Shown here: positions 1-42,487 of the stretch, piece by piece
Layout of the letters: each line of letters opens with the position of its first letter
Position numbering within the stretch: the stretch's first letter is position 1
Source of the DNA: a virus
Direction: 5' to 3' (one strand)
Virus record (IMG/VR): IMGVR_UViG_3300023180_000126
Coordinates: 1 to 42,487 of that record
Length of the DNA stretch: 42,487 bases
Notes under the pieces: generated by a model
What the model was told of the DNA's origin: nothing
What the model saw: the letters and a program-made list of their open reading frames with translations, nothing else
The model's database searches: none
Translations under genes and position numbers: made by a program

Positions 1-122
1 GCCTGTCCTCCGACCAATCCCCACGTGCCCTGTGTCTTCTTGTCGGTGCGTTGTAGGAACAAGAACCTTTTCGTTGAAGTGCTGTAGAACAGTGCGCCAG
101 AACAGACTATGTTTTCTTTCAT
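1..122 (-). CDS. Nudix hydrolase, N-terminal part (runs off window start)
   Basis: The first 40 codons of a minus-strand gene are present; it starts at an ATG at 122 and leaves the window. The visible peptide begins MKENIVCSGALFYS and continues with FLFLQRTDK and GTWGLVGGQ. This is the usual opening of a Nudix domain: a first strand, a strand ending in LxRS/T-like text, and the W-x-x-x-G-G segment that leads into the Nudix box. The catalytic box (GX5EX7REUXEEXGU) lies outside the window, so activity cannot be judged. T4-like phages often carry Nudix enzymes that hydrolyse nucleotide diphosphate derivatives. A host-type promoter lies directly upstream (128-156) and overlaps the end of gp15. 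Confidence 0.8.
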   Translation of the reverse strand, partial: MKENIVCSGALFYSTSTKRFLFLQRTDKKTQGTWGLVGGQ

Positions 123-127
123 ACGTT

Positions 128-156
128 ATTATAACAACTTATGTGAGTTTTATCAA
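128..156 (-). promoter_or_regulatory. Host-type (sigma70-like) promoter for the Nudix gene, -10 fused to start codon
   Basis: On the minus strand, TTGATA (156-151) is followed by a 17-base spacer and TATAAT (133-128). The -35 box matches TTGACA at five of six positions and the -10 box is perfect. Only five bases separate the -10 box from the ATG at 122, so the transcript would start at or next to the start codon. The -35 box overlaps the gp15 stop codon. Confidence 0.6.
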
Positions 157-1595
157 GGGGTGGTTGCGTCTGTGCTGGCATCATATCCTGTCGCCCCGCC
201 GTCAAGCACTATGCTCCAATTACCAGCGGTGTACACACCCTCGTAAGATTTAACCCATTCCGTGCCGTTGAACCTGTACTGTATTCCGGTGTTTAGGTTG
301 GTCACGTAGTGCTGTGTTGAGTCTGGGTTCGAAGCGTCAAAGGCCACGTTCCACTTGCCCGTTGAACTGTTGTACTCTATGATGTCTCCCACGCTGGCCA
401 CCAGTGTGCCCCATGTGTCGCTCTGGTATGTTGCAGTGCTGTCCCCCACATCATTTATGACCAGATACCTATCACCGTTCGCGGGTGTGCCCGGATTGAA
501 TGTGGCAGGGTTTATGATCTTCTTCACCGCAGTCAGTGAGTTGGTTGGGATGGTATCAGAATCGATGCTGTATAACAAAATGGTGTCATCCAATGTGGTT
601 GTTGCTATAGTACCTATGATTTCATTCCCGTTTGGCTGTTTCAATCTGATCTGTGACGTTCCATTCGTGACCTTGCCGTACTGGTCCAACAACACCTTCC
701 AGTTCACGGCAGGACCAAATGTTTCAAAGGGGTCATAATTGCTTGGTGCGTTGGCTCCTGTGTGGAATCCGTCTCCACCCGAACTGACATTTACCCCTGT
801 GGTTCCCAACAGTCTTAATTGATTACCTGTGACTAGCAATCCAAAGTTGTTTGGTGTCACGTAACTTCTTGACATCAATTCGCCATCGATCAATCCTTTT
901 GCTATGCCACCGTCGTCGTCGTATATGCTCATGATGATCTTCTGTATCACGCCCAGTTTCTTGACTTTCACAGGCGGTGACAACCATATCGGCATGCTGA
1001 ATGTCAGCGTGGCCACATCTATCTCTGAATCCGCACCAACAGGTATAGTCCTCGAACTGAAGGTCACACCCGTCAGTTCCACGTAACTTAAACTGGTCCA
1101 ATCTATGTAGTTGTCAGACTTCTGTATCTCGAAGTCTGGATTGAACAGATATAATATCTGTTCCATAATCTGTAGTTTCTGATCCGTGTTTGAACTCCAT
1201 ATGTCTGCCGTGACTTCTAACCTGAAAGGCGATGGCATCACTTTCTCTATGGTGTATCCAGCACCCAACTGATTAGTGTATTCTCCGGTCGATTCGTCGT
1301 ATGCACGTTCTTTCAAATGCTGTTTTTCTATGTGATAGGGATTTTGCATCCTATCCCTGTCATAATTCAATTCCCTCACGTAACAGGCTATCTTTGGTGC
1401 GTAGGCCAAAGCGTTCTCGGAGTTGTTACGTATGATGTTGGCCACCTGTCTAGTAGGATCACCGTAAACAACAGGCACTGCCCTGAGTTGAACCTGTCCG
1501 TCTGACCCTTTACCGGTCTCCACAGAGAAGTTGCTCAATATCCTAATGAATTGAGTAAGGAATTTCCTGACCTGTCCTTCGTAAAAGTGTAGCAT
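153..1595 (-). CDS. 15: Tail sheath stabiliser / completion protein, gp15-like, with long C-terminal extension
   Basis: T4 gp15 caps the tail after sheath assembly and joins it to the neck. The first ~215 residues resemble the gp15 family: an N-terminal helix (VRKFLTQFIRILSNF), the VPVVYGDPTRQ strand near residue 40, and a MEQILYLFNPDFEI segment near 144-157 matching the family's multimerisation core. T4 gp15 is about 270 residues; this protein is 480. The extra ~240 residues contain a strand-rich module (GDRYLVINDV at 374-383, FNGTEWV at 442-448) that resembles modules at the end of gp14 and inside gp18. It lies two bases after the gp14 stop, so the two are co-transcribed. Family assignment is from remembered sequence pattern and context; the extension's role is unknown. 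Confidence 0.78.
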   Translation of the reverse strand: MLHFYEGQVRKFLTQFIRILSNFSVETGKGSDGQVQLRAVPVVYGDPTRQVANIIRNNSENALAYAPKIACYVRELNYDRDRMQNPYHIEKQHLKERAYDESTGEYTNQLGAGYTIEKVMPSPFRLEVTADIWSSNTDQKLQIMEQILYLFNPDFEIQKSDNYIDWTSLSYVELTGVTFSSRTIPVGADSEIDVATLTFSMPIWLSPPVKVKKLGVIQKIIMSIYDDDGGIAKGLIDGELMSRSYVTPNNFGLLVTGNQLRLLGTTGVNVSSGGDGFHTGANAPSNYDPFETFGPAVNWKVLLDQYGKVTNGTSQIRLKQPNGNEIIGTIATTTLDDTILLYSIDSDTIPTNSLTAVKKIINPATFNPGTPANGDRYLVINDVGDSTATYQSDTWGTLVASVGDIIEYNSSTGKWNVAFDASNPDSTQHYVTNLNTGIQYRFNGTEWVKSYEGVYTAGNWSIVLDGGATGYDASTDATTP

Positions 1596-1597
1596 TC

Positions 1598-2764
1598 TTA
1601 ATTGTCAGCCTTTGGTTTCAATGCGTCTGTGAGTGCTTGTCTCTGTCCAACAGTCAATCCATTAATGGTCGAACTGGTTGAATTATTAACAAAACTTGTT
1701 TTATAGTTGGCACGTGAATCATTGTTTGTTGTAGTTATTCTAACCGAATCCTCTATTTTGACCCATCTGGTTCCATCAAAACGGAACAATCTGTTTGGTA
1801 AGTAATCAGTCCTTAGGAAATAATCTCCCTTGTCAACATTTGATGTTGGGAAAGATATTCCAAATCCTGCTGGATTACCGTTTGGTGCCACTCCGTCACC
1901 GTCCAGGTAGAAACCATAGTGTGAAGCGGCCGGGGTGTCTATGACAGCGTTCACTGATTTGTCCGAACTCACCCTGTCTGTGTCGTTCACGTTGTCGGTC
2001 CTGATGTTGCCCCTCTCATCTATGGGAGCCACATAATACTGTTTGTAGTTGAACCCTGACTTGGGAGCGTCTGCCTCCGCCTGTGCCACGATCTGATCGT
2101 TGATGGTCTTCTCCCTGTTGTAGGTGCTCATGTAACTGGCCACAGATCCCGCTGTCGTGGCGTCGCCTATGATGTCCTTGAATTCCTGTGAATCCACTAG
2201 TGTCTTCATTTTTAATCTCAGTAGGTGTGGCCACCATGTCTGTGAGAATCCCTCCGCGGCCCTATTGACATCTTCCACAACATAGTATCTCTTCAGTGCT
2301 ATGGGTATGCTTTCGTCTAAACTGTAATCTTCCTTCATGTGTGGGAACTCTATCACATCTCCCGCCATGGGTTTCCTGCCGATTCTCTCTACTATGTCGT
2401 TCAGATGTACTGTCAGGAATAATGTGTCGTTCTGTAGGAACATGCCAAACTGTGAGAGATTGAAGTCTGCGTCCTGTACGTTGTATATGCCTCTCACCAC
2501 ATACACATCGTCCGCATATTTCCTGTCTCTGTTCTCTAGAAACAGTAGATCCTGGATGGTGCTCTCATTAAGACTGTCTCCCGAGTAGTTGGGTTGGGTA
2601 GGCGATGCTGGCCCGTCCTTGTTTGTATCACCCTGATTGTACGGACCCAGGTATTTGTGGAAGTGTAGGTCAGTGCCTCCCACCGTGAACATCTCTTTTA
2701 TGTTACGGTCAAAGAACTTGTAATCGTTGCCCTTTTCAGGCTTAAAAATCGACAATCTAGGCAT
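1598..2764 (-). CDS. 14: Neck protein gp14-like
   Basis: Neck protein that with gp13 forms the head-tail connector collar in T4. The N-terminus MPRLSIFKPEKGNDY and the segments IQDLLFLENRDRKY (70-83) and EGFSQTWWPHLLR (171-183) are signatures I know from marine T4-like gp14. T4 gp14 is 256 residues; this one is 388, with a low-complexity extension from ~205 that ends in a GDYFLR...FRFDGTRWVK module (313-336). I chose the ATG at 2764. An open frame continues to a TTG at 2791 and an ATG at 2773, but the late-promoter octamer (2773-2780) overlaps those, while the 2764 ATG sits eight bases after it, as at other late genes here. Transcribed divergently from gp13. Confidence 0.82.
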   Translation of the reverse strand: MPRLSIFKPEKGNDYKFFDRNIKEMFTVGGTDLHFHKYLGPYNQGDTNKDGPASPTQPNYSGDSLNESTIQDLLFLENRDRKYADDVYVVRGIYNVQDADFNLSQFGMFLQNDTLFLTVHLNDIVERIGRKPMAGDVIEFPHMKEDYSLDESIPIALKRYYVVEDVNRAAEGFSQTWWPHLLRLKMKTLVDSQEFKDIIGDATTAGSVASYMSTYNREKTINDQIVAQAEADAPKSGFNYKQYYVAPIDERGNIRTDNVNDTDRVSSDKSVNAVIDTPAASHYGFYLDGDGVAPNGNPAGFGISFPTSNVDKGDYFLRTDYLPNRLFRFDGTRWVKIEDSVRITTTNNDSRANYKTSFVNNSTSSTINGLTVGQRQALTDALKPKADN

Positions 2765-2772
2765 ATCATACA

Positions 2773-2780
2773 TATTTATT
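2773..2780 (-). promoter_or_regulatory. Late-promoter-like octamer for gp14-gp15
   Basis: The minus strand reads AATAAATA, one base away from the T4 late consensus TATAAATA. It lies eight bases before the gp14 ATG and faces away from the gp13 octamer 15 bases away, forming a divergent late promoter pair. Confidence 0.6.
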
Positions 2781-2794
2781 GTATAGTTCAAAGC

Positions 2795-2802
2795 AATAAA
2801 TA
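2795..2802 (+). promoter_or_regulatory. Late-promoter-like octamer for gp13
   Basis: AATAAATA overlaps the first possible ATG of gp13 by one base and lies five bases before the second in-frame ATG (2808). The spacing seen at other late genes (5-8 bases) favours 2808 as the true start. Confidence 0.6.
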
Positions 2803-2807
2803 TGAGT

Positions 2808-3569
2808 ATGTCAGAACTTCAAACAGGCCAACAGGAAATATTTGATTATGTGAAGAACAACCTCGGTGAGGGCATGATCGATGTGGAGTTGGACCCAAAA
2901 CACTACCAGACGGCGCTGGAAAGGGCCACCAACAGATACAGACAGCGATCATCCAACGCTGTGGAAGAATCATACGCATTCCTAGAGTTAAAAAAGAACC
3001 AGAACGTGTATGTGCTTCCAGATGAAGTGATCAACGTTAGGAATCTTAACAGGAGGACCGTGGGATCAAGGACCGAAGGTGGTGAGGGTGGTACACTCTT
3101 TGAACCATTCAACCTGGCCTACACCAACACCTATCTACTCAGGGCGGGTGCCACAGGTGGATTGGCTACTTACTACGCTTTCGCTTCTTACCAAGAATTA
3201 GTTGGAAAGATGTTTGGCAGTTTCATACAGTTCCATTTCGACGTGGCAACAAAGAGACTTACAATCACACAGAGACCTAGGGCCGACAACGAGACCGTGT
3301 TGATGCACACCGACAATTACAGACCGGACATCACACTGTTCAAGGACATCTATGCCAAACCATGGATCAGAGACTACACCTTGGCAGTGTGTAAGGTCAT
3401 GCTGGGCGAGGCCAGAGGCAAGTTCAACACCATAGCGGGACCACAGGGCGGAACCACGCTGAACGGTGACGCACTCAAGAACGAAGGCAATGCAGAGATG
3501 GAAAGACTTGACCAAGAGATAGGCAACTTTCAAGAAGGTGGTACACCACACAGTTTTGTTATTGGTTAA
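2808..3569 (+). CDS. 13: Neck protein gp13-like
   Basis: Partner of gp14 in the head-tail connector. The protein (253 residues from ATG 2808; 255 from ATG 2802) opens with a helix (QQEIFDYVKNNLGEGMIDVEL), followed by ALERATNRYRQRSSNAVEES and a strand-rich middle ending at RDYTLAVCKVMLGEARGKF. These segments fit the gp13 family of marine T4-like phages; T4 gp13 is about 309 residues. I prefer ATG 2808 because the late-promoter octamer runs into ATG 2802. It is divergent from gp14/gp15, whereas in T4 genes 13, 14 and 15 are colinear. Confidence 0.82.
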   Translation: MSELQTGQQEIFDYVKNNLGEGMIDVELDPKHYQTALERATNRYRQRSSNAVEESYAFLELKKNQNVYVLPDEVINVRNLNRRTVGSRTEGGEGGTLFEPFNLAYTNTYLLRAGATGGLATYYAFASYQELVGKMFGSFIQFHFDVATKRLTITQRPRADNETVLMHTDNYRPDITLFKDIYAKPWIRDYTLAVCKVMLGEARGKFNTIAGPQGGTTLNGDALKNEGNAEMERLDQEIGNFQEGGTPHSFVIG

Positions 3570-3585
3570 TTCCAACCAAATCACA

Positions 3586-3593
3586 TCTAAATA
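3586..3593 (+). promoter_or_regulatory. Late-promoter-like octamer before the 60-residue gene
   Basis: TCTAAATA lies six bases (ACACTG) before the ATG at 3600, the same arrangement as at most late genes in this window. Confidence 0.5.
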
Positions 3594-3599
3594 ACACTG

Positions 3600-3782
3600 A
3601 TGGGAAAAACCAATTACAAGAATTACTCTGACCTCACACTAGATGAACTGGAAGCATTGGTGCAAGATCTCGAGAATATGAGCATCATGGCACTCAAACA
3701 GCACAAGAAAGGTCTTAGAATTTCCATCTTGAAATCCGTCAAAGAAGCAATCAAAGAGATTGAAAAACGTCTCAAAAGATAG
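3600..3782 (+). CDS. Small basic helical protein, unknown function
   Basis: Sixty residues, not recognised. The sequence is almost entirely helix-forming: residues ~10-25 (SDLTLDELEALVQDLE) are acidic and ~32-60 are lysine-rich (KQHKKGLRISILKSVKEAI), so it could form a helical hairpin or short coiled coil. It lies between gp13 and the dNMP kinase and has its own late-promoter-like octamer six bases upstream, which supports expression. The promoter of the next gene is embedded in its last ~25 bases. A regulatory or virion-accessory role is possible but not shown. Confidence 0.6.
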   Translation: MGKTNYKNYSDLTLDELEALVQDLENMSIMALKQHKKGLRISILKSVKEAIKEIEKRLKR

Positions 3783-3788
3783 TATAAT
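3760..3788 (+). promoter_or_regulatory. Host-type promoter for the dNMP kinase, -10 fused to start codon
   Basis: TTGAAA (3760-3765), a 17-base spacer and a perfect TATAAT (3783-3788) lie inside the end of the preceding gene. The ATG at 3795 follows six bases after the -10 box, so transcription should begin at about the A of ATG. No Shine-Dalgarno is visible. Confidence 0.65.
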
Positions 3789-3794
3789 AAACCT

Positions 3795-4400
3795 ATGCTG
3801 ATAGGTGTAGTAGGATTAATAGGTTCTGGTAAAGACACTGTCTCGAAAAGACTAGAAGAGAAACACGGATTCCGTAGGGATTCATTCGCCAAGAGTTTGA
3901 AGGATGCTGTGAGTGTCATGTTCAACTGGGATCGCGAAATGCTGGAAGGCAACGGCGATGAGAGTAGGAAGTGGAGAGAACAACCAGACGAATTCTGGAG
4001 CAAACGTTTTGGCAAACACGTGACACCACGTTGGGTGCTACAGCACTTCGGCACAGAAGTGATGAGACAACACATGCATGACGCCATATGGATAGACAGT
4101 TGCCTAGCCAGATATAATGGTCAACCTACTGTGATATCAGATACTAGATTCCAAAACGAGCTGAAGACTATTAAAGAACAAGGCGGATCACTCATACTTG
4201 TCAAACGTGGACAACTTCCGACACGAGAAGAAATGCGAAAAAAAGGTGCCCACAAATCAGAATGGGATTGGATGGGTTGGAATTTCGATCACGTTATTGA
4301 CAACAACGGAACAAAAGAAGAGTTATATCAAAAAGTCGACAACCTAATCATCAGCAACGAGATCGCCCACACGCCAACCAAGTCTACGCACACTGCTTAG
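3795..4400 (+). CDS. 1: Deoxynucleoside monophosphate kinase (T4 gp1-like)
   Basis: Converts dNMPs to dNDPs for phage DNA synthesis, using ATP. The P-loop is GLIGSGKDT (7-15), in the GSGKD form typical of dNMP kinases of this family rather than GKST. RWVLQHFGTEVMR (79-91) and VISDTRFQNE (113-122, the Walker B-like strand and substrate-binding arginine) match gp1-type kinases. Length 201 residues versus 241 in T4 gp1. The C-terminal ~57 bases overlap the convergent HNH-like gene on the other strand. Its host-type promoter within a late module suggests it is also expressed early, which fits a nucleotide-metabolism enzyme. Confidence 0.85.
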   Translation: MLIGVVGLIGSGKDTVSKRLEEKHGFRRDSFAKSLKDAVSVMFNWDREMLEGNGDESRKWREQPDEFWSKRFGKHVTPRWVLQHFGTEVMRQHMHDAIWIDSCLARYNGQPTVISDTRFQNELKTIKEQGGSLILVKRGQLPTREEMRKKGAHKSEWDWMGWNFDHVIDNNGTKEELYQKVDNLIISNEIAHTPTKSTHTA

Positions 4401-4703
4401 ACGTTGACAGTTAGCACACACCGTCTTTAAATTATTTGAGGAAGTATTTCTCATATTTCCGTCCACAAATAACACATCCAATTGATTGATCTGTTGTGCT
4501 TTGAATCCACACAATTCACATTTTTTTTGTTTTTTGTATCCTGATCTTTGTAGTGGAGTCACACCCCCAACACTCTTACCTGCTTTTTTCCTATTACAGG
4601 TATCACAAAGACTACGCCAATACACCCTGCCATATCGCTGATAGGCATAAGCCCTGGGTTTGCTTTTGCACTGCTTACAAATGGGTCTGTCGTTGTATCG
4701 CAT
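4344..4703 (-). CDS. HNH-endonuclease-like zinc protein with missing catalytic histidines
   Basis: A 119-residue protein with four CxxC pairs (C9/C12, C33/C36, C62/C65, C96/C99). The C-terminal half has the layout of a phage HNH endonuclease: CELCGF, then LDVLFVDGN, NNLKTVC and CANCQ. In active members the VDGN stretch reads HHxDGN or similar and the end reads NCH. Here those positions are L-F and Q, so the general-base and metal-binding histidines appear absent. It may be a decayed homing nuclease or a repurposed DNA-binding zinc protein. The open frame continues upstream to 4901, but a late octamer (4709-4716) five bases before ATG 4703 and homologue-like text starting MRYNDRP support this start. 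Its end overlaps the dNMP kinase. Confidence 0.7.
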   Translation of the reverse strand: MRYNDRPICKQCKSKPRAYAYQRYGRVYWRSLCDTCNRKKAGKSVGGVTPLQRSGYKKQKKCELCGFKAQQINQLDVLFVDGNMRNTSSNNLKTVCANCQRLSSVRRLGWRVGDLVADD

Positions 4704-4708
4704 AAGCA

Positions 4709-4716
4709 TATTTACG
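4709..4716 (-). promoter_or_regulatory. Late-promoter-like octamer before the HNH-like gene
   Basis: Minus-strand CGTAAATA lies five bases before the ATG at 4703 and overlaps an alternative in-frame ATG at 4709. Confidence 0.5.
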
Positions 4717-4772
4717 TCGCCTATATAGGCACCAGGAAAATGGTAAATTTTGTCGTAAAAACCGTATGATCT

Positions 4773-4780
4773 AATAAATA
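4773..4780 (+). promoter_or_regulatory. Late promoter of the tail sheath gene
   Basis: AATAAATA lies 39 bases before the gp18 ATG. Unlike most late genes here, this leaves room for a real leader, and a strong Shine-Dalgarno (AAGGAGA, 4804-4810) stands nine bases before the start. This is the classical T4 late-gene arrangement. Confidence 0.65.
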
Positions 4781-4819
4781 ACTCTAGTATACACGTAACT
4801 TGCAAGGAGAATACGACAA

Positions 4820-7800
4820 ATGGCTTTAACATCACCAGGAGTAGAGGTTTCAGTAATAAACGAGAGTTTCTACGTACCATCAGATGCGGGTACAACACCA
4901 CTATTCATAGTAGCATCATCACAGGACAAGACCAACGGAGCGGGAGACGGAACTGCGTCAGGCACAACAACGGCCAACGCCAACACTGCGTACTTGATCT
5001 CGTCACAGAGAGAATTGACAGAAACTTTTGGAGATCCAAAATTCTACACAGACACAGCAGGAAATTCACTACACGGTTATGAATTGAATGAATGGGGTCT
5101 ACAAGCGGCATACTCATTTTTGGGTGTGGCCAACAGAGCATATGTTTTAAGAGCCAACGTTGACACTTCACAATTAATTGGAAGTGCTTCGGCTCCAACC
5201 GCAACACCAACAGATGGCACATACTGGTTTGACCTTGCATCTACCAGTTACGGTATCTTTCAGTGGAGCCAAACTGATCAGAAATTCACAACAATCACAC
5301 CAACTGTTATCACATCAACAAATGATATTGACCTGAGTTCACCTTTAAGAAAGCCAAAATCTAATATTGGAAGTATAGGTAATTACGCTATCAACACCAC
5401 ACACGTTTCAAATAGAATCTGGTACAAAAATTCAAGCAACACCTGGGTACAAGTGGGATCAAGCGCATGGCACTTATCACATCCTGTCATCACAGTTGCT
5501 TCAGGTACAACAGTGACAAGCGGTCACTCCATGTACGTGAACAGTGTTCAAGTTTCAGTAAGCGGCACAGCACTTTCAGATGTGGCTACAGCATTCACTA
5601 ATGCCAATGTTCCTGGAGTATCAGCAAGTGTCAACGCTACCACAGGCAATCTAGAAATCTTCCACAATGGTTTAGGTTTCAGTGATTCTTCTGTGGAAAG
5701 CGACAACACAATCAAGTTTCAAGCAGGTACAGGCACACTACTAAGTGACTTGGGGATCACAGCACAGACTTACAACGGTGTTAAATTCCTGCAGGCCAAA
5801 CACACCAACAGACCAACATGGAAGACAGCAGACGAAGACAGACCCAACGGTTCGGTTTGGTTCAAGACAACCAATGCCAATGCGGGCGCCAACATCGTTG
5901 CCAAACTATACAGCTCGTCAAGTGCTAGTTTTGGAACAGTGTCTGCTCCATTGTATGCCACAAACCATTCAGCGATCTACAACCTAGATCCATCGAACGG
6001 TGGTACAGGATTGACTGCTGGCACACTTTACACACAGTACAACATCACTGAACAATCAGTGGACGGACAGTCAGACATCACACCAAACGTGGGCGACTTC
6101 CAACTGTTCAGATACGAAGGTGGACAGACTATAATAAGTTCTAAGACCACACATCCAACGTTCACGCACAACGAGACATTCACAGTGAGAGAATCCGTGA
6201 AGACCCAAGAAGCGTTGGCGGCGGCCAAGACAGTTACAATCCAATCAAGTGATGGATCAACACTGGCTGACAAGGAAGACTTCGTGACGGCATTCACAGC
6301 CGCAGGTTTCACGAACCTAGAAGCGTCTATAATCACAGCAGGTGAGTACACAGGCGCCATACAGATCAAACACAAACTGGGTGGTGACTTCAGGATGAAC
6401 AACACATCAGGAACTCCACTAGACGACGCAGGATTCGGTACCAGTGACGCACACAGTTACGGTGGATACACTGCTAACAGCACAACACTGGTTGATAACT
6501 TGTACGTGGCACCATTAGGTGACTCGGAAGACTCGACAGTGGGTAACGAAGTTATCGCTACAAACTGGAAGAGATTGAGCTACACTGCTTCAACAAGTGC
6601 TCCTACCAATGAGCCAACAGATGGCACACTTTGGTATGACACCAAGATTGACGAAGCAGACATCATGGTACACAACGGAACAACTTGGGTAGGATACCTA
6701 AATCAATACGCTACCACAGATCCAAATGGTCCACAGTTCAGTGCCACAGCACCGACTACACAGTCAGACGGAACAGCACTGGTCACTAATGACTTATGGA
6801 TTGACACAAGCGATCTTGAGAACTATCCAAAACTCTACAGATACAACACATCTGCCACACTAAGTTCAAGCAACACAGCAAACCAAGTGGTTGTCACCAC
6901 GTCGGGTGCGGCCTGGGAATTAATCGACAAGGCAGATCAGACCACAGAAGACGGAGTTGTCTTCGCAGATGCTAGATGGCATACTTCAACAGACAGGAAT
7001 GCCAACAACAGCACACAGGCGGGCACTGCTTCAACAATCAAGAATCTTTTAAGTGACAACTTCATAGATCCAGATGCTCCAGACCCAGCACTTTACCCAC
7101 AGGGTATCATGCTGTGGAACACTAGGAGAAGTGGTTATAACGTGAAAGAATACAGAAACAGTTACATAACAACGACTGCTTATCCTGGATCGGGTTCATC
7201 AGGATTGGGTAACATCAGATACAACAACGAATCAGTTAGTGGTTACTACCCAGACAGATGGGTCACCAAGTCAGGCAACAACGCGGACGGTTCTGGCACT
7301 TTCGGAAGGAAAGCACAGAGAAAAGTCATCGTGGCACAACTGAAATCTGAGATAGACACGAACCAAGCGATCAGAGAGGACCAAAGGGGTTACAACGTGA
7401 TTGCTTGTCCTGGATATCCAGAACTGATACAGAACATGATCAACCTAAACACCGACAGGAACAACACGGCATTCGTTGTTGGTGACACACCAATGAGATT
7501 GGCCGGCACAGCAACGGCAATCACGAACTGGGCAAACAACACGGCGGCCGCCACAGACAACGGCGAGGACGGTCTTGTTAGTTCAAGTGATTACTTAGGA
7601 GTGTTCTATCCTTCAGGATCAACCACAGACAACACGGGTAAAACCATTGTTGTTCCACCAAGTCACATGATGATGAGGACACTGGCGAACAACGACAACA
7701 TCGCTTTCCCATGGTTCGCTCCAGCAGGAACAAGACGTGGAGTTGTTGACAACGCCACATCAGTAGGTTACATCAACGCCACATCAGGCGAATTCCAAAT

Positions 7801-8251
7801 AATATCTGTTACGGAGTCAGTGAGAGACTCGATGCACAACGTGAAAGTTAATCCGATCACATTCTTCTCAGGAGCGGGCATCGTGAACTTTGGTAACTTG
7901 ACCAAGACATCGGCAAGTTCAGCAATGGACAGGATCAACGTTTCAAGATTGGCAGTGTATCTGAGAACACAACTGGATGCTATCGCTAAACCGTTCATCT
8001 TTGAACCAAACGATGAGTTGACAAGGAATGAGATCAAACAAGCAATCGAGTCATTCTTGCTAGAGCTTGTTGGTCAGAGAGCGTTATACGACTTCCTAGT
8101 AGTCTGTGATGACACCAACAACACACCTACCAGGATCGACAGGAATGAACTGTACGTGGACATCGCGATCGAACCAGTGAAATCGGTCGAGTTCATCTAC
8201 ATACCGTTAAGAATCAAAAACACAGGAGAAATTGCAAAGTTAGGGAACTAA
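4820..8251 (+). CDS. 18: Tail sheath protein gp18-like, greatly enlarged
   Basis: Contractile sheath subunit. The N-terminus MALTSPGVEVSVINES and the C-terminal part (from ~833: KVIVAQLKSEIDTNQAIRED, later YVDIAIEPVKSVEFIYIPLR) are clear gp18 landmarks; the ends form the conserved inner sheath core that contacts the tube. At 1143 residues it is nearly twice T4 gp18 (659). The excess lies between ~120 and ~830 and holds repeated short modules of the form TDGTxWxD ... W/YxN: about residues 125-160, 328-375, 590-628 and 643-710. Such surface-exposed insertions probably decorate the outside of the sheath. Strong SD and its own late promoter indicate very high expression. Followed directly by gp19. 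Confidence 0.92.
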   Translation: MALTSPGVEVSVINESFYVPSDAGTTPLFIVASSQDKTNGAGDGTASGTTTANANTAYLISSQRELTETFGDPKFYTDTAGNSLHGYELNEWGLQAAYSFLGVANRAYVLRANVDTSQLIGSASAPTATPTDGTYWFDLASTSYGIFQWSQTDQKFTTITPTVITSTNDIDLSSPLRKPKSNIGSIGNYAINTTHVSNRIWYKNSSNTWVQVGSSAWHLSHPVITVASGTTVTSGHSMYVNSVQVSVSGTALSDVATAFTNANVPGVSASVNATTGNLEIFHNGLGFSDSSVESDNTIKFQAGTGTLLSDLGITAQTYNGVKFLQAKHTNRPTWKTADEDRPNGSVWFKTTNANAGANIVAKLYSSSSASFGTVSAPLYATNHSAIYNLDPSNGGTGLTAGTLYTQYNITEQSVDGQSDITPNVGDFQLFRYEGGQTIISSKTTHPTFTHNETFTVRESVKTQEALAAAKTVTIQSSDGSTLADKEDFVTAFTAAGFTNLEASIITAGEYTGAIQIKHKLGGDFRMNNTSGTPLDDAGFGTSDAHSYGGYTANSTTLVDNLYVAPLGDSEDSTVGNEVIATNWKRLSYTASTSAPTNEPTDGTLWYDTKIDEADIMVHNGTTWVGYLNQYATTDPNGPQFSATAPTTQSDGTALVTNDLWIDTSDLENYPKLYRYNTSATLSSSNTANQVVVTTSGAAWELIDKADQTTEDGVVFADARWHTSTDRNANNSTQAGTASTIKNLLSDNFIDPDAPDPALYPQGIMLWNTRRSGYNVKEYRNSYITTTAYPGSGSSGLGNIRYNNESVSGYYPDRWVTKSGNNADGSGTFGRKAQRKVIVAQLKSEIDTNQAIREDQRGYNVIACPGYPELIQNMINLNTDRNNTAFVVGDTPMRLAGTATAITNWANNTAAATDNGEDGLVSSSDYLGVFYPSGSTTDNTGKTIVVPPSHMMMRTLANNDNIAFPWFAPAGTRRGVVDNATSVGYINATSGEFQIISVTESVRDSMHNVKVNPITFFSGAGIVNFGNLTKTSASSAMDRINVSRLAVYLRTQLDAIAKPFIFEPNDELTRNEIKQAIESFLLELVGQRALYDFLVVCDDTNNTPTRIDRNELYVDIAIEPVKSVEFIYIPLRIKNTGEIAKLGN

Positions 8252-8256
8252 TTTTG

Positions 8257-8264
8257 AATAAATA
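8257..8264 (+). promoter_or_regulatory. Late-promoter-like octamer overlapping the gp19 Shine-Dalgarno
   Basis: AATAAATA ends on the first base of AGGAGA (8264-8269), which lies five bases before the gp19 ATG. A transcript starting from this octamer would begin inside or after the Shine-Dalgarno, so the SD can only serve read-through mRNA from the gp18 promoter. Confidence 0.5.
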
Positions 8265-8274
8265 GGAGAAACAG

Positions 8275-8895
8275 ATGGCAATATCAACTTTATCAAAATT
8301 TACAGTACCACTAGCGAACGATCAGAGTTCAGCATCACAAGGTTTATTGATGCCAAAACTACAGTATCGTTTTAGAGCGATCCTGGAGAATTTTGGAGTA
8401 TCAACACCAAGATCAGAACTAACAAAACAAGTTATAGACATCACGAGACCTAACTTGACTTTCGACAACGTGACACTGGACGTGTACAACTCAAAAGTTT
8501 ATGTTGCAGGTAAACACACTTGGGATCCAATCACAATCAATCTTAGAGATGACGTCAACAACTCTGTGACTAAATTGGTTGGAGAGCAGATCCAGAAACA
8601 GTTTGACTTCTTTGAACAGTCAAGTGCGGCATCAGGTATTGATTACAAATTCACTGCTAGAATTGAAATGCTAGATGGTGGTAACGGAGCAAGTGCACCA
8701 AATGTGTTAGAAACATTTGAGTTATACGGTGCATATGTAGAAAACGTGAACTACAACACACTAGCATACGCAACCTCAGACCCAGCGACTATCACTATGT
8801 CAATTAGATACGACAACGCGATCCAAACTCCAACAGGAACAGGAATCGGAACAGCGGTATCTAGAACGATCGGTACATTGAGTACTGGTGGTTAA
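8275..8895 (+). CDS. 19: Tail tube protein gp19-like
   Basis: Forms the hexameric rings of the inner tail tube. The 206-residue protein shows the tube-fold pattern: an N-terminal strand region (LQYRFRAILENFGV), TKQVIDITRPNLTFDNVTLDVYNS split over 52-75, KHTWDPITINLRDD near 84-97 and a long helix QIQKQFDFFEQSSAASG. T4 gp19 is 163 residues; the extra length is mostly C-terminal. It follows gp18 by 23 bases with an SD (AGGAGA), and is followed by a rho-independent terminator, so 18-19 is a self-contained transcription unit. Confidence 0.92.
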   Translation: MAISTLSKFTVPLANDQSSASQGLLMPKLQYRFRAILENFGVSTPRSELTKQVIDITRPNLTFDNVTLDVYNSKVYVAGKHTWDPITINLRDDVNNSVTKLVGEQIQKQFDFFEQSSAASGIDYKFTARIEMLDGGNGASAPNVLETFELYGAYVENVNYNTLAYATSDPATITMSIRYDNAIQTPTGTGIGTAVSRTIGTLSTGG

Positions 8896-8923
8896 TCAAA
8901 ATTAAGTTAGCAATTATACAAGG

Positions 8924-8949
8924 AAAGCGTCTTTATAGGCGCTTTTTTT
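8924..8949 (+). terminator. Rho-independent terminator after gp19
   Basis: An 8-bp stem (AAAGCGTC with GGCGCTTT, one G-U pair) closes a TTTATA loop and runs directly into seven T residues. It ends the sheath-tube transcription unit. This is the only clear intrinsic terminator I see in the window. Confidence 0.9.
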
Positions 8950-8954
8950 GTGGC

Positions 8955-8962
8955 CATAAATA
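8955..8962 (+). promoter_or_regulatory. Late-promoter-like octamer before the second tube-fold gene
   Basis: CATAAATA lies five bases (CCCAT) before the ATG at 8968 and six bases after the terminator T-tract, restarting late transcription. Confidence 0.6.
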
Positions 8963-8967
8963 CCCAT

Positions 8968-10356
8968 ATGCCAAGCATTAACAACTTCTTACAAGGATTC
9001 CAAGACGGCCTACCGGGAATGAAAGACTTCCGACACGCATCACGACTGTACATAGACGACAACTACAAGTTGATGCCCAAACAGAAGTTCCTGTTCCACG
9101 TGGTGTTCAACACCGATGAAACCCTATTCTTTAACGGATTCAACTCCAATGAAAGATATGAACTCAACATGTTGGTTAAAAGTGCTGATCTACCCAAATA
9201 CGGAATGAACCTGGAAGAAAAAATTCAGTACAACAAGAAAATGTATGCGGCAACCAGGATACAATATGAACCAGTAAACATTACATTCCATGACGACCAC
9301 GCTGACACTGTAAATGCTTTTTGGAAAAAATATTATGAGTATCACATAGCAGACTCAGTTGCTTTAAATTCGGACCTTGCTATTTCAAACACAAAAGACG
9401 ATTACTACGATGGTATAGACAAAAAAAATATCACGAAGTTTGGATTAGACACACCGGCCGTGAGAAAAAAGCCTTACTTGAAAGGTATAGAAATATTTGT
9501 GCTACACAAACAACGATTCACTTCTATGACCTTGGTCAACCCTGTTATAGGTTCGTTTAGCCACGATAACTTAGACCAAGCAGATGGCGCCGGTGTCTTA
9601 CAGAACACCATGCAGATATTTTACGAAACAGTGATATACAAATCAGGAATAATAAACAAAAATAATGTTCCTGGATTTGCCACAATACATTATGACAAAG
9701 AACCTTCCCCTTTAACTGTATTAGGCGGAGGCACAAACAGTATATTTGGTCCGGGCGGTGTTGTTGACGGCATAGGTTCAGTGATAAGGAATGTACAGTC
9801 GGGAAACATATTAGGAGCGATATTGGCGGCCTCAAACACCTACAACAATGCCAAGAAAATCAAAAAATCAGATGTCAAGGAAGAACTCAAAGGCATAGCC
9901 AAGGAAGGTATTTTAGAAGTTGGCAAGCAGGCAGGCACAATAACTAATCCTGTTGGTGCTTTCTCTGTCGGTGCCGCTGTGGCAGGAGCGGCCATTATTG
10001 CTAATGCTAAAGGTATCAACGATAAGAGCACAAAACAAAACACACGTGTGGTAAACAGTCCATCACTAGACACAGTCAACTTCCTTACAGCAGAAGAATC
10101 TTTTAATCTTATATCCGTCGACGAGACCATCAAGGATGAAATCGCGGCCGGAATATACTACAAAGACATAGGATCTAGGAAGGATCTCACAGTGGCAGAA
10201 TCCGATATAGAATATGCGGGTGCTGGCACTACAACCAAGACCGTTTATAGGAACAAAGCAATCACGGACATAAGGAAACTGATAACAGAAGGCTACATCA
10301 AAATAGACAGGACAACACAAAACGTGTCTGTAGCAACTGAGAAAGCGGCATTGTAA
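8968..10356 (+). CDS. Tail-tube-fold structural protein, possibly gp54-like
   Basis: A 463-residue protein. The N-terminal ~250 residues have a tail-tube-like pattern: KFLFHVVFNTDE, LVKSADLPKYGMNLEE, IQYEPVNITFHDD, AFWKKYYEYHI, then MTLVNPVIGSFSHDNLD and MQIFYETVIYKSG. The same order (strand pair, deep loop, helix, closing strands with 'NP-I-S-H') occurs in gp19 and in the T4 baseplate tube-initiator gp54. The C-terminal 200 residues are helical and alanine-rich (AGAAIIANAKG near 340), possibly membrane-interacting or a scaffold. The frame continues to a GTG at 8950, but that codon lies before the late octamer, so ATG 8968 is preferred. Structural role likely; exact T4 counterpart uncertain. 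Confidence 0.62.
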   Translation: MPSINNFLQGFQDGLPGMKDFRHASRLYIDDNYKLMPKQKFLFHVVFNTDETLFFNGFNSNERYELNMLVKSADLPKYGMNLEEKIQYNKKMYAATRIQYEPVNITFHDDHADTVNAFWKKYYEYHIADSVALNSDLAISNTKDDYYDGIDKKNITKFGLDTPAVRKKPYLKGIEIFVLHKQRFTSMTLVNPVIGSFSHDNLDQADGAGVLQNTMQIFYETVIYKSGIINKNNVPGFATIHYDKEPSPLTVLGGGTNSIFGPGGVVDGIGSVIRNVQSGNILGAILAASNTYNNAKKIKKSDVKEELKGIAKEGILEVGKQAGTITNPVGAFSVGAAVAGAAIIANAKGINDKSTKQNTRVVNSPSLDTVNFLTAEESFNLISVDETIKDEIAAGIYYKDIGSRKDLTVAESDIEYAGAGTTTKTVYRNKAITDIRKLITEGYIKIDRTTQNVSVATEKAAL

Positions 10357-10733
10357 TGGCAGAATTTTACACAAACCTACCACCAAAACAAAAAGACGAG
10401 TTGGACAAGACAATAGAAAAACTGACCACGACAAACTACGAAACCGGTTATCAATTCAATGCAGGTGATTATGATAGTACCGTGGCGTTCTTCGTCAAGC
10501 GTGGATTTTCGAGATCATCGGCAGAATCGACCGCTTACGTGATACTATCACAAGCAAAGATTGACAACATCAGACCACAGGAAATATTAGACAAACTGAC
10601 CTATGCGGATCCGGCACTACTGTCAGAACTGACAACCATAATACTCAACGCCAACAGATACAAGTCCAGCAGGCTGGGTGTCAGGCAGACGCTCACGACC
10701 AAAGAGACAGTATCTAGGAATATCATAGACTAA
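10356..10733 (+). CDS. Conserved phage protein of unknown function, probably virion-associated
   Basis: A 125-residue protein with no catalytic motif I can identify. VAFFVKRGFSRSSAESTAY (44-62) is a helix-turn-helix-like pair, followed by ILSQAKIDNIRPQEILDKL and LNANRYKSSRLGVR. I recall similar proteins in marine T4-like phages next to head/tail genes. Its ATG shares one base with the stop of the preceding gene and its stop shares one base with the gp4 ATG, so the three are translationally coupled. A structural or assembly role fits the context but is inference. Confidence 0.6.
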   Translation: MAEFYTNLPPKQKDELDKTIEKLTTTNYETGYQFNAGDYDSTVAFFVKRGFSRSSAESTAYVILSQAKIDNIRPQEILDKLTYADPALLSELTTIILNANRYKSSRLGVRQTLTTKETVSRNIID

Positions 10734-11173
10734 TGTTACCGAGATTCGCCAGGGGCAAATTCTCTCCCAAGAACGGAGAAAAATATGTGGGCACCAAGAC
10801 GCCCACATACAGATCCAGTTGGGAACACGCGTTCATGAGGTTGTGTGACGAACACCCCAACGTGTACCAATGGGCATCTGAATCAATAAAGATTCCTTAC
10901 CGACATCCATTCACGGGCAAGTACACAGTGTATGTGCCAGACTTCTTCATAGTGTACCAAGACAAGGAAGGTCGCAAACACGCCGAGATGGTTGAGGTCA
11001 AGCCCATGAGTCAGACCACCATGGAGTCCGCGGGACGTAGTCAGGCCAAGAAGAAACAGGTAATCATAAACATGGCCAAGTGGGAGGCCGCAAGTGCCTA
11101 CGCCAAGCAGAGGAGGATCAAGTTCAGGGTGGTGTCAGAAGAGCAGTTGTTCCACAATGGCAAACGTAAGTAA
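10733..11173 (+). CDS. 4: Head completion nuclease-fold protein, gp4-like
   Basis: T4 gp4 (gp50) is needed to finish the DNA-filled head before tail joining. The 146-residue protein contains RSSWE (27-31), VPDFFIVY (68-75) and EMVEVKP (85-91). Together E31, D70 and E88-x-K90 make a PD-(D/E)xK nuclease core of the TnsA-like type, as in gp4. Length matches T4 gp4 (150). The basic C-terminus (RSQAKKKQ, KQRRIKFR) suits DNA contact. Its stop codon lies within the late octamer of the terminase small subunit gene. Confidence 0.8.
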   Translation: MLPRFARGKFSPKNGEKYVGTKTPTYRSSWEHAFMRLCDEHPNVYQWASESIKIPYRHPFTGKYTVYVPDFFIVYQDKEGRKHAEMVEVKPMSQTTMESAGRSQAKKKQVIINMAKWEAASAYAKQRRIKFRVVSEEQLFHNGKRK

Positions 11174-11176
11174 ATA
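11169..11176 (+). promoter_or_regulatory. Late-promoter-like octamer before gp16
   Basis: AGTAAATA overlaps the gp4 stop codon and lies five bases (CGACG) before the ATG at 11182. Confidence 0.5.
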
Positions 11177-11181
11177 CGACG

Positions 11182-11706
11182 ATGACAAAGAAATTAGAGG
11201 ACATACTTAATTTACCAAACGTCAAAGAGGCCTTCAAGGAAGTGGATAAGAAGGAGCAGGCCAGGGCCAACAGAGATCAGACCAAGGAAGTGCTGAAGAA
11301 CGTTGATCCTCAGACCGCAAAGAACCTACAGAAGAGCTACGCGGAGTTTGACAAGATAGCGGCCGCACTGCCACAGGTGAAGGGTCTGGGGGAACTGAGT
11401 GACCTCGAACTGGACAAACTGGCCGTAGAAGCAGAAGAGAGCTACAAGAACCTGATGGACCTAGGCATGAATGTGGATTCACGTTATTCAGGACGTATTT
11501 TTGAGGTTGCCAGCAACTTCCTGCGCAACGCCATAGACGCCAAGGGTAGCAAGATAGACAAGAAGCTCAAGATGGTGGAACTACAGCTCAAGAAGATGAA
11601 ACTGGACAAAGATGGCAACAAAGACGGTGGTCAAATAGAGGAAAGCGATGGATTCGTAATATCCGATCGTAACGAATTGATGAAGAAACTATTAAAAAAA
11701 GACTAA
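11182..11706 (+). CDS. 16: Terminase small subunit gp16-like
   Basis: Binds DNA and stimulates the packaging ATPase gp17. The 174-residue protein is almost all helix. It has a charged N-terminal arm, a central region with LSDLELDKLAVEAEESYKNL (74-93), then SRYSGRIFEVASNFLRNAID and IDKKLKMVELQLKKMKLDK, a coiled-coil hairpin matching the oligomerisation region of gp16 in T4-like phages (T4: 164 residues). Position supports it: in this phage gp17 follows after two structural genes, so the 16-17 pair is split, unlike T4. Confidence 0.75.
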   Translation: MTKKLEDILNLPNVKEAFKEVDKKEQARANRDQTKEVLKNVDPQTAKNLQKSYAEFDKIAAALPQVKGLGELSDLELDKLAVEAEESYKNLMDLGMNVDSRYSGRIFEVASNFLRNAIDAKGSKIDKKLKMVELQLKKMKLDKDGNKDGGQIEESDGFVISDRNELMKKLLKKD

Positions 11707-11709
11707 ATA
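11702..11709 (+). promoter_or_regulatory. Late-promoter-like octamer before the gene at 11716
   Basis: ACTAAATA contains the gp16 stop codon (TAA) and lies six bases (TTGCAT) before the ATG at 11716. Confidence 0.5.
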
Positions 11710-11715
11710 TTGCAT

Positions 11716-12336
11716 ATGAGCACGTTTAAGGACTATCTAGCAGAATCAGTAAAGTCGTATGACTACAAAATCAAGGTAGCAGGCGCTATTGACAAGGATT
11801 TCGCCAACAAGATGGAAACAGCACTTGCTAAATTTGAAGTGTCTAAAATGTCAGCAGGCAAGAAAACACCTATCATGACCATGCCGTTAGATTTCCCCAT
11901 GTTGAGCAACGAGGAAGTCACAATCTTTGACGTCACAACAAACTATCCTGTGTCAGTGAGGGAATTAAAAGAGTACCTTTCAGACAGGATGAGGTTACCA
12001 GCCACACACATCGTTGTGAGGAAACCAGGTGAGCCCACAGAGGAATACCAAGACCAGATGCAGATCAAATCAGAGTACGCTAACAAACTGTATGACATCG
12101 AGTACAAGGATGCTCCTAAAGTGAACGCAGAAGACTTCCACTCAACCAAGGCCAACATGAGCCTACTGAAAGAATTATTAAAAGACAGAGAAGCCCACGC
12201 ACTCAATATGGAAGTGGGCAAAGACAACAAAACACAAGAACTACAGAGCAACGAAGAAGAATCCAAACCATCACCGATACAGGCCGCACACAAAGGTCCT
12301 GTAAAAGGTAACCCACACCCAGCAAAAGGAAAATAA
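11716..12336 (+). CDS. Unknown protein, probable virion or assembly component
   Basis: A 206-residue protein, not recognised. It begins MSTFKDYLAESVKSYDY, similar in style to short 'FKxFLxE' N-termini of T4-like structural and core proteins. The first ~110 residues look like a small alpha/beta domain (YKIKVAGAIDKDFANKMETAL, then VTIFDVTTNYPVSVRELKEYL, then THIVVRKPGEP). The C-terminal ~60 residues are disordered and low in hydrophobics (DNKTQELQSNEEESKPSP, ending HPAKGK). A TTG at 11710 is in frame but lies against the late octamer; ATG 11716 is preferred. Between the terminase subunits, hence probably late. Confidence 0.55.
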   Translation: MSTFKDYLAESVKSYDYKIKVAGAIDKDFANKMETALAKFEVSKMSAGKKTPIMTMPLDFPMLSNEEVTIFDVTTNYPVSVRELKEYLSDRMRLPATHIVVRKPGEPTEEYQDQMQIKSEYANKLYDIEYKDAPKVNAEDFHSTKANMSLLKELLKDREAHALNMEVGKDNKTQELQSNEEESKPSPIQAAHKGPVKGNPHPAKGK

Positions 12337-12339
12337 GCC

Positions 12340-13161
12340 ATGGAAATGATAGATGTATTACAGAAACTAAAAGAAATCGCAGAATCAAAACCAGAATTGG
12401 TCAAAGACGCTGTGGAGAATGTTGAGAGAACTAATCCTAAAGTTGACGAAAGCAGAATGAAGGACTACCTACATGACGAAGCGGAAAAACTTTCAAGAGA
12501 AGAATTCATCAAGAAGCATGGTGAGAGCCTGGCAGGTTTCTGGGACAGCATAAATGGCACAGAAGAAGCAGTTGAAGGCAAGATGCCAGCTGGCCTTAAA
12601 GCATATCATGACAAAAAAACAGGCAAAGAAGACAAAAAAGAAACAGTGAAAGAAGCGATCCAGATATCAGCAGACACACCTCAAGAAGCGTCCATGATGA
12701 TGCAGATACTATCATTAGCAGGAGTCAAGCCTGTTGACGCGGCGATGATCGGTGCTGAAGAACCAGCGTCGGATCACGGCACAGATGGTGATGAGATGGC
12801 CAAGTTCAGGAACATGGTGACAGCACCAGATGAAGAGAAAGCGGCGGAAACATTCGCTAACGAACCTGAAGAAAAAGTTTCAGACATAGACACATTAGTG
12901 AACGTACACTCAGGTGGATTGAACAGACGTAAACAGCAGTTCGCGAAAGCACAGGACGGTGATAACGCAATGGCAGTTGCCCAGGAAGACAAGATCACCG
13001 AAGAAGAACTTGCCAACAGCCTTAGAACACAGTACGAAAGTTTCAAATCAGCATATCAGACAGAAGCCAAAAAAGCAAAACCTGACTTCTTGGATATGGA
13101 CAAAGATGGTGATAAAAAAGAACCAATGAAAAAAGCCATCAAAGACAAAGAAGCAAAGTAA
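12340..13161 (+). CDS. Acidic unknown protein with EF-hand-like C-terminal loop
   Basis: A 273-residue, strongly charged protein (many E/D/K) with little hydrophobic core outside residues ~110-140 (ISADTPQEASMMMQILSLAG). The C-terminus ends with FLDMDKDGDKKEPMKKAI. The D-x-D-x-D-G-x-x-x-E spacing equals the calcium-binding half of an EF-hand or dockerin repeat, and I recall the same ending in marine T4-like phage proteins. It is preceded by AAGGAAAA, a weak SD, three bases after the upstream stop. It may be a scaffold, internal head or virion protein; function not shown. Confidence 0.55.
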   Translation: MEMIDVLQKLKEIAESKPELVKDAVENVERTNPKVDESRMKDYLHDEAEKLSREEFIKKHGESLAGFWDSINGTEEAVEGKMPAGLKAYHDKKTGKEDKKETVKEAIQISADTPQEASMMMQILSLAGVKPVDAAMIGAEEPASDHGTDGDEMAKFRNMVTAPDEEKAAETFANEPEEKVSDIDTLVNVHSGGLNRRKQQFAKAQDGDNAMAVAQEDKITEEELANSLRTQYESFKSAYQTEAKKAKPDFLDMDKDGDKKEPMKKAIKDKEAK

Positions 13162-13185
13162 TACTTTTCCGATCATCCGAACAGC

Positions 13186-13193
13186 GTTAAATA
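13186..13193 (+). promoter_or_regulatory. Late-promoter-like octamer before gp17
   Basis: GTTAAATA lies seven bases (CTACACT) before the terminase large subunit ATG, inside a 39-base intergenic gap. Confidence 0.55.
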
Positions 13194-13200
13194 CTACACT

Positions 13201-14793
13201 ATGGCGTATGTATCACTAGATAGCGACCAAATCAAGAAGGCGCACAAGAAACACAAGTACACCAAAGAACAGGTAGAGAAACTTGAGAAGTGTATGGATC
13301 CCAAAACGGGGCCTCTGTACTTCATGAGGGAGTTCATGATGATACAGCATCCTGTCAAGGGTTCCGTGAATTTCGAACCTTTCCCGTACCAAGAACGCTT
13401 GATAGAGAGCTACAACAATCACAGATTCAGCATAGCCATGCTACCCAGACAGACGGGCAAGACCACGTGTGCATCGGGCTACCTGGTGTGGTATGCCATG
13501 TTCAGACCAGACTCACAGATCCTAATAGCCGCACACAAATATGCGGGTGCATCAGACATCATGTCGAGAGTGCGTTACGCATACGAGATGTTGCCATCGT
13601 GGATCAAAGCGGGCGTGACACAATACAACCGGAACAGCATAGAATTCGACAATGGTTCAAAGATAATGGCGACCACAACAACAGAGAACACAGGTAGGGG
13701 TATGTCACTCACACTTATATATTGTGATGAGTTCGCGTTCGTACAACCGCCAGAGAAGGCCAAGGAGTTCTGGACATCACTATCACCAACCTTGAGTACA
13801 GGTGGTAAGTGCATGATAACCTCAACTCCCAACTCGGATGAAGACCAGTTCGCAATGATCTGGAAAGAGGCCAACAAGAGGTTTGACGAGTACGGCAACG
13901 ACAAGATAACAGGCACCAACGGTTTCTACGCCATGAAGGCACACTGGTCAGAACACCCCGACAGGGATCAAGAGTGGGCCGACGCAGAACGGGCCAGGAT
14001 CGGGGAAGAACGGTTCCGCAGGGAACACGAATGTGAGTTCTTGATCTTTGACGAGACCCTGGTTTCCAGTATGGTTCTAGCCGACATGGAGGGCACACCC
14101 CCTGTCGAGACAACAGGACAGGTACGTTGGTTCAAGAGGCCAACCCCAGGACACACCTACATGGTGTCACTGGATCCCAGCATGGGAACAGGCGGTGACT
14201 ACGCCGCAATACAGGTCTTTGAACTTCCCACATTTGAGCAAGTGGGCGAGTGGCATCATAACATGACCCCGATGAACCAACAGATAAGAATTCTACAAGG
14301 AATCAACAAACACATACATGATACAATCATGGAACAGGATTCCACAGCAACACCTCAAATTTTCTACTCCATGGAGAACAACTCCATAGGTGAGGCCGCA
14401 TTGATGCGTGTGATGGATATAGGTGAGGAGAACATCATGGGCATGTTCTTAAGTGAGCCGATCAGGAAGGGACACAGGCGTAAATTCAGGAGGGGATTCA
14501 ACACCACAGCAAAACACAAGATAGATGCCTGTACCAAATTCAAAGAACTCATAGAGAATGACAAGATGAAAATACACTCGCAGTTGTTGATATCGGAACT
14601 TAAAGACTTCGTGGCATCCGGCATGAGTTACAAGGCCAAACCCGGACAGCACGACGACCTAGTCAGTGCGTGTCTATTAATGACACGTATGATGAAAGTA
14701 CTAGCGGACTTTGATCCTAAAATTTTTGAGAAATGGACAGATAGGACGAGTGAGATCACACCTATGCCCATCTTTGGATCGTTCACAGGATAA
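13201..14793 (+). CDS. 17: Terminase large subunit gp17-like (packaging ATPase and nuclease)
   Basis: Motor that packages DNA into the prohead and cuts concatemers. ATPase domain: Walker A PRQTGKTT (82-89), Walker B LIYCDE (172-177), and TSTPN (208-212) as coupling motif. Nuclease domain: MVSLDPSMGTGGDYA (321-335) gives D325, FYSMENN gives E392 and QHDDLVSA gives D485/D486, matching the RNase H-fold triad of T4 gp17 (D401, E458, D542). Length 530 residues versus 610 in T4; the shortening is mainly at both termini. All catalytic residues are present, so it should be active. Followed after one base by a methyltransferase gene. Confidence 0.96.
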   Translation: MAYVSLDSDQIKKAHKKHKYTKEQVEKLEKCMDPKTGPLYFMREFMMIQHPVKGSVNFEPFPYQERLIESYNNHRFSIAMLPRQTGKTTCASGYLVWYAMFRPDSQILIAAHKYAGASDIMSRVRYAYEMLPSWIKAGVTQYNRNSIEFDNGSKIMATTTTENTGRGMSLTLIYCDEFAFVQPPEKAKEFWTSLSPTLSTGGKCMITSTPNSDEDQFAMIWKEANKRFDEYGNDKITGTNGFYAMKAHWSEHPDRDQEWADAERARIGEERFRREHECEFLIFDETLVSSMVLADMEGTPPVETTGQVRWFKRPTPGHTYMVSLDPSMGTGGDYAAIQVFELPTFEQVGEWHHNMTPMNQQIRILQGINKHIHDTIMEQDSTATPQIFYSMENNSIGEAALMRVMDIGEENIMGMFLSEPIRKGHRRKFRRGFNTTAKHKIDACTKFKELIENDKMKIHSQLLISELKDFVASGMSYKAKPGQHDDLVSACLLMTRMMKVLADFDPKIFEKWTDRTSEITPMPIFGSFTG

Positions 14794-14794
14794 C

Positions 14795-15334
14795 GTGAGA
14801 AAAAATCTATATTACAAGTCAGGTGAGGAAGGTAATGTTGACTTCAATGAACGATGGAATGATCTCTCAGGAATAATCGATTTCAACAAAGATCACACCG
14901 TGCTGGATGTTGGCTGTGCCGAAGGACTGATAGCCATAGAACTATCAAAGAGATTCAAAAAAGTTTTTGCGTTTGACATAGAGCCTTACAGAATAACGAA
15001 GGCACGTGAGAATGCTGTGGGAATACCGAACATAGAATTCTCAACGGAAAACTACATATCCTATCAGTATCAAGATTACGATCAAGTGTTCTGCCTGGGT
15101 GTGTATCACAAGATAAAGAACAACCAGCGACAAGGGGCACTGGACGATATGTTCAAGAAGTGCTCTTCAACATTGTATCTACGTGTGCCCATAGTCGGCA
15201 AGGATGTGCCAAAAACCGTGGGTGTAAGCGACGCAGAGGTGCTTAAAATTGCTGGTAATAATGATTTTGTACTAACACACCGTACCGTACAGAGACCACA
15301 ACATGGAACCATATTCAAGTTCGCAAGGCACTAA
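14795..15334 (+). CDS. Class I SAM-dependent methyltransferase
   Basis: A 179-residue protein. VLDVGCAEG near 33-41 is the glycine-rich AdoMet-binding motif I, VFAFDIEPYRI is motif II with the acidic ribose ligand, and DYDQVFCLGVYHKI corresponds to motif IV-V. No target-recognition domain is visible, so the substrate (protein, small molecule, sugar or nucleic acid) is open; a DPPY-type DNA adenine motif is absent. I use the GTG at 14795, one base after the gp17 stop, since the only upstream start is a TTG inside gp17 coding and the text from MRKNLYYKSGEEG onward looks like a proper N-terminus. The gene is coupled to gp17, an unusual place for a methyltransferase. Confidence 0.78.
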   Translation: MRKNLYYKSGEEGNVDFNERWNDLSGIIDFNKDHTVLDVGCAEGLIAIELSKRFKKVFAFDIEPYRITKARENAVGIPNIEFSTENYISYQYQDYDQVFCLGVYHKIKNNQRQGALDDMFKKCSSTLYLRVPIVGKDVPKTVGVSDAEVLKIAGNNDFVLTHRTVQRPQHGTIFKFARH

Positions 15335-15337
15335 ATA
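15330..15337 (+). promoter_or_regulatory. Late-promoter-like octamer before the 761-residue protein
   Basis: ACTAAATA includes the methyltransferase stop codon and lies seven bases (GCACTAT) before the ATG at 15345. Confidence 0.55.
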
Positions 15338-15344
15338 GCACTAT

Positions 15345-17630
15345 ATGAACCCTAAAAACTCACAGGACCTATTCAACAAGATCAGATCACAGTTCGCCAA
15401 CATCAGACTGGGTGACGAGAACGGGGCCGCCACAGCGGATCCACAGGGCGCAGTGTTCTTTGAGTTTGAATTCGCCGAGGATGCCGACACTTTCGGAAGC
15501 GTGAGCATAAGCCTAGCGGACGGTGAGAACATGAAGGTGTACTACAACAGGGATCTTGTTAACAAGATCGATGAGGACAGCAGAGATGAATGGTACGCTT
15601 TCCTAAAGGAATTGAAGGACTTCGCAGTGGAGCACCAATTGGGTTTCGACGTCAGAGATATAACAAAAAACAACCTAACGAAGCAGGATTATGAAAATCT
15701 AGCAGATACGAACAAAACGGTAAATACTGGCGAGATGTCAGAAGAACTAGCAAGAATTACTAAATTAGCGGGTGTCGAGAAGGCACCGGTCGCAGAAGGC
15801 CTAACTGGCACTTCCAAGAGTTCATTTGAGAATCTAGAAAAAACAAGATTGATAATCAGGCACAAGGGCAAAGTTGACGAGACAGTGCCAGGAGCGAGAT
15901 CAAGACAGATACAATCACTGTACATAGAGAACGAAGATGGCGAGAGATTCAAATATCCACTAACACACCTAGCAGGTGCGAGAGCCATGCAGAGGCACGT
16001 GGCCAACGGTGGAAGACCGCATGACGAGTTCGGACAGCACATTATAGCAACATCAGAAGACATAGCAAAATTAAACTCATTCTCGAGATATGTCACCAAC
16101 AAAGATCAGTTGAATGACAACGCGGGCGACATCATAGAACAGACCAAGATGAAACTGGAAAACTTGAGAGGCTACATGAAGAACCTATCAAAACAGAGTC
16201 ACTATGAAACAGCATCGAAAGATTTCAAAACATCAGAAGAACAAATACTAGACGATGAAACCGTAAACAAACTGAGAGAGAAGTTCACCATGAAAAACCT
16301 AGATGCCAGAGTAGAGGATGCTTTACCAATTATAAACAAGATAATGAGTGAACTTACAGAAAAAGAAGAAGATGAGGAAGGCGAAGCAGAAAAATTATCA
16401 AAAGACAAACACCAAGGTAGAGTAGATGTGCATTCACACATGGATGGTGACGATGACGAAAAGAAAGAAGATCAGGTCAACGAACTAGAACCGGGTGATG
16501 AGCCTATCGACGCACCAATACAACCACCAGTGGATCATGGCGCAGTGGTACAGAGTTTCCTTACTGATCCAGACAGTAAACTGATCCTGAGGAAAGATGA
16601 CACAGCAGACAAGATGCTGTCAAGGACGAAATTCACTAACAAGAACACAATGTTGAGTTCAATACTTTCAGACATAGCGTCAAGACTGCTGACCAAATCA
16701 GGCGAGGAAGACAGAGTAGCCAACTTCGCAAGTAGGGTGGCAGATGAGATGGACCAAGAGAATTCATCCACATTCAAACCAACACCGGACTACATTAAGA
16801 ACAAGAAGATAGCGATACAACTGGCCAAGAGATACATCGACGACTACAAGAAGATGCAGGCGGATCCAGAGTACGGCAAAGAAGTAAGGATGGAGCCAGG
16901 TGCGTTCGCACCAAAGAAGGACCTAAAAGGCAAGGCCAAGGAGACGGAAGCGTTCGAATCATGGGCAGACAACATCGTGGAACAGAAACCATACGTGTCG
17001 ATGTACAAGGGCGAAGACGGCAAGATGGTGTATGACGTGCTAGACAAAGATGGCAAGTCAGCATTCACTTCCGCAGATGAAAAAGTGGCCACAGACTACC
17101 TACACAAGAATTTTGACAAACTCAAAGAGTATGCCACCGAACCCAAAGATCAAGAAATTGAAAAGAAGGACAAAGAGGACGCAACAAAACTTGACGTGAC
17201 GAAAGCGGACAAGATGATGAACACAACTGCTTACAAAAGAATGAAAGCCGGTGATGAAAGATACGCTGACAAAACAGAAGGCATGGGCGACAAGATAGCA
17301 GACATGGCACAGAGCATGAGCAAAGACGAATTCATGAGCCACGCTGATGAACTAGGACTCACACCAGAAGAGGCCGCGGAACACTACGAGAAGATGCAGG
17401 GTGGAGCACACGCTGGCAAGTTCGAGGGCAACCAGTTCGCACAGGCAGTACAGAAAGCCAAGGCCGCGGGCATGAAAGCGGGTGACAAGTTCAAAGTGGG
17501 CGATCAGGAATACACTTTAAAAGATGCCATAGAGTTGGCAGGCTTACAACTTGAAGAATTCTTCTCAGAAGAAGAAATGGCTTACGATAATCAAATAGAT
17601 CGTATAAAAAACCTAGCATTCTATCAATAG
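15345..17630 (+). CDS. Large acidic virion-structural protein of marine T4-like phages (unknown role)
   Basis: A 761-residue, lysine/glutamate-rich protein. Residues 1-~125 form a compact alpha/beta domain (FFEFEFAEDADTFGSVSISL, WYAFLKELKDFAVEHQLGFD). A second region begins MSEELARITKLAG (~131) and includes RLIIRHKGKVDE and the strands around SLYIENEDGERFKYPL, then long helices, an acidic linker (EKEEDEEGEAEKL, DGDDDEKKEDQ) and repeated YVSMYKGEDGKMVYDVLDKD and KFKVGDQEYTLKDA segments near the end. I recall proteins of this make-up annotated as structural in cyanophages. An in-frame ATG at 15735 with its own late octamer suggests a second, 631-residue product. No enzymatic motif seen. Confidence 0.7.
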   Translation: MNPKNSQDLFNKIRSQFANIRLGDENGAATADPQGAVFFEFEFAEDADTFGSVSISLADGENMKVYYNRDLVNKIDEDSRDEWYAFLKELKDFAVEHQLGFDVRDITKNNLTKQDYENLADTNKTVNTGEMSEELARITKLAGVEKAPVAEGLTGTSKSSFENLEKTRLIIRHKGKVDETVPGARSRQIQSLYIENEDGERFKYPLTHLAGARAMQRHVANGGRPHDEFGQHIIATSEDIAKLNSFSRYVTNKDQLNDNAGDIIEQTKMKLENLRGYMKNLSKQSHYETASKDFKTSEEQILDDETVNKLREKFTMKNLDARVEDALPIINKIMSELTEKEEDEEGEAEKLSKDKHQGRVDVHSHMDGDDDEKKEDQVNELEPGDEPIDAPIQPPVDHGAVVQSFLTDPDSKLILRKDDTADKMLSRTKFTNKNTMLSSILSDIASRLLTKSGEEDRVANFASRVADEMDQENSSTFKPTPDYIKNKKIAIQLAKRYIDDYKKMQADPEYGKEVRMEPGAFAPKKDLKGKAKETEAFESWADNIVEQKPYVSMYKGEDGKMVYDVLDKDGKSAFTSADEKVATDYLHKNFDKLKEYATEPKDQEIEKKDKEDATKLDVTKADKMMNTTAYKRMKAGDERYADKTEGMGDKIADMAQSMSKDEFMSHADELGLTPEEAAEHYEKMQGGAHAGKFEGNQFAQAVQKAKAAGMKAGDKFKVGDQEYTLKDAIELAGLQLEEFFSEEEMAYDNQIDRIKNLAFYQ
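15719..15726 (+). promoter_or_regulatory. Internal late-promoter-like octamer with in-frame start
   Basis: GGTAAATA sits inside the 761-residue gene, eight bases (CTGGCGAG) before an in-frame ATG at 15735 that would begin MSEELARITKLAG. Spacing and sequence match the start-fused octamers of separate late genes. Confidence 0.4.
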
Positions 17631-17655
17631 GTATCTTTCCATTAAAATAAAATAA

Positions 17656-17684
17656 TTTACTTTACCAATTGAACAATATATAAT
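17656..17684 (+). promoter_or_regulatory. Host-type promoter for the radical SAM gene
   Basis: TTTACT (17656-17661, four of six matches), 17-base spacer, perfect TATAAT (17679-17684). The ATG at 17691 follows after six bases (ATCTGT), predicting a leaderless mRNA. The 60-base gap is very AT-rich. Confidence 0.55.
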
Positions 17685-17690
17685 ATCTGT

Positions 17691-19190
17691 ATGAATTATC
17701 ACGCGGTCTTTGTGTTCTTGCCCTTCAGCAAGATAGATGCTATGCCATTGGCTCCGGCCTTACTAAAAGCCATCTGTGACTCGCATGGACTTAAGACCAC
17801 AACAGTTGATCTAAACATAGAAACACAACTGGCGTACAAAGATAAAGTGTTTTCCACGGAAATAGAAAAGTACATGATGTTCTTTTCAGAAATGTCAGAA
17901 GAAGCACACGACTGGTACCAAGAATATGTTGAAAAAACCGCCAGACGTCTAATAGAGATGAAAAGCAACTGGATAGGTCTTTCTTTGTTGAGTTATCAGA
18001 GTCTCTGCTTCGCACATGATTTATGTTTCCATATAAAAAAAATAAATCCTGGTCAAAAAATAATACTGGGCGGTCCCGGAATCAGTAAGGATGACAACAC
18101 AAACATACCGTACAAGAACAATAAAATGATGTCTGACACTATGTTAGAAACAGGATTATGTGATGCTGTGGTAATAAATGAAAGCGAAAATTTACTTATA
18201 GATATACTTACTAACAATAAAAAAGGAAAATTCAATTCGGGCAGGCAATTGACTCATGAGGAATTAAATGAATTGCCCACCCCATCATACATTGACTACA
18301 AAGTCGACCTGTATGCCAACAGTTCAAAAATCTTTCATCTCACGGAACAAGCGGCCGCGGCAACAATTACCGGATCAAAAGGATGTGTGAGGAGATGTAC
18401 CTTCTGTGACGTGTTCACATTTGAACCAAAATTTGTTTTCAAGGATGGCAAAAAAATAGCAGACGAGATGATCGAGATCTATGAAAAACAAGGTATCACA
18501 AATTTCATGATGTCTGACAGCCTGATAAATGGGTCCATGAAAGCATTCAGACAAATGAACGAAGCATTGGCAAAAAAATTGCCAAAAACATTATCCTACT
18601 ATGGTGAATACATAGCAAGGCCCAAGGGCCAAACAACAGAGGACGATTACGAACTCATGGCGCAGGCAGGTTGTAAGCATGTAATAGTCGGCGTGGAATC
18701 TGGAAGCGAAGCCGTTAGGAATCACATGGGTAAAAAGTTTACAAACGAGGATCTATCTATAATGATAGAAAGCCTACAGAAAGTAGGAATCACACAAGAG
18801 TGGAATCTCATGACCGGTTACGTAACAGAAACAAGAAAGGACTTCGAAGACACACTATCGCTAGTGGAGAAATATAAACATTTCGAATTTCCAAATGTAA
18901 TAGTAAATCCGGTAGGGGTACTTCATCTTTTGCCAGGTTCACCGTTGTATGATACACACGCGAGAAAATTAGAAGTCGAGTGGGAAGATATAAAAGCGGG
19001 TGTTGGATTGGTTTATGAATATTGGAAAATTCCAAGCAATCCTGACAACACTTTCATAAATCGTGTGAATTGGTGGATAGAACTGCTAGAGCTGAGTAAC
19101 AAATATAAACTTATGACCGAGTATAGATACAAAACAAAAAAAGCGTTGGCCAAAAGAATGATCAAACACTGGAAGGAAAATAAGATATAA
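17691..19190 (+). CDS. Radical SAM protein, B12-binding-domain type
   Basis: A 499-residue protein. The iron-sulfur cluster motif CVRRCTFC gives C232-x3-C236-x2-C239, binding a [4Fe-4S] cluster that cleaves AdoMet. The N-terminal ~180 residues (FVFLPFSKIDAMPLAPALL, IGLSLLSYQS, KIILGGPGIS) have the Rossmann pattern of the cobalamin-binding domain, but I see no DxHxxG motif, so cobalamin may not be bound through histidine. Downstream text (IVGVESGSEAVRNHMGKKF, LMTGYVTETRKDFEDTL) is typical of the B12-binding radical SAM group, which includes methylthiotransferases, methylases and ring-forming enzymes. Substrate unknown. The gene and its small neighbour look more AT-rich than the flanking structural genes, suggesting acquisition. 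Confidence 0.88.
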   Translation: MNYHAVFVFLPFSKIDAMPLAPALLKAICDSHGLKTTTVDLNIETQLAYKDKVFSTEIEKYMMFFSEMSEEAHDWYQEYVEKTARRLIEMKSNWIGLSLLSYQSLCFAHDLCFHIKKINPGQKIILGGPGISKDDNTNIPYKNNKMMSDTMLETGLCDAVVINESENLLIDILTNNKKGKFNSGRQLTHEELNELPTPSYIDYKVDLYANSSKIFHLTEQAAAATITGSKGCVRRCTFCDVFTFEPKFVFKDGKKIADEMIEIYEKQGITNFMMSDSLINGSMKAFRQMNEALAKKLPKTLSYYGEYIARPKGQTTEDDYELMAQAGCKHVIVGVESGSEAVRNHMGKKFTNEDLSIMIESLQKVGITQEWNLMTGYVTETRKDFEDTLSLVEKYKHFEFPNVIVNPVGVLHLLPGSPLYDTHARKLEVEWEDIKAGVGLVYEYWKIPSNPDNTFINRVNWWIELLELSNKYKLMTEYRYKTKKALAKRMIKHWKENKI

Positions 19191-19597
19191 TGTTGCAACT
19201 AACTTTGGAGATAGGAAGAAAAGGCAACAAACTCCCCATGGGAGAGATCAAGTTCAATGATGAATTAATTCATTCTGGAGAATACGATAAGAATATATTT
19301 GATCTCAAACAGCAAGTAGGAACAAATATATTATCTGTCAGTTTAGAAAATAAAGTCGACAGAGACACTGTACTGAAAGGCAATCAAATAATTCAAGATG
19401 TATTCGTAATAATCAAGGATCTTAAATGTACAATAACAGGTGATTCATTGAACGACTTCGATACTATAGGTACATACATTACTGAAAAAAATGAAGATAT
19501 AAAAACATTCGGATATCTCTCATACAACGGTGTGTATACCTTTAAGTTTGATTATCCATTTTTTGTTTTCAAGAAAAATAAGATATTTTACCAATAA
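19190..19597 (+). CDS. Small unknown protein coupled to the radical SAM gene
   Basis: A 135-residue protein whose ATG shares one base with the radical SAM stop. The pattern is nearly all beta-strand (LQLTLEIGRKGNKLPMGEI, TNILSVSLENKVDRDTV, VFVIIKDLKCTITGDSL, YTFKFDYPFFVFKKNKI), which fits a single beta-sandwich or jelly-roll. Small beta-sandwich proteins of this style occur beside carbohydrate genes in T4-like phages, but I cannot name the family. Being co-transcribed it may be the substrate or partner of the radical SAM enzyme; this is inference. Confidence 0.6.
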   Translation: MLQLTLEIGRKGNKLPMGEIKFNDELIHSGEYDKNIFDLKQQVGTNILSVSLENKVDRDTVLKGNQIIQDVFVIIKDLKCTITGDSLNDFDTIGTYITEKNEDIKTFGYLSYNGVYTFKFDYPFFVFKKNKIFYQ

Positions 19598-19612
19598 TAG
19601 TAGTAGACAATG

Positions 19613-19620
19613 GATAAATA
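19613..19620 (+). promoter_or_regulatory. Late-promoter-like octamer in the gp32 leader
   Basis: GATAAATA lies 79 bases before the gp32 ATG. It would give a transcript with a leader of about 70 bases that contains the inverted repeat at 19625-19655 and the gp32 Shine-Dalgarno. Confidence 0.4.
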
Positions 19621-19624
19621 TAGT

Positions 19625-19655
19625 TGTATATTAAACACTATATGTCTAATATACA
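19625..19655 (+). promoter_or_regulatory. Perfect 9-bp inverted repeat in the gp32 leader, possible translational operator
   Basis: TGTATATTA (19625-19633) and TAATATACA (19647-19655) are exact complements around a 13-base loop that contains an ATG (19642). It stands ~45 bases before the gp32 start. In T4, gp32 represses its own translation through a leader structure; this element is a candidate for the same role. The stem is AT-rich and weak as a hairpin, so a protein-binding DNA or RNA site is also possible. Confidence 0.4.
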
Positions 19656-19716
19656 TTTAGGCAAACTAACAAACATAGGCACACAAGGAGGCTTACATTA
19701 TGGCATCATTAGCTGA
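19642..19716 (+). CDS. Possible 24-residue leader peptide overlapping the gp32 start
   Basis: An ATG in the loop of the leader inverted repeat opens a 24-codon frame beginning MSNIHLGKLTNIGT and ending with TGA at 19714-19716, 17 bases inside gp32 in another frame. It would be translated through the gp32 Shine-Dalgarno, so ribosomes on it could control gp32 initiation. There is no SD of its own, and the frame is short enough to occur by chance. Confidence 0.2.
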   Translation: MSNIHLGKLTNIGTQGGLHYGIIS

Positions 19717-20683
19717 AATAAGAGCGAAATTGAAATCTCAAGAAGTGAATCGCTCCACTTCCAACACAGGCGGAGACAACGCCATCTACCCACACTGGAA
19801 CATAGCAGAAGGTTCTGAAGCAGTAGTTAGGTTCTTACCGGACAAGGACGAGACCAACACATTCTTCTGGACTGAAAGGAACATGATCAAACTGCCGTTC
19901 GCGGGCATCAAGGGTCAGACCGACTCGAGACCAGTGACAGTGCAAGTACCATGCATGGAAATGTATGGCAAGACTTGTCCAGTACTAACAGAAGTTAGAC
20001 CGTGGTTCAAAGACAAGAGCATGGAAGACATGGGCAGAAAATACTGGAAGAAGAAAAGTTACATCTTCCAGGGATTTGTCACAACGAATCCGTTAGCGGA
20101 AGACACAACACCTGAGAATCCAATCAGAAGATTCATCATTGGACCTCAGATCTTCAACATAATCAGAGGGGCATTAATGGATCCAGAAATGGAAGAAATG
20201 CCAACTGACTACGTGAAAGGTGTAGACTTCAGGATCACCAAGACAACCAAAGGTGGTTACGCTGACTACTCAACATCAAAATGGTCAAGAAGGGAAAGAG
20301 CTCTAGACGAGGCGGAGAGAGCCGCGATAGAGACGCACGGGTTACACAACCTAGGTGACTTCAGACCAAAAGAGCCAACCGAGGCAGAAGTGAAAATAAT
20401 CAAGGAATTGTTTGAAAAATCTGTTGAGGGAGAGGCTTATGATCTAGAACAGTACGGACAGTACTTCAGACCAGCGGGCGTGGCTTACCAAAAACCACAG
20501 ACACCTGTTGCGGAAGCACCAGCGACCACAACGGCACCTGCATTTGAACCTGCTCCAGCAGTAAGCGAACCTGCTCCAGCACCACAACCAGAGGCGGCAC
20601 CGGCAACGGCGGCACCCGCAGGAGACAGTGCCAAGAGGGCAGAAGACATACTGAAACTGATCAGATCGAGACAAGCGAAATAA
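19700..20683 (+). CDS. 32: Single-stranded DNA-binding protein gp32-like
   Basis: Coats single-stranded DNA and organises replication and recombination proteins. The 327-residue protein has the gp32 layout: a basic N-terminal arm (LAEIRAKLKSQ), the OB-fold core (~25-240, with AVVRFLPDKDETNTFFWTER) and a flexible C-terminus rich in A, P and E that ends ILKLIRSRQAK. T4 gp32 binds zinc through H64, C77, C87 and C90. Here only two cysteines remain (C85, C93); the third position is L96 and no matching histidine is seen, so zinc is probably not bound. Strong SD AAGGAGG (19685-19691), eight bases before ATG, signals high expression. Unlike T4, it lies directly upstream of uvsX. Confidence 0.93.
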   Translation: MASLAEIRAKLKSQEVNRSTSNTGGDNAIYPHWNIAEGSEAVVRFLPDKDETNTFFWTERNMIKLPFAGIKGQTDSRPVTVQVPCMEMYGKTCPVLTEVRPWFKDKSMEDMGRKYWKKKSYIFQGFVTTNPLAEDTTPENPIRRFIIGPQIFNIIRGALMDPEMEEMPTDYVKGVDFRITKTTKGGYADYSTSKWSRRERALDEAERAAIETHGLHNLGDFRPKEPTEAEVKIIKELFEKSVEGEAYDLEQYGQYFRPAGVAYQKPQTPVAEAPATTTAPAFEPAPAVSEPAPAPQPEAAPATAAPAGDSAKRAEDILKLIRSRQAK

Positions 20684-20696
20684 TCTGACATTTTAC

Positions 20697-20727
20697 CAAG
20701 GCCCAGGCATTGACTGTGTGGGCCTTG
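20697..20727 (+). other. Strong stem-loop after gp32 without T-tract
   Basis: CAAGGCCCA and TGGGCCTTG form a perfect 9-bp GC-rich stem around a 13-base loop, 13 bases after the gp32 stop. No T-run follows on either strand, so it is not a standard intrinsic terminator. It may stabilise or process the gp32 mRNA 3' end. The -35 box of the next promoter sits in its loop. Confidence 0.6.
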
Positions 20728-20738
20728 TGTAATATAAT
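20710..20738 (+). promoter_or_regulatory. Host-type promoter for the uvsX region, embedded in the stem-loop
   Basis: TTGACT (20710-20715, five of six matches), 17-base spacer, perfect TATAAT (20733-20738). The next ATG (20745) follows six bases later. The -35 box occupies the loop of the preceding hairpin. Confidence 0.65.
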
Positions 20739-20744
20739 AGGAAC

Positions 20745-20840
20745 ATGAACAATATTAAGAAAGCGATCGAATGGATCTTGTACAAACAGATACCAGCATG
20801 GGTGTTGGTTGTGTTAGTGATCATTTGGATCTTACTATAG
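20745..20840 (+). CDS. 31-residue single-pass membrane protein
   Basis: MNNIKKAIEWILYKQIPAW is followed by a run of twelve V/L/I/W residues to the stop. It is an amphipathic, lysine-containing N-terminus plus one transmembrane helix. The ATG lies six bases after a good -10 box, and the stop codon is inside the SD-containing gap before uvsX, so the gene is placed as the first of the uvsX operon. Function unknown; small membrane proteins of phages often act in lysis inhibition, superinfection control or replication-membrane contact. Too short for a chance-free call, but promoter fit and hydrophobic pattern support it. Confidence 0.5.
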   Translation: MNNIKKAIEWILYKQIPAWVLVVLVIIWILL

Positions 20841-20850
20841 GACGATAACA

Positions 20851-21948
20851 ATGACAAAAGTGTTTGACGCAACAAAATTTAGGAAAAGTATAACAAAATC
20901 AATACAAGGTTTGGGCATAGGATTCAGCGATCCCACAGATTGGATATCAACAGGAAACTATGCGCTGAACTATCTAATGACCAGTGACTTCAACAAAGGT
21001 ATCCCGTTAGGCAAAGTGACTGTACTAGCAGGAGAATCTGGAGCAGGTAAGAGTTATATCGCATCAGGAAACATAATCAAGAACGCACAAGAACAGGGAA
21101 TCTTTGTGATCTTGATCGACACAGAGAACGCACTCGATGAGACGTGGTTACAGGCTTTAGGTGTTGACACTTCGGAAGAAAAACTTTTGAAATTGAGTAT
21201 GTCAATGGTGGATGATGTGGCCAAGACCATATCCGAATTCATGAAAGGCTACAAAGAACAACACGCTGATAACAAGGAAGGTGCTCCTAAAGTTCTTTTC
21301 GTCATAGACAGTTTGGGCATGATGCTGACACCAACAGATGTTAACCAATTCGAGGCAGGAGACATGAAAGGTGATCTAGGTAGGAAGCCTAAGGCACTTA
21401 CGGCGCTTGTGAGAAACTGTGTGAACATGTTTGGTAGTTGGAATGTAGGACTTATAGCGACCAACCACACATACGCATCACAGGACATGTTTGATCCAGA
21501 TGACAAGATATCAGGCGGACAGGGGTTCATATATGCCAGTTCCATAGTGATAGCAATGAAGAAACTAAAACTGAAGGAAGACGAGAAGGGCAATAAGATA
21601 TCCGAAGTAAGGGGTATCAGGGCGGCATGTAAAGTAATGAAGACCAGATATGCCAAACCTTTCGAAGGTGTGCAGGTCAAGATACCTTACGACACAGGAA
21701 TGGATCCATACAGTGGACTGGTTGATCTATTCGAGAAGAAAGGTATTCTTGTACAGACCGGAAATAGACTGAAGTACGTTGATCCACAAGGGAAAGAACA
21801 CATAGACTTCAGGAAAGCCTGGACAGGTGATAAATTAGATATGATAATGGCAAACTTCAAAGAAAGCACAGCTCAAAAAGAAGAGCCAGCGTCAGAAAAA
21901 CCAAAAACAAAAAAAACAGAAACAACCGAAGAGGAAACGGAAGAATAA
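20851..21948 (+). CDS. uvsX: RecA-like recombinase UvsX
   Basis: Strand-exchange protein for recombination-dependent replication and repair. Walker A GESGAGKS (61-68), Walker B VLFVIDS (148-154) and the DNA-binding loop region around KISGGQGFIYASS are intact; LIATNHTY is the conserved strand before loop 2. Length 365 residues, close to T4 UvsX (391). The last ~25 residues are K/E/T repeats (KTKKTETTEEETEE), a charged tail like that of RecA. SD AGGA (20839-20842) stands eight bases before ATG. It is directly followed by a small acidic gene and uvsY, the usual order in marine T4-like phages. Confidence 0.95.
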   Translation: MTKVFDATKFRKSITKSIQGLGIGFSDPTDWISTGNYALNYLMTSDFNKGIPLGKVTVLAGESGAGKSYIASGNIIKNAQEQGIFVILIDTENALDETWLQALGVDTSEEKLLKLSMSMVDDVAKTISEFMKGYKEQHADNKEGAPKVLFVIDSLGMMLTPTDVNQFEAGDMKGDLGRKPKALTALVRNCVNMFGSWNVGLIATNHTYASQDMFDPDDKISGGQGFIYASSIVIAMKKLKLKEDEKGNKISEVRGIRAACKVMKTRYAKPFEGVQVKIPYDTGMDPYSGLVDLFEKKGILVQTGNRLKYVDPQGKEHIDFRKAWTGDKLDMIMANFKESTAQKEEPASEKPKTKKTETTEEETEE

Positions 21949-22194
21949 ATGATTGATTTCACACACGAGGACATCGAACGTTTATGGAACTCCATATCAC
22001 ACTATGTGCCTGAAAGATCCAGACTGGACGCGGCCATCGACTTCATCAAGAGCCTGGACGACATAGGCGTGGAGCACGACGAGATAAAGGCGTCTGGGGA
22101 GTTTGATCCCAAACTGGAAGAAGCGATCAACACGGTGTTCGAGGAAGAGGAAGACCTAGACGAATCATACGACGACGGCTACAGCGAGGACTAA
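21949..22194 (+). CDS. Small acidic protein between uvsX and uvsY
   Basis: An 81-residue protein whose ATG directly follows the uvsX stop. Helical N-terminus (DFTHEDIERLWNSISHYV, RSRLDAAIDFIKSLDDIG) and a highly acidic C-terminus (FEEEEDLDESYDDGYSED). I recall the same gene at this place in cyanophages, always annotated as hypothetical. The acidic tail could mimic DNA or contact gp32/UvsX, but nothing in the sequence proves this. Its stop shares a base with the uvsY ATG. Confidence 0.7.
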   Translation: MIDFTHEDIERLWNSISHYVPERSRLDAAIDFIKSLDDIGVEHDEIKASGEFDPKLEEAINTVFEEEEDLDESYDDGYSED

Positions 22195-22655
22195 TGATCA
22201 ACTGGTACAGTGAAGTAAGCAGGAGTTTGGCGAAGATACCTGATTGCGTGGCGTACTTTGACAAGGAACTGCTGGAGGCCAGGAAGCAGTGCAAGATATA
22301 CGGCAACCTAGAACGAGCATCCGCGTCCTTACCCGGAATAGTGGAGGAGAGATTCAGCCAACTACAGCAGTTGGAGGCCATACTGGAATACCTAAACATA
22401 GAACTGAGAAGGCTGAGATCAAAGACATTCAGAAAGTTCCTGGAGAACTACAACAGGGCACTTTCAAGCAGAGACGCTGAGAAATATGTAGACGGTGAGG
22501 ACGATGTAGTCGACCTGACCAAGATAGTGAACGACTTCGCACTGCTGAGAAACCAATGGCTGGGCATCACCAAAGGACTGGATCAGAAACAATGGCAGAT
22601 AACCAACATTGTGAAACTGAGGGTGGCAGGAATGGAAGATGCCGACATCAAATAA
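22194..22655 (+). CDS. uvsY: Recombination mediator UvsY
   Basis: Loads UvsX onto gp32-covered single-stranded DNA. The 153-residue protein is all helical, like T4 UvsY (137). ASASLPGIVEERFSQLQQLE, IELRRLRSKTFRKFLENYN and ALSSRDAEKYVDGEDDVVDL are the segments I know from UvsY of marine T4-like phages, and the C-terminal helix carrying QITNIVKLRVAGMEDADI corresponds to the heptamerisation end. Position after uvsX supports the call. Overlaps the HAD gene by 17 bases. Confidence 0.85.
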   Translation: MINWYSEVSRSLAKIPDCVAYFDKELLEARKQCKIYGNLERASASLPGIVEERFSQLQQLEAILEYLNIELRRLRSKTFRKFLENYNRALSSRDAEKYVDGEDDVVDLTKIVNDFALLRNQWLGITKGLDQKQWQITNIVKLRVAGMEDADIK

Positions 22656-23268
22656 CAGAATAATACTAACAGATGTAGACGGTGTGTTGCTAGAATGGGA
22701 ACACCATTTCACCAAATGGGTGTTACAGAAATCATATTTTGACGAGCACGGCAATCGATACTATCCACACAAACTACTGCCCAAAAAACAGAAAACATAT
22801 GAGATGGCGGAAAGGTTTGGAGTTACCAAAGATGAGATTAGAAAACTTATACGGGAGTTCAACAGGAGCGCCTGGATGGGTACACAGAGACCCATGTTGG
22901 GATCACAGACCTGGGTCAAGTTGTTGTCCGCGGAGGGATGGACATTCATACCCATAACATCACAGACATCAGACATACCAGCACAGCAGTTGCGTAAGAG
23001 GAGACTGGGAGAACTGTTTGGGGACCACGTGTTCACAAATTACCACATACTGGGCACGGGCGCTGACAAGGATTCAGCATTATCCGAATTCCACGATACT
23101 GGGCTGTATTGGGTCGAGGACAAGCCAAACAACGCTGTAGCCGGGCTCAAATACGGTTTAAAGCCCATATTAATAGACCACCCATACAACAGAGACTTCG
23201 AACACCCGGACGTCATACGTGTAAATAATTGGCAGGAAATACACAAATTACTATCAGGAAGATCATGA
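22639..23268 (+). CDS. HAD-like phosphatase/hydrolase
   Basis: A 209-residue HAD-superfamily protein. Motif I is LTDVDGVLLEW (10-20), with D12 as nucleophile and D14 as acid/base. PITSQTSD (near 115-122) is the motif II region and LYWVEDKPNN, with its ED pair, is motif IV for magnesium. The cap region (residues 30-100) is helical. It overlaps uvsY and the next glycosyltransferase (ATGA), so it bridges the recombination operon and the glycan island. The substrate could be a nucleotide, a sugar phosphate or a polynucleotide 3'-phosphate; no motif decides this. Confidence 0.75.
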   Translation: MPTSNNRIILTDVDGVLLEWEHHFTKWVLQKSYFDEHGNRYYPHKLLPKKQKTYEMAERFGVTKDEIRKLIREFNRSAWMGTQRPMLGSQTWVKLLSAEGWTFIPITSQTSDIPAQQLRKRRLGELFGDHVFTNYHILGTGADKDSALSEFHDTGLYWVEDKPNNAVAGLKYGLKPILIDHPYNRDFEHPDVIRVNNWQEIHKLLSGRS

Positions 23269-23942
23269 AAGTTTACGTAGGTTGGGACAGCAGGGAGGAC
23301 ATAGCATACCAAGTGTGTGAGCACTCGATCAAGCGTAGGGATCCTAACGCAGAAGTACATCCATTAAAACAGAACGAGATGCGACAACAAGGCATCTACA
23401 CCAGAGACGTGGACAAACTGGCATCAACTGAATTCACGTTCACTAGATTTTTCGTACCTTACCTGAACAATTTCAAAGGCTGGGCGGTATTCTGTGACTG
23501 CGATTTCGTGTGGAAAGTGCCCGCGAAAGAACTGGAACAGTACTGCGATGACTCCAAGGCGGTTGTGTGCGTACAACACGATTACACACCAGAGGATGGA
23601 TCCATCAAGATGGACGGACAGATACAGACAGCATATCCCAGGAAGAACTGGAGTAGCATGGTGCTATGGAACTGTGCCCACGAGAAGAACAAGATACTGA
23701 CACCTGAATTCCTGAACAAGCAGACACCAAAGTTCCTACACAGGTTCTCATGGTTGGAAGATTCAGAGATAGGATCCTTGCCACACGCTTACAACTGGCT
23801 TGTGGGTTGGTACAAGGAACCCAAAGACGGCAAACCTAAGATACTCCACTATACCGAGGGAGGTCCTTGGTTCGATGGCTACCGAGATTGTGAGTATGCT
23901 GACGACTGGAAAAAAGAAGTAATCAATTTGTTCTCAGCATAA
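23265..23942 (+). CDS. GT-A-fold glycosyltransferase (GT8-like)
   Basis: A 225-residue protein. VYVGWDSREDIAYQVCEHSI (3-22) is the nucleotide-sugar-binding start, STEFTFTRFFVPYL (54-67) matches the 'SxxxFRFLIPxL' signature of GT8-like enzymes, and CDCDF (77-81) carries the metal-binding DxD (D78, D80). ILHYTEGGPWF near the C-terminus gives the second-metal histidine typical of the fold. I use ATG 23265, overlapping the HAD stop as ATGA; an upstream in-frame start lies inside the HAD gene and adds no homologous text. First transferase of the glycan island. Confidence 0.82.
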   Translation: MKVYVGWDSREDIAYQVCEHSIKRRDPNAEVHPLKQNEMRQQGIYTRDVDKLASTEFTFTRFFVPYLNNFKGWAVFCDCDFVWKVPAKELEQYCDDSKAVVCVQHDYTPEDGSIKMDGQIQTAYPRKNWSSMVLWNCAHEKNKILTPEFLNKQTPKFLHRFSWLEDSEIGSLPHAYNWLVGWYKEPKDGKPKILHYTEGGPWFDGYRDCEYADDWKKEVINLFSA

Positions 23943-24370
23943 TGAACTGGGAGAAACTCAAAACCAATCATTATTTTAAAGATCCCGTGGAACACATATA
24001 TGCTTCGATCTTGTACGATATGAAAGAGTATGATAAACTTTATGAAAATCAGAACAACCTAAATCATCACGTTTGGCAGGAGTTTGATCAGAAATATAAA
24101 ACAGGTTTTGAATTTATAAACGACATCGGAGAAATCAATACCAACAAGTCAGTCATATGTGTATGGTTTTTCAAGGACAGGAATGATAGGAGCAGTGGTG
24201 AGGACATAGTGCTAAATGGGAAAAAAATAAAGTATCAGCCAAACACTTTTTTGATAACTCAATCAACAGATATAAAAATTCTAGATAAAAAAGACAAGTA
24301 TATCAGAAGACCTTTGCTCCAGCTCGATCTAAAAATAGAAGTGTGGAATCAAATATTAGAAAGATTTTAG
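23942..24370 (+). CDS. Unknown protein, end of the plus-strand uvsX-glycan operon
   Basis: A 142-residue protein, not recognised. The N-terminal half is helical (IYASILYDMKEYDKLY, NHHVWQEFDQKY) and the second half strand-rich (SVICVWFFKDRND, IVLNGKKIKYQPNTFLITQS). The Y-x-P-N-x-F/L motif followed by a strand and R-R-P-L-L-Q resembles the end of 2-oxoglutarate/Fe(II)-oxygenase or cupin folds, but the expected HxD/H metal ligands are not evident. Its ATG shares a base with the preceding stop. It ends tail-to-tail with the FkbM gene with a 4-base stop overlap. Confidence 0.55.
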   Translation: MNWEKLKTNHYFKDPVEHIYASILYDMKEYDKLYENQNNLNHHVWQEFDQKYKTGFEFINDIGEINTNKSVICVWFFKDRNDRSSGEDIVLNGKKIKYQPNTFLITQSTDIKILDKKDKYIRRPLLQLDLKIEVWNQILERF

Positions 24371-24972
24371 TAATATATCTTATCCACTTGATTTGTTCCG
24401 TTGTGACTATCGATAATTTTATTGTTTCTAAATCCTAGATCTAACATATAATTGTCCATCTCGTACTCATTAGGTATTTGTGGAAATTCCTTATCCTTGT
24501 ATAAATTCACTTCCTGTATGATGTATTTTGCACGTTTGAATATACCGGGAGCACCTTTCATTATCATAATTTCTGCACCCTGTACATCCTGTTTGATTAG
24601 ATCAAATGTGGCATCCTGGCCAACCAATTCGTCTAAAGTCTGCATCTGTCGTATTTCGTAATCTTTGAATATACCAAATATAGTAGATCCTTTAGTGTAC
24701 GTAATTTTTTTCTTATTACCTTTGTCAATTTCTCTAAGGTACATTTTGACCTCTTTATTTGAATCTCCCAACACCGCTATATGATAGTCGGGGGTTATCT
24801 GTTTAAGGGATTTTTCATGTTTGTGTCCCGCTTCGATACAAGTATATTCTGCTTCAGGCCAGATGCTTTTAACATTTTTTGTCCAGAAACCGTTCCATGC
24901 TCCAATATCTAATATCTTTTTAGGAGTAAAGTTTTGTTTTTCTTTCAGCTCTCGTAGATAATCGTACATCAT
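24367..24972 (-). CDS. FkbM-family methyltransferase (1)
   Basis: A 201-residue AdoMet-dependent methyltransferase. KILDIGAWNGFW (19-30) is motif I, YTCIEAGHKHEKSL motif II, and FDLIKQDVQGAEIMIMKG (123-140) is the diagnostic FkbM motif (L-K-x-D-V-x-G-x-E). FkbM enzymes O-methylate sugars or polyketides, which fits the surrounding glycosyltransferases. Start ATGATG; its first bases overlap the end of the second FkbM gene by four. Last gene of the minus-strand operon. It looks AT-rich compared with the phage core genes. Confidence 0.85.
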   Translation of the reverse strand: MMYDYLRELKEKQNFTPKKILDIGAWNGFWTKNVKSIWPEAEYTCIEAGHKHEKSLKQITPDYHIAVLGDSNKEVKMYLREIDKGNKKKITYTKGSTIFGIFKDYEIRQMQTLDELVGQDATFDLIKQDVQGAEIMIMKGAPGIFKRAKYIIQEVNLYKDKEFPQIPNEYEMDNYMLDLGFRNNKIIDSHNGTNQVDKIYY

Positions 24973-25610
24973 ACTTTATAATAAACTATGTCAGGCCACG
25001 TCTTGATCAGAATCTTATATCCCAGATCTTTTAGATGTTTTTCTATCTCTAGATTACTACTACCATATCTTTTACTGTTGTTGTTAAGTTCGATCATAAT
25101 ATATTTGATTTTTTCAAGTTGATGTGATGCACCTTTGAGAACTTCCATCTCTAGACCTTCTACATCTACTTTGAGCAGATCTATGTCTTGAATATTTAGA
25201 GAATCCATTTTTGAGATTTTCGTCTCTCCTTTTTCTAATAAAACTCTTGTATTCTGTGTCGAGGATTCTTGTGATAGAGAGATGTAGCCGTCCTCATTTC
25301 CTATCGCTTGGTTATAAATGCGTATGTGACCGTAGGGTGCTACATTACGTTGGAGACATTCATAATGCGTCTTGTTTGGTTCAAAGCAGTAGATATTTTT
25401 GGCATATTGTTGCATAGTAATAGCCCATGTGCCGCACCAGGCACCTACATCCACTATCATATTAAATTTTTTATTTTGCAACTGACACCATTTCTCAAAC
25501 TGTTTTAAACAAGTGTCCTGCATATGAGGATGACCTTTTTCTCGCCATTTCTCTATCTGTGCATCCGTCGACGGAACCCATAACCCATCCTTTAGTTTCT
25601 CTATCTTCAT
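24969..25610 (-). CDS. FkbM-family methyltransferase (2)
   Basis: A 213-residue protein paralogous to the next gene in the operon. MIVDVGAWCGTW (51-62) is motif I, IYCFEPNKTHYECL motif II and LLKVDVEGLEMEVLKG (145-160) the FkbM motif. A ~45-residue N-terminal extension (WVPSTDAQIEKWREKG) is unlike the first enzyme, so the two probably methylate different positions or sugars. Overlaps both neighbours by four bases, so translation is coupled. Confidence 0.87.
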   Translation of the reverse strand: MKIEKLKDGLWVPSTDAQIEKWREKGHPHMQDTCLKQFEKWCQLQNKKFNMIVDVGAWCGTWAITMQQYAKNIYCFEPNKTHYECLQRNVAPYGHIRIYNQAIGNEDGYISLSQESSTQNTRVLLEKGETKISKMDSLNIQDIDLLKVDVEGLEMEVLKGASHQLEKIKYIMIELNNNSKRYGSSNLEIEKHLKDLGYKILIKTWPDIVYYKV

Positions 25611-26419
25611 AATATTCCCTTGTCCATCAATGTTTCTACGGCTGTACCATTCTCAAATTCCTCCGGCGTGAACTGTTGATAGGCCAGACTGTATAGCCAT
25701 GGCTCCGGACCACCATAGTAGGGATTTTCAATATCTGACAACTCGATTCCCGCAACTGCCGTCGCGAAACTCTTCTCATGACAGAATACAGGAACACCTT
25801 CACAAATGGCCTCTACCGCCGCTATGCTACAACTTGTGACAACGCACCAGGCATCCTTGAGGTCCTCGGATAGGGGTACCTTGGCCTCGCTTGGTCCTGA
25901 TGTACCCCTGCCCCTAGGCTTGTGTCGAAGTCGGATGGGTCTGTCTGTGTATCTCTTGATCTGTTCTATCGTGTCATTGGTCCATGTTGGTTGATCTATG
26001 TATGAGTTAATTCCCGCCGAGCTCGGGCACACCAACACGTACTTGCCGGCGAACGATGGCGCTTTTATCTTGATGCCAAACTTCTCAAATCTATCAGGCT
26101 TACAGTCCTTGATGTATGGAACGTGTATGGAATTCTTACAGATGCGCCAGTAGTGGTTGTCTGGCTTTAGATTGCTGTTGTCAAATCTTCCAAAGTATGG
26201 AGTGTCAGTGAACCAGTACTGATGGTTGCGGGCTTCTAACTTTTTAACCATCTCCCTGTTGTTGCCAACGAATCCCCAGAACATGCTGTTGCTGACAGGA
26301 TCATTTTCTTTTGAATTGTCTAATTTGGTTATCTGATCAGGCCATGATTTCTCCACCCCTGCGAACACCTCCCACGCCTTACTGTTCTTGTTACTGAATG
26401 GTGCGTAGATCGTTAGCAT
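25607..26419 (-). CDS. KpsC/GT-B-like glycan transferase, paralogue A
   Basis: A 270-residue member of a four-copy family in this window. The shared C-terminal half has YTDRPIRLRHKPRG (157-170), WCVVTSCSIAAVEA (191-204), EGVPVF (207-212), a DIENP motif (229-233) and WLYSLAYQQFTPEEFENG. This layout (R-x-K/H-P, then S-x-x-x-x-E-A, then G-x-P-V) is that of capsule-polysaccharide KpsC/KpsS-like GT-B enzymes, where the second Rossmann half binds the nucleotide sugar. It is short for GT-B, and the N-terminal half is only weakly Rossmann-like. Overlaps the SGNH gene by 29 bases and FkbM-2 by four. Family assignment is by motif layout. Confidence 0.6.
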   Translation of the reverse strand: MLTIYAPFSNKNSKAWEVFAGVEKSWPDQITKLDNSKENDPVSNSMFWGFVGNNREMVKKLEARNHQYWFTDTPYFGRFDNSNLKPDNHYWRICKNSIHVPYIKDCKPDRFEKFGIKIKAPSFAGKYVLVCPSSAGINSYIDQPTWTNDTIEQIKRYTDRPIRLRHKPRGRGTSGPSEAKVPLSEDLKDAWCVVTSCSIAAVEAICEGVPVFCHEKSFATAVAGIELSDIENPYYGGPEPWLYSLAYQQFTPEEFENGTAVETLMDKGIL

Positions 26420-27059
26420 CTATAAAATCCTTTAGTTGTTCTGTCCACAAAATGTGTCCTTCGTACGAAGGATGTGGATCGTTTGGACTCACTATGTGTT
26501 TGTTCCCTATGATGAAATCATAATGACTGGTGTTAAATTTAAAAAAACGATCTTTGTTGATCGATGATTCCACTGTTCGTAGATCCTTGTTGAGTGAAGT
26601 CATTGAGTTAGGCAGACTGTTGTACATCACGTAAGGTATGCTTTTTAACTCAAAGAAATTTTGTAGATCTAAAACATGGTCAAGGAATCTCATCTCGCCC
26701 TGTTGATCCACGTCCCATCCAGGTTGTCCAGAAATGAATCTTAGGTTGTCTGCCGTTTTCCATGTTCTCCATGTGGAATCCATGTTGACTATTCGGCCCT
26801 TCTTCCACCCGTCGTTGGTCATGTAGTCATGTCTGTGTGTGCTAGACCAACCTATCACTGCGAATACATCTTTTGTACTGTTCTGTTGGAACCATAACTT
26901 CGTCGTGAAACTGATACGGTCATTGCCCCTGCCACCCATGGCGAGATTACACAACTCCATTTTGTATTGTTCTGCTAAAATTTTGGTCGTGAATGTGTCT
27001 ACCCCGTCTTTTGGCCGGGACACAAGGAAACTGCATCCATTGGAAAATAATCGCATCAT
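26391..27059 (-). CDS. SGNH/GDSL-like hydrolase or acyl-ester enzyme
   Basis: A 222-residue protein from the ATGATG at 27059/27056. SGNH blocks are visible: block I FSNGCSFL with S10, block II NLAMGGRGNDRIS with G and N residues, block III FAVIGWSS and block V DPHPSYEGHILW with the catalytic D-x-x-H pair replaced in the common phage form DPHPS. Such proteins esterify or de-esterify sugars and lipids; next to glycosyltransferases a sugar acetyl-esterase or transferase role is plausible. The open frame runs up to 27281, but that part overlaps the divergent gene and lacks homologous text. First gene of the minus-strand glycan operon. Confidence 0.7.
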   Translation of the reverse strand: MMRLFSNGCSFLVSRPKDGVDTFTTKILAEQYKMELCNLAMGGRGNDRISFTTKLWFQQNSTKDVFAVIGWSSTHRHDYMTNDGWKKGRIVNMDSTWRTWKTADNLRFISGQPGWDVDQQGEMRFLDHVLDLQNFFELKSIPYVMYNSLPNSMTSLNKDLRTVESSINKDRFFKFNTSHYDFIIGNKHIVSPNDPHPSYEGHILWTEQLKDFIDANDLRTIQ

Positions 27060-27071
27060 AGTGTATTTTAC

Positions 27072-27100
27072 AGTATAATTATTCGTATGCCAACGGTTAA
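27072..27100. promoter_or_regulatory. Overlapping divergent promoters of the two glycan operons
   Basis: Plus strand: TATAAT at 27074-27079, seven bases before ATG 27087; its -35 region is poor. Minus strand: TATACT at 27077-27072 with TTAACC (27100-27095, four of six) 17 bases upstream, twelve bases before ATG 27059. The two -10 boxes share four bases, so RNA polymerase can fire in only one direction at a time. Confidence 0.5.
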
Positions 27101-28169
27101 GAATATCGATTCTTTGAAATATTTCCTCAATCGATTTCCCACAATCGACAGTGGGTATGAATACTCGGTCAATTACCATGAGAACGTGGATCCAAACTTC
27201 AAATCGTTGCCCACTTTCATGGCAGAATTCTTTGACTGTAAAGTACACAGTTGCCCGCTGTTGTTGACCAATGAGGATCATTTAATAACCAATCACGTAT
27301 GGAACCTCACGCACAAGAGCAGAAACAAACCAGGTAAAACTCATGGTCTATGGAAGGAATGGGGGGACCATGTGGAGATCGACCTACCTCCCGTGGCCAG
27401 GCAGTTCAACGAGACCTACACCTACGTGTGGTTGCCCATAGACGAGGACAGCGCCAACAACCCATGGCACATATGGATGGACGTGATATCCAAGTTCCGA
27501 CTGATCGAGAAGAGGTGGTCCACCAACTTCGCCAAGTACGTGTTTGTGCTTTCGAACCCCAGCAATTATTTTGACAGGGTGGCAAAGGAGTTCTTCTCAG
27601 AAATGAAGTACATGGTGATGCCAAAGAACGAGACCTGGCAGTTCAAACACCTAATCGTCCCCAGCCTCAGCAATCACAACGACGGAGTGACCACACCACA
27701 TCTGGCACCGTGGCTCAGGGTGATGAAGAACATACTGAAGGTCGGATCCGATAGGAAGAGAAAGATCTTTGTGTCACGTGAGGACGCCAAGACCAGGAAG
27801 CTGGTAAACGCTGAAAAATTATTGATAGCTCTCAAAGGATGGGAGACCGTGACCTTAGAAAATTTATCAATCAAAGAACAGGTTAGATGTTTCTCTGAAG
27901 CATCTCACGTGGTGTCAACACACGGTGCGGGACTGACCAACCTGCTCTGGTGTGAGCCTGGGACGAAGGTCATCGAGATACAGGACCCGAACATGATAAA
28001 AAAGAAGGTGTATCCCGTGTTGTCTTACCAACTGGGACTTGATCACGAGCTGTACCTCGCAAAGACCATACCCATAAAGACACAGGGAGAAAAACCAAAA
28101 GGTGTGAAGAGATTCAACGATCTCATCAATTTTGAAGTGGATGTGGCCGATTTGATTAGACATCTGTAA
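27087..28169 (+). CDS. GT61 (DUF563) family glycosyltransferase
   Basis: A 360-residue protein. The C-terminal half has the family signatures: KIFVSREDAKTRKLVN (226-241), LEN-LSIKEQVRCFSEASHVV (257-276), HGAGLTNLLW (279-288) and PGTKVIEI (291-298). GT61 enzymes are GT-B-like transferases that add xylose, arabinose, GlcNAc or related sugars; the donor here is unknown. The N-terminal half includes a WLPIDEDSANNPWHIW segment (115-130), the acceptor side. It is the first plus-strand gene from the divergent promoter and is followed by a separate promoter for the next operon. Confidence 0.87.
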   Translation: MPTVKNIDSLKYFLNRFPTIDSGYEYSVNYHENVDPNFKSLPTFMAEFFDCKVHSCPLLLTNEDHLITNHVWNLTHKSRNKPGKTHGLWKEWGDHVEIDLPPVARQFNETYTYVWLPIDEDSANNPWHIWMDVISKFRLIEKRWSTNFAKYVFVLSNPSNYFDRVAKEFFSEMKYMVMPKNETWQFKHLIVPSLSNHNDGVTTPHLAPWLRVMKNILKVGSDRKRKIFVSREDAKTRKLVNAEKLLIALKGWETVTLENLSIKEQVRCFSEASHVVSTHGAGLTNLLWCEPGTKVIEIQDPNMIKKKVYPVLSYQLGLDHELYLAKTIPIKTQGEKPKGVKRFNDLINFEVDVADLIRHL

Positions 28170-28185
28170 GGGAATATTATATAAT
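28157..28185 (+). promoter_or_regulatory. Host-type promoter for the six-gene glycan operon
   Basis: TAGACA (28157-28162, five of six), 17-base spacer, perfect TATAAT (28180-28185). The ATG at 28194 follows eight bases later with no Shine-Dalgarno, so a leaderless start is predicted. It lies over the end of the GT61 gene. Confidence 0.65.
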
Positions 28186-28193
28186 ACAGAGTC

Positions 28194-29009
28194 ATGATTT
28201 ATCTAAGTCAAACACACAGAGAGGTTACAGAGAAATACATCAGATTCGCTAACCAAGGTATACCAGGTTCAAAGATTTTACCTTACAAAGATATTCTAAA
28301 CATTAAAGAAGCAGAGGGAATCTGGTTGTTTGGCATACTACGTGGCACAGATCTGGTGTACAAACATTGTGAGAAAAATAAAATAAATTTCTATTATATG
28401 GATAGACCTTATTGGGGATTGTCTAGAGAACATCCTTATTTTTTGAGAATAGTCAAAAACGGACATGTTAAAAACACCATCGAAGATAGGCCCGATGACA
28501 GATTCAAAAGCACATTCCCACACGAGATAATGCCCTATCATAAAAACGGAAAAAAAGTGTTAGTGTGTCCACCCACGAACGCAATCTGTGATTTCTTTAA
28601 TTGTAGGGATTGGTTAGACAATACATTAAAAATATTGAAGGAGAACACCGATCGTGAGATAATTGTACGAGAGAAACCTTACAACCCAGAAACATACAAA
28701 GACGAGAACGGAACTCTACGCACAGGCGAGAACACATCACAGCAGTCAAAAGAAAAAATCGACTGGCGTGAAATACATGCCGTGGTCACGTACAACAGTT
28801 CTATAACGATAAAAGCATTGTCCAGTGGTGTTCCGGTGTTCACAGACAGCAATAATTGTGCTTTCCCTATCGCAGGAAAAAACTTCGCAGACATAGAAAA
28901 TCCAGAATATCATGACCCCAGACCTTTGTTCCACAGTCTTGCATATGGACAATTCAACAAAGAAGAAATGAGAAATGGCTACGCATGGAGTAAGTTGAAT
29001 GGACGTTGA
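28194..29009 (+). CDS. KpsC/GT-B-like glycan transferase, paralogue B
   Basis: A 271-residue paralogue, closest to paralogue A. Shared features: FYYMDRPYWG (67-76) against WFTDTPYFG in A; NTDREIIVREKPYN (151-164); HAVVTYNSSITIKALSSGVPVF (195-216); and ADIENPEYHDPRPLFHSLAYGQF in the 232-254 region. It opens a six-gene operon in which every gene overlaps the next by 4-11 bases. Reaction and sugar are unknown; the family layout suggests transfer of a sugar to a growing glycan. Confidence 0.6.
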   Translation: MIYLSQTHREVTEKYIRFANQGIPGSKILPYKDILNIKEAEGIWLFGILRGTDLVYKHCEKNKINFYYMDRPYWGLSREHPYFLRIVKNGHVKNTIEDRPDDRFKSTFPHEIMPYHKNGKKVLVCPPTNAICDFFNCRDWLDNTLKILKENTDREIIVREKPYNPETYKDENGTLRTGENTSQQSKEKIDWREIHAVVTYNSSITIKALSSGVPVFTDSNNCAFPIAGKNFADIENPEYHDPRPLFHSLAYGQFNKEEMRNGYAWSKLNGR

Positions 29010-29982
29010 AATATTTAGAAGGACCGTGAAGGATCGTAAGCGTGGTGCAAGTTGGCAGTTGCTTCAGCACATGGCGGAAGGAATAAAGGCATGCGGTGAT
29101 AACCCTATCGTAGTAAACGAACACAAGGAAGGTCCATGGACGGACAACGAAATGGAACCAACTGCTCCAATAGGTTGCATGTTTGGTTATGGCGGGAAGA
29201 ATCAACCACATCACACCAAAGGACGTAGGAGAGATCTAGTCGAACGTGCAAAGAAAAAAGGCATTTACATAATCACATTCGATGGAGGAATATTATCTAG
29301 TTTTGGAAATACTATTACACATCCTAAACACCACTGGCGTGTCAGCCTTTATTCACCCATGAATAACGGAGATTTCTTGAGTGACAACAGTCCTGACGAC
29401 AGATGGAACATGATGATGGACCTATGGAATATAAAACACGAGCCATGGCGCAAGTCAAATCAAAATGATCCTATTCTGTTTGGCTTACAGCCAAAAGACA
29501 ACTGGAGCATGGACGAGCTTGATCCTATTGAGTGGTTCAACAATGTGTATGAAAAAATAAGACCTGCTACTGATCGTAGATTCCTAATACGTCCACACCC
29601 CAATCACATGGCACAGATGATAAAAAGGAAAAACGAGTTCCCCGAAGACTGCGAATTGTTGGAAGGCCCTACACACTTCGTGGGCGATGAGAAAAAGTAC
29701 TACAGATTCAACTTCCAGGAGGCATTGAGTAACTGTCATGCTTTTGTTACTCATAATTCTACGGCCAGTGTTGACTCCTGTGTTCGTGGAATCCCCACCT
29801 TTGTTACCTCAGATCTTGCACTCTGTTGGCCAGTGGCAAACAAAGACCTAAACAAAATAGAAACACCCGAGTATCCGGATAGAACACAATGGGTACATGA
29901 TATAGGTTACAAGATGTGGAGTACGGACGAGATAAGAAGCGGTATTGTTTTTAAAAGATTCAAAGAGAAGTTAGGACTATGA
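28999..29982 (+). CDS. KpsC/GT-B-like glycan transferase, paralogue C
   Basis: A 327-residue paralogue, the longest. It has a fuller N-terminal Rossmann-like half (GASWQLLQHMAEGIKACG, IGCMFGYGGKNQ, GIYIITFDGG), then TDRRFLIRPHPNHM, HAFVTHNSTASVDSCVRGIPTF and NKIETPEYPDRTQWVHDIGYKM. The R-P-H-P form of the arginine motif is closer to classic KpsC/KpsS proteins than A and B are. It overlaps paralogue B by 11 bases and the sulfotransferase by four. Confidence 0.62.
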   Translation: MDVEIFRRTVKDRKRGASWQLLQHMAEGIKACGDNPIVVNEHKEGPWTDNEMEPTAPIGCMFGYGGKNQPHHTKGRRRDLVERAKKKGIYIITFDGGILSSFGNTITHPKHHWRVSLYSPMNNGDFLSDNSPDDRWNMMMDLWNIKHEPWRKSNQNDPILFGLQPKDNWSMDELDPIEWFNNVYEKIRPATDRRFLIRPHPNHMAQMIKRKNEFPEDCELLEGPTHFVGDEKKYYRFNFQEALSNCHAFVTHNSTASVDSCVRGIPTFVTSDLALCWPVANKDLNKIETPEYPDRTQWVHDIGYKMWSTDEIRSGIVFKRFKEKLGL

Positions 29983-30755
29983 TACACAGAAGAGTCAATG
30001 TACTACAAAACCAGTATGATACTATACCAAATCTTATCCTAAGTTTTCCACGTTGTGGTCGTACTTGGATGAAGCACTTATTTGGTCATTATATCGCCAA
30101 GAAGTACAATGTAGAATTTAGTAAATGGGTGGATAGGCCAAGATCGGGAATACCTAGAATATTGTTCAGACATGACTGGATGAGTACAACAGGGCATATA
30201 CCATGGCAAGAATATTTTCAGATACAAGATAAATGTAGATTCATATTCAGTAAAGAAATGACAAAACAAAACATAATATATCTTTTCAGAGATCCCCTCG
30301 ATGTGTTGTTCAGTTATTGGCCATACCTACAGAGTATACCTTACAAGAACTTTACTCCACCGGAACATACCGATATAATCGATTTCGCACACAACAAACA
30401 ATGGGGTTTTGATATTGTAATTAATTTTATGAACGCACAGTTGGATCATTATGAACAACATCAAAATAAAAAATTAAAAGTGAGGTATGAAGATCTCAAA
30501 AAACAAGATTCGGAATGGCAAAAATTAATAGAATTCATATTTGGTCATTACGACTATCAAGCGTATGAACATGCCAAGTCCCAGACAACATTCTCAAAAA
30601 TGCAAGAGAAAAACAACAAAGATCTTCCCGATAATCTGAAGTTCTATAGAAAAGGGGGATCAAATTACATAAAAGAATTGTCAGCGGAACAACAGGACAT
30701 TTTATTAAACTGGCCCGGCTACAAGGATTTAAATAGACGCATACATGAAGATTAA
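29979..30755 (+). CDS. PAPS-dependent sulfotransferase
   Basis: A 258-residue enzyme of the cytosolic sulfotransferase type. SFPRCGRTWMK (22-32) is the 5'-phosphosulfate-binding loop (usual YPKSGTTW), IYLFRDPLDVLFSYW (100-114) is the 3'-phosphate-binding segment with R104 and S112, KVRYEDL (167-173) is the conserved strand, and YRKGGSNYIKEL (223-234) matches the C-terminal RKGxxGDWK loop. The loop lysine of the PSB motif is replaced (R-C-G-R), though R may substitute. It sits inside a glycosyltransferase operon, so the likely acceptor is a sugar hydroxyl, giving a sulfated glycan; PAPS would come from the host. AT-rich compared with the core genes. Confidence 0.88.
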   Translation: MIHRRVNVLQNQYDTIPNLILSFPRCGRTWMKHLFGHYIAKKYNVEFSKWVDRPRSGIPRILFRHDWMSTTGHIPWQEYFQIQDKCRFIFSKEMTKQNIIYLFRDPLDVLFSYWPYLQSIPYKNFTPPEHTDIIDFAHNKQWGFDIVINFMNAQLDHYEQHQNKKLKVRYEDLKKQDSEWQKLIEFIFGHYDYQAYEHAKSQTTFSKMQEKNNKDLPDNLKFYRKGGSNYIKELSAEQQDILLNWPGYKDLNRRIHED

Positions 30756-31647
30756 GGTAATCACATCATACAAACCTGGCTGTTGGGAACAGTACGGCAA
30801 GAAGGGCATTGAGTCAATGGCCGAACAGTTTCCGCCAGAAGTGGACATAGTTGTGTATGCTGAAGAACCAAAGCCTGACTGTAAATACGGTCGTATCCAA
30901 TGGATAGACCTCAACACGGCCGAGCCAGAACTTTTTAAATTCAAGAACAAACACAAAGATGATCCGGTCGCTAACGGAGAACTCCAAGAGATACCGGGTG
31001 GTGTGAGAAGACCCGCCGAATTACAAACCAAGGGCGGTGCCGACAAGAATAAAGGATCATTCCTATGGGCGGCTGTGAGATTCGCCAACAAAGTTTTCTG
31101 TGTGGTCAATGCTGTAAGGAACTCGAAGGACTATGACTACGTGGTGTGGATAGACGGTGACACTTTCACTTTCAGGTCCGTGCCGATGGATTTCTTTGAG
31201 AAACTACTGCCTAAGGAGACCATGTTGACCTATCTTGGTAGGGAGAATCCAAACCTACACGATGGTGGCAAGTATCCCGAATGCGGTTTCGTGGGATATA
31301 ACATGCGACACCCTGAAATACAGAATTTCGTAAACGATTGGGAAAAACTCTATATAACAGATGATGTCTTCAAACTCCTGGAGTGGCACGACAGTTACGT
31401 GTTCTGGCACCTGTCAAAGATTTATAGGAAAGAAAGAGGCATAACAGTCAATGATATAGGATACTGGAAAGGGGTCAAAGGTCATCATGTGTTCGTCAAC
31501 AGTGAACTGGGACTTTACATGGATCACCTCAAAGGAAAAAGGAAGAAGTTAGGCACATCCGCCAAAAATGATTTACGTGTCAACTCCAATACTTCTACAG
31601 ACATCAGGTCCATCGATTACTGGAAGAAAGCGCCGCCCACGATATGA
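30745..31647 (+). CDS. GT-A-fold glycosyltransferase
   Basis: A 300-residue protein. VITSYKPGCWEQYGKKGIES (5-24) begins the nucleotide-binding fold and VVWIDGDTFTF (133-143) carries the DxD motif (D137, D139). YLGRENPNLHDGGKYPECGFVGYN follows in two parts and contains the acceptor loop, and EWHDSYVF near 212 supplies a D/E residue often acting as base. Overlaps the sulfotransferase by 11 bases. A TTTAAATA octamer nine bases before the ATG could give separate late expression. The sugar donor is unknown. Confidence 0.8.
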   Translation: MKIKVITSYKPGCWEQYGKKGIESMAEQFPPEVDIVVYAEEPKPDCKYGRIQWIDLNTAEPELFKFKNKHKDDPVANGELQEIPGGVRRPAELQTKGGADKNKGSFLWAAVRFANKVFCVVNAVRNSKDYDYVVWIDGDTFTFRSVPMDFFEKLLPKETMLTYLGRENPNLHDGGKYPECGFVGYNMRHPEIQNFVNDWEKLYITDDVFKLLEWHDSYVFWHLSKIYRKERGITVNDIGYWKGVKGHHVFVNSELGLYMDHLKGKRKKLGTSAKNDLRVNSNTSTDIRSIDYWKKAPPTI

Positions 31648-32516
31648 GACTAGAAGTTTGGACAGAATACGGGCCATTGAATTCAAAACCCATCTTTGAT
31701 GCTTTCATAAAAAGTTTGGAAGATGCTGGTGAGACTGTATATCTAAACAAGTCTGCCAACGCTGACGTGGCCGTGATATGGAGTGTGTTATGGCGAGGCA
31801 GGATGGAACAGTATCAGAAGATCTGGAGAGAATATAGGGGCAGTGGTCGACCGGTCATAGTCATAGAAGTCGGGGGACTGAGAAGGAACCAAAGTTTTAA
31901 AATTGGCATCAACGGTATCAACAGAGATGCTGATTTCGCCAATCAAGAGTATGACGACAAGAGATGGCCACTCTTCAAACACGAGCTACAGCCTTGGAAC
32001 CCTACAGGTGATATCATTGTGATATGTGGACAACACGATGCTTCTGAACAATGGAAGGGACTTCCTAGAATGGAAAATTGGATTGTTCAACAAATCACAG
32101 AAATAAGGAAGTATACAACGAGACCAATATTGGTCAGGCCACATCCTAGGAATCAGATATCATTTGATCCCGGTAAATTTGACAATGTCAAAATCAGAAT
32201 GCCCAAAAGAGATTACAGGACATACGATGATACAGATTTCAAAAAAACTTTAAAAAGGACATGGGCCGTGGTCAATCACAGTTCCAACCCGGCCATGGAG
32301 GCGGTCATAAAAGGTATTCCTGTTTTCGTTTCTGAATCCAGTTTGTGTCATGATGTGGGTAACATCAAACTTATTGACATCAACACACCTGCCATGCCTA
32401 ACAGAATCAATTGGGCAAATCAATTGGCATACACCGAATGGTTCAAGGACGAGATAGAGGCGGGCTTGCCATGGGGGAGAATCAAAAAAAGACTCGAAGA
32501 GAAATATATCAAATGA
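31644..32516 (+). CDS. KpsC/GT-B-like glycan transferase, paralogue D
   Basis: A 290-residue paralogue. The N-terminal half reads VWTEYGPLNSKPIFDAFIKS and DVAVIWSVLWRGRMEQY, a Rossmann-like start; RPVIVIEVGG and IVICGQHD follow. The shared C-terminal set is TTRPILVRPHPRN, WAVVNHSSNPAMEAVIKGIPVF, KLIDINTPAMPNRINWANQLAY and EIEAGLPWGRIKKRL. It begins with an ATGA overlap and ends with another, so it is translated with its neighbours. The family now has four members with roughly the same ends but different N-termini, as expected if each recognises a different acceptor. Confidence 0.62.
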   Translation: MRLEVWTEYGPLNSKPIFDAFIKSLEDAGETVYLNKSANADVAVIWSVLWRGRMEQYQKIWREYRGSGRPVIVIEVGGLRRNQSFKIGINGINRDADFANQEYDDKRWPLFKHELQPWNPTGDIIVICGQHDASEQWKGLPRMENWIVQQITEIRKYTTRPILVRPHPRNQISFDPGKFDNVKIRMPKRDYRTYDDTDFKKTLKRTWAVVNHSSNPAMEAVIKGIPVFVSESSLCHDVGNIKLIDINTPAMPNRINWANQLAYTEWFKDEIEAGLPWGRIKKRLEEKYIK

Positions 32517-33280
32517 AAGTAATAAACATAGGACAGAGGAATGTCATAGAACCTATAGAATGGAAACCATACACCGGCGAAACTATTATTGTAAAGACAA
32601 TACTGCGACAAGGCAAGAAGATACAAGAGACTGCCTACTACGAAGACAAAGTTAAAGCAGTGCCACGTGGTAATGCCTATTGTATAGGAAATGGACCTTC
32701 CAGAAAAGGATTTGATCTGAACAAACTGAAGTCAACAGGGCAAACTTATGGCTGTAATGCTTTGTATAGAGATTTCATACCAGACTTCATATTTTCGGTC
32801 GATACAAAGATTACCGTGAAGATGTGCGAAGACGAAGTGGGGCTAAAGACTGTTCACTATGCACCATCATTGGAAGTGAATAGGAAACAGAACAAGGGCA
32901 TGTTACATCTGATTCCCTATAATCCTCACTGGATTTCAGGTAACGCCGCATTCTGGACAGCGGGAATACATGGACACAAAAATATATATCTGCTAGGGTA
33001 TGACTTCCGAGAGTACGGCGCGGGGCAGTTGAATAACATCTACCAAGACACCGAGTGTTATGGTGAGAGGAATAACGATGCTATCTTTGAGGGGTGGTTA
33101 AAAACTTTCAGGGACATGTTGAAGATGAGACCATATGTGAATTACACATTGGTGCATGATAATCCCCCAAGTTTCCTACATAATCTACAGACAGGAACGG
33201 ACATGGGCAACAGTAGAATAATCAGTTATAAGGAATTTAACGATACAGTCTTAAACCAGCACTCTCAAACTTCTGTCTAA
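32513..33280 (+). CDS. GT42/DUF115-like protein of phage glycan clusters
   Basis: A 255-residue protein from ATG 32513 (ATGA overlap). AYCIGNGPSRKGFDLNKL (55-72) is the nucleotide-binding start found in sialyltransferases of family GT42 and in DUF115/Maf-like proteins; YGCNALYRDFIPDFIFSVD (79-97) follows in the same order as those families. WISGNAAFWTAGIHGHKNIYLLGYD is split over ~145-169, and the D in GYDF may bind the donor. Both sugar transfer and nucleotide-sugar handling are possible. Last gene of the plus-strand glycan operon; its 3' end overlaps the convergent SprT gene by 44 bases. Confidence 0.6.
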   Translation: MKVINIGQRNVIEPIEWKPYTGETIIVKTILRQGKKIQETAYYEDKVKAVPRGNAYCIGNGPSRKGFDLNKLKSTGQTYGCNALYRDFIPDFIFSVDTKITVKMCEDEVGLKTVHYAPSLEVNRKQNKGMLHLIPYNPHWISGNAAFWTAGIHGHKNIYLLGYDFREYGAGQLNNIYQDTECYGERNNDAIFEGWLKTFRDMLKMRPYVNYTLVHDNPPSFLHNLQTGTDMGNSRIISYKEFNDTVLNQHSQTSV

Positions 33281-33701
33281 AAGCATAGAAGTTTTTATTG
33301 TGATTAGAGAACGGATCTTTCAACACAGTCATCTGGTATAGGTGCACCATCTCGTGTGCTAAGGTCTCTATGAAATCTTTCCAGGTTGGAAACTTTTCGT
33401 GCAGTTGTATGTAGTAATCCACAGGTACGTGGTGTGGTATCTTGCGTTGATCAAACTTGCCCTTAGGTGTTTTCCTATTGTCCCAGTTGGCCACGCATCT
33501 GCCCCAATCTCCCACTAGGCGCTTCACTTCAATGTGAACCCTGCCCAGTCTAGAGCCAAATAGCATGACATTCAGTTTGGAAAACCAGTGTGCGGCTACC
33601 ATAGATGTAGGTCTATACCCTCGCACATTACCACTCATAGCAAGTTTATTTTCAAATTGTCTCTTGAGCTGTTTCTTTTTGCTGTGTGCCTTCTTTTCCA
33701 T
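33237..33701 (-). CDS. SprT-like zinc metalloprotease
   Basis: A 154-residue protein with the zinc-protease motif HEMVH (116-120) in LAHEMVHLYQ and a preceding helix KDFIETL. After it comes NKNFYAFRQKFESAG, typical of SprT-type domains (H-x-x-x-F-x-x-x). The N-terminus is lysine-rich (KKAHSKKKQLKRQ), suggesting DNA contact. SprT-like proteins cut proteins crosslinked to DNA, which would fit its place next to UvsW. A third zinc ligand could be the histidine in SNHNKNF. Start ATG 33701; an in-frame extension to 33719 overlaps the divergent promoter. Confidence 0.8.
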   Translation of the reverse strand: MEKKAHSKKKQLKRQFENKLAMSGNVRGYRPTSMVAAHWFSKLNVMLFGSRLGRVHIEVKRLVGDWGRCVANWDNRKTPKGKFDQRKIPHHVPVDYYIQLHEKFPTWKDFIETLAHEMVHLYQMTVLKDPFSNHNKNFYAFRQKFESAGLRLYR

Positions 33702-33703
33702 GG

Positions 33704-33731
33704 TTGACCTTATTACCAATTATGTTATAAT
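33704..33731 (+). promoter_or_regulatory. Host-type promoter for the 447-residue gene and uvsW
   Basis: TTGACC (33704-33709, five of six), 16-base spacer, perfect TATAAT (33726-33731). The ATG at 33756 follows after 24 bases, so this promoter leaves a short real leader, unlike most others here. No strong SD is present. Confidence 0.6.
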
Positions 33732-33755
33732 ATACTAATAATTATCTAAATTACC

Positions 33756-35099
33756 ATGGACAAAATACGCACAGATTTGCCAAAAACAATTAACGAAGCA
33801 CTTAAAATACTAGCATATAATGATTATTTCTGGCCAGATCATCGTACGGGTCACATCAACCCGCACCCCAAGGACAAGGAGACCGTGAGATCACTAGCGG
33901 AATCACAGTACGCATGGACAGAAAAACAGGCCAAACTGGCCTTGGTCATACTCAAGAGATACCTCACCAAGTTCCAAGCACATCAGATAGACATTAAGCC
34001 CTTACTGGACAATCCAGTGTATGAGGACGACTTTAGAGTAATAAGTTTTGACAAAAGCATTGAAAAATACACAGACGATGATGGTACGGAAAAGATAGAG
34101 TTAAAATTTCCTTACAACAAGAAGATAATACAACTAATACGTTGCCTCAAGGATAAAAGAGACCTCCCTGGTATGTACGCACAGTATGACGGTGAATCTA
34201 AGAAATGGACTATGTTACACACAGATGTCACAGCATACTATCTAACTCTTATCGCTGTAAGGTACGACTTCAAATTTATCACTCCCCAATTACTTGATGA
34301 TTACGACAAGATAAAAAAGGAAGTTGTAGGACATCGACAGCCATCTGCTAGGTTATCAGGAGAAGAGATAATACTAGATCATGCGCACGAATCTCTTAAA
34401 GAATACTGGAGAGATAATGTCAAAAACAAACCATTACTACAACAGGTCGACTCGTTGAAAAATTTTGGCATCACCACAAAGGGTATCGTTGTGCCTGCTA
34501 GATCAAAATTGGCTAGTCGCATCGCCCATCATCAATATCATAAACTCTGGATTAATTCGACCAATTTTACCAAGACCGAAGTTGTACAGGCACTAATCGA
34601 TCTGGATGCGTTTCCTTTGCTGATACCTTGTCATAGCGATGTACACGAGGAACAGGAGATACAGGAATTTTGGAGTTGGATGAAGACATTCGAGGAGCAC
34701 GGCATAGACATGTTGAAACAATGTTCGTGGGGGTTTGACCTTAAGGAACCTGTGTATAGAAAAGAAAGAAGGGGTTTCAGTCCTCGCACAAATGTGATAG
34801 ATGATAAAAAACCCAGAGAGTTCTTCGAGAACTTGTACGAACTTCATCAAATGAGCAAACAGTTCAAATTCATAGACGAAAATACCAAAATTATATTTGT
34901 TCGTAACAGAATACCACGTGCATTAATTAGGAGCAAGGTAAAACCACAGGCTTCATTAATAGCATTGGGTGGTGGTTATTACGCCACAGGCACGGACAAT
35001 CTCAAAAGACTGCTTGAAAATCTTCCAAAAAAGTTGTATTATAGTGATCACCAACCAAGTAGTTGGGATTGGCATGATCACGTGATAGAACAAATATAG
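33756..35099 (+). CDS. Unknown 447-residue protein paired with UvsW, possible inactive helicase-like partner
   Basis: Not recognised. Residues ~50-75 (WTEKQAKLALVILKRYL) form a charged helix. The stretch 113-160 reads KIELKFPYNKKIIQLIRCL, then YDGESKKWTML, close in style to the HARP-like recognition domain in front of SNF2-type helicases (F-x-Y-x-x-x-I ... YD-x-x-K-x-W). The C-terminal half contains TKIIFVRNRIPRALI and LIALGGGYYATG but has no Walker A, no DExx box and no arginine-finger motif. It could be a substrate-binding subunit or degenerate helicase paralogue that works with UvsW, whose ATG begins one base after this stop. All of this beyond the coupling is inference. Confidence 0.6.
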   Translation: MDKIRTDLPKTINEALKILAYNDYFWPDHRTGHINPHPKDKETVRSLAESQYAWTEKQAKLALVILKRYLTKFQAHQIDIKPLLDNPVYEDDFRVISFDKSIEKYTDDDGTEKIELKFPYNKKIIQLIRCLKDKRDLPGMYAQYDGESKKWTMLHTDVTAYYLTLIAVRYDFKFITPQLLDDYDKIKKEVVGHRQPSARLSGEEIILDHAHESLKEYWRDNVKNKPLLQQVDSLKNFGITTKGIVVPARSKLASRIAHHQYHKLWINSTNFTKTEVVQALIDLDAFPLLIPCHSDVHEEQEIQEFWSWMKTFEEHGIDMLKQCSWGFDLKEPVYRKERRGFSPRTNVIDDKKPREFFENLYELHQMSKQFKFIDENTKIIFVRNRIPRALIRSKVKPQASLIALGGGYYATGTDNLKRLLENLPKKLYYSDHQPSSWDWHDHVIEQI

Positions 35100-35100
35100 A

Positions 35101-36564
35101 ATGAGCAGTTGTAAACTAGTAATAAAGGACGAAGTAAATGTGAAGTTCGAAAATCTCAGCCTCGAATGGAGGAAGAGATTGTCTAATAAATTCAAATACG
35201 AGATACCATACGCCAGGCACCTACCAGCGGTCAAACTGGGCAGATGGGACGGTAAGGTCAGTTTCTTTGGATTGGGCGGGACAACTTACCTGAACCTCGT
35301 AGACCAGATACTGCCCATACTGGACGAGGGTGGTGTGTACGTGGACTTTGAGGATCACAGACCACAACACAACTTCGAGTTCAAGGCCGTGGACAAGGAT
35401 TACCTGGCACACATCACTTGGCCGGAACACCATCCTTGTGCGGGACAACCCATACAGTTGAGAGACTACCAAGTTGAAGTCATAAACAAATTCATAGAAA
35501 ACCCACAGAGCATACAGGAGATAGCCACTGGTGCGGGCAAGACCATAATCACTGCGGCACTCTGCCAACTGGTGGAACCATATGGTCGTACACTAACCAT
35601 AGTGCCCAACAAGAGTTTGGTCACACAGACCGAGGAGGACTTCCTTGCTTGTAATCTAGATGTGGGAGTGTACTACGGAGACAGGAAGGAACTGGGCAGA
35701 TTCAACACCATAGCAACATGGCAGTCATTGAATGTATTGGAGAAGAAAAGCAAAGATGAACATACTACAGATTTCTTAGAGGCCATAAAAGGCATCAACA
35801 CCGTAATCATAGATGAAGTACACATGGCCAAAGCGGATGTGTTGAAAAGATTACTAACCGGACCATTCGCACATTGTGGCATACGTTGGGGACTGACTGG
35901 TACTGTGCCAAAGGCAGATTATGAGTTCATGGGTCTGAAATGTAGTATAGGCGATGTGGCCAACAGGATACAGGCCAGTGAACTTCAAGACAAAGGCGTG
36001 TTGGCCAACTGCCATGTTAATGTGCTACAGACACAGGACCATCCACAGTTCAAGACCTACGGCGAGGAACTGAAATGGTTGACAACAGATGACACTAGGA
36101 TGTCATGGGTGGCGAACACGATCAAGGACATAGCCACGTCTGGCAACACACTGATACTGGTCGATAGGATATCGGCCGGTGAGATGTTGGAGAAGAAAAT
36201 AAAGGATTCCGTGTTTGTTTCGGGATCGACCAAAAACACAGACAGGAAGGAGCAATACGATGAAGTATCTACTGCGACAAATAAAGTTATCATTGCCACA
36301 TATGGAGTTGCCGCTGTTGGCATTAATATTCCTAGGATTTTTAATCTTGTTCTTATAGAACCGGGCAAGTCTTTCGTCCGTGTGATACAGAGCATAGGAC
36401 GTGGTATCAGGAAGGCCGAGGACAAGGACAGCGTACAGATCTGGGATATCACCAGCAGTTGCAAGTTCGCGAAAAGACACCTAGGGGCAAGGAAAAAGTT
36501 TTACAAAGAGGCCAATTACCCGTATAATATAGAAAAGATAGATTATGAAAATCCTTACACTTGA
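35101..36564 (+). CDS. uvsW: UvsW helicase (SF2)
   Basis: Remodels branched DNA and R-loops and ends origin replication late in infection. The N-terminal domain (~1-110) is the small gp UvsW-type recognition fold (LPAVKLGRWDGKVSFFG). Motifs: Q-like region LRDYQVEVI (120-128), Walker A TGAGKT (143-148), DEVH (238-241), LTGT (265-268) and motif VI QSIGRGIR (430-437). Length 487 residues compared with 503 in T4. All core motifs are intact. The preceding gene is coupled by a one-base gap. The promoter of the next gene lies inside its last 65 bases. Confidence 0.95.
   Translation: MSSCKLVIKDEVNVKFENLSLEWRKRLSNKFKYEIPYARHLPAVKLGRWDGKVSFFGLGGTTYLNLVDQILPILDEGGVYVDFEDHRPQHNFEFKAVDKDYLAHITWPEHHPCAGQPIQLRDYQVEVINKFIENPQSIQEIATGAGKTIITAALCQLVEPYGRTLTIVPNKSLVTQTEEDFLACNLDVGVYYGDRKELGRFNTIATWQSLNVLEKKSKDEHTTDFLEAIKGINTVIIDEVHMAKADVLKRLLTGPFAHCGIRWGLTGTVPKADYEFMGLKCSIGDVANRIQASELQDKGVLANCHVNVLQTQDHPQFKTYGEELKWLTTDDTRMSWVANTIKDIATSGNTLILVDRISAGEMLEKKIKDSVFVSGSTKNTDRKEQYDEVSTATNKVIIATYGVAAVGINIPRIFNLVLIEPGKSFVRVIQSIGRGIRKAEDKDSVQIWDITSSCKFAKRHLGARKKFYKEANYPYNIEKIDYENPYT
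36500..36528 (+). promoter_or_regulatory. Host-type promoter within the uvsW end
   Basis: TTTACA (36500-36505, five of six), 17-base spacer, perfect TATAAT (36523-36528), 16 bases before the ATG at 36545. It would drive the cluster of small replication-associated genes. Confidence 0.6.
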
Positions 36565-37048
36565 TGACAGGACATACAAATTAGAGAAGATCCCAGAATG
36601 GGTGGATGAGAAATTGAGGTTCGCAGTGCTAGACAATTCTGATCCTAACAACCCAGACTTCTTCTACATACCTTTGATATTCCTGGAAAGTTTCAACGCA
36701 CCCGCGGCGGTGTTGGAGATCGGTGATCACAAGATCAAGATGCCGTTAGATTGGAAGATGCTGATAGGCGAGGCCGGACAGTCAGAGATGCATGTGTTAC
36801 CGATAACCAGTCTCAACGACAGAGGTTTTGACGCTTTCACATTCAATCCGTTATCCAGCACCAAACCTGAATTCATGCCCATAGACGTGGTGGACATCTA
36901 CACAGAAGTAAAATGGTACTTCCCCAAGATCAAGTCGGGACAGATGTTGGCAGTTCCATTGACCAATGGACGTAGACCCATGTGTGCCTATTTCGTCAAG
37001 GACATATCCAGGCAGTGCGAGCAGGTTGATTATGGCTCAGTCTGGTAG
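36545..37048 (+). CDS. Conserved protein of marine T4-like phages next to uvsW, unknown function
   Basis: A 167-residue protein. LRFAVLDNSDPNNPDFFYIPL (24-44), FNAPAAVLEIGDHKI and KWYFPKIKSGQMLAVPL are segments I remember from a core cyanophage protein encoded beside uvsW, always without function. It is alpha/beta with no catalytic motif. CAYFVKDISRQCEQV near the end carries two cysteines. The start overlaps the last 20 bases of uvsW. Possible replication or late-transcription accessory factor by context only. Confidence 0.65.
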   Translation: MKILTLDDRTYKLEKIPEWVDEKLRFAVLDNSDPNNPDFFYIPLIFLESFNAPAAVLEIGDHKIKMPLDWKMLIGEAGQSEMHVLPITSLNDRGFDAFTFNPLSSTKPEFMPIDVVDIYTEVKWYFPKIKSGQMLAVPLTNGRRPMCAYFVKDISRQCEQVDYGSVW

Positions 37049-37265
37049 GCGAACAATCACGATAGATGCGCCTGTAATAATAACTAGCAACAAGATTGCT
37101 GTGTGGATGAATGAGGATTGGATGCATGACTTCTTTGACTTCATGAAGGAGAATAAATTCAAACTTTCAGGTTTACAACACATGCATAATAAAATAAAAT
37201 TAACATTCGTAACAGCAAAAGAATGTACGATGTTTGGATTAAAATATGCCAGCAGAAAAAAATAG
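37032..37265 (+). CDS. Small unknown protein (77 residues)
   Basis: Starts at ATG 37032, 17 bases inside the end of the preceding gene; an open frame upstream of it is shadow. VWMNEDWMHDFFDFMKENKF is a tryptophan- and phenylalanine-rich helix, followed by a strand pair (IKLTFVTAKECTMFGLKYA). Ends in a lysine/arginine tail and overlaps the next gene by 20 bases. No family recognised; the coupling implies a shared role with the flanking genes. Confidence 0.55.
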   Translation: MAQSGRRTITIDAPVIITSNKIAVWMNEDWMHDFFDFMKENKFKLSGLQHMHNKIKLTFVTAKECTMFGLKYASRKK

Positions 37266-37707
37266 AAAATTTTTTGATTTGAGGAATGGTCTTAAGGCCG
37301 TGGACTTTAGGAACAAAGACTACTTTGACAGGATAGACGACAAGGAGCAGTCATTGTATTCACCTTACATGCTGATGAGGTATGTATCGAGCTGTTCTTC
37401 CAAGGATCGTTTCTACGTGGAACATTACGTGGAGATGATCAATGAATGTGTTAATAAAAACATGAAAGAGCTATCATGGTACAAAAATCATAAAAAATTA
37501 TCTTGGATATTAACTTCTATGTGTGGTTCTCTGCAACAGCAGTTTCATCCATTTATTAAACCCATGAAGAGAGTTACAAATAAAAGTTTAGAAAAATTAT
37601 CAAAAATATATCCACAATGGCACATAGATGATTTAGAAGCACTAGACAAAATATTAACTGATCGAGAACTAGAGGAACTACTTGAAGAGCATGGCATCAA
37701 CGAATAA
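37246..37707 (+). CDS. Probable clamp-loader small subunit, gp62-like
   Basis: A 153-residue helical protein. FDLRNGLKAVDFRNKDYFD, then YSPYMLMRYVSSCSSKD (38-54), a long helix, FHPFIKPMKR and DDLEALDKILTDRELEELLE follow the order of the gp62 family in marine T4-like phages (LKAINxTKxxLF ... YxPYxxNxxLS ... FxPWxK ... LxxxELxxLxxxL). gp62 holds gp44 subunits to load the gp45 clamp. However, key residues differ (M-L-M-R for I-N-K/R), and gp44 and gp45 are not in this window. The alternative is an unrelated replication protein. AT-rich 3' half. Confidence 0.45.
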   Translation: MPAEKNRKFFDLRNGLKAVDFRNKDYFDRIDDKEQSLYSPYMLMRYVSSCSSKDRFYVEHYVEMINECVNKNMKELSWYKNHKKLSWILTSMCGSLQQQFHPFIKPMKRVTNKSLEKLSKIYPQWHIDDLEALDKILTDRELEELLEEHGINE

Positions 37708-38374
37708 ATGCACATACTGTGGCAAGGAGTTCGCTAAGGAAAGAACCTTGCAGGTACACCTGTGTGAACCCAAACGCAGATATCTACAACGAGATGAGAA
37801 GTGGGTGGTCAACGCATTCATGGTGTTCCAGAGATTTTATCAGATACACCAACACAACTCCAAACCTAAGACATACGATGATTTTGTCAAGAGCGCATAC
37901 TACAATGCGTTCGTTAAGTTTGGCAGATACATCATGCATATCAACCCATTGTATCCAGACAAGTACATAGACTATGTGCTACGATCAAAGATCAAACTAG
38001 ACCACTGGGCTAGAGATGATCTATATGAGGAGTACCTGATAGAAACTTTGAAGTCAGAGCCGGTAGAATCGGCCTTGCAACGTAGCATAGCGACAATGAT
38101 GGACTGGGCTAACGAACAGAACGCACAGTGGAGTGACTACTTCAGATTGGTCAACACCAATCGAGCAGTGCAACACATACAACAAGGTGCGATAAGTCCA
38201 TGGCTACTGTTAGGTTGCAGTGCAGGAAAGAAAATGTTAAAATCATTTAACGACGAGCAACTACAGATGATAGAGAGATTCATAAACCCAAGTTTCTGGC
38301 CAAGCAAGATCAAGAGCTATCCAGCAGACCTATTGTTGGTTCAGGAGACGGCTAGGGAGGCCAAGATTGTCTAA
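37691..38374 (+). CDS. Zinc-finger protein of unknown function in the replication cluster
   Basis: A 227-residue protein. CTYCGKEFAKERTLQVHLC gives a C2HC finger (C7, C10, H23, C25) with the classic C2H2-like spacing and hydrophobic core (F14, L20). After the basic PKRR comes a long helical domain (WVVNAFMVFQRFYQIHQHNS, YNAFVKFGRYIMHINPLYPD, AISPWLLLGCSAGKKML). Start ATG 37691 is 17 bases inside the gp62-like gene; a TTG three codons earlier is the alternative. Likely nucleic-acid binding. It is followed by the TTG-started small gene with a strong SD in its 3' end. Confidence 0.65.
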   Translation: MASTNKCTYCGKEFAKERTLQVHLCEPKRRYLQRDEKWVVNAFMVFQRFYQIHQHNSKPKTYDDFVKSAYYNAFVKFGRYIMHINPLYPDKYIDYVLRSKIKLDHWARDDLYEEYLIETLKSEPVESALQRSIATMMDWANEQNAQWSDYFRLVNTNRAVQHIQQGAISPWLLLGCSAGKKMLKSFNDEQLQMIERFINPSFWPSKIKSYPADLLLVQETAREAKIV

Positions 38375-38600
38375 GATTGATCTAGAGATAGCGGACAATT
38401 TGGATTTCGAAGACGGGGACTGTGCGGTGGTAATCAAAGAAGACGGATCAATAGGAAGGGTGATTATGCCAGACATCAACAGGAATGTTCTTGATTCAGA
38501 AGGATACAGGAAACTGTTAGACGTACTAGAAGTTTTACAGCCGGGATCACGTGACAAGATGATACAACATGCTGAAAAAGGCAAAGGGAGTATGCACTAA
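38367..38600 (+). CDS. Small acidic protein with TTG start
   Basis: A 77-residue protein. The only start that covers the frame is TTG 38367, supported by an excellent Shine-Dalgarno AGGGAGG (38354-38360) six bases upstream, one of the few in this region. It overlaps the zinc-finger gene end. CAVVIKEDGSIGRVIMPDI is a strand pair and SEGYRKLLDVLEVLQP a helix. Its stop shares a base with the next ATG, coupling it to the polymerase-like gene. Function unknown; it may be a chaperone or partner of that protein. Confidence 0.65.
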   Translation: MSKIDLEIADNLDFEDGDCAVVIKEDGSIGRVIMPDINRNVLDSEGYRKLLDVLEVLQPGSRDKMIQHAEKGKGSMH

Positions 38601-39190
38601 TGCCTGATGTAGATATAGACTTCTTCGACAGGGACGGGGTGCTGAAACTTTTCAAACACACACCGGCATCGATGATCAAAGATGGCAAGACCGAAAAACA
38701 CAAGACGGGAGTTTACTTCCATGCTGTTCCTGAACACCCAGTGACTGGAAACTCATCGTTAGATTACAAGAAGGCCGAGGACAGAGGATATTTCAAGATA
38801 GACATGTTGAACGTGAACATATACAAAGAAGTCAAGTCAGAGCAGGAACTGGTAGAACTAATGATACAGGAGCCAGATTGGGACATGCTGAAGGATCCAA
38901 AGACCGTGGAGAACCTTTTCCACCTAAATGGACACTTCAATATAGTGTCAAAGTTAGAGCCAAAGAATATCGAACAACTGGCCGCAGTGTTGGCCATAAT
39001 ACGTCCCGCCAAGAGGCAGTTGATGTACAAAGACTGGCAGGACATAATGAAGGAAGTGTGGACTAGACCCACAGACGGCTCATACTTCTTCAAGAAGTCA
39101 CACGCTATAGCCTATGCACAGGCCATAGTGGTACAGATGAATCTCATTACGAGAGCTAAATATAGTTTTGATGCTACATCAAAAACCTAA
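38600..39190 (+). CDS. Miniature DNA polymerase III alpha (C-family) palm-like protein
   Basis: A 196-residue protein that can be aligned by eye to scattered blocks of the ~1160-residue DnaE. MPDVDIDF (1-8) matches the DnaE motif MPDFDVDF, with D5 and D7 as the metal-binding pair. EKHKTGVYFHA (32-42) matches the GKHAGGVVIA block. RGYFKIDMLNV (62-72) matches the GLVKFDFLGL block, keeping the third aspartate (D68). VENLFHLNG...LEPKNIEQLAAVLAIIRPAK (103-138) matches the fingers segment before LFRPGP, and FFKKSHAIAYA (163-173) matches GFNKSHSAAYA. The PHP, most fingers, beta-binding and OB domains are absent. It may be a tiny polymerase, nucleotidyltransferase or decoy. Coupled to the TTG-started gene. 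Confidence 0.7.
   Translation: MPDVDIDFFDRDGVLKLFKHTPASMIKDGKTEKHKTGVYFHAVPEHPVTGNSSLDYKKAEDRGYFKIDMLNVNIYKEVKSEQELVELMIQEPDWDMLKDPKTVENLFHLNGHFNIVSKLEPKNIEQLAAVLAIIRPAKRQLMYKDWQDIMKEVWTRPTDGSYFFKKSHAIAYAQAIVVQMNLITRAKYSFDATSKT
39155..39162 (+). promoter_or_regulatory. Late-promoter-like octamer before the 51-residue gene
   Basis: GCTAAATA lies eight bases (TAGTTTTG) before the ATG at 39171, inside the end of the polymerase-like gene. Confidence 0.5.
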
Positions 39191-39326
39191 AAAAAAGATA
39201 CCCAAACATCCTAGTAAAAAACATCGCAGTCCAACTCGCTCCGAGCTCGGATCATACCAAGCCAACAATCCATTGACCAAGTACGTGGAAAGAGTCAATG
39301 GAATAAACTGTACTGAGAAGAACTAG
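39171..39326 (+). CDS. Small basic protein (51 residues)
   Basis: Starts MLHQKPKKKIPKHPSKKHR, strongly basic, and ends SYQANNPLTKYVERVNG plus a short tail with one cysteine. It is short, but a late octamer eight bases before the ATG matches the pattern of known late genes, and the NPLTKYVERVNGI end is reminiscent of a small conserved protein in marine T4-like phages. The basic N-terminus suggests DNA or RNA binding. Overlaps the polymerase-like gene by 20 bases and the convergent gene by four. Confidence 0.6.
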   Translation: MLHQKPKKKIPKHPSKKHRSPTRSELGSYQANNPLTKYVERVNGINCTEKN

Positions 39327-39697
39327 ACTGGTTTGCGGACCAATTGGATTGTCCTACGCTTGACGCGTTTCTTTGAGATATCAGAAAGTCTCACAGTTGG
39401 TCCATGCACTATCTCAACATCCTTAGAGTTCAAAGTGACTAGTGTGGTCCTGAAATACTTGAACTCACCTTTGAGGAATATGTTAATGGGCAGTTTACGA
39501 TTGGACTCGTGCCACCAGGTCTCGCCACATTTAAGGTATCTCATCTTGTCCTGTGGTAGCATCAATCTACCGTAATCATAGAAACTGATCACGTTGGTGT
39601 CCTCGTTCTGTATTATGCCCACGTACTCCAGATCGCCCTTTCGGATCAGGCTCAGGAAAGGGAATTTATCCCTTAATGTGTTAAAAATTTCGTTCAT
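39323..39697 (-). CDS. Conserved small protein of marine T4-like phages, unknown function
   Basis: A 124-residue protein. NVISFYDYGRLMLPQDK, ETWWHESNRKLPINIFLKGEF (split over 59-79) and KDVEIVHGPTVRLSDISKKR are segments I remember from a core cyanophage protein with no assigned role. The C-terminus is very basic (KKRVKRRTIQLVRKPV). It is the only minus-strand gene between uvsW and gp41. The SPOT of basic residues and conservation fit RNA or DNA binding; not proven. Confidence 0.65.
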   Translation of the reverse strand: MNEIFNTLRDKFPFLSLIRKGDLEYVGIIQNEDTNVISFYDYGRLMLPQDKMRYLKCGETWWHESNRKLPINIFLKGEFKYFRTTLVTLNSKDVEIVHGPTVRLSDISKKRVKRRTIQLVRKPV

Positions 39698-39705
39698 TCT
39701 ATATC

Positions 39706-39723
39706 TATAAATACTGTTAAATA
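39706..39723 (+). promoter_or_regulatory. Tandem late promoters, including the perfect T4 consensus TATAAATA
   Basis: TATAAATA (39706-39713) is identical to the T4 late consensus and is the best match in the window. A second octamer, GTTAAATA (39716-39723), lies six bases (TGTACT) before the ATG at 39730. The first would give a leader of about ten bases, the second a leaderless mRNA. Confidence 0.7.
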
Positions 39724-39729
39724 TGTACT

Positions 39730-40533
39730 ATGCAAACAGTATCAAGGTATTTACTAGATCAATTGGTAATAGCCTACATAAATGGTTATCACGGAAGGAA
39801 CTCAAAGGTGTACGATAGGCGATTAACACTGCACAGGGGTGTGAACAATCCCATAACTTTCACGTTCAAGAACGAGGACCAGAAGGCGCAAGACATCACA
39901 GCAAAGACCTACGAATTTAACATGATTGATACAGAGACCAAAAAAGCGGTGTTGACCAAGACACTGACTATATTGGACGACGGATCTACAGTGAGCACGA
40001 AAGGCGATGCGAGCTGTACGATCACAGAAGGTGACTTGTTGCCATTGGATGCCAAGTTCTACAACTTCTCTGTAAAGGAAGTTAAATCAGACGGCAGTAG
40101 AGAAGTCACATACGCCGACACAGGATACGCGGCCGCCGGTACCATAGAGCTGTTAGATGGCGCATATCCGGAATTTGTGGCTAGCACGGAAATTACCAGT
40201 TTCACATCAGCACAAGGACCTTTAACAAACACATCAGGCTCTATAGATGCCAGACCTGGAATTAACAACAACAAGGCACTACACACCATCGCAGTGTACA
40301 CCAAGAACTTCTCAGGAAGCATGCGGGTACAGGGAACCATGAGTTCAACTCCGGGCTCTGGTGATTGGTTTGACATTACCATGGATGGTGAAGCAAGTCC
40401 CACCAACACATTTACCAACTCCACCTCAGTCACCAACTACAACTTCACGGGTGTGTTCCACAACATTAGATTCACTTGGGGCAACGACACAGGTAATACC
40501 GGCCTGATTGACAAAATACTCTACAGACAGTAA
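39730..40533 (+). CDS. Virion structural protein, beta-rich, probable tail or decoration component
   Basis: A 267-residue protein. After a short helix (RYLLDQLVIAYINGYHG) come two beta-sandwich-like parts: 33-~145 (LTLHRGVNNPITFTFKNED, KAVLTKTLTILDDG, FYNFSVKEVKSDG) like the N-terminal domain of receptor-binding BppU-type proteins, and ~155-267 (ITSFTSAQGPLTNTSGSID, ALHTIAVYTKNFSGSMRVQ, IRFTWGNDTGNTGLIDKIL), which resembles a carbohydrate-binding fold used in phage fibres. It carries the strongest late promoter here and stands alone between replication genes, so it is a late virion gene. Exact place in the particle unknown. Confidence 0.7.
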   Translation: MQTVSRYLLDQLVIAYINGYHGRNSKVYDRRLTLHRGVNNPITFTFKNEDQKAQDITAKTYEFNMIDTETKKAVLTKTLTILDDGSTVSTKGDASCTITEGDLLPLDAKFYNFSVKEVKSDGSREVTYADTGYAAAGTIELLDGAYPEFVASTEITSFTSAQGPLTNTSGSIDARPGINNNKALHTIAVYTKNFSGSMRVQGTMSSTPGSGDWFDITMDGEASPTNTFTNSTSVTNYNFTGVFHNIRFTWGNDTGNTGLIDKILYRQ

Positions 40534-40543
40534 AATATAGTTT

Positions 40544-41569
40544 ATGAACCTGATCCAGAACACAATTCTGACTAGCCTACCTGCGAACCGGAAGAAGACA
40601 CCCAGTGGGTGGATCAGTTTCAACGCACCCTGCTGTGTGTACAATGGAGAGACTGCGGACAAGAAGAAGCGTGGTGGCATCATGACAAGTGCCGACGGCA
40701 CCATCAGTTATCACTGTTTCAACTGTGGATTCAAGACCAGTTACGTGATTGGACGCAAGTTGACCTACAAGATGCGGCAGTTCATGGGCTACATAGGCAT
40801 ACCCGAAGACACCATCAAGAAACTGGCCATAGAGGCCATACGTGAAGAAGAGAGTGACGCCAAGTATGAGAAGAAGAAATTTGTAACTTTCAAAAAGAAA
40901 TCCTTACCCAAGAACACACACAAACTGGACGTGTGGTTGGAGAAGTATGTGGCCAATGACCTAACGGAGCCACAATGGAAGAAGATAGACGGATTGTTGA
41001 AATATCTAGAAGGCAGGGGCATTGGAGCAGACTGGTATGACTTCATGTATTCGCCAGACAAGATGTGGGACATACATCAGAGACTGTTGATCCCGTTCTA
41101 CTGGAAAGGAGAAGTGGTCGGTTACACGGGTCGGGTGTTTGAAGAGTCCAGGGCCGTGAAGTATTACACCGATGTGTGGCCGGGATACGTGTTCAACATG
41201 GACGCACAGGACTGGATGAGGAAATTCGTGTTGGTCACTGAAGGACCATTTGACGCCATAGCCGTTTCTGGTGTGAGCATACTAGGTTCTGAGGTAAACG
41301 AAACACAAAAGGAATTGATAGACGGACTGGGCAGGCAGGTTATAGTGGTACCTGACAGAGACGCACCAGGGCAGAAATTGGTAGACCAGGCTACGGAGTT
41401 TGGGTGGAGTGTGGCATTTCCAGAATGGGACAAAACGGTTGGCGATGTGGCGGATGCTGTGTTAAAATATGGTAGACTGTTTACTATACAATCAATATTG
41501 AAAACTACAGAATCTAGTAAACTTAAAATAGACTTGAAGAGAAAGATGTATGGCCGAATACACATTTGA
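40544..41569 (+). CDS. 61: DNA primase gp61-like
   Basis: Makes RNA primers for lagging-strand synthesis together with gp41. The 341-residue protein (T4 gp61: 342) has a zinc-binding N-terminus (C30/C31 and C58-x2-C61 in YHCFNCGF), and a TOPRIM domain with VLVTEGPFDAIAV (E near 233) and VVPDRDAPG (DRD near 270-272). GRVFEESRAVKYY is the preceding loop. All TOPRIM acidic residues are intact. It overlaps the helicase gene by 20 bases, so the primosome pair is translationally coupled, whereas in T4 genes 61 and 41 are also neighbours. Upstream AGTAAAATA seven bases before ATG is a weak late-like octamer. Confidence 0.92.
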   Translation: MNLIQNTILTSLPANRKKTPSGWISFNAPCCVYNGETADKKKRGGIMTSADGTISYHCFNCGFKTSYVIGRKLTYKMRQFMGYIGIPEDTIKKLAIEAIREEESDAKYEKKKFVTFKKKSLPKNTHKLDVWLEKYVANDLTEPQWKKIDGLLKYLEGRGIGADWYDFMYSPDKMWDIHQRLLIPFYWKGEVVGYTGRVFEESRAVKYYTDVWPGYVFNMDAQDWMRKFVLVTEGPFDAIAVSGVSILGSEVNETQKELIDGLGRQVIVVPDRDAPGQKLVDQATEFGWSVAFPEWDKTVGDVADAVLKYGRLFTIQSILKTTESSKLKIDLKRKMYGRIHI

Positions 41570-42487
41570 TGTACAGAAACTTTATATAGAGATGCTACTG
41601 GCAGATGCGGAATCTTTCGCTAGGGCACAGAACATATTCAAACCAGAATCGTTTGACCGTAAACTGCAACCCATAGCCAAGTTCGTCAAGGACTACATGG
41701 ACGAGTACAAGGTCATGCCGGACGTGGAACAGGTCAACGCTAAGCACGACATCAAACTGAAGTCGGCCAAGGATCTAGATCCAAGCCACTTCAACTGGTT
41801 GCTGGACGAGTTTGAAACATTCTCGAGGCACAAGGCATTAGAACACGCAATACTTCAATCAGCGGACCTACTAGAGAAAGGCGATTATGCCCCAGTGGAG
41901 GACATGGTCAAGGAAGCGGTCAGCGTGGGACTGACCAGAGACCTTGGTACGGACTATTTCGAGGATCCCAAGGGAAGACTGACAGCCCTCAAGGACAATA
42001 ACGGACAGATCAGTACTGGCTGGGCCAACCTAGACAAGAAACTGTTTGGCGGTTTCAACCGTGGAGAACTAAACATATTTGCAGGTGGATCAGGCGCAGG
42101 TAAGAGTTTGTTCTTGCAGAATCTTGCGGTGAACTGGGCCACTGCTGGTCTGAACGTGTGTTACATATCTTTCGAGTTGAGTGAACAACTTACAGCCATG
42201 AGGCTGGATGCCATGATGACCAACATACCTACACGTAAGGTGTTTCCGGAGATAGACAACGTGGAGATGAAGGTCAAGATGATGGCAAAGAAATCCGGAC
42301 TACTACAAATCAAATACCTGCCAAGCGGTAGCAACGTGTTGGACGTGAGAACATATCTCAAGGAACTAGAACTCAAAACCAAAAAGAAGATCGATTGTAT
42401 CTTGATAGATTACTTGGATCTCATGATGCCAAAGAGCAAGAAGATATCACCAGCAGACTTGTTCATCAAAGACAAATATGTTTCGGA
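41550..42487 (+). CDS. 41: Replicative DNA helicase gp41-like, N-terminal 312 residues (cut by window end)
   Basis: DnaB-family 5'-3' helicase that unwinds the fork and activates the primase. The visible part includes the N-terminal helical domain (KLYIEMLLADAESFARAQNI) that contacts gp61 and gp59, STGWANLDKKLFGGFNRGEL (155-174) leading into Walker A GGSGAGKS (179-186), the conserved VCYISFEL (203-210) with its catalytic glutamate, and Walker B CILIDYLD (283-290). The reading frame stays open to the last base, so the C-terminal RecA part lies outside. Starts 20 bases inside gp61. Confidence 0.93.
   Translation, partial: MAEYTFDVQKLYIEMLLADAESFARAQNIFKPESFDRKLQPIAKFVKDYMDEYKVMPDVEQVNAKHDIKLKSAKDLDPSHFNWLLDEFETFSRHKALEHAILQSADLLEKGDYAPVEDMVKEAVSVGLTRDLGTDYFEDPKGRLTALKDNNGQISTGWANLDKKLFGGFNRGELNIFAGGSGAGKSLFLQNLAVNWATAGLNVCYISFELSEQLTAMRLDAMMTNIPTRKVFPEIDNVEMKVKMMAKKSGLLQIKYLPSGSNVLDVRTYLKELELKTKKKIDCILIDYLDLMMPKSKKISPADLFIKDKYVS

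Follow-up and report, generated by a model that had tools for sequence, protein, structure and literature searches.

Many late genes in the DNA analysed here (the window, a genome fragment of 42 kb from an uncultured T4-like phage whose kin include the jumbo phages PA5oct and Paride) have a TAAATA core placed almost directly against their start codon. We consider it highly likely that these are T4-type late promoters shifted against the start codon, giving late mRNAs that would be leaderless or carry at most about three extra bases. The genomes compared indicate that these mRNAs very probably begin at the AUG or 1 to 3 bases ahead of it; where core and ATG are separated by 6 to 8 bases, leaders of 1 to 3 bases may result. 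A mRNA start at or near the AUG, as the earlier note had proposed for a T4-type late promoter, is suggested by the conserved spacing, the lack of Shine-Dalgarno (SD) sites, an initiator peak, terminators lying just upstream and a gp55-type sigma factor in a relative. A gp55-like sigma on the host RNA polymerase would bind TAAATA, transcription would begin at base six downstream of this core (with a gap of 5, the A of the AUG), and ribosomes would initiate on this 5'-terminal AUG.

All twelve sites listed in the earlier note are present at the spacing it gave, a gap of 5 to 8 bases, or 9 at position 30745. Two cores, at 2773..2778 on the minus strand (gap 8 to ATG 2764(-) of the virion structural gene 1598-2764) and at 2797..2802 on the plus strand (gap 5 to the head-tail adaptor Ad2-like gene 2808-3569), are arranged head-to-head. 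This divergent layout is also found in group B and in G001, a 138-kb record from a near relative whose terminase large subunit (TerL) is 93% identical to that of the window; among the 8 rows that are group B or cultured, 5 have gap 5 before gene 2808. A core at 3588..3593 (+) stands 6 bases before ATG 3600, which opens a 60-aa gene. The minus-strand core at 4709..4714 stands 5 bases before ATG 4703(-) of an HNH endonuclease-like gene (4344-4703); this reading frame is open further upstream, to a GTG at 4901, and its counterpart in G001, at 125119(-), shows an identical arrangement. On the plus strand, cores then occur at 8957..8962 (gap 5 to ATG 8968 of a second tail-tube-like gene, 8968-10356), 11171..11176 (gap 5 to ATG 11182, downstream of a head-closure gene), 11704..11709 (gap 6 to ATG 11716, virion structural), 13188..13193 (gap 7 to ATG 13201 of TerL, 13201-14793), 15332..15337 (gap 7 to ATG 15345 of a virion structural gene, 15345-17630) and 39718..39723 (gap 6 to ATG 39730 of a virion structural gene, 39730-40533). 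The previous stop codon, said to lie within the gap, in fact lies in the octamer itself, as the TAA of TAAATA at 11171, 11704 and 15332. Ahead of the core at 39718..39723 lies a second one, TATAAATA, at 39706-39713, and the Paride ortholog of gene 39730 has a gap of 5 (locus L085, position 16273), as the one annotated gene at this gap in Paride. Two plus-strand sites are weak cases: 30730..30735, with a gap of 9 to ATG 30745 and no relative among the fetched loci, and 39157..39162, with a gap of 8 to ATG 39171, a 51-codon ORF known from a single locus.

TAAATA is not over-represented in the window (22 copies seen, 22.62 expected). Its position before start codons is nevertheless far from random, as the earlier note had expected of the scan it named: an ATG follows at a gap of 5-8 after 12 of the 22 copies (a script count that includes ATG 15735, an in-frame internal ATG and no gene start), versus a mean of 1.89 and a maximum of 7 in 500 dinucleotide shuffles, which underestimate the background of coding DNA (in T4, 4 sites are seen vs 0.35 expected, and 1 of these 4 is non-internal). 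For 11 of the 12 ATGs the ORF runs to 60 codons or more (mean 0.078 and maximum 2 in 500 such shuffles); an open-frame filter flags 15735 and also 4703(-), leaving 10. Because shuffles understate the coding background, phage-to-phage comparison relied on hexamer permutation and annotated starts. When the 35 hexamers that share the letter composition of TAAATA or TATAAT are compared, TAAATA has the highest share of copies before ATGs, 11 of 22, the others averaging 5.3%. The codon-position pattern indicates that the ATGs behind octamers are genuine starts. The full late-promoter consensus TATAAATA, whose first base is weakly conserved in several phages, is found once in the window, and NNTAAATA is for this reason taken as the proper core.

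Across some 80 related contigs each gene keeps its octamer-ATG spacing, many of these conserved sites being orthologous and hence not independent, and SD sites are missing there. Gene 3600 has a gap of 6-8 in 20/20 loci (SD in 0/20); gene 8968 a gap of 5 in 58/60 loci and of 8 in the other 2 (SD 0/60); gene 11182 a gap of 5 or 6 in 65/70 loci, the exact octamer being missing in the 5 others (SD 0/70); and gene 11716 a gap of 6 in 71/74 loci (SD 2/74). For TerL, the gap is 7 in 78/85 rows, cultured controls counted in (SD 0/85), and no octamer was found within 40 bases before the gene in 37/86 group B or cultured rows. Gene 15345 keeps a gap of 6 or 7 in 79/81 rows, even where the upstream sequence differs (SD 1/81). 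With 0 to 2 SD-bearing rows per gene, the predicted lack of SD sites at octamer-fused genes holds among relatives. The start is ATG in 20/20 rows for gene 3600, 60/60 for 8968, 70/70 for 11182, 74/74 for 11716, 79/85 for TerL and 79/81 for 15345; the non-ATG rows are one TTG and, for the rest, non-start triplets from extrapolated starts.

The nearest cultured kin, judged on TerL, SSB and gp55, are PA5oct/Paride, Phosso, Atu_ph07, GAP32 and RaK2, with a similar gene order. A near-identity search of positions 1-25000 of the window against named phages gave no match. In G001, no tRNA gene was found, and the S21 of HTVC008M had no match. Scanning GTDB contigs for TerL gave two short contigs, from MAGs named Betaproteobacteria TMED41 and Pelagibacter, which are possibly binning errors. 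As a test of the host suggested in the earlier note, one that translates leaderless mRNA well, TATAAT-N5-8-ATG was counted in both MAGs and came out about 1.5 times as frequent as its reversed control (121 vs 81 and 148 vs 99), a control that alters the start codon too.

The likely start point of transcription was estimated from octamers that have a leader (178 environmental, 52 cultured and 14 T4 octamers). In these sets the pyrimidine-purine step peaks at +6 after TAAATA, with frequencies of 0.44, 0.40 and 0.50, respectively, most other positions being at 0.1-0.3, and A is found at +6 in 0.53, 0.69 and 0.86 of them. This peak agrees with T4, for which a passage of PMC1524935 places TATAAATA at -13 to -6. 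At gap-5 sites, the sixth base after TAAATA is the A of the ATG, and a pyrimidine stands just before the ATG in 84% of 196 distinct gap-5 sites vs 46% of 661 SD starts; within the window alone the excess is not significant (7/10 vs 9/18, p 0.27). For gaps of 6 and 7 the initiator pattern fits two starts, so that a 2-3-base leader is possible. Statistics for gap 8 were dropped, 74 of the 88 group A sites being one kind of internal in-frame coding site.

Intrinsic terminators often lie directly upstream. The one at 8924..8949 (+), a 9-bp stem followed by seven T, ends 7 bases before the octamer at 8957..8962, and a hairpin with a T-run before gene 8968 is kept in relatives. A terminator is present at most 60 bases upstream of 100/718 leaderless vs 53/1171 other octamers, and the T-run frequently stands 2-7 bases before the octamer, so that there is no space for a leader before some of them. 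Concerning the machinery, a gp55-type late sigma gene was found in 4 of 11 records of relatives, including G001 (PHROG 12791, E 6.2e-82; T4 gp55 of PDB 7d7c, E 5.8e-5); none was found among the ORFs of the window that were tested, the window being a fragment. The PHROG model of gp45 matched in 0/11 records and gave no match anywhere, nor did tblastn of T4 and HTVC008M gp45 give a match in G001.

The claim that late genes are leaderless stands for many of them, but not for all: major capsid, tail sheath and tail tube have SD sites. The major capsid gene has an SD in 71/71 cases, and is leaderless in 0. The tail sheath gene 4820-8251 has its SD at 4804..4809 (+) behind a leadered octamer at 4775-4780; among its relatives an SD is found in 25/28 loci, and a leaderless octamer in none. 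Before the tail tube ATG 8275, TAAATA is directly followed by GGAGA (8259..8269, +), with a gap of 10; among relatives, 57/58 loci have an SD, and the gap is 10 in 44 loci and 14 in 9. If +1 is at the sixth base, this SD would be carried on read-through RNA only. Gene 12340-13161 (SD at 12326..12330, +; SD in 62/71 loci) and the single-strand DNA-binding protein gene 19700-20683 (SD at 19685..19691, +; SD in 65/65 rows) have no octamer.

Neither is the geometry restricted to late genes, as the earlier note had it: the late octamers do follow it, but sigma-70-like promoters share it. A TATAAT -10 at 3783..3788 (+) lies 6 bases before ATG 3795 of a dNMP kinase gene, and precedes this gene in 14/14 among the rows listed (of 21). 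Similar elements are TTTACT-17-TATAAT at 17656..17684 (+), 6 bases before ATG 17691, TATAAT at 28180..28185 (+; -35 TAGACA, spacer 17), 8 bases before ATG 28194, and TTGACA-17-TAAAAT at 40508..40536 (+), 7 bases before ATG 40544 of the primase. The TAAATA and sigma-70-like classes precede different genes. Certain sigma-70-like promoters thus look leaderless as well, by their position.

The octamers could be late promoters while translation proceeds mainly from read-through mRNA, the transcript begun at the octamer being minor or serving the next gene. The genes are indeed tightly packed and co-directional, and the tail tube SD, sitting between octamer and ATG, is usable by read-through RNA only. 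We nevertheless judge this unlikely: intrinsic terminators stand 2-7 bases before many octamers, no upstream transcript is common to the divergent genes 2764(-) and 2808, the initiator signature is aligned with the ATG, and read-through RNA would likewise have no SD before octamer-fused genes.

It is also conceivable that the motif is no promoter at all and acts in translation, as an A/U-rich unstructured stretch or a stop codon for re-initiation. Three window octamers hold the upstream stop codon, an overlap that could itself constrain some octamers, and the region is A/T-rich. Yet enrichment is weaker for other A/T hexamers with these letters, the motif also occurs behind terminators or away from any stop, relatives carry it 15-45 bases upstream and often ahead of an SD, it matches the T4 late consensus, and a near relative encodes a late sigma, all of which makes this very unlikely. 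Finally, TAAATA might be the -10 element of the host main sigma, in which case the mRNA would still be leaderless without late promoters in the T4 sense. This would agree with the TATAAT and -35-like hexamers (spacing 17) found at equal distance before other ATGs. We regard it as most improbable, since TAAATA is unlike TATAAT, sits before structural genes, precedes different genes from the sigma-70-like class, and is the late motif of cultured relatives that have gp55.

Under the preferred reading of shifted late promoters, the SD retained by capsid, sheath and tube leads to a two-tier design, in which terminase, neck, second tube protein and other late genes would form the leaderless tier, and major capsid, tail sheath and tail tube the SD tier. 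We infer that the two tiers may be a means of setting protein amounts. More tentatively, and with somewhat more doubt than confidence, we suggest a late programme common to two distantly related marine T4-like lineages (the window clade, and Pelagibacter phages like HTVC008M), with the promoter-start distance deciding for each gene between leaderless and SD-led translation. The proportions of virion proteins would in that case be fixed when translation starts, low-copy parts being made from leaderless mRNA, and capsid, sheath and tube from SD-led mRNA. If late promoters are indeed fused to start codons in this large environmental clade, it would show that leaderless translation can sustain late expression in phages, start-codon and promoter annotation in such genomes would change, and leaderless and SD initiation could be compared within one infection as a natural experiment.

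T4 late transcription is the textbook system, with late promoters placed ahead of leaders. The window resembles it in its TAAATA core, the structural genes downstream, the gp55-type sigma of its relatives and the initiator signal, which peaks on base six after the core (T4 late promoters involve gp55, gp33 and gp45). The arrangement differs from T4, as had been claimed: most T4 octamers stand 15-45 bases ahead of the ATG, 26 at that distance vs 1 non-internal candidate at 4-8, whereas in the window clade the octamer adjoins the ATG, without SD. Late promoters of PA5oct/Paride, Phosso, Atu_ph07, GAP32 and RaK2 are also leadered, unlike those of the window; T4, Phosso, Atu_ph07, GAP32, RaK2 and phiM12 have almost no leaderless starts, and 7-26 octamers each at 15-45 bases. 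Our literature search, on titles and abstract openings, found no report of leaderless T4-type late transcripts, and no PA5oct transcriptome paper was found. In leaderless promoters of the mycobacterial type, a -10 element lies a few bases before ATG and +1 is the A of AUG; these run on host sigma factors, whereas the main class in the window has a phage late-promoter motif.

The leaderless octamer geometry reaches beyond the window clade. In the Pelagibacter phages HTVC008M and Mosig EXVC030M, which belong to another T4-like family, TAAATA stands 4-8 bases before 12 annotated starts and 6 non-internal ATGs, respectively, although leaderless octamers are a minority there (12 vs 17 leadered in HTVC008M). 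Melnitz (3 sites, rank 3 of 35) and P-SSM4 (1 site) have too few sites for a claim. As in the window, capsid, sheath and tube of HTVC008M and Mosig have an SD, and since both phages are cultured, the leaderless reading can be tested in them.

The window contains 22 copies of TAAATA, the core of the T4-type late-promoter octamer, a number equal to chance expectation. Their position was compared with shuffled sequence, the gap being counted as the bases between TAAATA and ATG. An ATG lies at gap 5-8 after 12 of the 22 copies, and 11 of these ATGs open an ORF of 60 codons or more; the corresponding means in 500 dinucleotide shuffles are 1.89 (maximum 7) and 0.078 (maximum 2). The placement of octamers before start codons claimed in the earlier note is thus confirmed, far above shuffled sequence, and TAAATA ranks first of 35 hexamers built from the letters of TAAATA or TATAAT. 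Among the 12, the ATG at 15735 is internal and in frame, and the frame of 4703(-) is open upstream; an open-frame filter leaves 10. Head-to-head late octamers lie between the divergent structural genes 2764 and 2808 (about 43 bases), an arrangement also present in G001, a 138-kb relative, and in group B (80 loci from an IMG/VR scan with the Paride terminase, at least 600 candidates).

The pattern was followed in group A, 80 of 509 loci kept from an IMG/VR scan with the window terminase, all with a terminase large subunit (TerL) at least 91% identical. With two MAG contigs added (82 loci), an ATG that opens an ORF follows 487 of the 728 TAAATA copies at gap 5-8. Per gene, pooling the rows that tblastn allowed from the window, group A and cultured controls, the gap is 5 in 58/60 rows for gene 8968 (genes are named by start position), 5 or 6 in 65/70 for 11182, 6 in 71/74 for 11716, 7 in 78/85 for TerL (13201-14793), 6 or 7 in 79/81 for 15345, and 6-8 in 20/20 for 3600. 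Shine-Dalgarno (SD) patterns are found in 0/60, 0/70, 2/74, 0/85, 1/81 and 0/20 of these rows, respectively. Differences fall mainly at third codon positions from codon 2 onward, most weakly for the small gene 3600, which indicates that these ATGs begin the coding sequence. Inside gene 15345, TAAATA is followed 8 bases on by an in-frame ATG (15721-15735); internal in-frame sites of this kind make up 74 of the 88 gap-8 sites in group A, and may be due to constraint on the coding sequence or serve as internal late promoters from which a shorter product is made. A methyltransferase-like gene (14711-15334) separates TerL from 15345; many relatives have a different sequence there and keep the octamer.

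Other genes are SD-led. An SD precedes the capsid genes in 71/71 loci (9 of 80 were left out because their matches started after residue 1), the tail tube in 57/58 rows, the tail sheath in 25/28 and the SSB gene in 65/65, and no leaderless octamer was found before capsid, tube or sheath. Among the matches listed for group B and cultured phages, AGGA precedes the tube in 42/42 and the sheath in 17/24. This split may follow the likely copy number of the products. At the tail tube (8259-8275), the SD directly follows an octamer, at gap 10 in 44/58 loci, so that a transcript begun at this octamer would lack the SD.

Where would transcripts start? In T4, TATAAATA occupies -13 to -6 according to a passage of PMC1524935, so that the start would be the sixth base after TAAATA (+6). 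Leadered octamers, 15-45 bases upstream of ATG, test this independently of the ATG: their pyrimidine-purine step peaks at +6 (0.44 of 178 environmental, 0.40 of 52 cultured and 0.50 of 14 T4 octamers), with A at +6 in 0.53, 0.69 and 0.86, respectively. At gap-5 leaderless sites, +6 is by construction the A of ATG, and a pyrimidine just precedes it in 84% of 196 distinct sites vs 46% of 661 SD starts. Within single genomes, leaderless and SD starts have this pyrimidine in 16/21 vs 21/70 cases in G001 (p 0.0002), 11/12 vs 20/42 in HTVC008M (p 0.006), 6/6 vs 15/37 in Mosig (p 0.009), 7/10 vs 9/18 in the window (p 0.27) and 3/3 vs 21/40 in Melnitz (p 0.16). At gaps 6 and 7, a start 2 or 3 bases ahead of the ATG is equally possible.

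A terminator hairpin with T-run lies within 60 bases upstream of 100/718 leaderless octamers vs 53/1171 others, with 2-7 bases often separating the end of the T-run from the octamer, as is seen ahead of 8968. Such predicted terminators leave a leader no room. These genes might instead be translated from read-through RNA, but this RNA must cross the terminator and would still lack an SD. Conserved gaps, SD absence, the initiator pattern, adjoining terminators and a gp55-type sigma all support the leaderless reading of late genes made in the earlier note, which we consider well supported at the sequence level. The sigma is present in 4 of 11 larger records; that of G001, whose TerL is 93% identical to the window's, has 326 aa and matches PHROG 12791 (E 6.2e-82), late sigmas of the PA5oct group (at about 46%) and T4 gp55 (PDB 7d7c, E 5.8e-5). 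A gp45 model matched no record; being silent everywhere, it gives no evidence of gp45 absence.

A second, sigma-70-like leaderless class (-35-like hexamer with at most 2 mismatches, spacer 16-18, TATAAT-like -10) is suggested by promoters at gap 5-8 of ORF-opening ATGs. The window has 6 of them; G001 has 12, with 7 at gap 6 alone vs about one per position; the motifs are looser and some matches are likely chance. The primase gene has TTGACA-17-TAAAAT-7-ATG. None of 190 sigma-70-like sites in T4 is at gap 5-8.

The window, an IMG/VR virus record of 42,487 bases and a linear fragment, gave no near-identity match to named phages over its first 25,000 bases. Its terminase (TerL identity to the PA5oct group 55%), SSB and gene order relate it to PA5oct/Paride, Phosso, Atu_ph07, GAP32 and RaK2, all jumbo phages. 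PHROG models recognized, among others, head-tail adaptor, dNMP kinase, tail tube, head closure, terminase, SSB, UvsX, UvsW-like helicase and primase genes; the tail sheath (4820) is named from annotated sheath genes of relatives. The four ORFs tested at 29979, 30745, 31644 and 33756 (29979-35099) had no PHROG match at E 0.001. In a quick TerL tree of 103 rows, where cultured rows sit on long branches, 15/15 rows of the window's clade and 0/8 cultured rows are leaderless, and the label changes 10 times vs 34.4 for shuffled labels. Among the matches listed in group B, 184 of 1100 TAAATA copies are at gap 5-8, and another class, near 17-23, is leadered.

T4 late promoters and leaderless mRNA are known, and leaderless phage mRNA per se is not new, given a remark in PMC5312081 that phage transcripts are often leaderless; we found no report in the open-licence literature of their systematic fusion. 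Within fetched stretches, TAAATA at gap 4-8 vs 15-45 was counted 12 vs 4 times in the window and 24 vs 10 in G001. T4 octamers, in contrast, are mostly leadered (4, or 1 after the open-frame filter, vs 26), in agreement with the difference from T4 that had been proposed. Counts were 0 vs 10 in Phosso, Atu_ph07 and RaK2, 0 vs 12 in GAP32, 0 vs 7 in phiM12, 0 vs 16 in Syn9, 1 vs 12 in P-SSM4, 3 vs 24 in Melnitz, 1 vs 5 in Vibrio 2.275 and 3 vs 22 in Paride. Two cultured Pelagibacter phages, HTVC008M and Mosig, have the pattern. Genes for ribosomal protein S21 in both phages, and for a peptide deformylase in Mosig, might bear on leaderless translation. In HTVC008M (98.5 kb, two stretches overlapping by 500 bases), 12/118 octamers lie 4-8 bases before ATG, all 12 at annotated starts, including head closure, tail tube cap, a baseplate wedge gene, Ad2, end protector and tape measure. 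SD sites precede its capsid, sheath and tube genes, and its portal and protease genes have a leadered octamer with SD-like sequence. Mosig has 6 non-internal leaderless sites. Since these two phages belong to a T4-like family different from the window's clade, leaderless late genes would have arisen more than once, or predate the leadered state.

Follow-up and report, generated by a model that had tools for sequence, protein, structure and literature searches.

A polymorphic phage glycan locus beside uvsY, possibly for a Kdo-based, lipo-oligosaccharide-like chain, in a marine jumbo phage lineage

The window analysed here, a 42,487-base fragment of a large uncultured marine T4-like jumbo phage, carries a polymorphic locus that is tentatively read as directing the synthesis of a short, Kdo-based glycan resembling a lipo-oligosaccharide (LOS) core, with the inner core of host lipopolysaccharide (LPS) as its most likely site (probability about 0.42). 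The product is probably a short LPS-core-like sugar chain built from Kdo, an acidic sugar, and host LPS is favoured over the virion as acceptor. Phage glycan clusters are already known, and what is new is the chemistry and the site of this island. The analysis links the locus to CMP-Kdo chemistry and shows that its evolution resembles that of bacterial serotype loci, some parts being fixed and others exchanged. The role of glycan clusters in large marine phages has been a matter of conjecture for two decades, and we know of no test.

Fourteen open reading frames lie within 22639–33280 (Table 1), as counted in the initial annotation, in three strand blocks (+, −, +). Two details of that description need correction. 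Not all genes overlap, as g07 and g08 are divergent and g08 and g09 are separated by a 24-nt gap; and the island does not fill the whole space from uvsY to uvsW, because an SprT-like gene, which is not a glycan gene, and a 447-aa gene sit before uvsW. The uvsY product is 93–100% identical in amino acids among close relatives. A nucleotide search of 17691–42487 against phage records gave no match.

Table 1. Island genes and flanking genes, with positions in the window
Gene	Assignment	Position	Strand	Evidence
uvsY	left flank, fixed	22194..22655	+	phrog_231 E 7e-15
g01	HAD phosphatase, NT5C/phrog_420 family	22639..23268	+	PF06941 E 9e-6
g02	candidate GT-A glycosyltransferase, core	23265..23942	+	phrog_28018 E 1e-55
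g03	predicted degenerate 2OG-Fe(II) oxygenase, iron ligands lost	23942..24370	+	AF2 pLDDT 88.8
g04	FkbM methyltransferase, swapped slot	24367..24972	-	PF05050 E 2e-10, 41.5 vs 22.7 bits
g05	FkbM methyltransferase, variable	24969..25610	-	PF05050 E 7e-16, 59.3 vs 22.7 bits
g06	GT-B, KpsC-like paralogue 1, core, RXHP lost	25607..26419	-	HHalign to g10 E 5e-26
g07	putative SGNH-type (DUF6071-like) hydrolase, start corrected to 27059, 222 aa	26391..27059	-	
g08	GT61 glycosyltransferase	27087..28169	+	PF04577 E 1e-23
g09	GT-B, KpsC-like paralogue 2	28194..29009	+	HHalign homology
g10	GT-B, KpsC-like paralogue 3, core	28999..29982	+	AF2 pLDDT 88.9
g11	PAPS sulfotransferase	29979..30755	+	PF00685 Sulfotransfer_1 E 2e-10, 40.9 vs 22 bits
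g12	candidate GT-A glycosyltransferase 2	30745..31647	+	DxD 56/56
g13	GT-B, KpsC-like paralogue 4, core	31644..32516	+	HHalign to g10 E 6e-53
g14	GT42/DUF115-like putative CMP-ulosonate transferase	32516..33280	+	weak profile matches
SprT-like	metalloprotease, right edge of island	33237..33719	-	PF10263 E 5e-7
447-aa	backbone gene, adjoins uvsW	33756..35099	+	
uvsW	helicase, right flank, fixed	35101..36564	+	phrog_16 E 2e-77

The link to Kdo begins with the four proteins initially described as KpsC/GT-B-like. The products of g06, g09, g10 and g13 are mutually homologous and form one family (HHalign E 2e-19 to 6e-53), to which a two-domain GT-B fold like that of WbbB, KpsC and KrkA was assigned by modelling g10 and by profile homology of the other three to g10. 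All 15 top PDB entries for the g10 model are Kdo transferases (Z 13.1–15.5 over 241–261 residues; WbbB 15.5, KpsC 14.4, KrkA 13.5), and the next unrelated entry stands at Z 10.3. The likeness to WbbB (GT99), KpsC (GT107) and KrkA (GT140) is one of overall fold and does not extend to a sequence-level match; PDB sequence searches with the g10, g12 and g03 profiles returned nothing significant. The signature of these Kdo transferases includes a QXXXD motif with the nucleophilic Asp and a (K/R)XHP CMP-binding motif (PMC12887879). The Gln of the former and RXHP are invariant in g10 (44/44) and g13 (52/52), features shared with the known enzymes. The nucleophile Asp, in place in WbbB, KpsC and KrkA, is out of place in the island: g10 has QPKDN (Asp at +3) and g13 QHDAS, with the Gln invariant and no Asp at +4, and none of the four proteins carries QXXXD. 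The GT-Bs are therefore not members of GT99, GT107 or GT140, and with the RXHP/HP motif also gone from g06 and g09, some may use other donors. A phage and alphaproteobacterial GT-B family that keeps the CMP-binding motif and lacks the known nucleophile bears on the evolution of retaining Kdo transferases.

The two GT-A candidates, g02 and g12, have no Pfam match, and the DxD motif is invariant in both (39/39 in g02); g12 has a homologue in phage Mosig (E 7e-31). The GT61 assignment of g08 stands, and g14 is weakly similar to GT42 sialyltransferases (CstII, E 1e-3 over 30 residues) and to MptE-like proteins (E 0.024, under the cut-off). Among the decorating enzymes, both FkbM methyltransferases exceed the family cut-off (g05 also matches TIGR01444, E 1e-25), as does the sulfotransferase g11, in which the PAPS motifs are invariant, the SFPRCGRTW and RxPxDVLFSYW regions are conserved and PDB SULTs are matched at E 1e-4. 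The g11 product matched none of the phage records, and a single-sequence search of genome contigs found no relative. A putative SGNH identity for g07 is suggested by a sub-threshold DUF6071 match (E 2e-5) and an NGCSF motif (7/7); its start was corrected because relatives are about 222–230 aa long. The HAD phosphatase g01 was rightly recognized (DVDGV invariant, 59/59), and it is missing from distant islands that retain the glycosyltransferase core; its role is probably in backbone nucleotide metabolism, not in the glycan.

The g03 product, initially left as unknown, has in its model a shortened prolyl-hydroxylase-like 2OG-oxygenase fold that resembles OGFOD1/Tpa1 (Z 9.4). No His is conserved across 21 sequences, and the HxD...H iron ligands are absent; a full-length form with HxD..H is found in a relative (L275, 8633–9430). 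T4-like phages glucosylate their DNA, and 2OG-oxygenases in some islands could be taken to favour a glycan on modified bases, one of the products first suggested. That reading is very unlikely: the enzymes are of the LPS/capsule type, we know of no precedent for a many-sugar sulfated chain on DNA, and the thymidylate synthase/dCMP-hydroxymethylase family had no match on phage contigs of 335 kb (G038:C57), 203 kb and 182 kb, although fragments can miss it.

The expectation that the island is a replaceable cassette was borne out by comparison with relatives, from which a contig joining two different records (L073/L088/L185) was excluded. In about 35 relatives, the interval from uvsY to the 447-aa gene spans 7–22 kb and holds mostly glycan genes, whereas in five relatives the site is essentially empty, with the 447-aa homologue alone between uvsY and uvsW; the site and flanks are thus conserved and the gene content is replaced. 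For instance, two relatives (G019 and c007956) are nearly identical in their flanks (UvsW 100%, UvsY 99%, 447-aa gene 97%) and far apart inside the island (g04 36%, g07 42%, g09 42%, g12 51%). Divergence of g02, g06, g10 and g13 tracks that of UvsY (rho 0.76–0.86), whereas that of g04 and g07 does not (rho −0.07 and −0.02). The glycosyltransferase core is inherited vertically, and exchange affects the genes for decoration with methyl, sulfate, amide or hydroxyl groups. The g04 slot holds a GT2-like and epimerase pair in sister islands, and one slot is common to the sulfotransferase and an asparagine-synthase-like (AsnB-like) amidotransferase. The island behaves like a capsule or LOS locus, with fixed flanks, a vertical core and swapped decorations.

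Purifying selection is clear, with synonymous sites saturated or nearly so (pS 0.7–0.9, median pN 0.10–0.26; dN/dS 0.02–0.12 where computable), and the enzymes of transfer, methylation and sulfation all retain their motifs. As first proposed, the genes act like a single functional unit, not like scattered acquisitions. Stuffer DNA that fills a headful genome has been raised as a possibility for cyanophage LPS clusters (PMC3037559), and an interval length of 0 to 22 kb would suit it; strong selection and invariant catalytic motifs make such an explanation scarcely credible.

Relatives also bear on the sugar donors. The window has no sugar-nucleotide genes and no kds genes, in agreement with the initial annotation, but the conclusion drawn there, that donors must come from the host, fails for the lineage because relatives encode CMP-Kdo synthetase, KdsA–KdsB or an epimerase. 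An NAD-dependent epimerase occurs in sister islands (21 members). On two independent contigs (L275 and L107), kdsB (CMP-Kdo synthetase) lies inside the island and overlaps the g09 relative, the two KdsB proteins being 97% identical. KdsA–KdsB lie 2–3 kb downstream of uvsW in another relative (G018) and on the 335-kb contig, and in Synechococcus phage S-SCSM2R a g02 homologue is found near KdsA/KdsB; genes 262/263, which adjoin that homologue, are not KpsC-like. Cellular g02 relatives adjoin WaaA in six loci, one of them (L301) in the order WaaA-g02-KdsD-KdsA-KdsB, and SAR11-like single-cell genomes show the order g02-GTB-..-g12-GTB. Judged by these gene neighbours, the donor chemistry would most likely be Kdo transfer from CMP-Kdo; what cellular relatives do chemically is no proof of the acceptor in the phage. 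Among 37 relatives, the PF00483 nucleotidyltransferase family had one match only. APS-kinase family matches in phage contigs are short and partial (about 90 positions) and probably reflect generic P-loop proteins; they are not taken as evidence of PAPS synthesis by the phage, and PAPS seems to be supplied by the host.

From these features we infer a pathway. The four KpsC-like GT-Bs, two GT-As, the GT61 and the GT42-like enzyme would assemble an oligosaccharide, with at least the RXHP-bearing g10 and g13, and probably g14, drawing on a CMP-linked ulosonic acid. This donor would most likely be CMP-Kdo, supplied by the host or, in relatives, supplemented by phage KdsA/KdsB. The FkbM methyltransferases, the putative SGNH (de)acylase and the sulfotransferase would cap and vary the glycan, roles that AsnB, a 2OG-oxygenase or the epimerase may take in sister phages, and the conserved uvsX/uvsY and uvsW flanks would let decorating genes be exchanged by homologous recombination. 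If the inner core of host LPS were altered while infection proceeds, the phage receptor would change, and the benefit could be superinfection exclusion or reduced loss of progeny on debris. No island protein is a multi-TM protein, all enzymes being soluble; there is therefore no flippase or polymerase, which fits the lengthening of a molecule already exported by the host. The lack of an exporter, a polymerase and an initiating phosphoglycosyltransferase also makes it improbable that the pathway yields a free small molecule such as a secondary metabolite, or a full exopolysaccharide resembling a capsule. Sister islands with AsnB, radical SAM and 2OG-oxygenase genes lean towards such a product, as do secondary-metabolite clusters proposed for jumbo cyanophages (PMC7824862).

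Soluble enzymes are also in keeping with attachment of the glycan to a protein of the particle, be it tail fibre, sheath or capsid; this alternative is possible but less probable. Virion glycosylation by lytic phages is known experimentally. In this scheme g14 (GT42/Maf-like) might attach the first sugar to Ser/Thr, extension with Kdo would fall to the KpsC-like enzymes, and the decorations would diversify the surface of the particle; Maf flagellin transferases can place Kdo on Ser/Thr (PMC11339370). Homologous cassettes of Caulobacter phages CcrColossus and CcrBL9 directly follow large tail genes and precede lysis genes, and homologues in podovirus ctDrO704 lie among capsid/stabilisation genes, near the capsid gene; these placements fit virion modification at least as well. 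Conversely, the analysis identified no acceptor, virion protein or other, LPS/Kdo operons house the cellular g02 relatives, the island in this lineage adjoins recombination genes and not tail genes, and the late-promoter motif TATAAATA is not enriched (41 matches against 37.6 expected, one mismatch allowed). It is more doubtful still that this marine jumbo phage lineage coats its own virions with an LOS-like, Kdo-based, sulfated and methylated glycan from a serotype-like viral locus, through a GT-B family related to known Kdo transferases and catalytically distinct from them; if so, the particle would mimic a bacterial surface.

The island has parallels in known systems. Like capsule and LOS loci of Gram-negative bacteria (group 2 kps, Campylobacter LOS), it has conserved flanks, an exchanged middle, putative Kdo/CMP-ulosonate transferases and swapped decorations; unlike them, it is phage-carried and lacks exporters. 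Clusters of jumbo cyanophages P-SSM2 and S-SSM7 and of pelagimyophages are likewise polymorphic and rich in glycosyltransferases and sugar-modifying genes, and a change of the host surface was proposed as their function (PMC3037559, PMC7824862, PMC7029224). As far as the available parts of these reports go, those clusters are inserted near hli03/phoH or the tail-fibre region and lack KpsC-like CMP-Kdo-type GT-Bs, the slot shared by sulfotransferase and AsnB, and fixed uvsY/uvsW flanks. Some cultured phages have smaller homologous cassettes. Mosig EXVC030M, which infects Pelagibacter HTCC1062, carries two FkbM genes, g12-, g02-, g09- and g06-type homologues and a sulfotransferase in one run (MT647606.1, 124832–130666), the glycosyltransferases being 28–45% identical to those of the island; this phage belongs to a different family, its cluster adjoins RNR/ruvC genes and its sulfotransferase has no detectable similarity to g11. 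The cassette of CcrColossus, which infects Caulobacter, and of CcrBL9 belongs to another phage group and has no sulfotransferase; it shares with the island a GT42-like protein, two KpsC-like GT-Bs, a g02-type GT-A and a methyltransferase, together with a GT9, and a CcrColossus protein matches g10 structurally in BFVD (E 6e-13).

The initial annotation's count of fourteen ORFs was borne out by an ORF check of the window, and the island is transcribed in three blocks, on the plus strand (g01–g03), the minus strand (g07 to g04) and again the plus strand (g08–g14). Family searches agreed with the proposed HAD protein (g01, NT5C-type), two FkbM methyltransferases (g04 and g05), GT61 (g08) and Sulfotransfer_1 protein (g11, with conserved PAPS motifs). 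The GT-A assignment of g02 (GTA1) and g12 (GTA2) is based on invariant DxD motifs, and g02 additionally matches a phage family. uvsY is the left neighbor by a phage family match, but the placement exactly between uvsY and uvsW was off by two genes on the right (see table). Among phage records, the best matches are PA5oct-type T4-like jumbo phages for the window's terminase (55%) and Phosso for its UvsW (54%). As the window is a linear virus record of only 42,487 bases, the absence of a gene here tells little about the whole genome.

Positions of the island, its neighbors and other features (window unless a locus is named)
Feature	Position	Strand	Remark
Tail sheath protein	4820-8251		phrog_10581; 1143 aa, unusually long
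Island	22639-33280		
g10 (GTB3)	28999-29982		
SprT-like gene	33237-33719	-	
447-aa gene	33756-35099		
uvsW	35101-36564		
196-aa protein	38600-39190		matches DNA-polymerase family phrog_11778; similar short protein annotated in phage Paride
Late promoter	39706-39713		TATAAATA; sole exact T4-type match in the window
Second glycan module	L364:1233-4788		locus G007
waaA/kds operon	L301:282-5068		Rhodobacteraceae MAG

Searching IMG/VR with UvsW, UvsX, UvsY and the sulfotransferase yielded about 240 loci. Fragments that overlapped on one contig were merged, and the uvsY–uvsW interval was read with gene calls from a simple script, in which small ORFs are unreliable. The shortest interval is 28 b (Paride) and the longest 22.1 kb. 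In five loci (L131, L153, L154, L161 and L128), a homologue of the 447-aa gene is the sole gene from uvsY to uvsW; these represent the empty site, with the insertion point of the island lying between uvsY and the 447-aa gene. The gene order conserved among close relatives is HAD–GTA1–(g03)–(variable)–FkbM2 (g05)–GTB1–SGNH (g07)–GT61–(variable)–GTB2–GTB3–(ST or AsnB)–GTA2–GTB4–GT42-like–SprT. By our own count of non-duplicate close relatives, the slot between GTB3 and GTA2 holds only the sulfotransferase (ST) in 10, only AsnB in 9, both in 1 and neither in about 10. In about 20 islands, the g04 position is taken by a GT2-like gene (v2) and an NAD-dependent epimerase (v1), and 2OG-oxygenase, FkbM, radical-SAM and second-family sulfotransferase genes are also exchanged. 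The product of g03 has a 2OG-oxygenase fold without any conserved His and is a degenerate 2OG-oxygenase; two contigs (L275 and L107) hold an intact, full-length enzyme in this slot. The last gene, g14, weakly resembles GT42 sialyltransferases. Most distant islands (UvsX 73–80%) retain the core alone (GTA1, GTBs, GTA2 and GTB4), and a few (G002, G005) have lost even most of the GT core.

Two relatives (G019 and c007956) share flanks at 100% (UvsW), 99% (UvsY), 97% (447-aa protein) and 94% (SprT) identity, and their island genes at 36% (g04), 52% (g05), 42% (g07), 42% (g09) and 51% (g12); one carries ST and the other AsnB. Over all pairs, identity of g02, g06, g10 and g13 tracks that of UvsY (rho 0.76–0.86), whereas that of g04 and g07 does not (rho -0.07 and -0.02). 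Thus, by these comparisons, the island combines an assembly core that is inherited vertically with a set of decorating genes that are exchanged. Median pN of island genes is 0.10–0.26 against synonymous sites that are saturated or nearly so, which indicates functional genes rather than filler DNA.

The locus product is probably an oligosaccharide based on Kdo or another CMP-ulosonate, whatever its acceptor (probability roughly 0.65). Profile comparison places g06, g09, g10 and g13 (GTB1–GTB4) in a single paralogous GT-B family, and the predicted g10 model (pLDDT 88.9) matches the Kdo transferases WbbB, KpsC and KrkA above all else. Retaining Kdo transferases carry the signature QXXXD plus (K/R)XHP (PMC12887879). 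In g10 and g13, the Gln and RXHP are invariant, but no Asp occupies the place of the nucleophile; neither motif is present in g06 or g09. Because the signature is incomplete, the four proteins are not assigned to GT99/107/140. Even so, a CMP-ulosonate is the likely donor for g10/g13, and phage kds genes lend this independent support. A kdsB gene, whose top five NCBIfam models all describe CMP-Kdo synthetase (scoring above one subfamily cut-off and below the equivalog cut-offs), overlaps the GTB2 gene within the islands of L275 (UvsW 89% to the window) and of the independent viral contig L107. G018 and the 335-kb contig G038:C57 each carry a KdsA–KdsB pair 2–3 kb downstream of uvsW, and G003 has a truncated KdsA. 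The giant algal virus Tetraselmis virus 1 encodes at least 4 proteins with the KpsC-like fold of g10 (BFVD matches).

The evidence on the acceptor is divided, and host LPS is a plausible though tentative choice, slightly ahead of the virion. Relatives of g02 in cellular genomes come mostly from alphaproteobacteria and adjoin waaA in six loci; the operon in L301 has the order WaaA–g02 homologue–KdsD–KdsA–KdsB, that is, LPS inner-core genes, which suggests that bacterial members of this GT-A family have an as yet unassigned role in the LPS inner core. Single-cell genomes whose gene order we read as SAR11-like carry g02-GTB-..-g12-GTB, and together these settings favor a Kdo-bearing LPS acceptor. 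Decoration of the virion, a reading almost as plausible, is favored by homologous cassettes that lie between tail and lysis genes in Caulobacter phages and, in a podovirus, close to the capsid gene; however, late expression would also be compatible with a receptor change before lysis, and the waaA/kds setting of cellular g02 relatives points to LPS instead. A free product or polymer is unlikely, and DNA as the acceptor highly improbable; a small share of the probability is given to none of these readings. Several transmembrane helices were found in none of the core or decorating families, and therefore the island families include no flippase or polymerase.

Jumbo and marine phages are already known to carry polymorphic glycan clusters, for which a role in changing the host surface has been proposed (PMC3037559, PMC7824862, PMC7029224). 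As far as checked, the new elements are the uvsY/uvsW site, the serotype-like division into core and exchanged genes, the slot common to sulfate and amide genes, the link of KpsC-like phage GT-Bs with CMP-Kdo synthesis encoded by phages, and the presence in cultured phages of small homologous cassettes, which make a test possible. About 7 kb downstream of uvsW, L364 carries a second glycan module beside replication genes; it encodes a 429-aa fusion of a cytidylyltransferase to an RraA-like domain, a protein that looks like GT42, an FkbM methyltransferase and a radical-SAM protein. Large phage contigs of the lineage are L290/G038:C57 (PBPT01000016.1, 335,231 b), which may be near complete, L275 (NZHE01000029.1) and L285 (PAOW01000003.1); they are binned into MAGs labelled Neomarinimicrobiota, Rickettsiales and Euryarchaeota.

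Follow-up and report, generated by a model that had tools for sequence, protein, structure and literature searches.

The window (the whole 42,487-nucleotide stretch of viral DNA that was analysed) encodes a 196-aa protein with homology to DnaE, the DNA polymerase III alpha (Pol III alpha) of bacteria, across the palm and a portion of the fingers. In related phages, a separate gene encodes a complementary protein of ~170 aa. The two, here called the C-half and the N-half, probably constitute a two-gene minimal Pol III alpha whose chains associate without splicing and most likely add nucleotides beside the family B DNA polymerase gp43. The case for a split enzyme is made by sequence homology, invariant residues, boundaries that complement each other, the joint occurrence of the halves in relatives and purifying selection. 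From these we infer that the halves associate physically and catalyse a reaction, what their substrate and role are, and that the phage of the window has the partner as well.

Homology of the C-half to Pol III alpha

The 196-aa protein matches PHROG_11778 ('DNA polymerase') at E 6e-67. When the single sequence was used, the Pfam finger domain PF17657 was found only below threshold (E 0.0047) and Pol III alpha was absent from the PDB search. The weak matches to triosephosphate isomerase in that search were rejected as noise, since Pol III alpha appeared instead once a profile was used. With a profile of 116 sequences, all nine PDB hits at E ≤ 10 were Pol III alpha, aligned in collinear pieces, the best at E 0.0078. 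Comparison with nine DnaE sequences by hhalign gave E 1.1e-8 for the local alignment and a probability of 98% for the global one, while the minimum E among 20 column-shuffled controls was 0.16. The alignment covers only E. coli residues 399-406, about 506-642 and about 750-778.

The AlphaFold model of the protein had a pLDDT of 92.6 and a pTM of 0.76, and it matches both Taq and E. coli structures. The top 14 Foldseek matches in the PDB were without exception C-family enzymes, either Pol III alpha or PolC, at probabilities of 0.57-1.00, with a best E of 1.3e-3, TM up to 0.49 and a large rmsd, the last because the C-half chain has deletions. Among viral matches, the named ones at the top were DnaE-like polymerases. 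Profile homology and structural matching thus bear out the suggestion, made in an earlier note on this DNA, of a miniature Pol III alpha active site. None of the outcomes that the note had set against itself (no palm fold, no C-family hit, unconserved aspartates) occurred: the profiles do hit the C family, the predicted structure matches Pol III alpha and the aspartates do not vary.

All five DnaE blocks that the earlier note had picked out are present, in DnaE order, and the DxDxD, HxxGV, KxD, RP and K-S-H motifs are shared with E. coli DnaE (NP_414726.1). In contrast to that enzyme, the C-half contains, on alignment, no PHP domain, no N-terminal palm with GRGS, no thumb, no complete fingers and no clamp-binding or OB domains; everything before E. 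coli residue 399, residues 643-750 of the fingers and the C-terminus are gone. In total about 83% of DnaE is missing (196 versus 1160 aa), close to the 80% estimated earlier.

Table 1. Positions of the genes and motifs discussed in the text
Feature	Sequence	Coordinates	Strand	Remarks
Tail sheath protein (phrog_10581)	Window	4820-8251	+	1143 aa, unusually long
230-aa protein (phrog_11058)	Window	37682-38374	+	N-terminal C2H2-like zinc-finger motif; unknown function
77-aa acidic ORF	Window	38367..38600	+	TTG start; overlaps polymerase start codon (TAATG)
C-terminal half of proposed split minimal DNA polymerase III alpha (PHROG_11778)	Window	38600..39190	+	196 aa; begins MPDVDIDF; ATG shared with stop of preceding ORF
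DVDID, residues 3-7	Window	38606..38620	+	D3 and D5 = E. coli D401 and D403 (metal ligands); D7 = D405
KHKTGV, residues 33-38	Window	38696..38713	+	H34, G37 = E. coli H511, G514; H, G 100% invariant
K66-I-D68	Window	38795..38803	+	E. coli K553 and third metal ligand D555; 100% invariant
IRPAK, residues 134-138	Window	38999..39013	+	R135, P136 = E. coli R639, P640; R, P, K 100% invariant
FKKSHAIAYA, residues 164-173	Window	39089..39118	+	H168 = E. coli H760; H 100% invariant
Opposite-strand gene (phrog_11637)	Window	39323-39697	-	Directly 3' of C-half
N-half, gp373	RaK2	148852-149370		Between gp52 and gp44
C-half, gp411	RaK2	115150-115791		Between UvsW and gp61/gp41
560-aa DnaE	L064	14130-15812
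560-aa DnaE	L012	13130-14809		Also in L026, L037, L071, L077, L134

Catalytic residues and selection

In E. coli DnaE, D401, D403 and D555 bind the metals, and D405 is an extra aspartate that is conserved in DnaE and not in PolC (PMC3919608). The earlier note correctly held that the three catalytic aspartates are kept, and they are invariant, but it numbered them D5, D7 and D68; the metal ligands should read D3, D5 and D68, D7 being the counterpart of D405. Among the matches listed, 241 unique relatives were collected, with a minimum pairwise identity of 26% and about 121 clusters at 80% identity. D3, D5, D7, H34, G37, K66, D68, R135, P136, K138 and H168 are invariant in this set; one of the 241 lacks its N-terminus at a contig end, and DVDID is invariant wherever the sequence covers it. 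Of these blocks, RP and KSH (IRPAK and FKKSHAIAYA) alone were among the patterns of the collection scans. The aspartates, H34, G37 and K66 were not, so that their lack of variation does not stem from how those scans selected sequences. K138 is specific to the family and is given no E. coli DnaE equivalent.

The distance from D5 to D68 is 63 residues, against 152 in E. coli, which agrees with the earlier figures of ~60 and ~150; the spacing is short because the thumb (E. coli about 406-505) is missing. Residues that are invariant in full DnaE and lie within the deleted parts (E. coli R396, Y686-E688 and R709) are gone, and the enzyme may therefore not act as an ordinary template-directed polymerase.

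The C-half gene is under strong purifying selection, with dN of about 0.004-0.08 and dS of at least 0.55 against close relatives, and pN/pS of 0.01-0.12. Across 346 loci, its open frames ranged from 111 to 258 aa (the 111-aa frame being a partial match), and none was fused to other DnaE domains.

A separately encoded N-half carries the GRGS motif

R362, G363 and S364 of the E. coli GRGS nucleotide-binding motif (361-364) are invariant in DnaE, and the motif is not in the C-half chain, which starts at E. coli 399. When genomes with the C-half were searched with PF07733, 15 of 16, including all 10 isolate phages, proved to have another small open frame, with E values of 1e-8 to 1e-13 and at a genome position apart from that of the C-half. 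These N-half proteins (PHROG_11127) have about 161-184 aa, match PF07733 positions about 13-95 and terminate near an EFL[KR]-type motif. Their profile aligned to E. coli 321-394 at E 8e-11 (shuffled minimum 0.046), and their R-G-S motif is invariant. The N-half homology ends at E. coli 392-394 and the C-half homology starts at 399; thus, the two genes match complementary stretches of DnaE, with the cut between residues 394 and 399. The length and sequence of the two products leave no room for an intein in either. In several isolate relatives, as in RaK2, the C-half gene lies between UvsW and gp61/gp41.

Distribution and co-occurrence of the two halves

The C-half was found in 90 records of sequenced phages, in 89 of which the match spans at least 80% of the query. 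Carriers include RaK2, 121Q, CBB, GAP32, PA5oct, Atu_ph07, Phosso, XacN1, SCTP-2, Vibrio 2.275, RAS14 and Slickus01. A tblastn search with the RaK2 N-half also gave 90 phage records. The two sets were compared by host tallies, not accession by accession, and these were, for N-half/C-half, Escherichia 34/34, Pseudomonas 11/11, Salmonella 8/8, Erwinia 8/8, Xanthomonas 3/3 and Klebsiella 10/11. The circular 141-kb genome of Alishewanella phage Slickus01 (L089/L385) carries both halves and is well under the 200-kb jumbo limit.

Five IMG/VR scans each confirmed at least 570-596 relatives among about 600 candidates listed, and the C-half family is therefore abundant in environmental viromes. Both halves were present in all six contigs of at least 340 kb (G001-G004, G037, G038). 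Of 21 contigs with the N-half, the three of at least 270 kb all had the C-half and the 18 shorter ones did not, which is expected for distant genes on fragments. The N-half was not found in two C-half contigs longer than 220 kb (G005, 222 kb, and G009, 292 kb), both of which may be incomplete. The earlier note was right that this type of phage carries a B-family polymerase as well: gp43 was present in 10 of 10 isolate relatives with the C-half, but was not found in the window, whose end falls within gp41, nor in fragments of 30-91 kb from its subclade.

The window's own lineage

The window belongs to an environmental subclade whose C-halves are 37-55% identical to those of isolate phages. The N-half was not found in the 42-kb window or in its subclade, in which the longest contig searched was 91 kb. 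Genes shared with that contig (G007) gave no close match linking contigs with the N-half to the window's lineage. Because the subclade contigs extend to at most 91 kb, with no canonical N-half and no closely shared linking gene, it is only by extension from the relatives that we infer a partner here.

The small acidic gene said to be coupled to the polymerase gene is indeed there (77 aa, pI 4.7, with the TAATG overlap), but as a companion it is confined to the window's kind: its relatives, in at least 143 fetched loci, were all of that kind, and none was found in isolate phages. Environmental contigs, and 7 of 10 isolate loci examined, keep the zinc-finger gene phrog_11058 ahead of the C-half, on its upstream side, and an opposite-strand gene at or near the position of phrog_11637 also occurs in the isolate relatives examined.

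Several subclade members encode a 560-aa DnaE without a PHP domain about 5-6 kb downstream of the C-half (Table 1). It has MTRGS, DVDID and KVD, with motifs of the palm, thumb and fingers, and matches PHROG_405 at E 1e-68, as an ordinary DnaE would. In close relatives such as L008 it was not found within 8 kb of the C-half. The 560-aa protein was considered as the partner or as an unsplit ancestor; with this score and this distribution, it was rejected as the general partner. If present in the window's genome, it would sit just past the window end.

Proposed enzyme and alternative readings

In the enzyme that we propose, the C-half would bring the metal ligands D3, D5 and D68, together with K66 and shrunken fingers, and the N-half, encoded far off, would bring the GRGS nucleotide-binding half of the palm. 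The halves are predicted to associate without protein splicing, which would rebuild a two-metal active site; its most likely activity is the addition of nucleotides at the end of a primer in phage replication, recombination or repair, alongside gp43. To judge by the neighbouring genes, the pair would synthesise DNA next to gp43, during either recombination-dependent replication or repair. With the thumb and the Y686-E688/R709 region missing, normal processive polymerisation by the pair should not be taken for granted. If the proposal is right, a working two-chain polymerase with neither thumb nor PHP domain would show how few parts the bacterial replicase fold needs and would bear on the origin of Pol III. 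Recognition of the two genes as complementary halves, with the aspartates corrected, makes a simple co-expression test possible with genes from RaK2, 121Q or other well-studied phages.

The Pol-beta fold superfamily has many non-polymerase members, and the reconstituted pair might be an active nucleotidyltransferase of this fold whose substrate is not primed DNA, with template-free tailing, nucleotidylation of protein or RNA, or production of a nucleotide signal as its activity. Loss of the thumb and of the part of the fingers with Y686-E688 and R709 would fit such an enzyme. However, the positions of the genes, the C-half between UvsW and gp61/gp41 in several isolates and the RaK2 N-half between gp52 and gp44, point to DNA replication or recombination, and we regard this reading as unlikely, if worth keeping in mind. 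To a bolder form of the split-enzyme proposal we give a rather low probability: the pair would be the smallest known C-family polymerase (~170 + 196 aa, neither active alone), free of inteins, thumb and PHP domain and working beside gp43, and in the window's lineage the N-half would have disappeared or given way to another protein, such as the nearby 560-aa PHP-less DnaE.

Phages often carry decoys, and the C-half, with its thumb, much of its fingers and its NTP-binding motif gone, could be taken for a catalytically inert scaffold derived from DnaE that binds and diverts host Pol III, tau, the clamp loader or DNA. The earlier note had raised a decoy for tau or the clamp loader. There is little chance of this, as the C-half lacks the DnaE regions for binding tau, the clamp and epsilon (PHP). 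The metal-ligand aspartates, K66 and H34, for which a decoy has no use, stay the same in all 241 sequences, although identity among these falls to 26%; moreover, the complementary GRGS half co-occurs. Even less probable is a stand-alone active miniature enzyme in need of no partner, a form of which, a self-contained nucleotidyltransferase, had also been put forward. The AlphaFold model of the C-half alone is compact and of high confidence, and the window holds no partner gene, but the GRGS half of the palm, with a motif invariant in DnaE, is absent from the chain and is carried in relatives by a co-occurring, separately encoded protein whose homology to DnaE stops where that of the C-half starts. 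Finally, the loss of about 83% of DnaE might suggest that the gene is a decaying piece of a full-length dnaE or an artefact of assembly. This is refuted by its independent relatives, which number in the hundreds and have kept length, locus and residues, and by the strong purifying selection.

Relation to described enzymes

A split minimal Pol III alpha has already been described, from sequence alone, in group 2.2 jumbo phages by Iyer et al. (2021, PMC7824862), who predict that the halves reconstitute the full catalytic site, conjecture a role in the synthesis of one strand or in repair, and suggest the split form as a model of the ancestral enzyme. No experimental test of it was found in open-licence full texts. 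The C-half studied here is the same one, by sequence, gene order and residues, and it fits the published small C-terminal chain, in which palm strands bind Mg and a further part binds the template. In relatives it likewise stands alongside a family B polymerase; the window adds an abundant environmental lineage to the published enzyme. This subclade differs in its divergence from the isolates (37-55% identity), in having its own acidic gene, in that the partner has not yet been seen in it, and in a third, PHP-less DnaE of about 560 aa that some of its members have. The full-length DnaE proteins of other phages, such as those of Streptomyces, Mycobacterium and Pseudomonas, share the C-family catalytic residues, but are far longer single chains; their alignment takes in the N-terminal region and the greater part of E. 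coli DnaE.

CBB_328 (172 aa, PMC5259590) and Atu_ph07 gp316 (PMC6102473), published as truncated or predicted Pol III alpha, are members of the same split enzyme. They were considered as equivalents of the 196-aa protein and rejected, as size and/or position near gp44/gp52 would assign them to the N-half instead. The annotations can mislead here: the proteins reported as Pol III alpha are probably N-halves, and C-halves have been deposited as 'putative membrane protein' in CBB (one GenBank record), GAP32, Erwinia and Muenster phage records.
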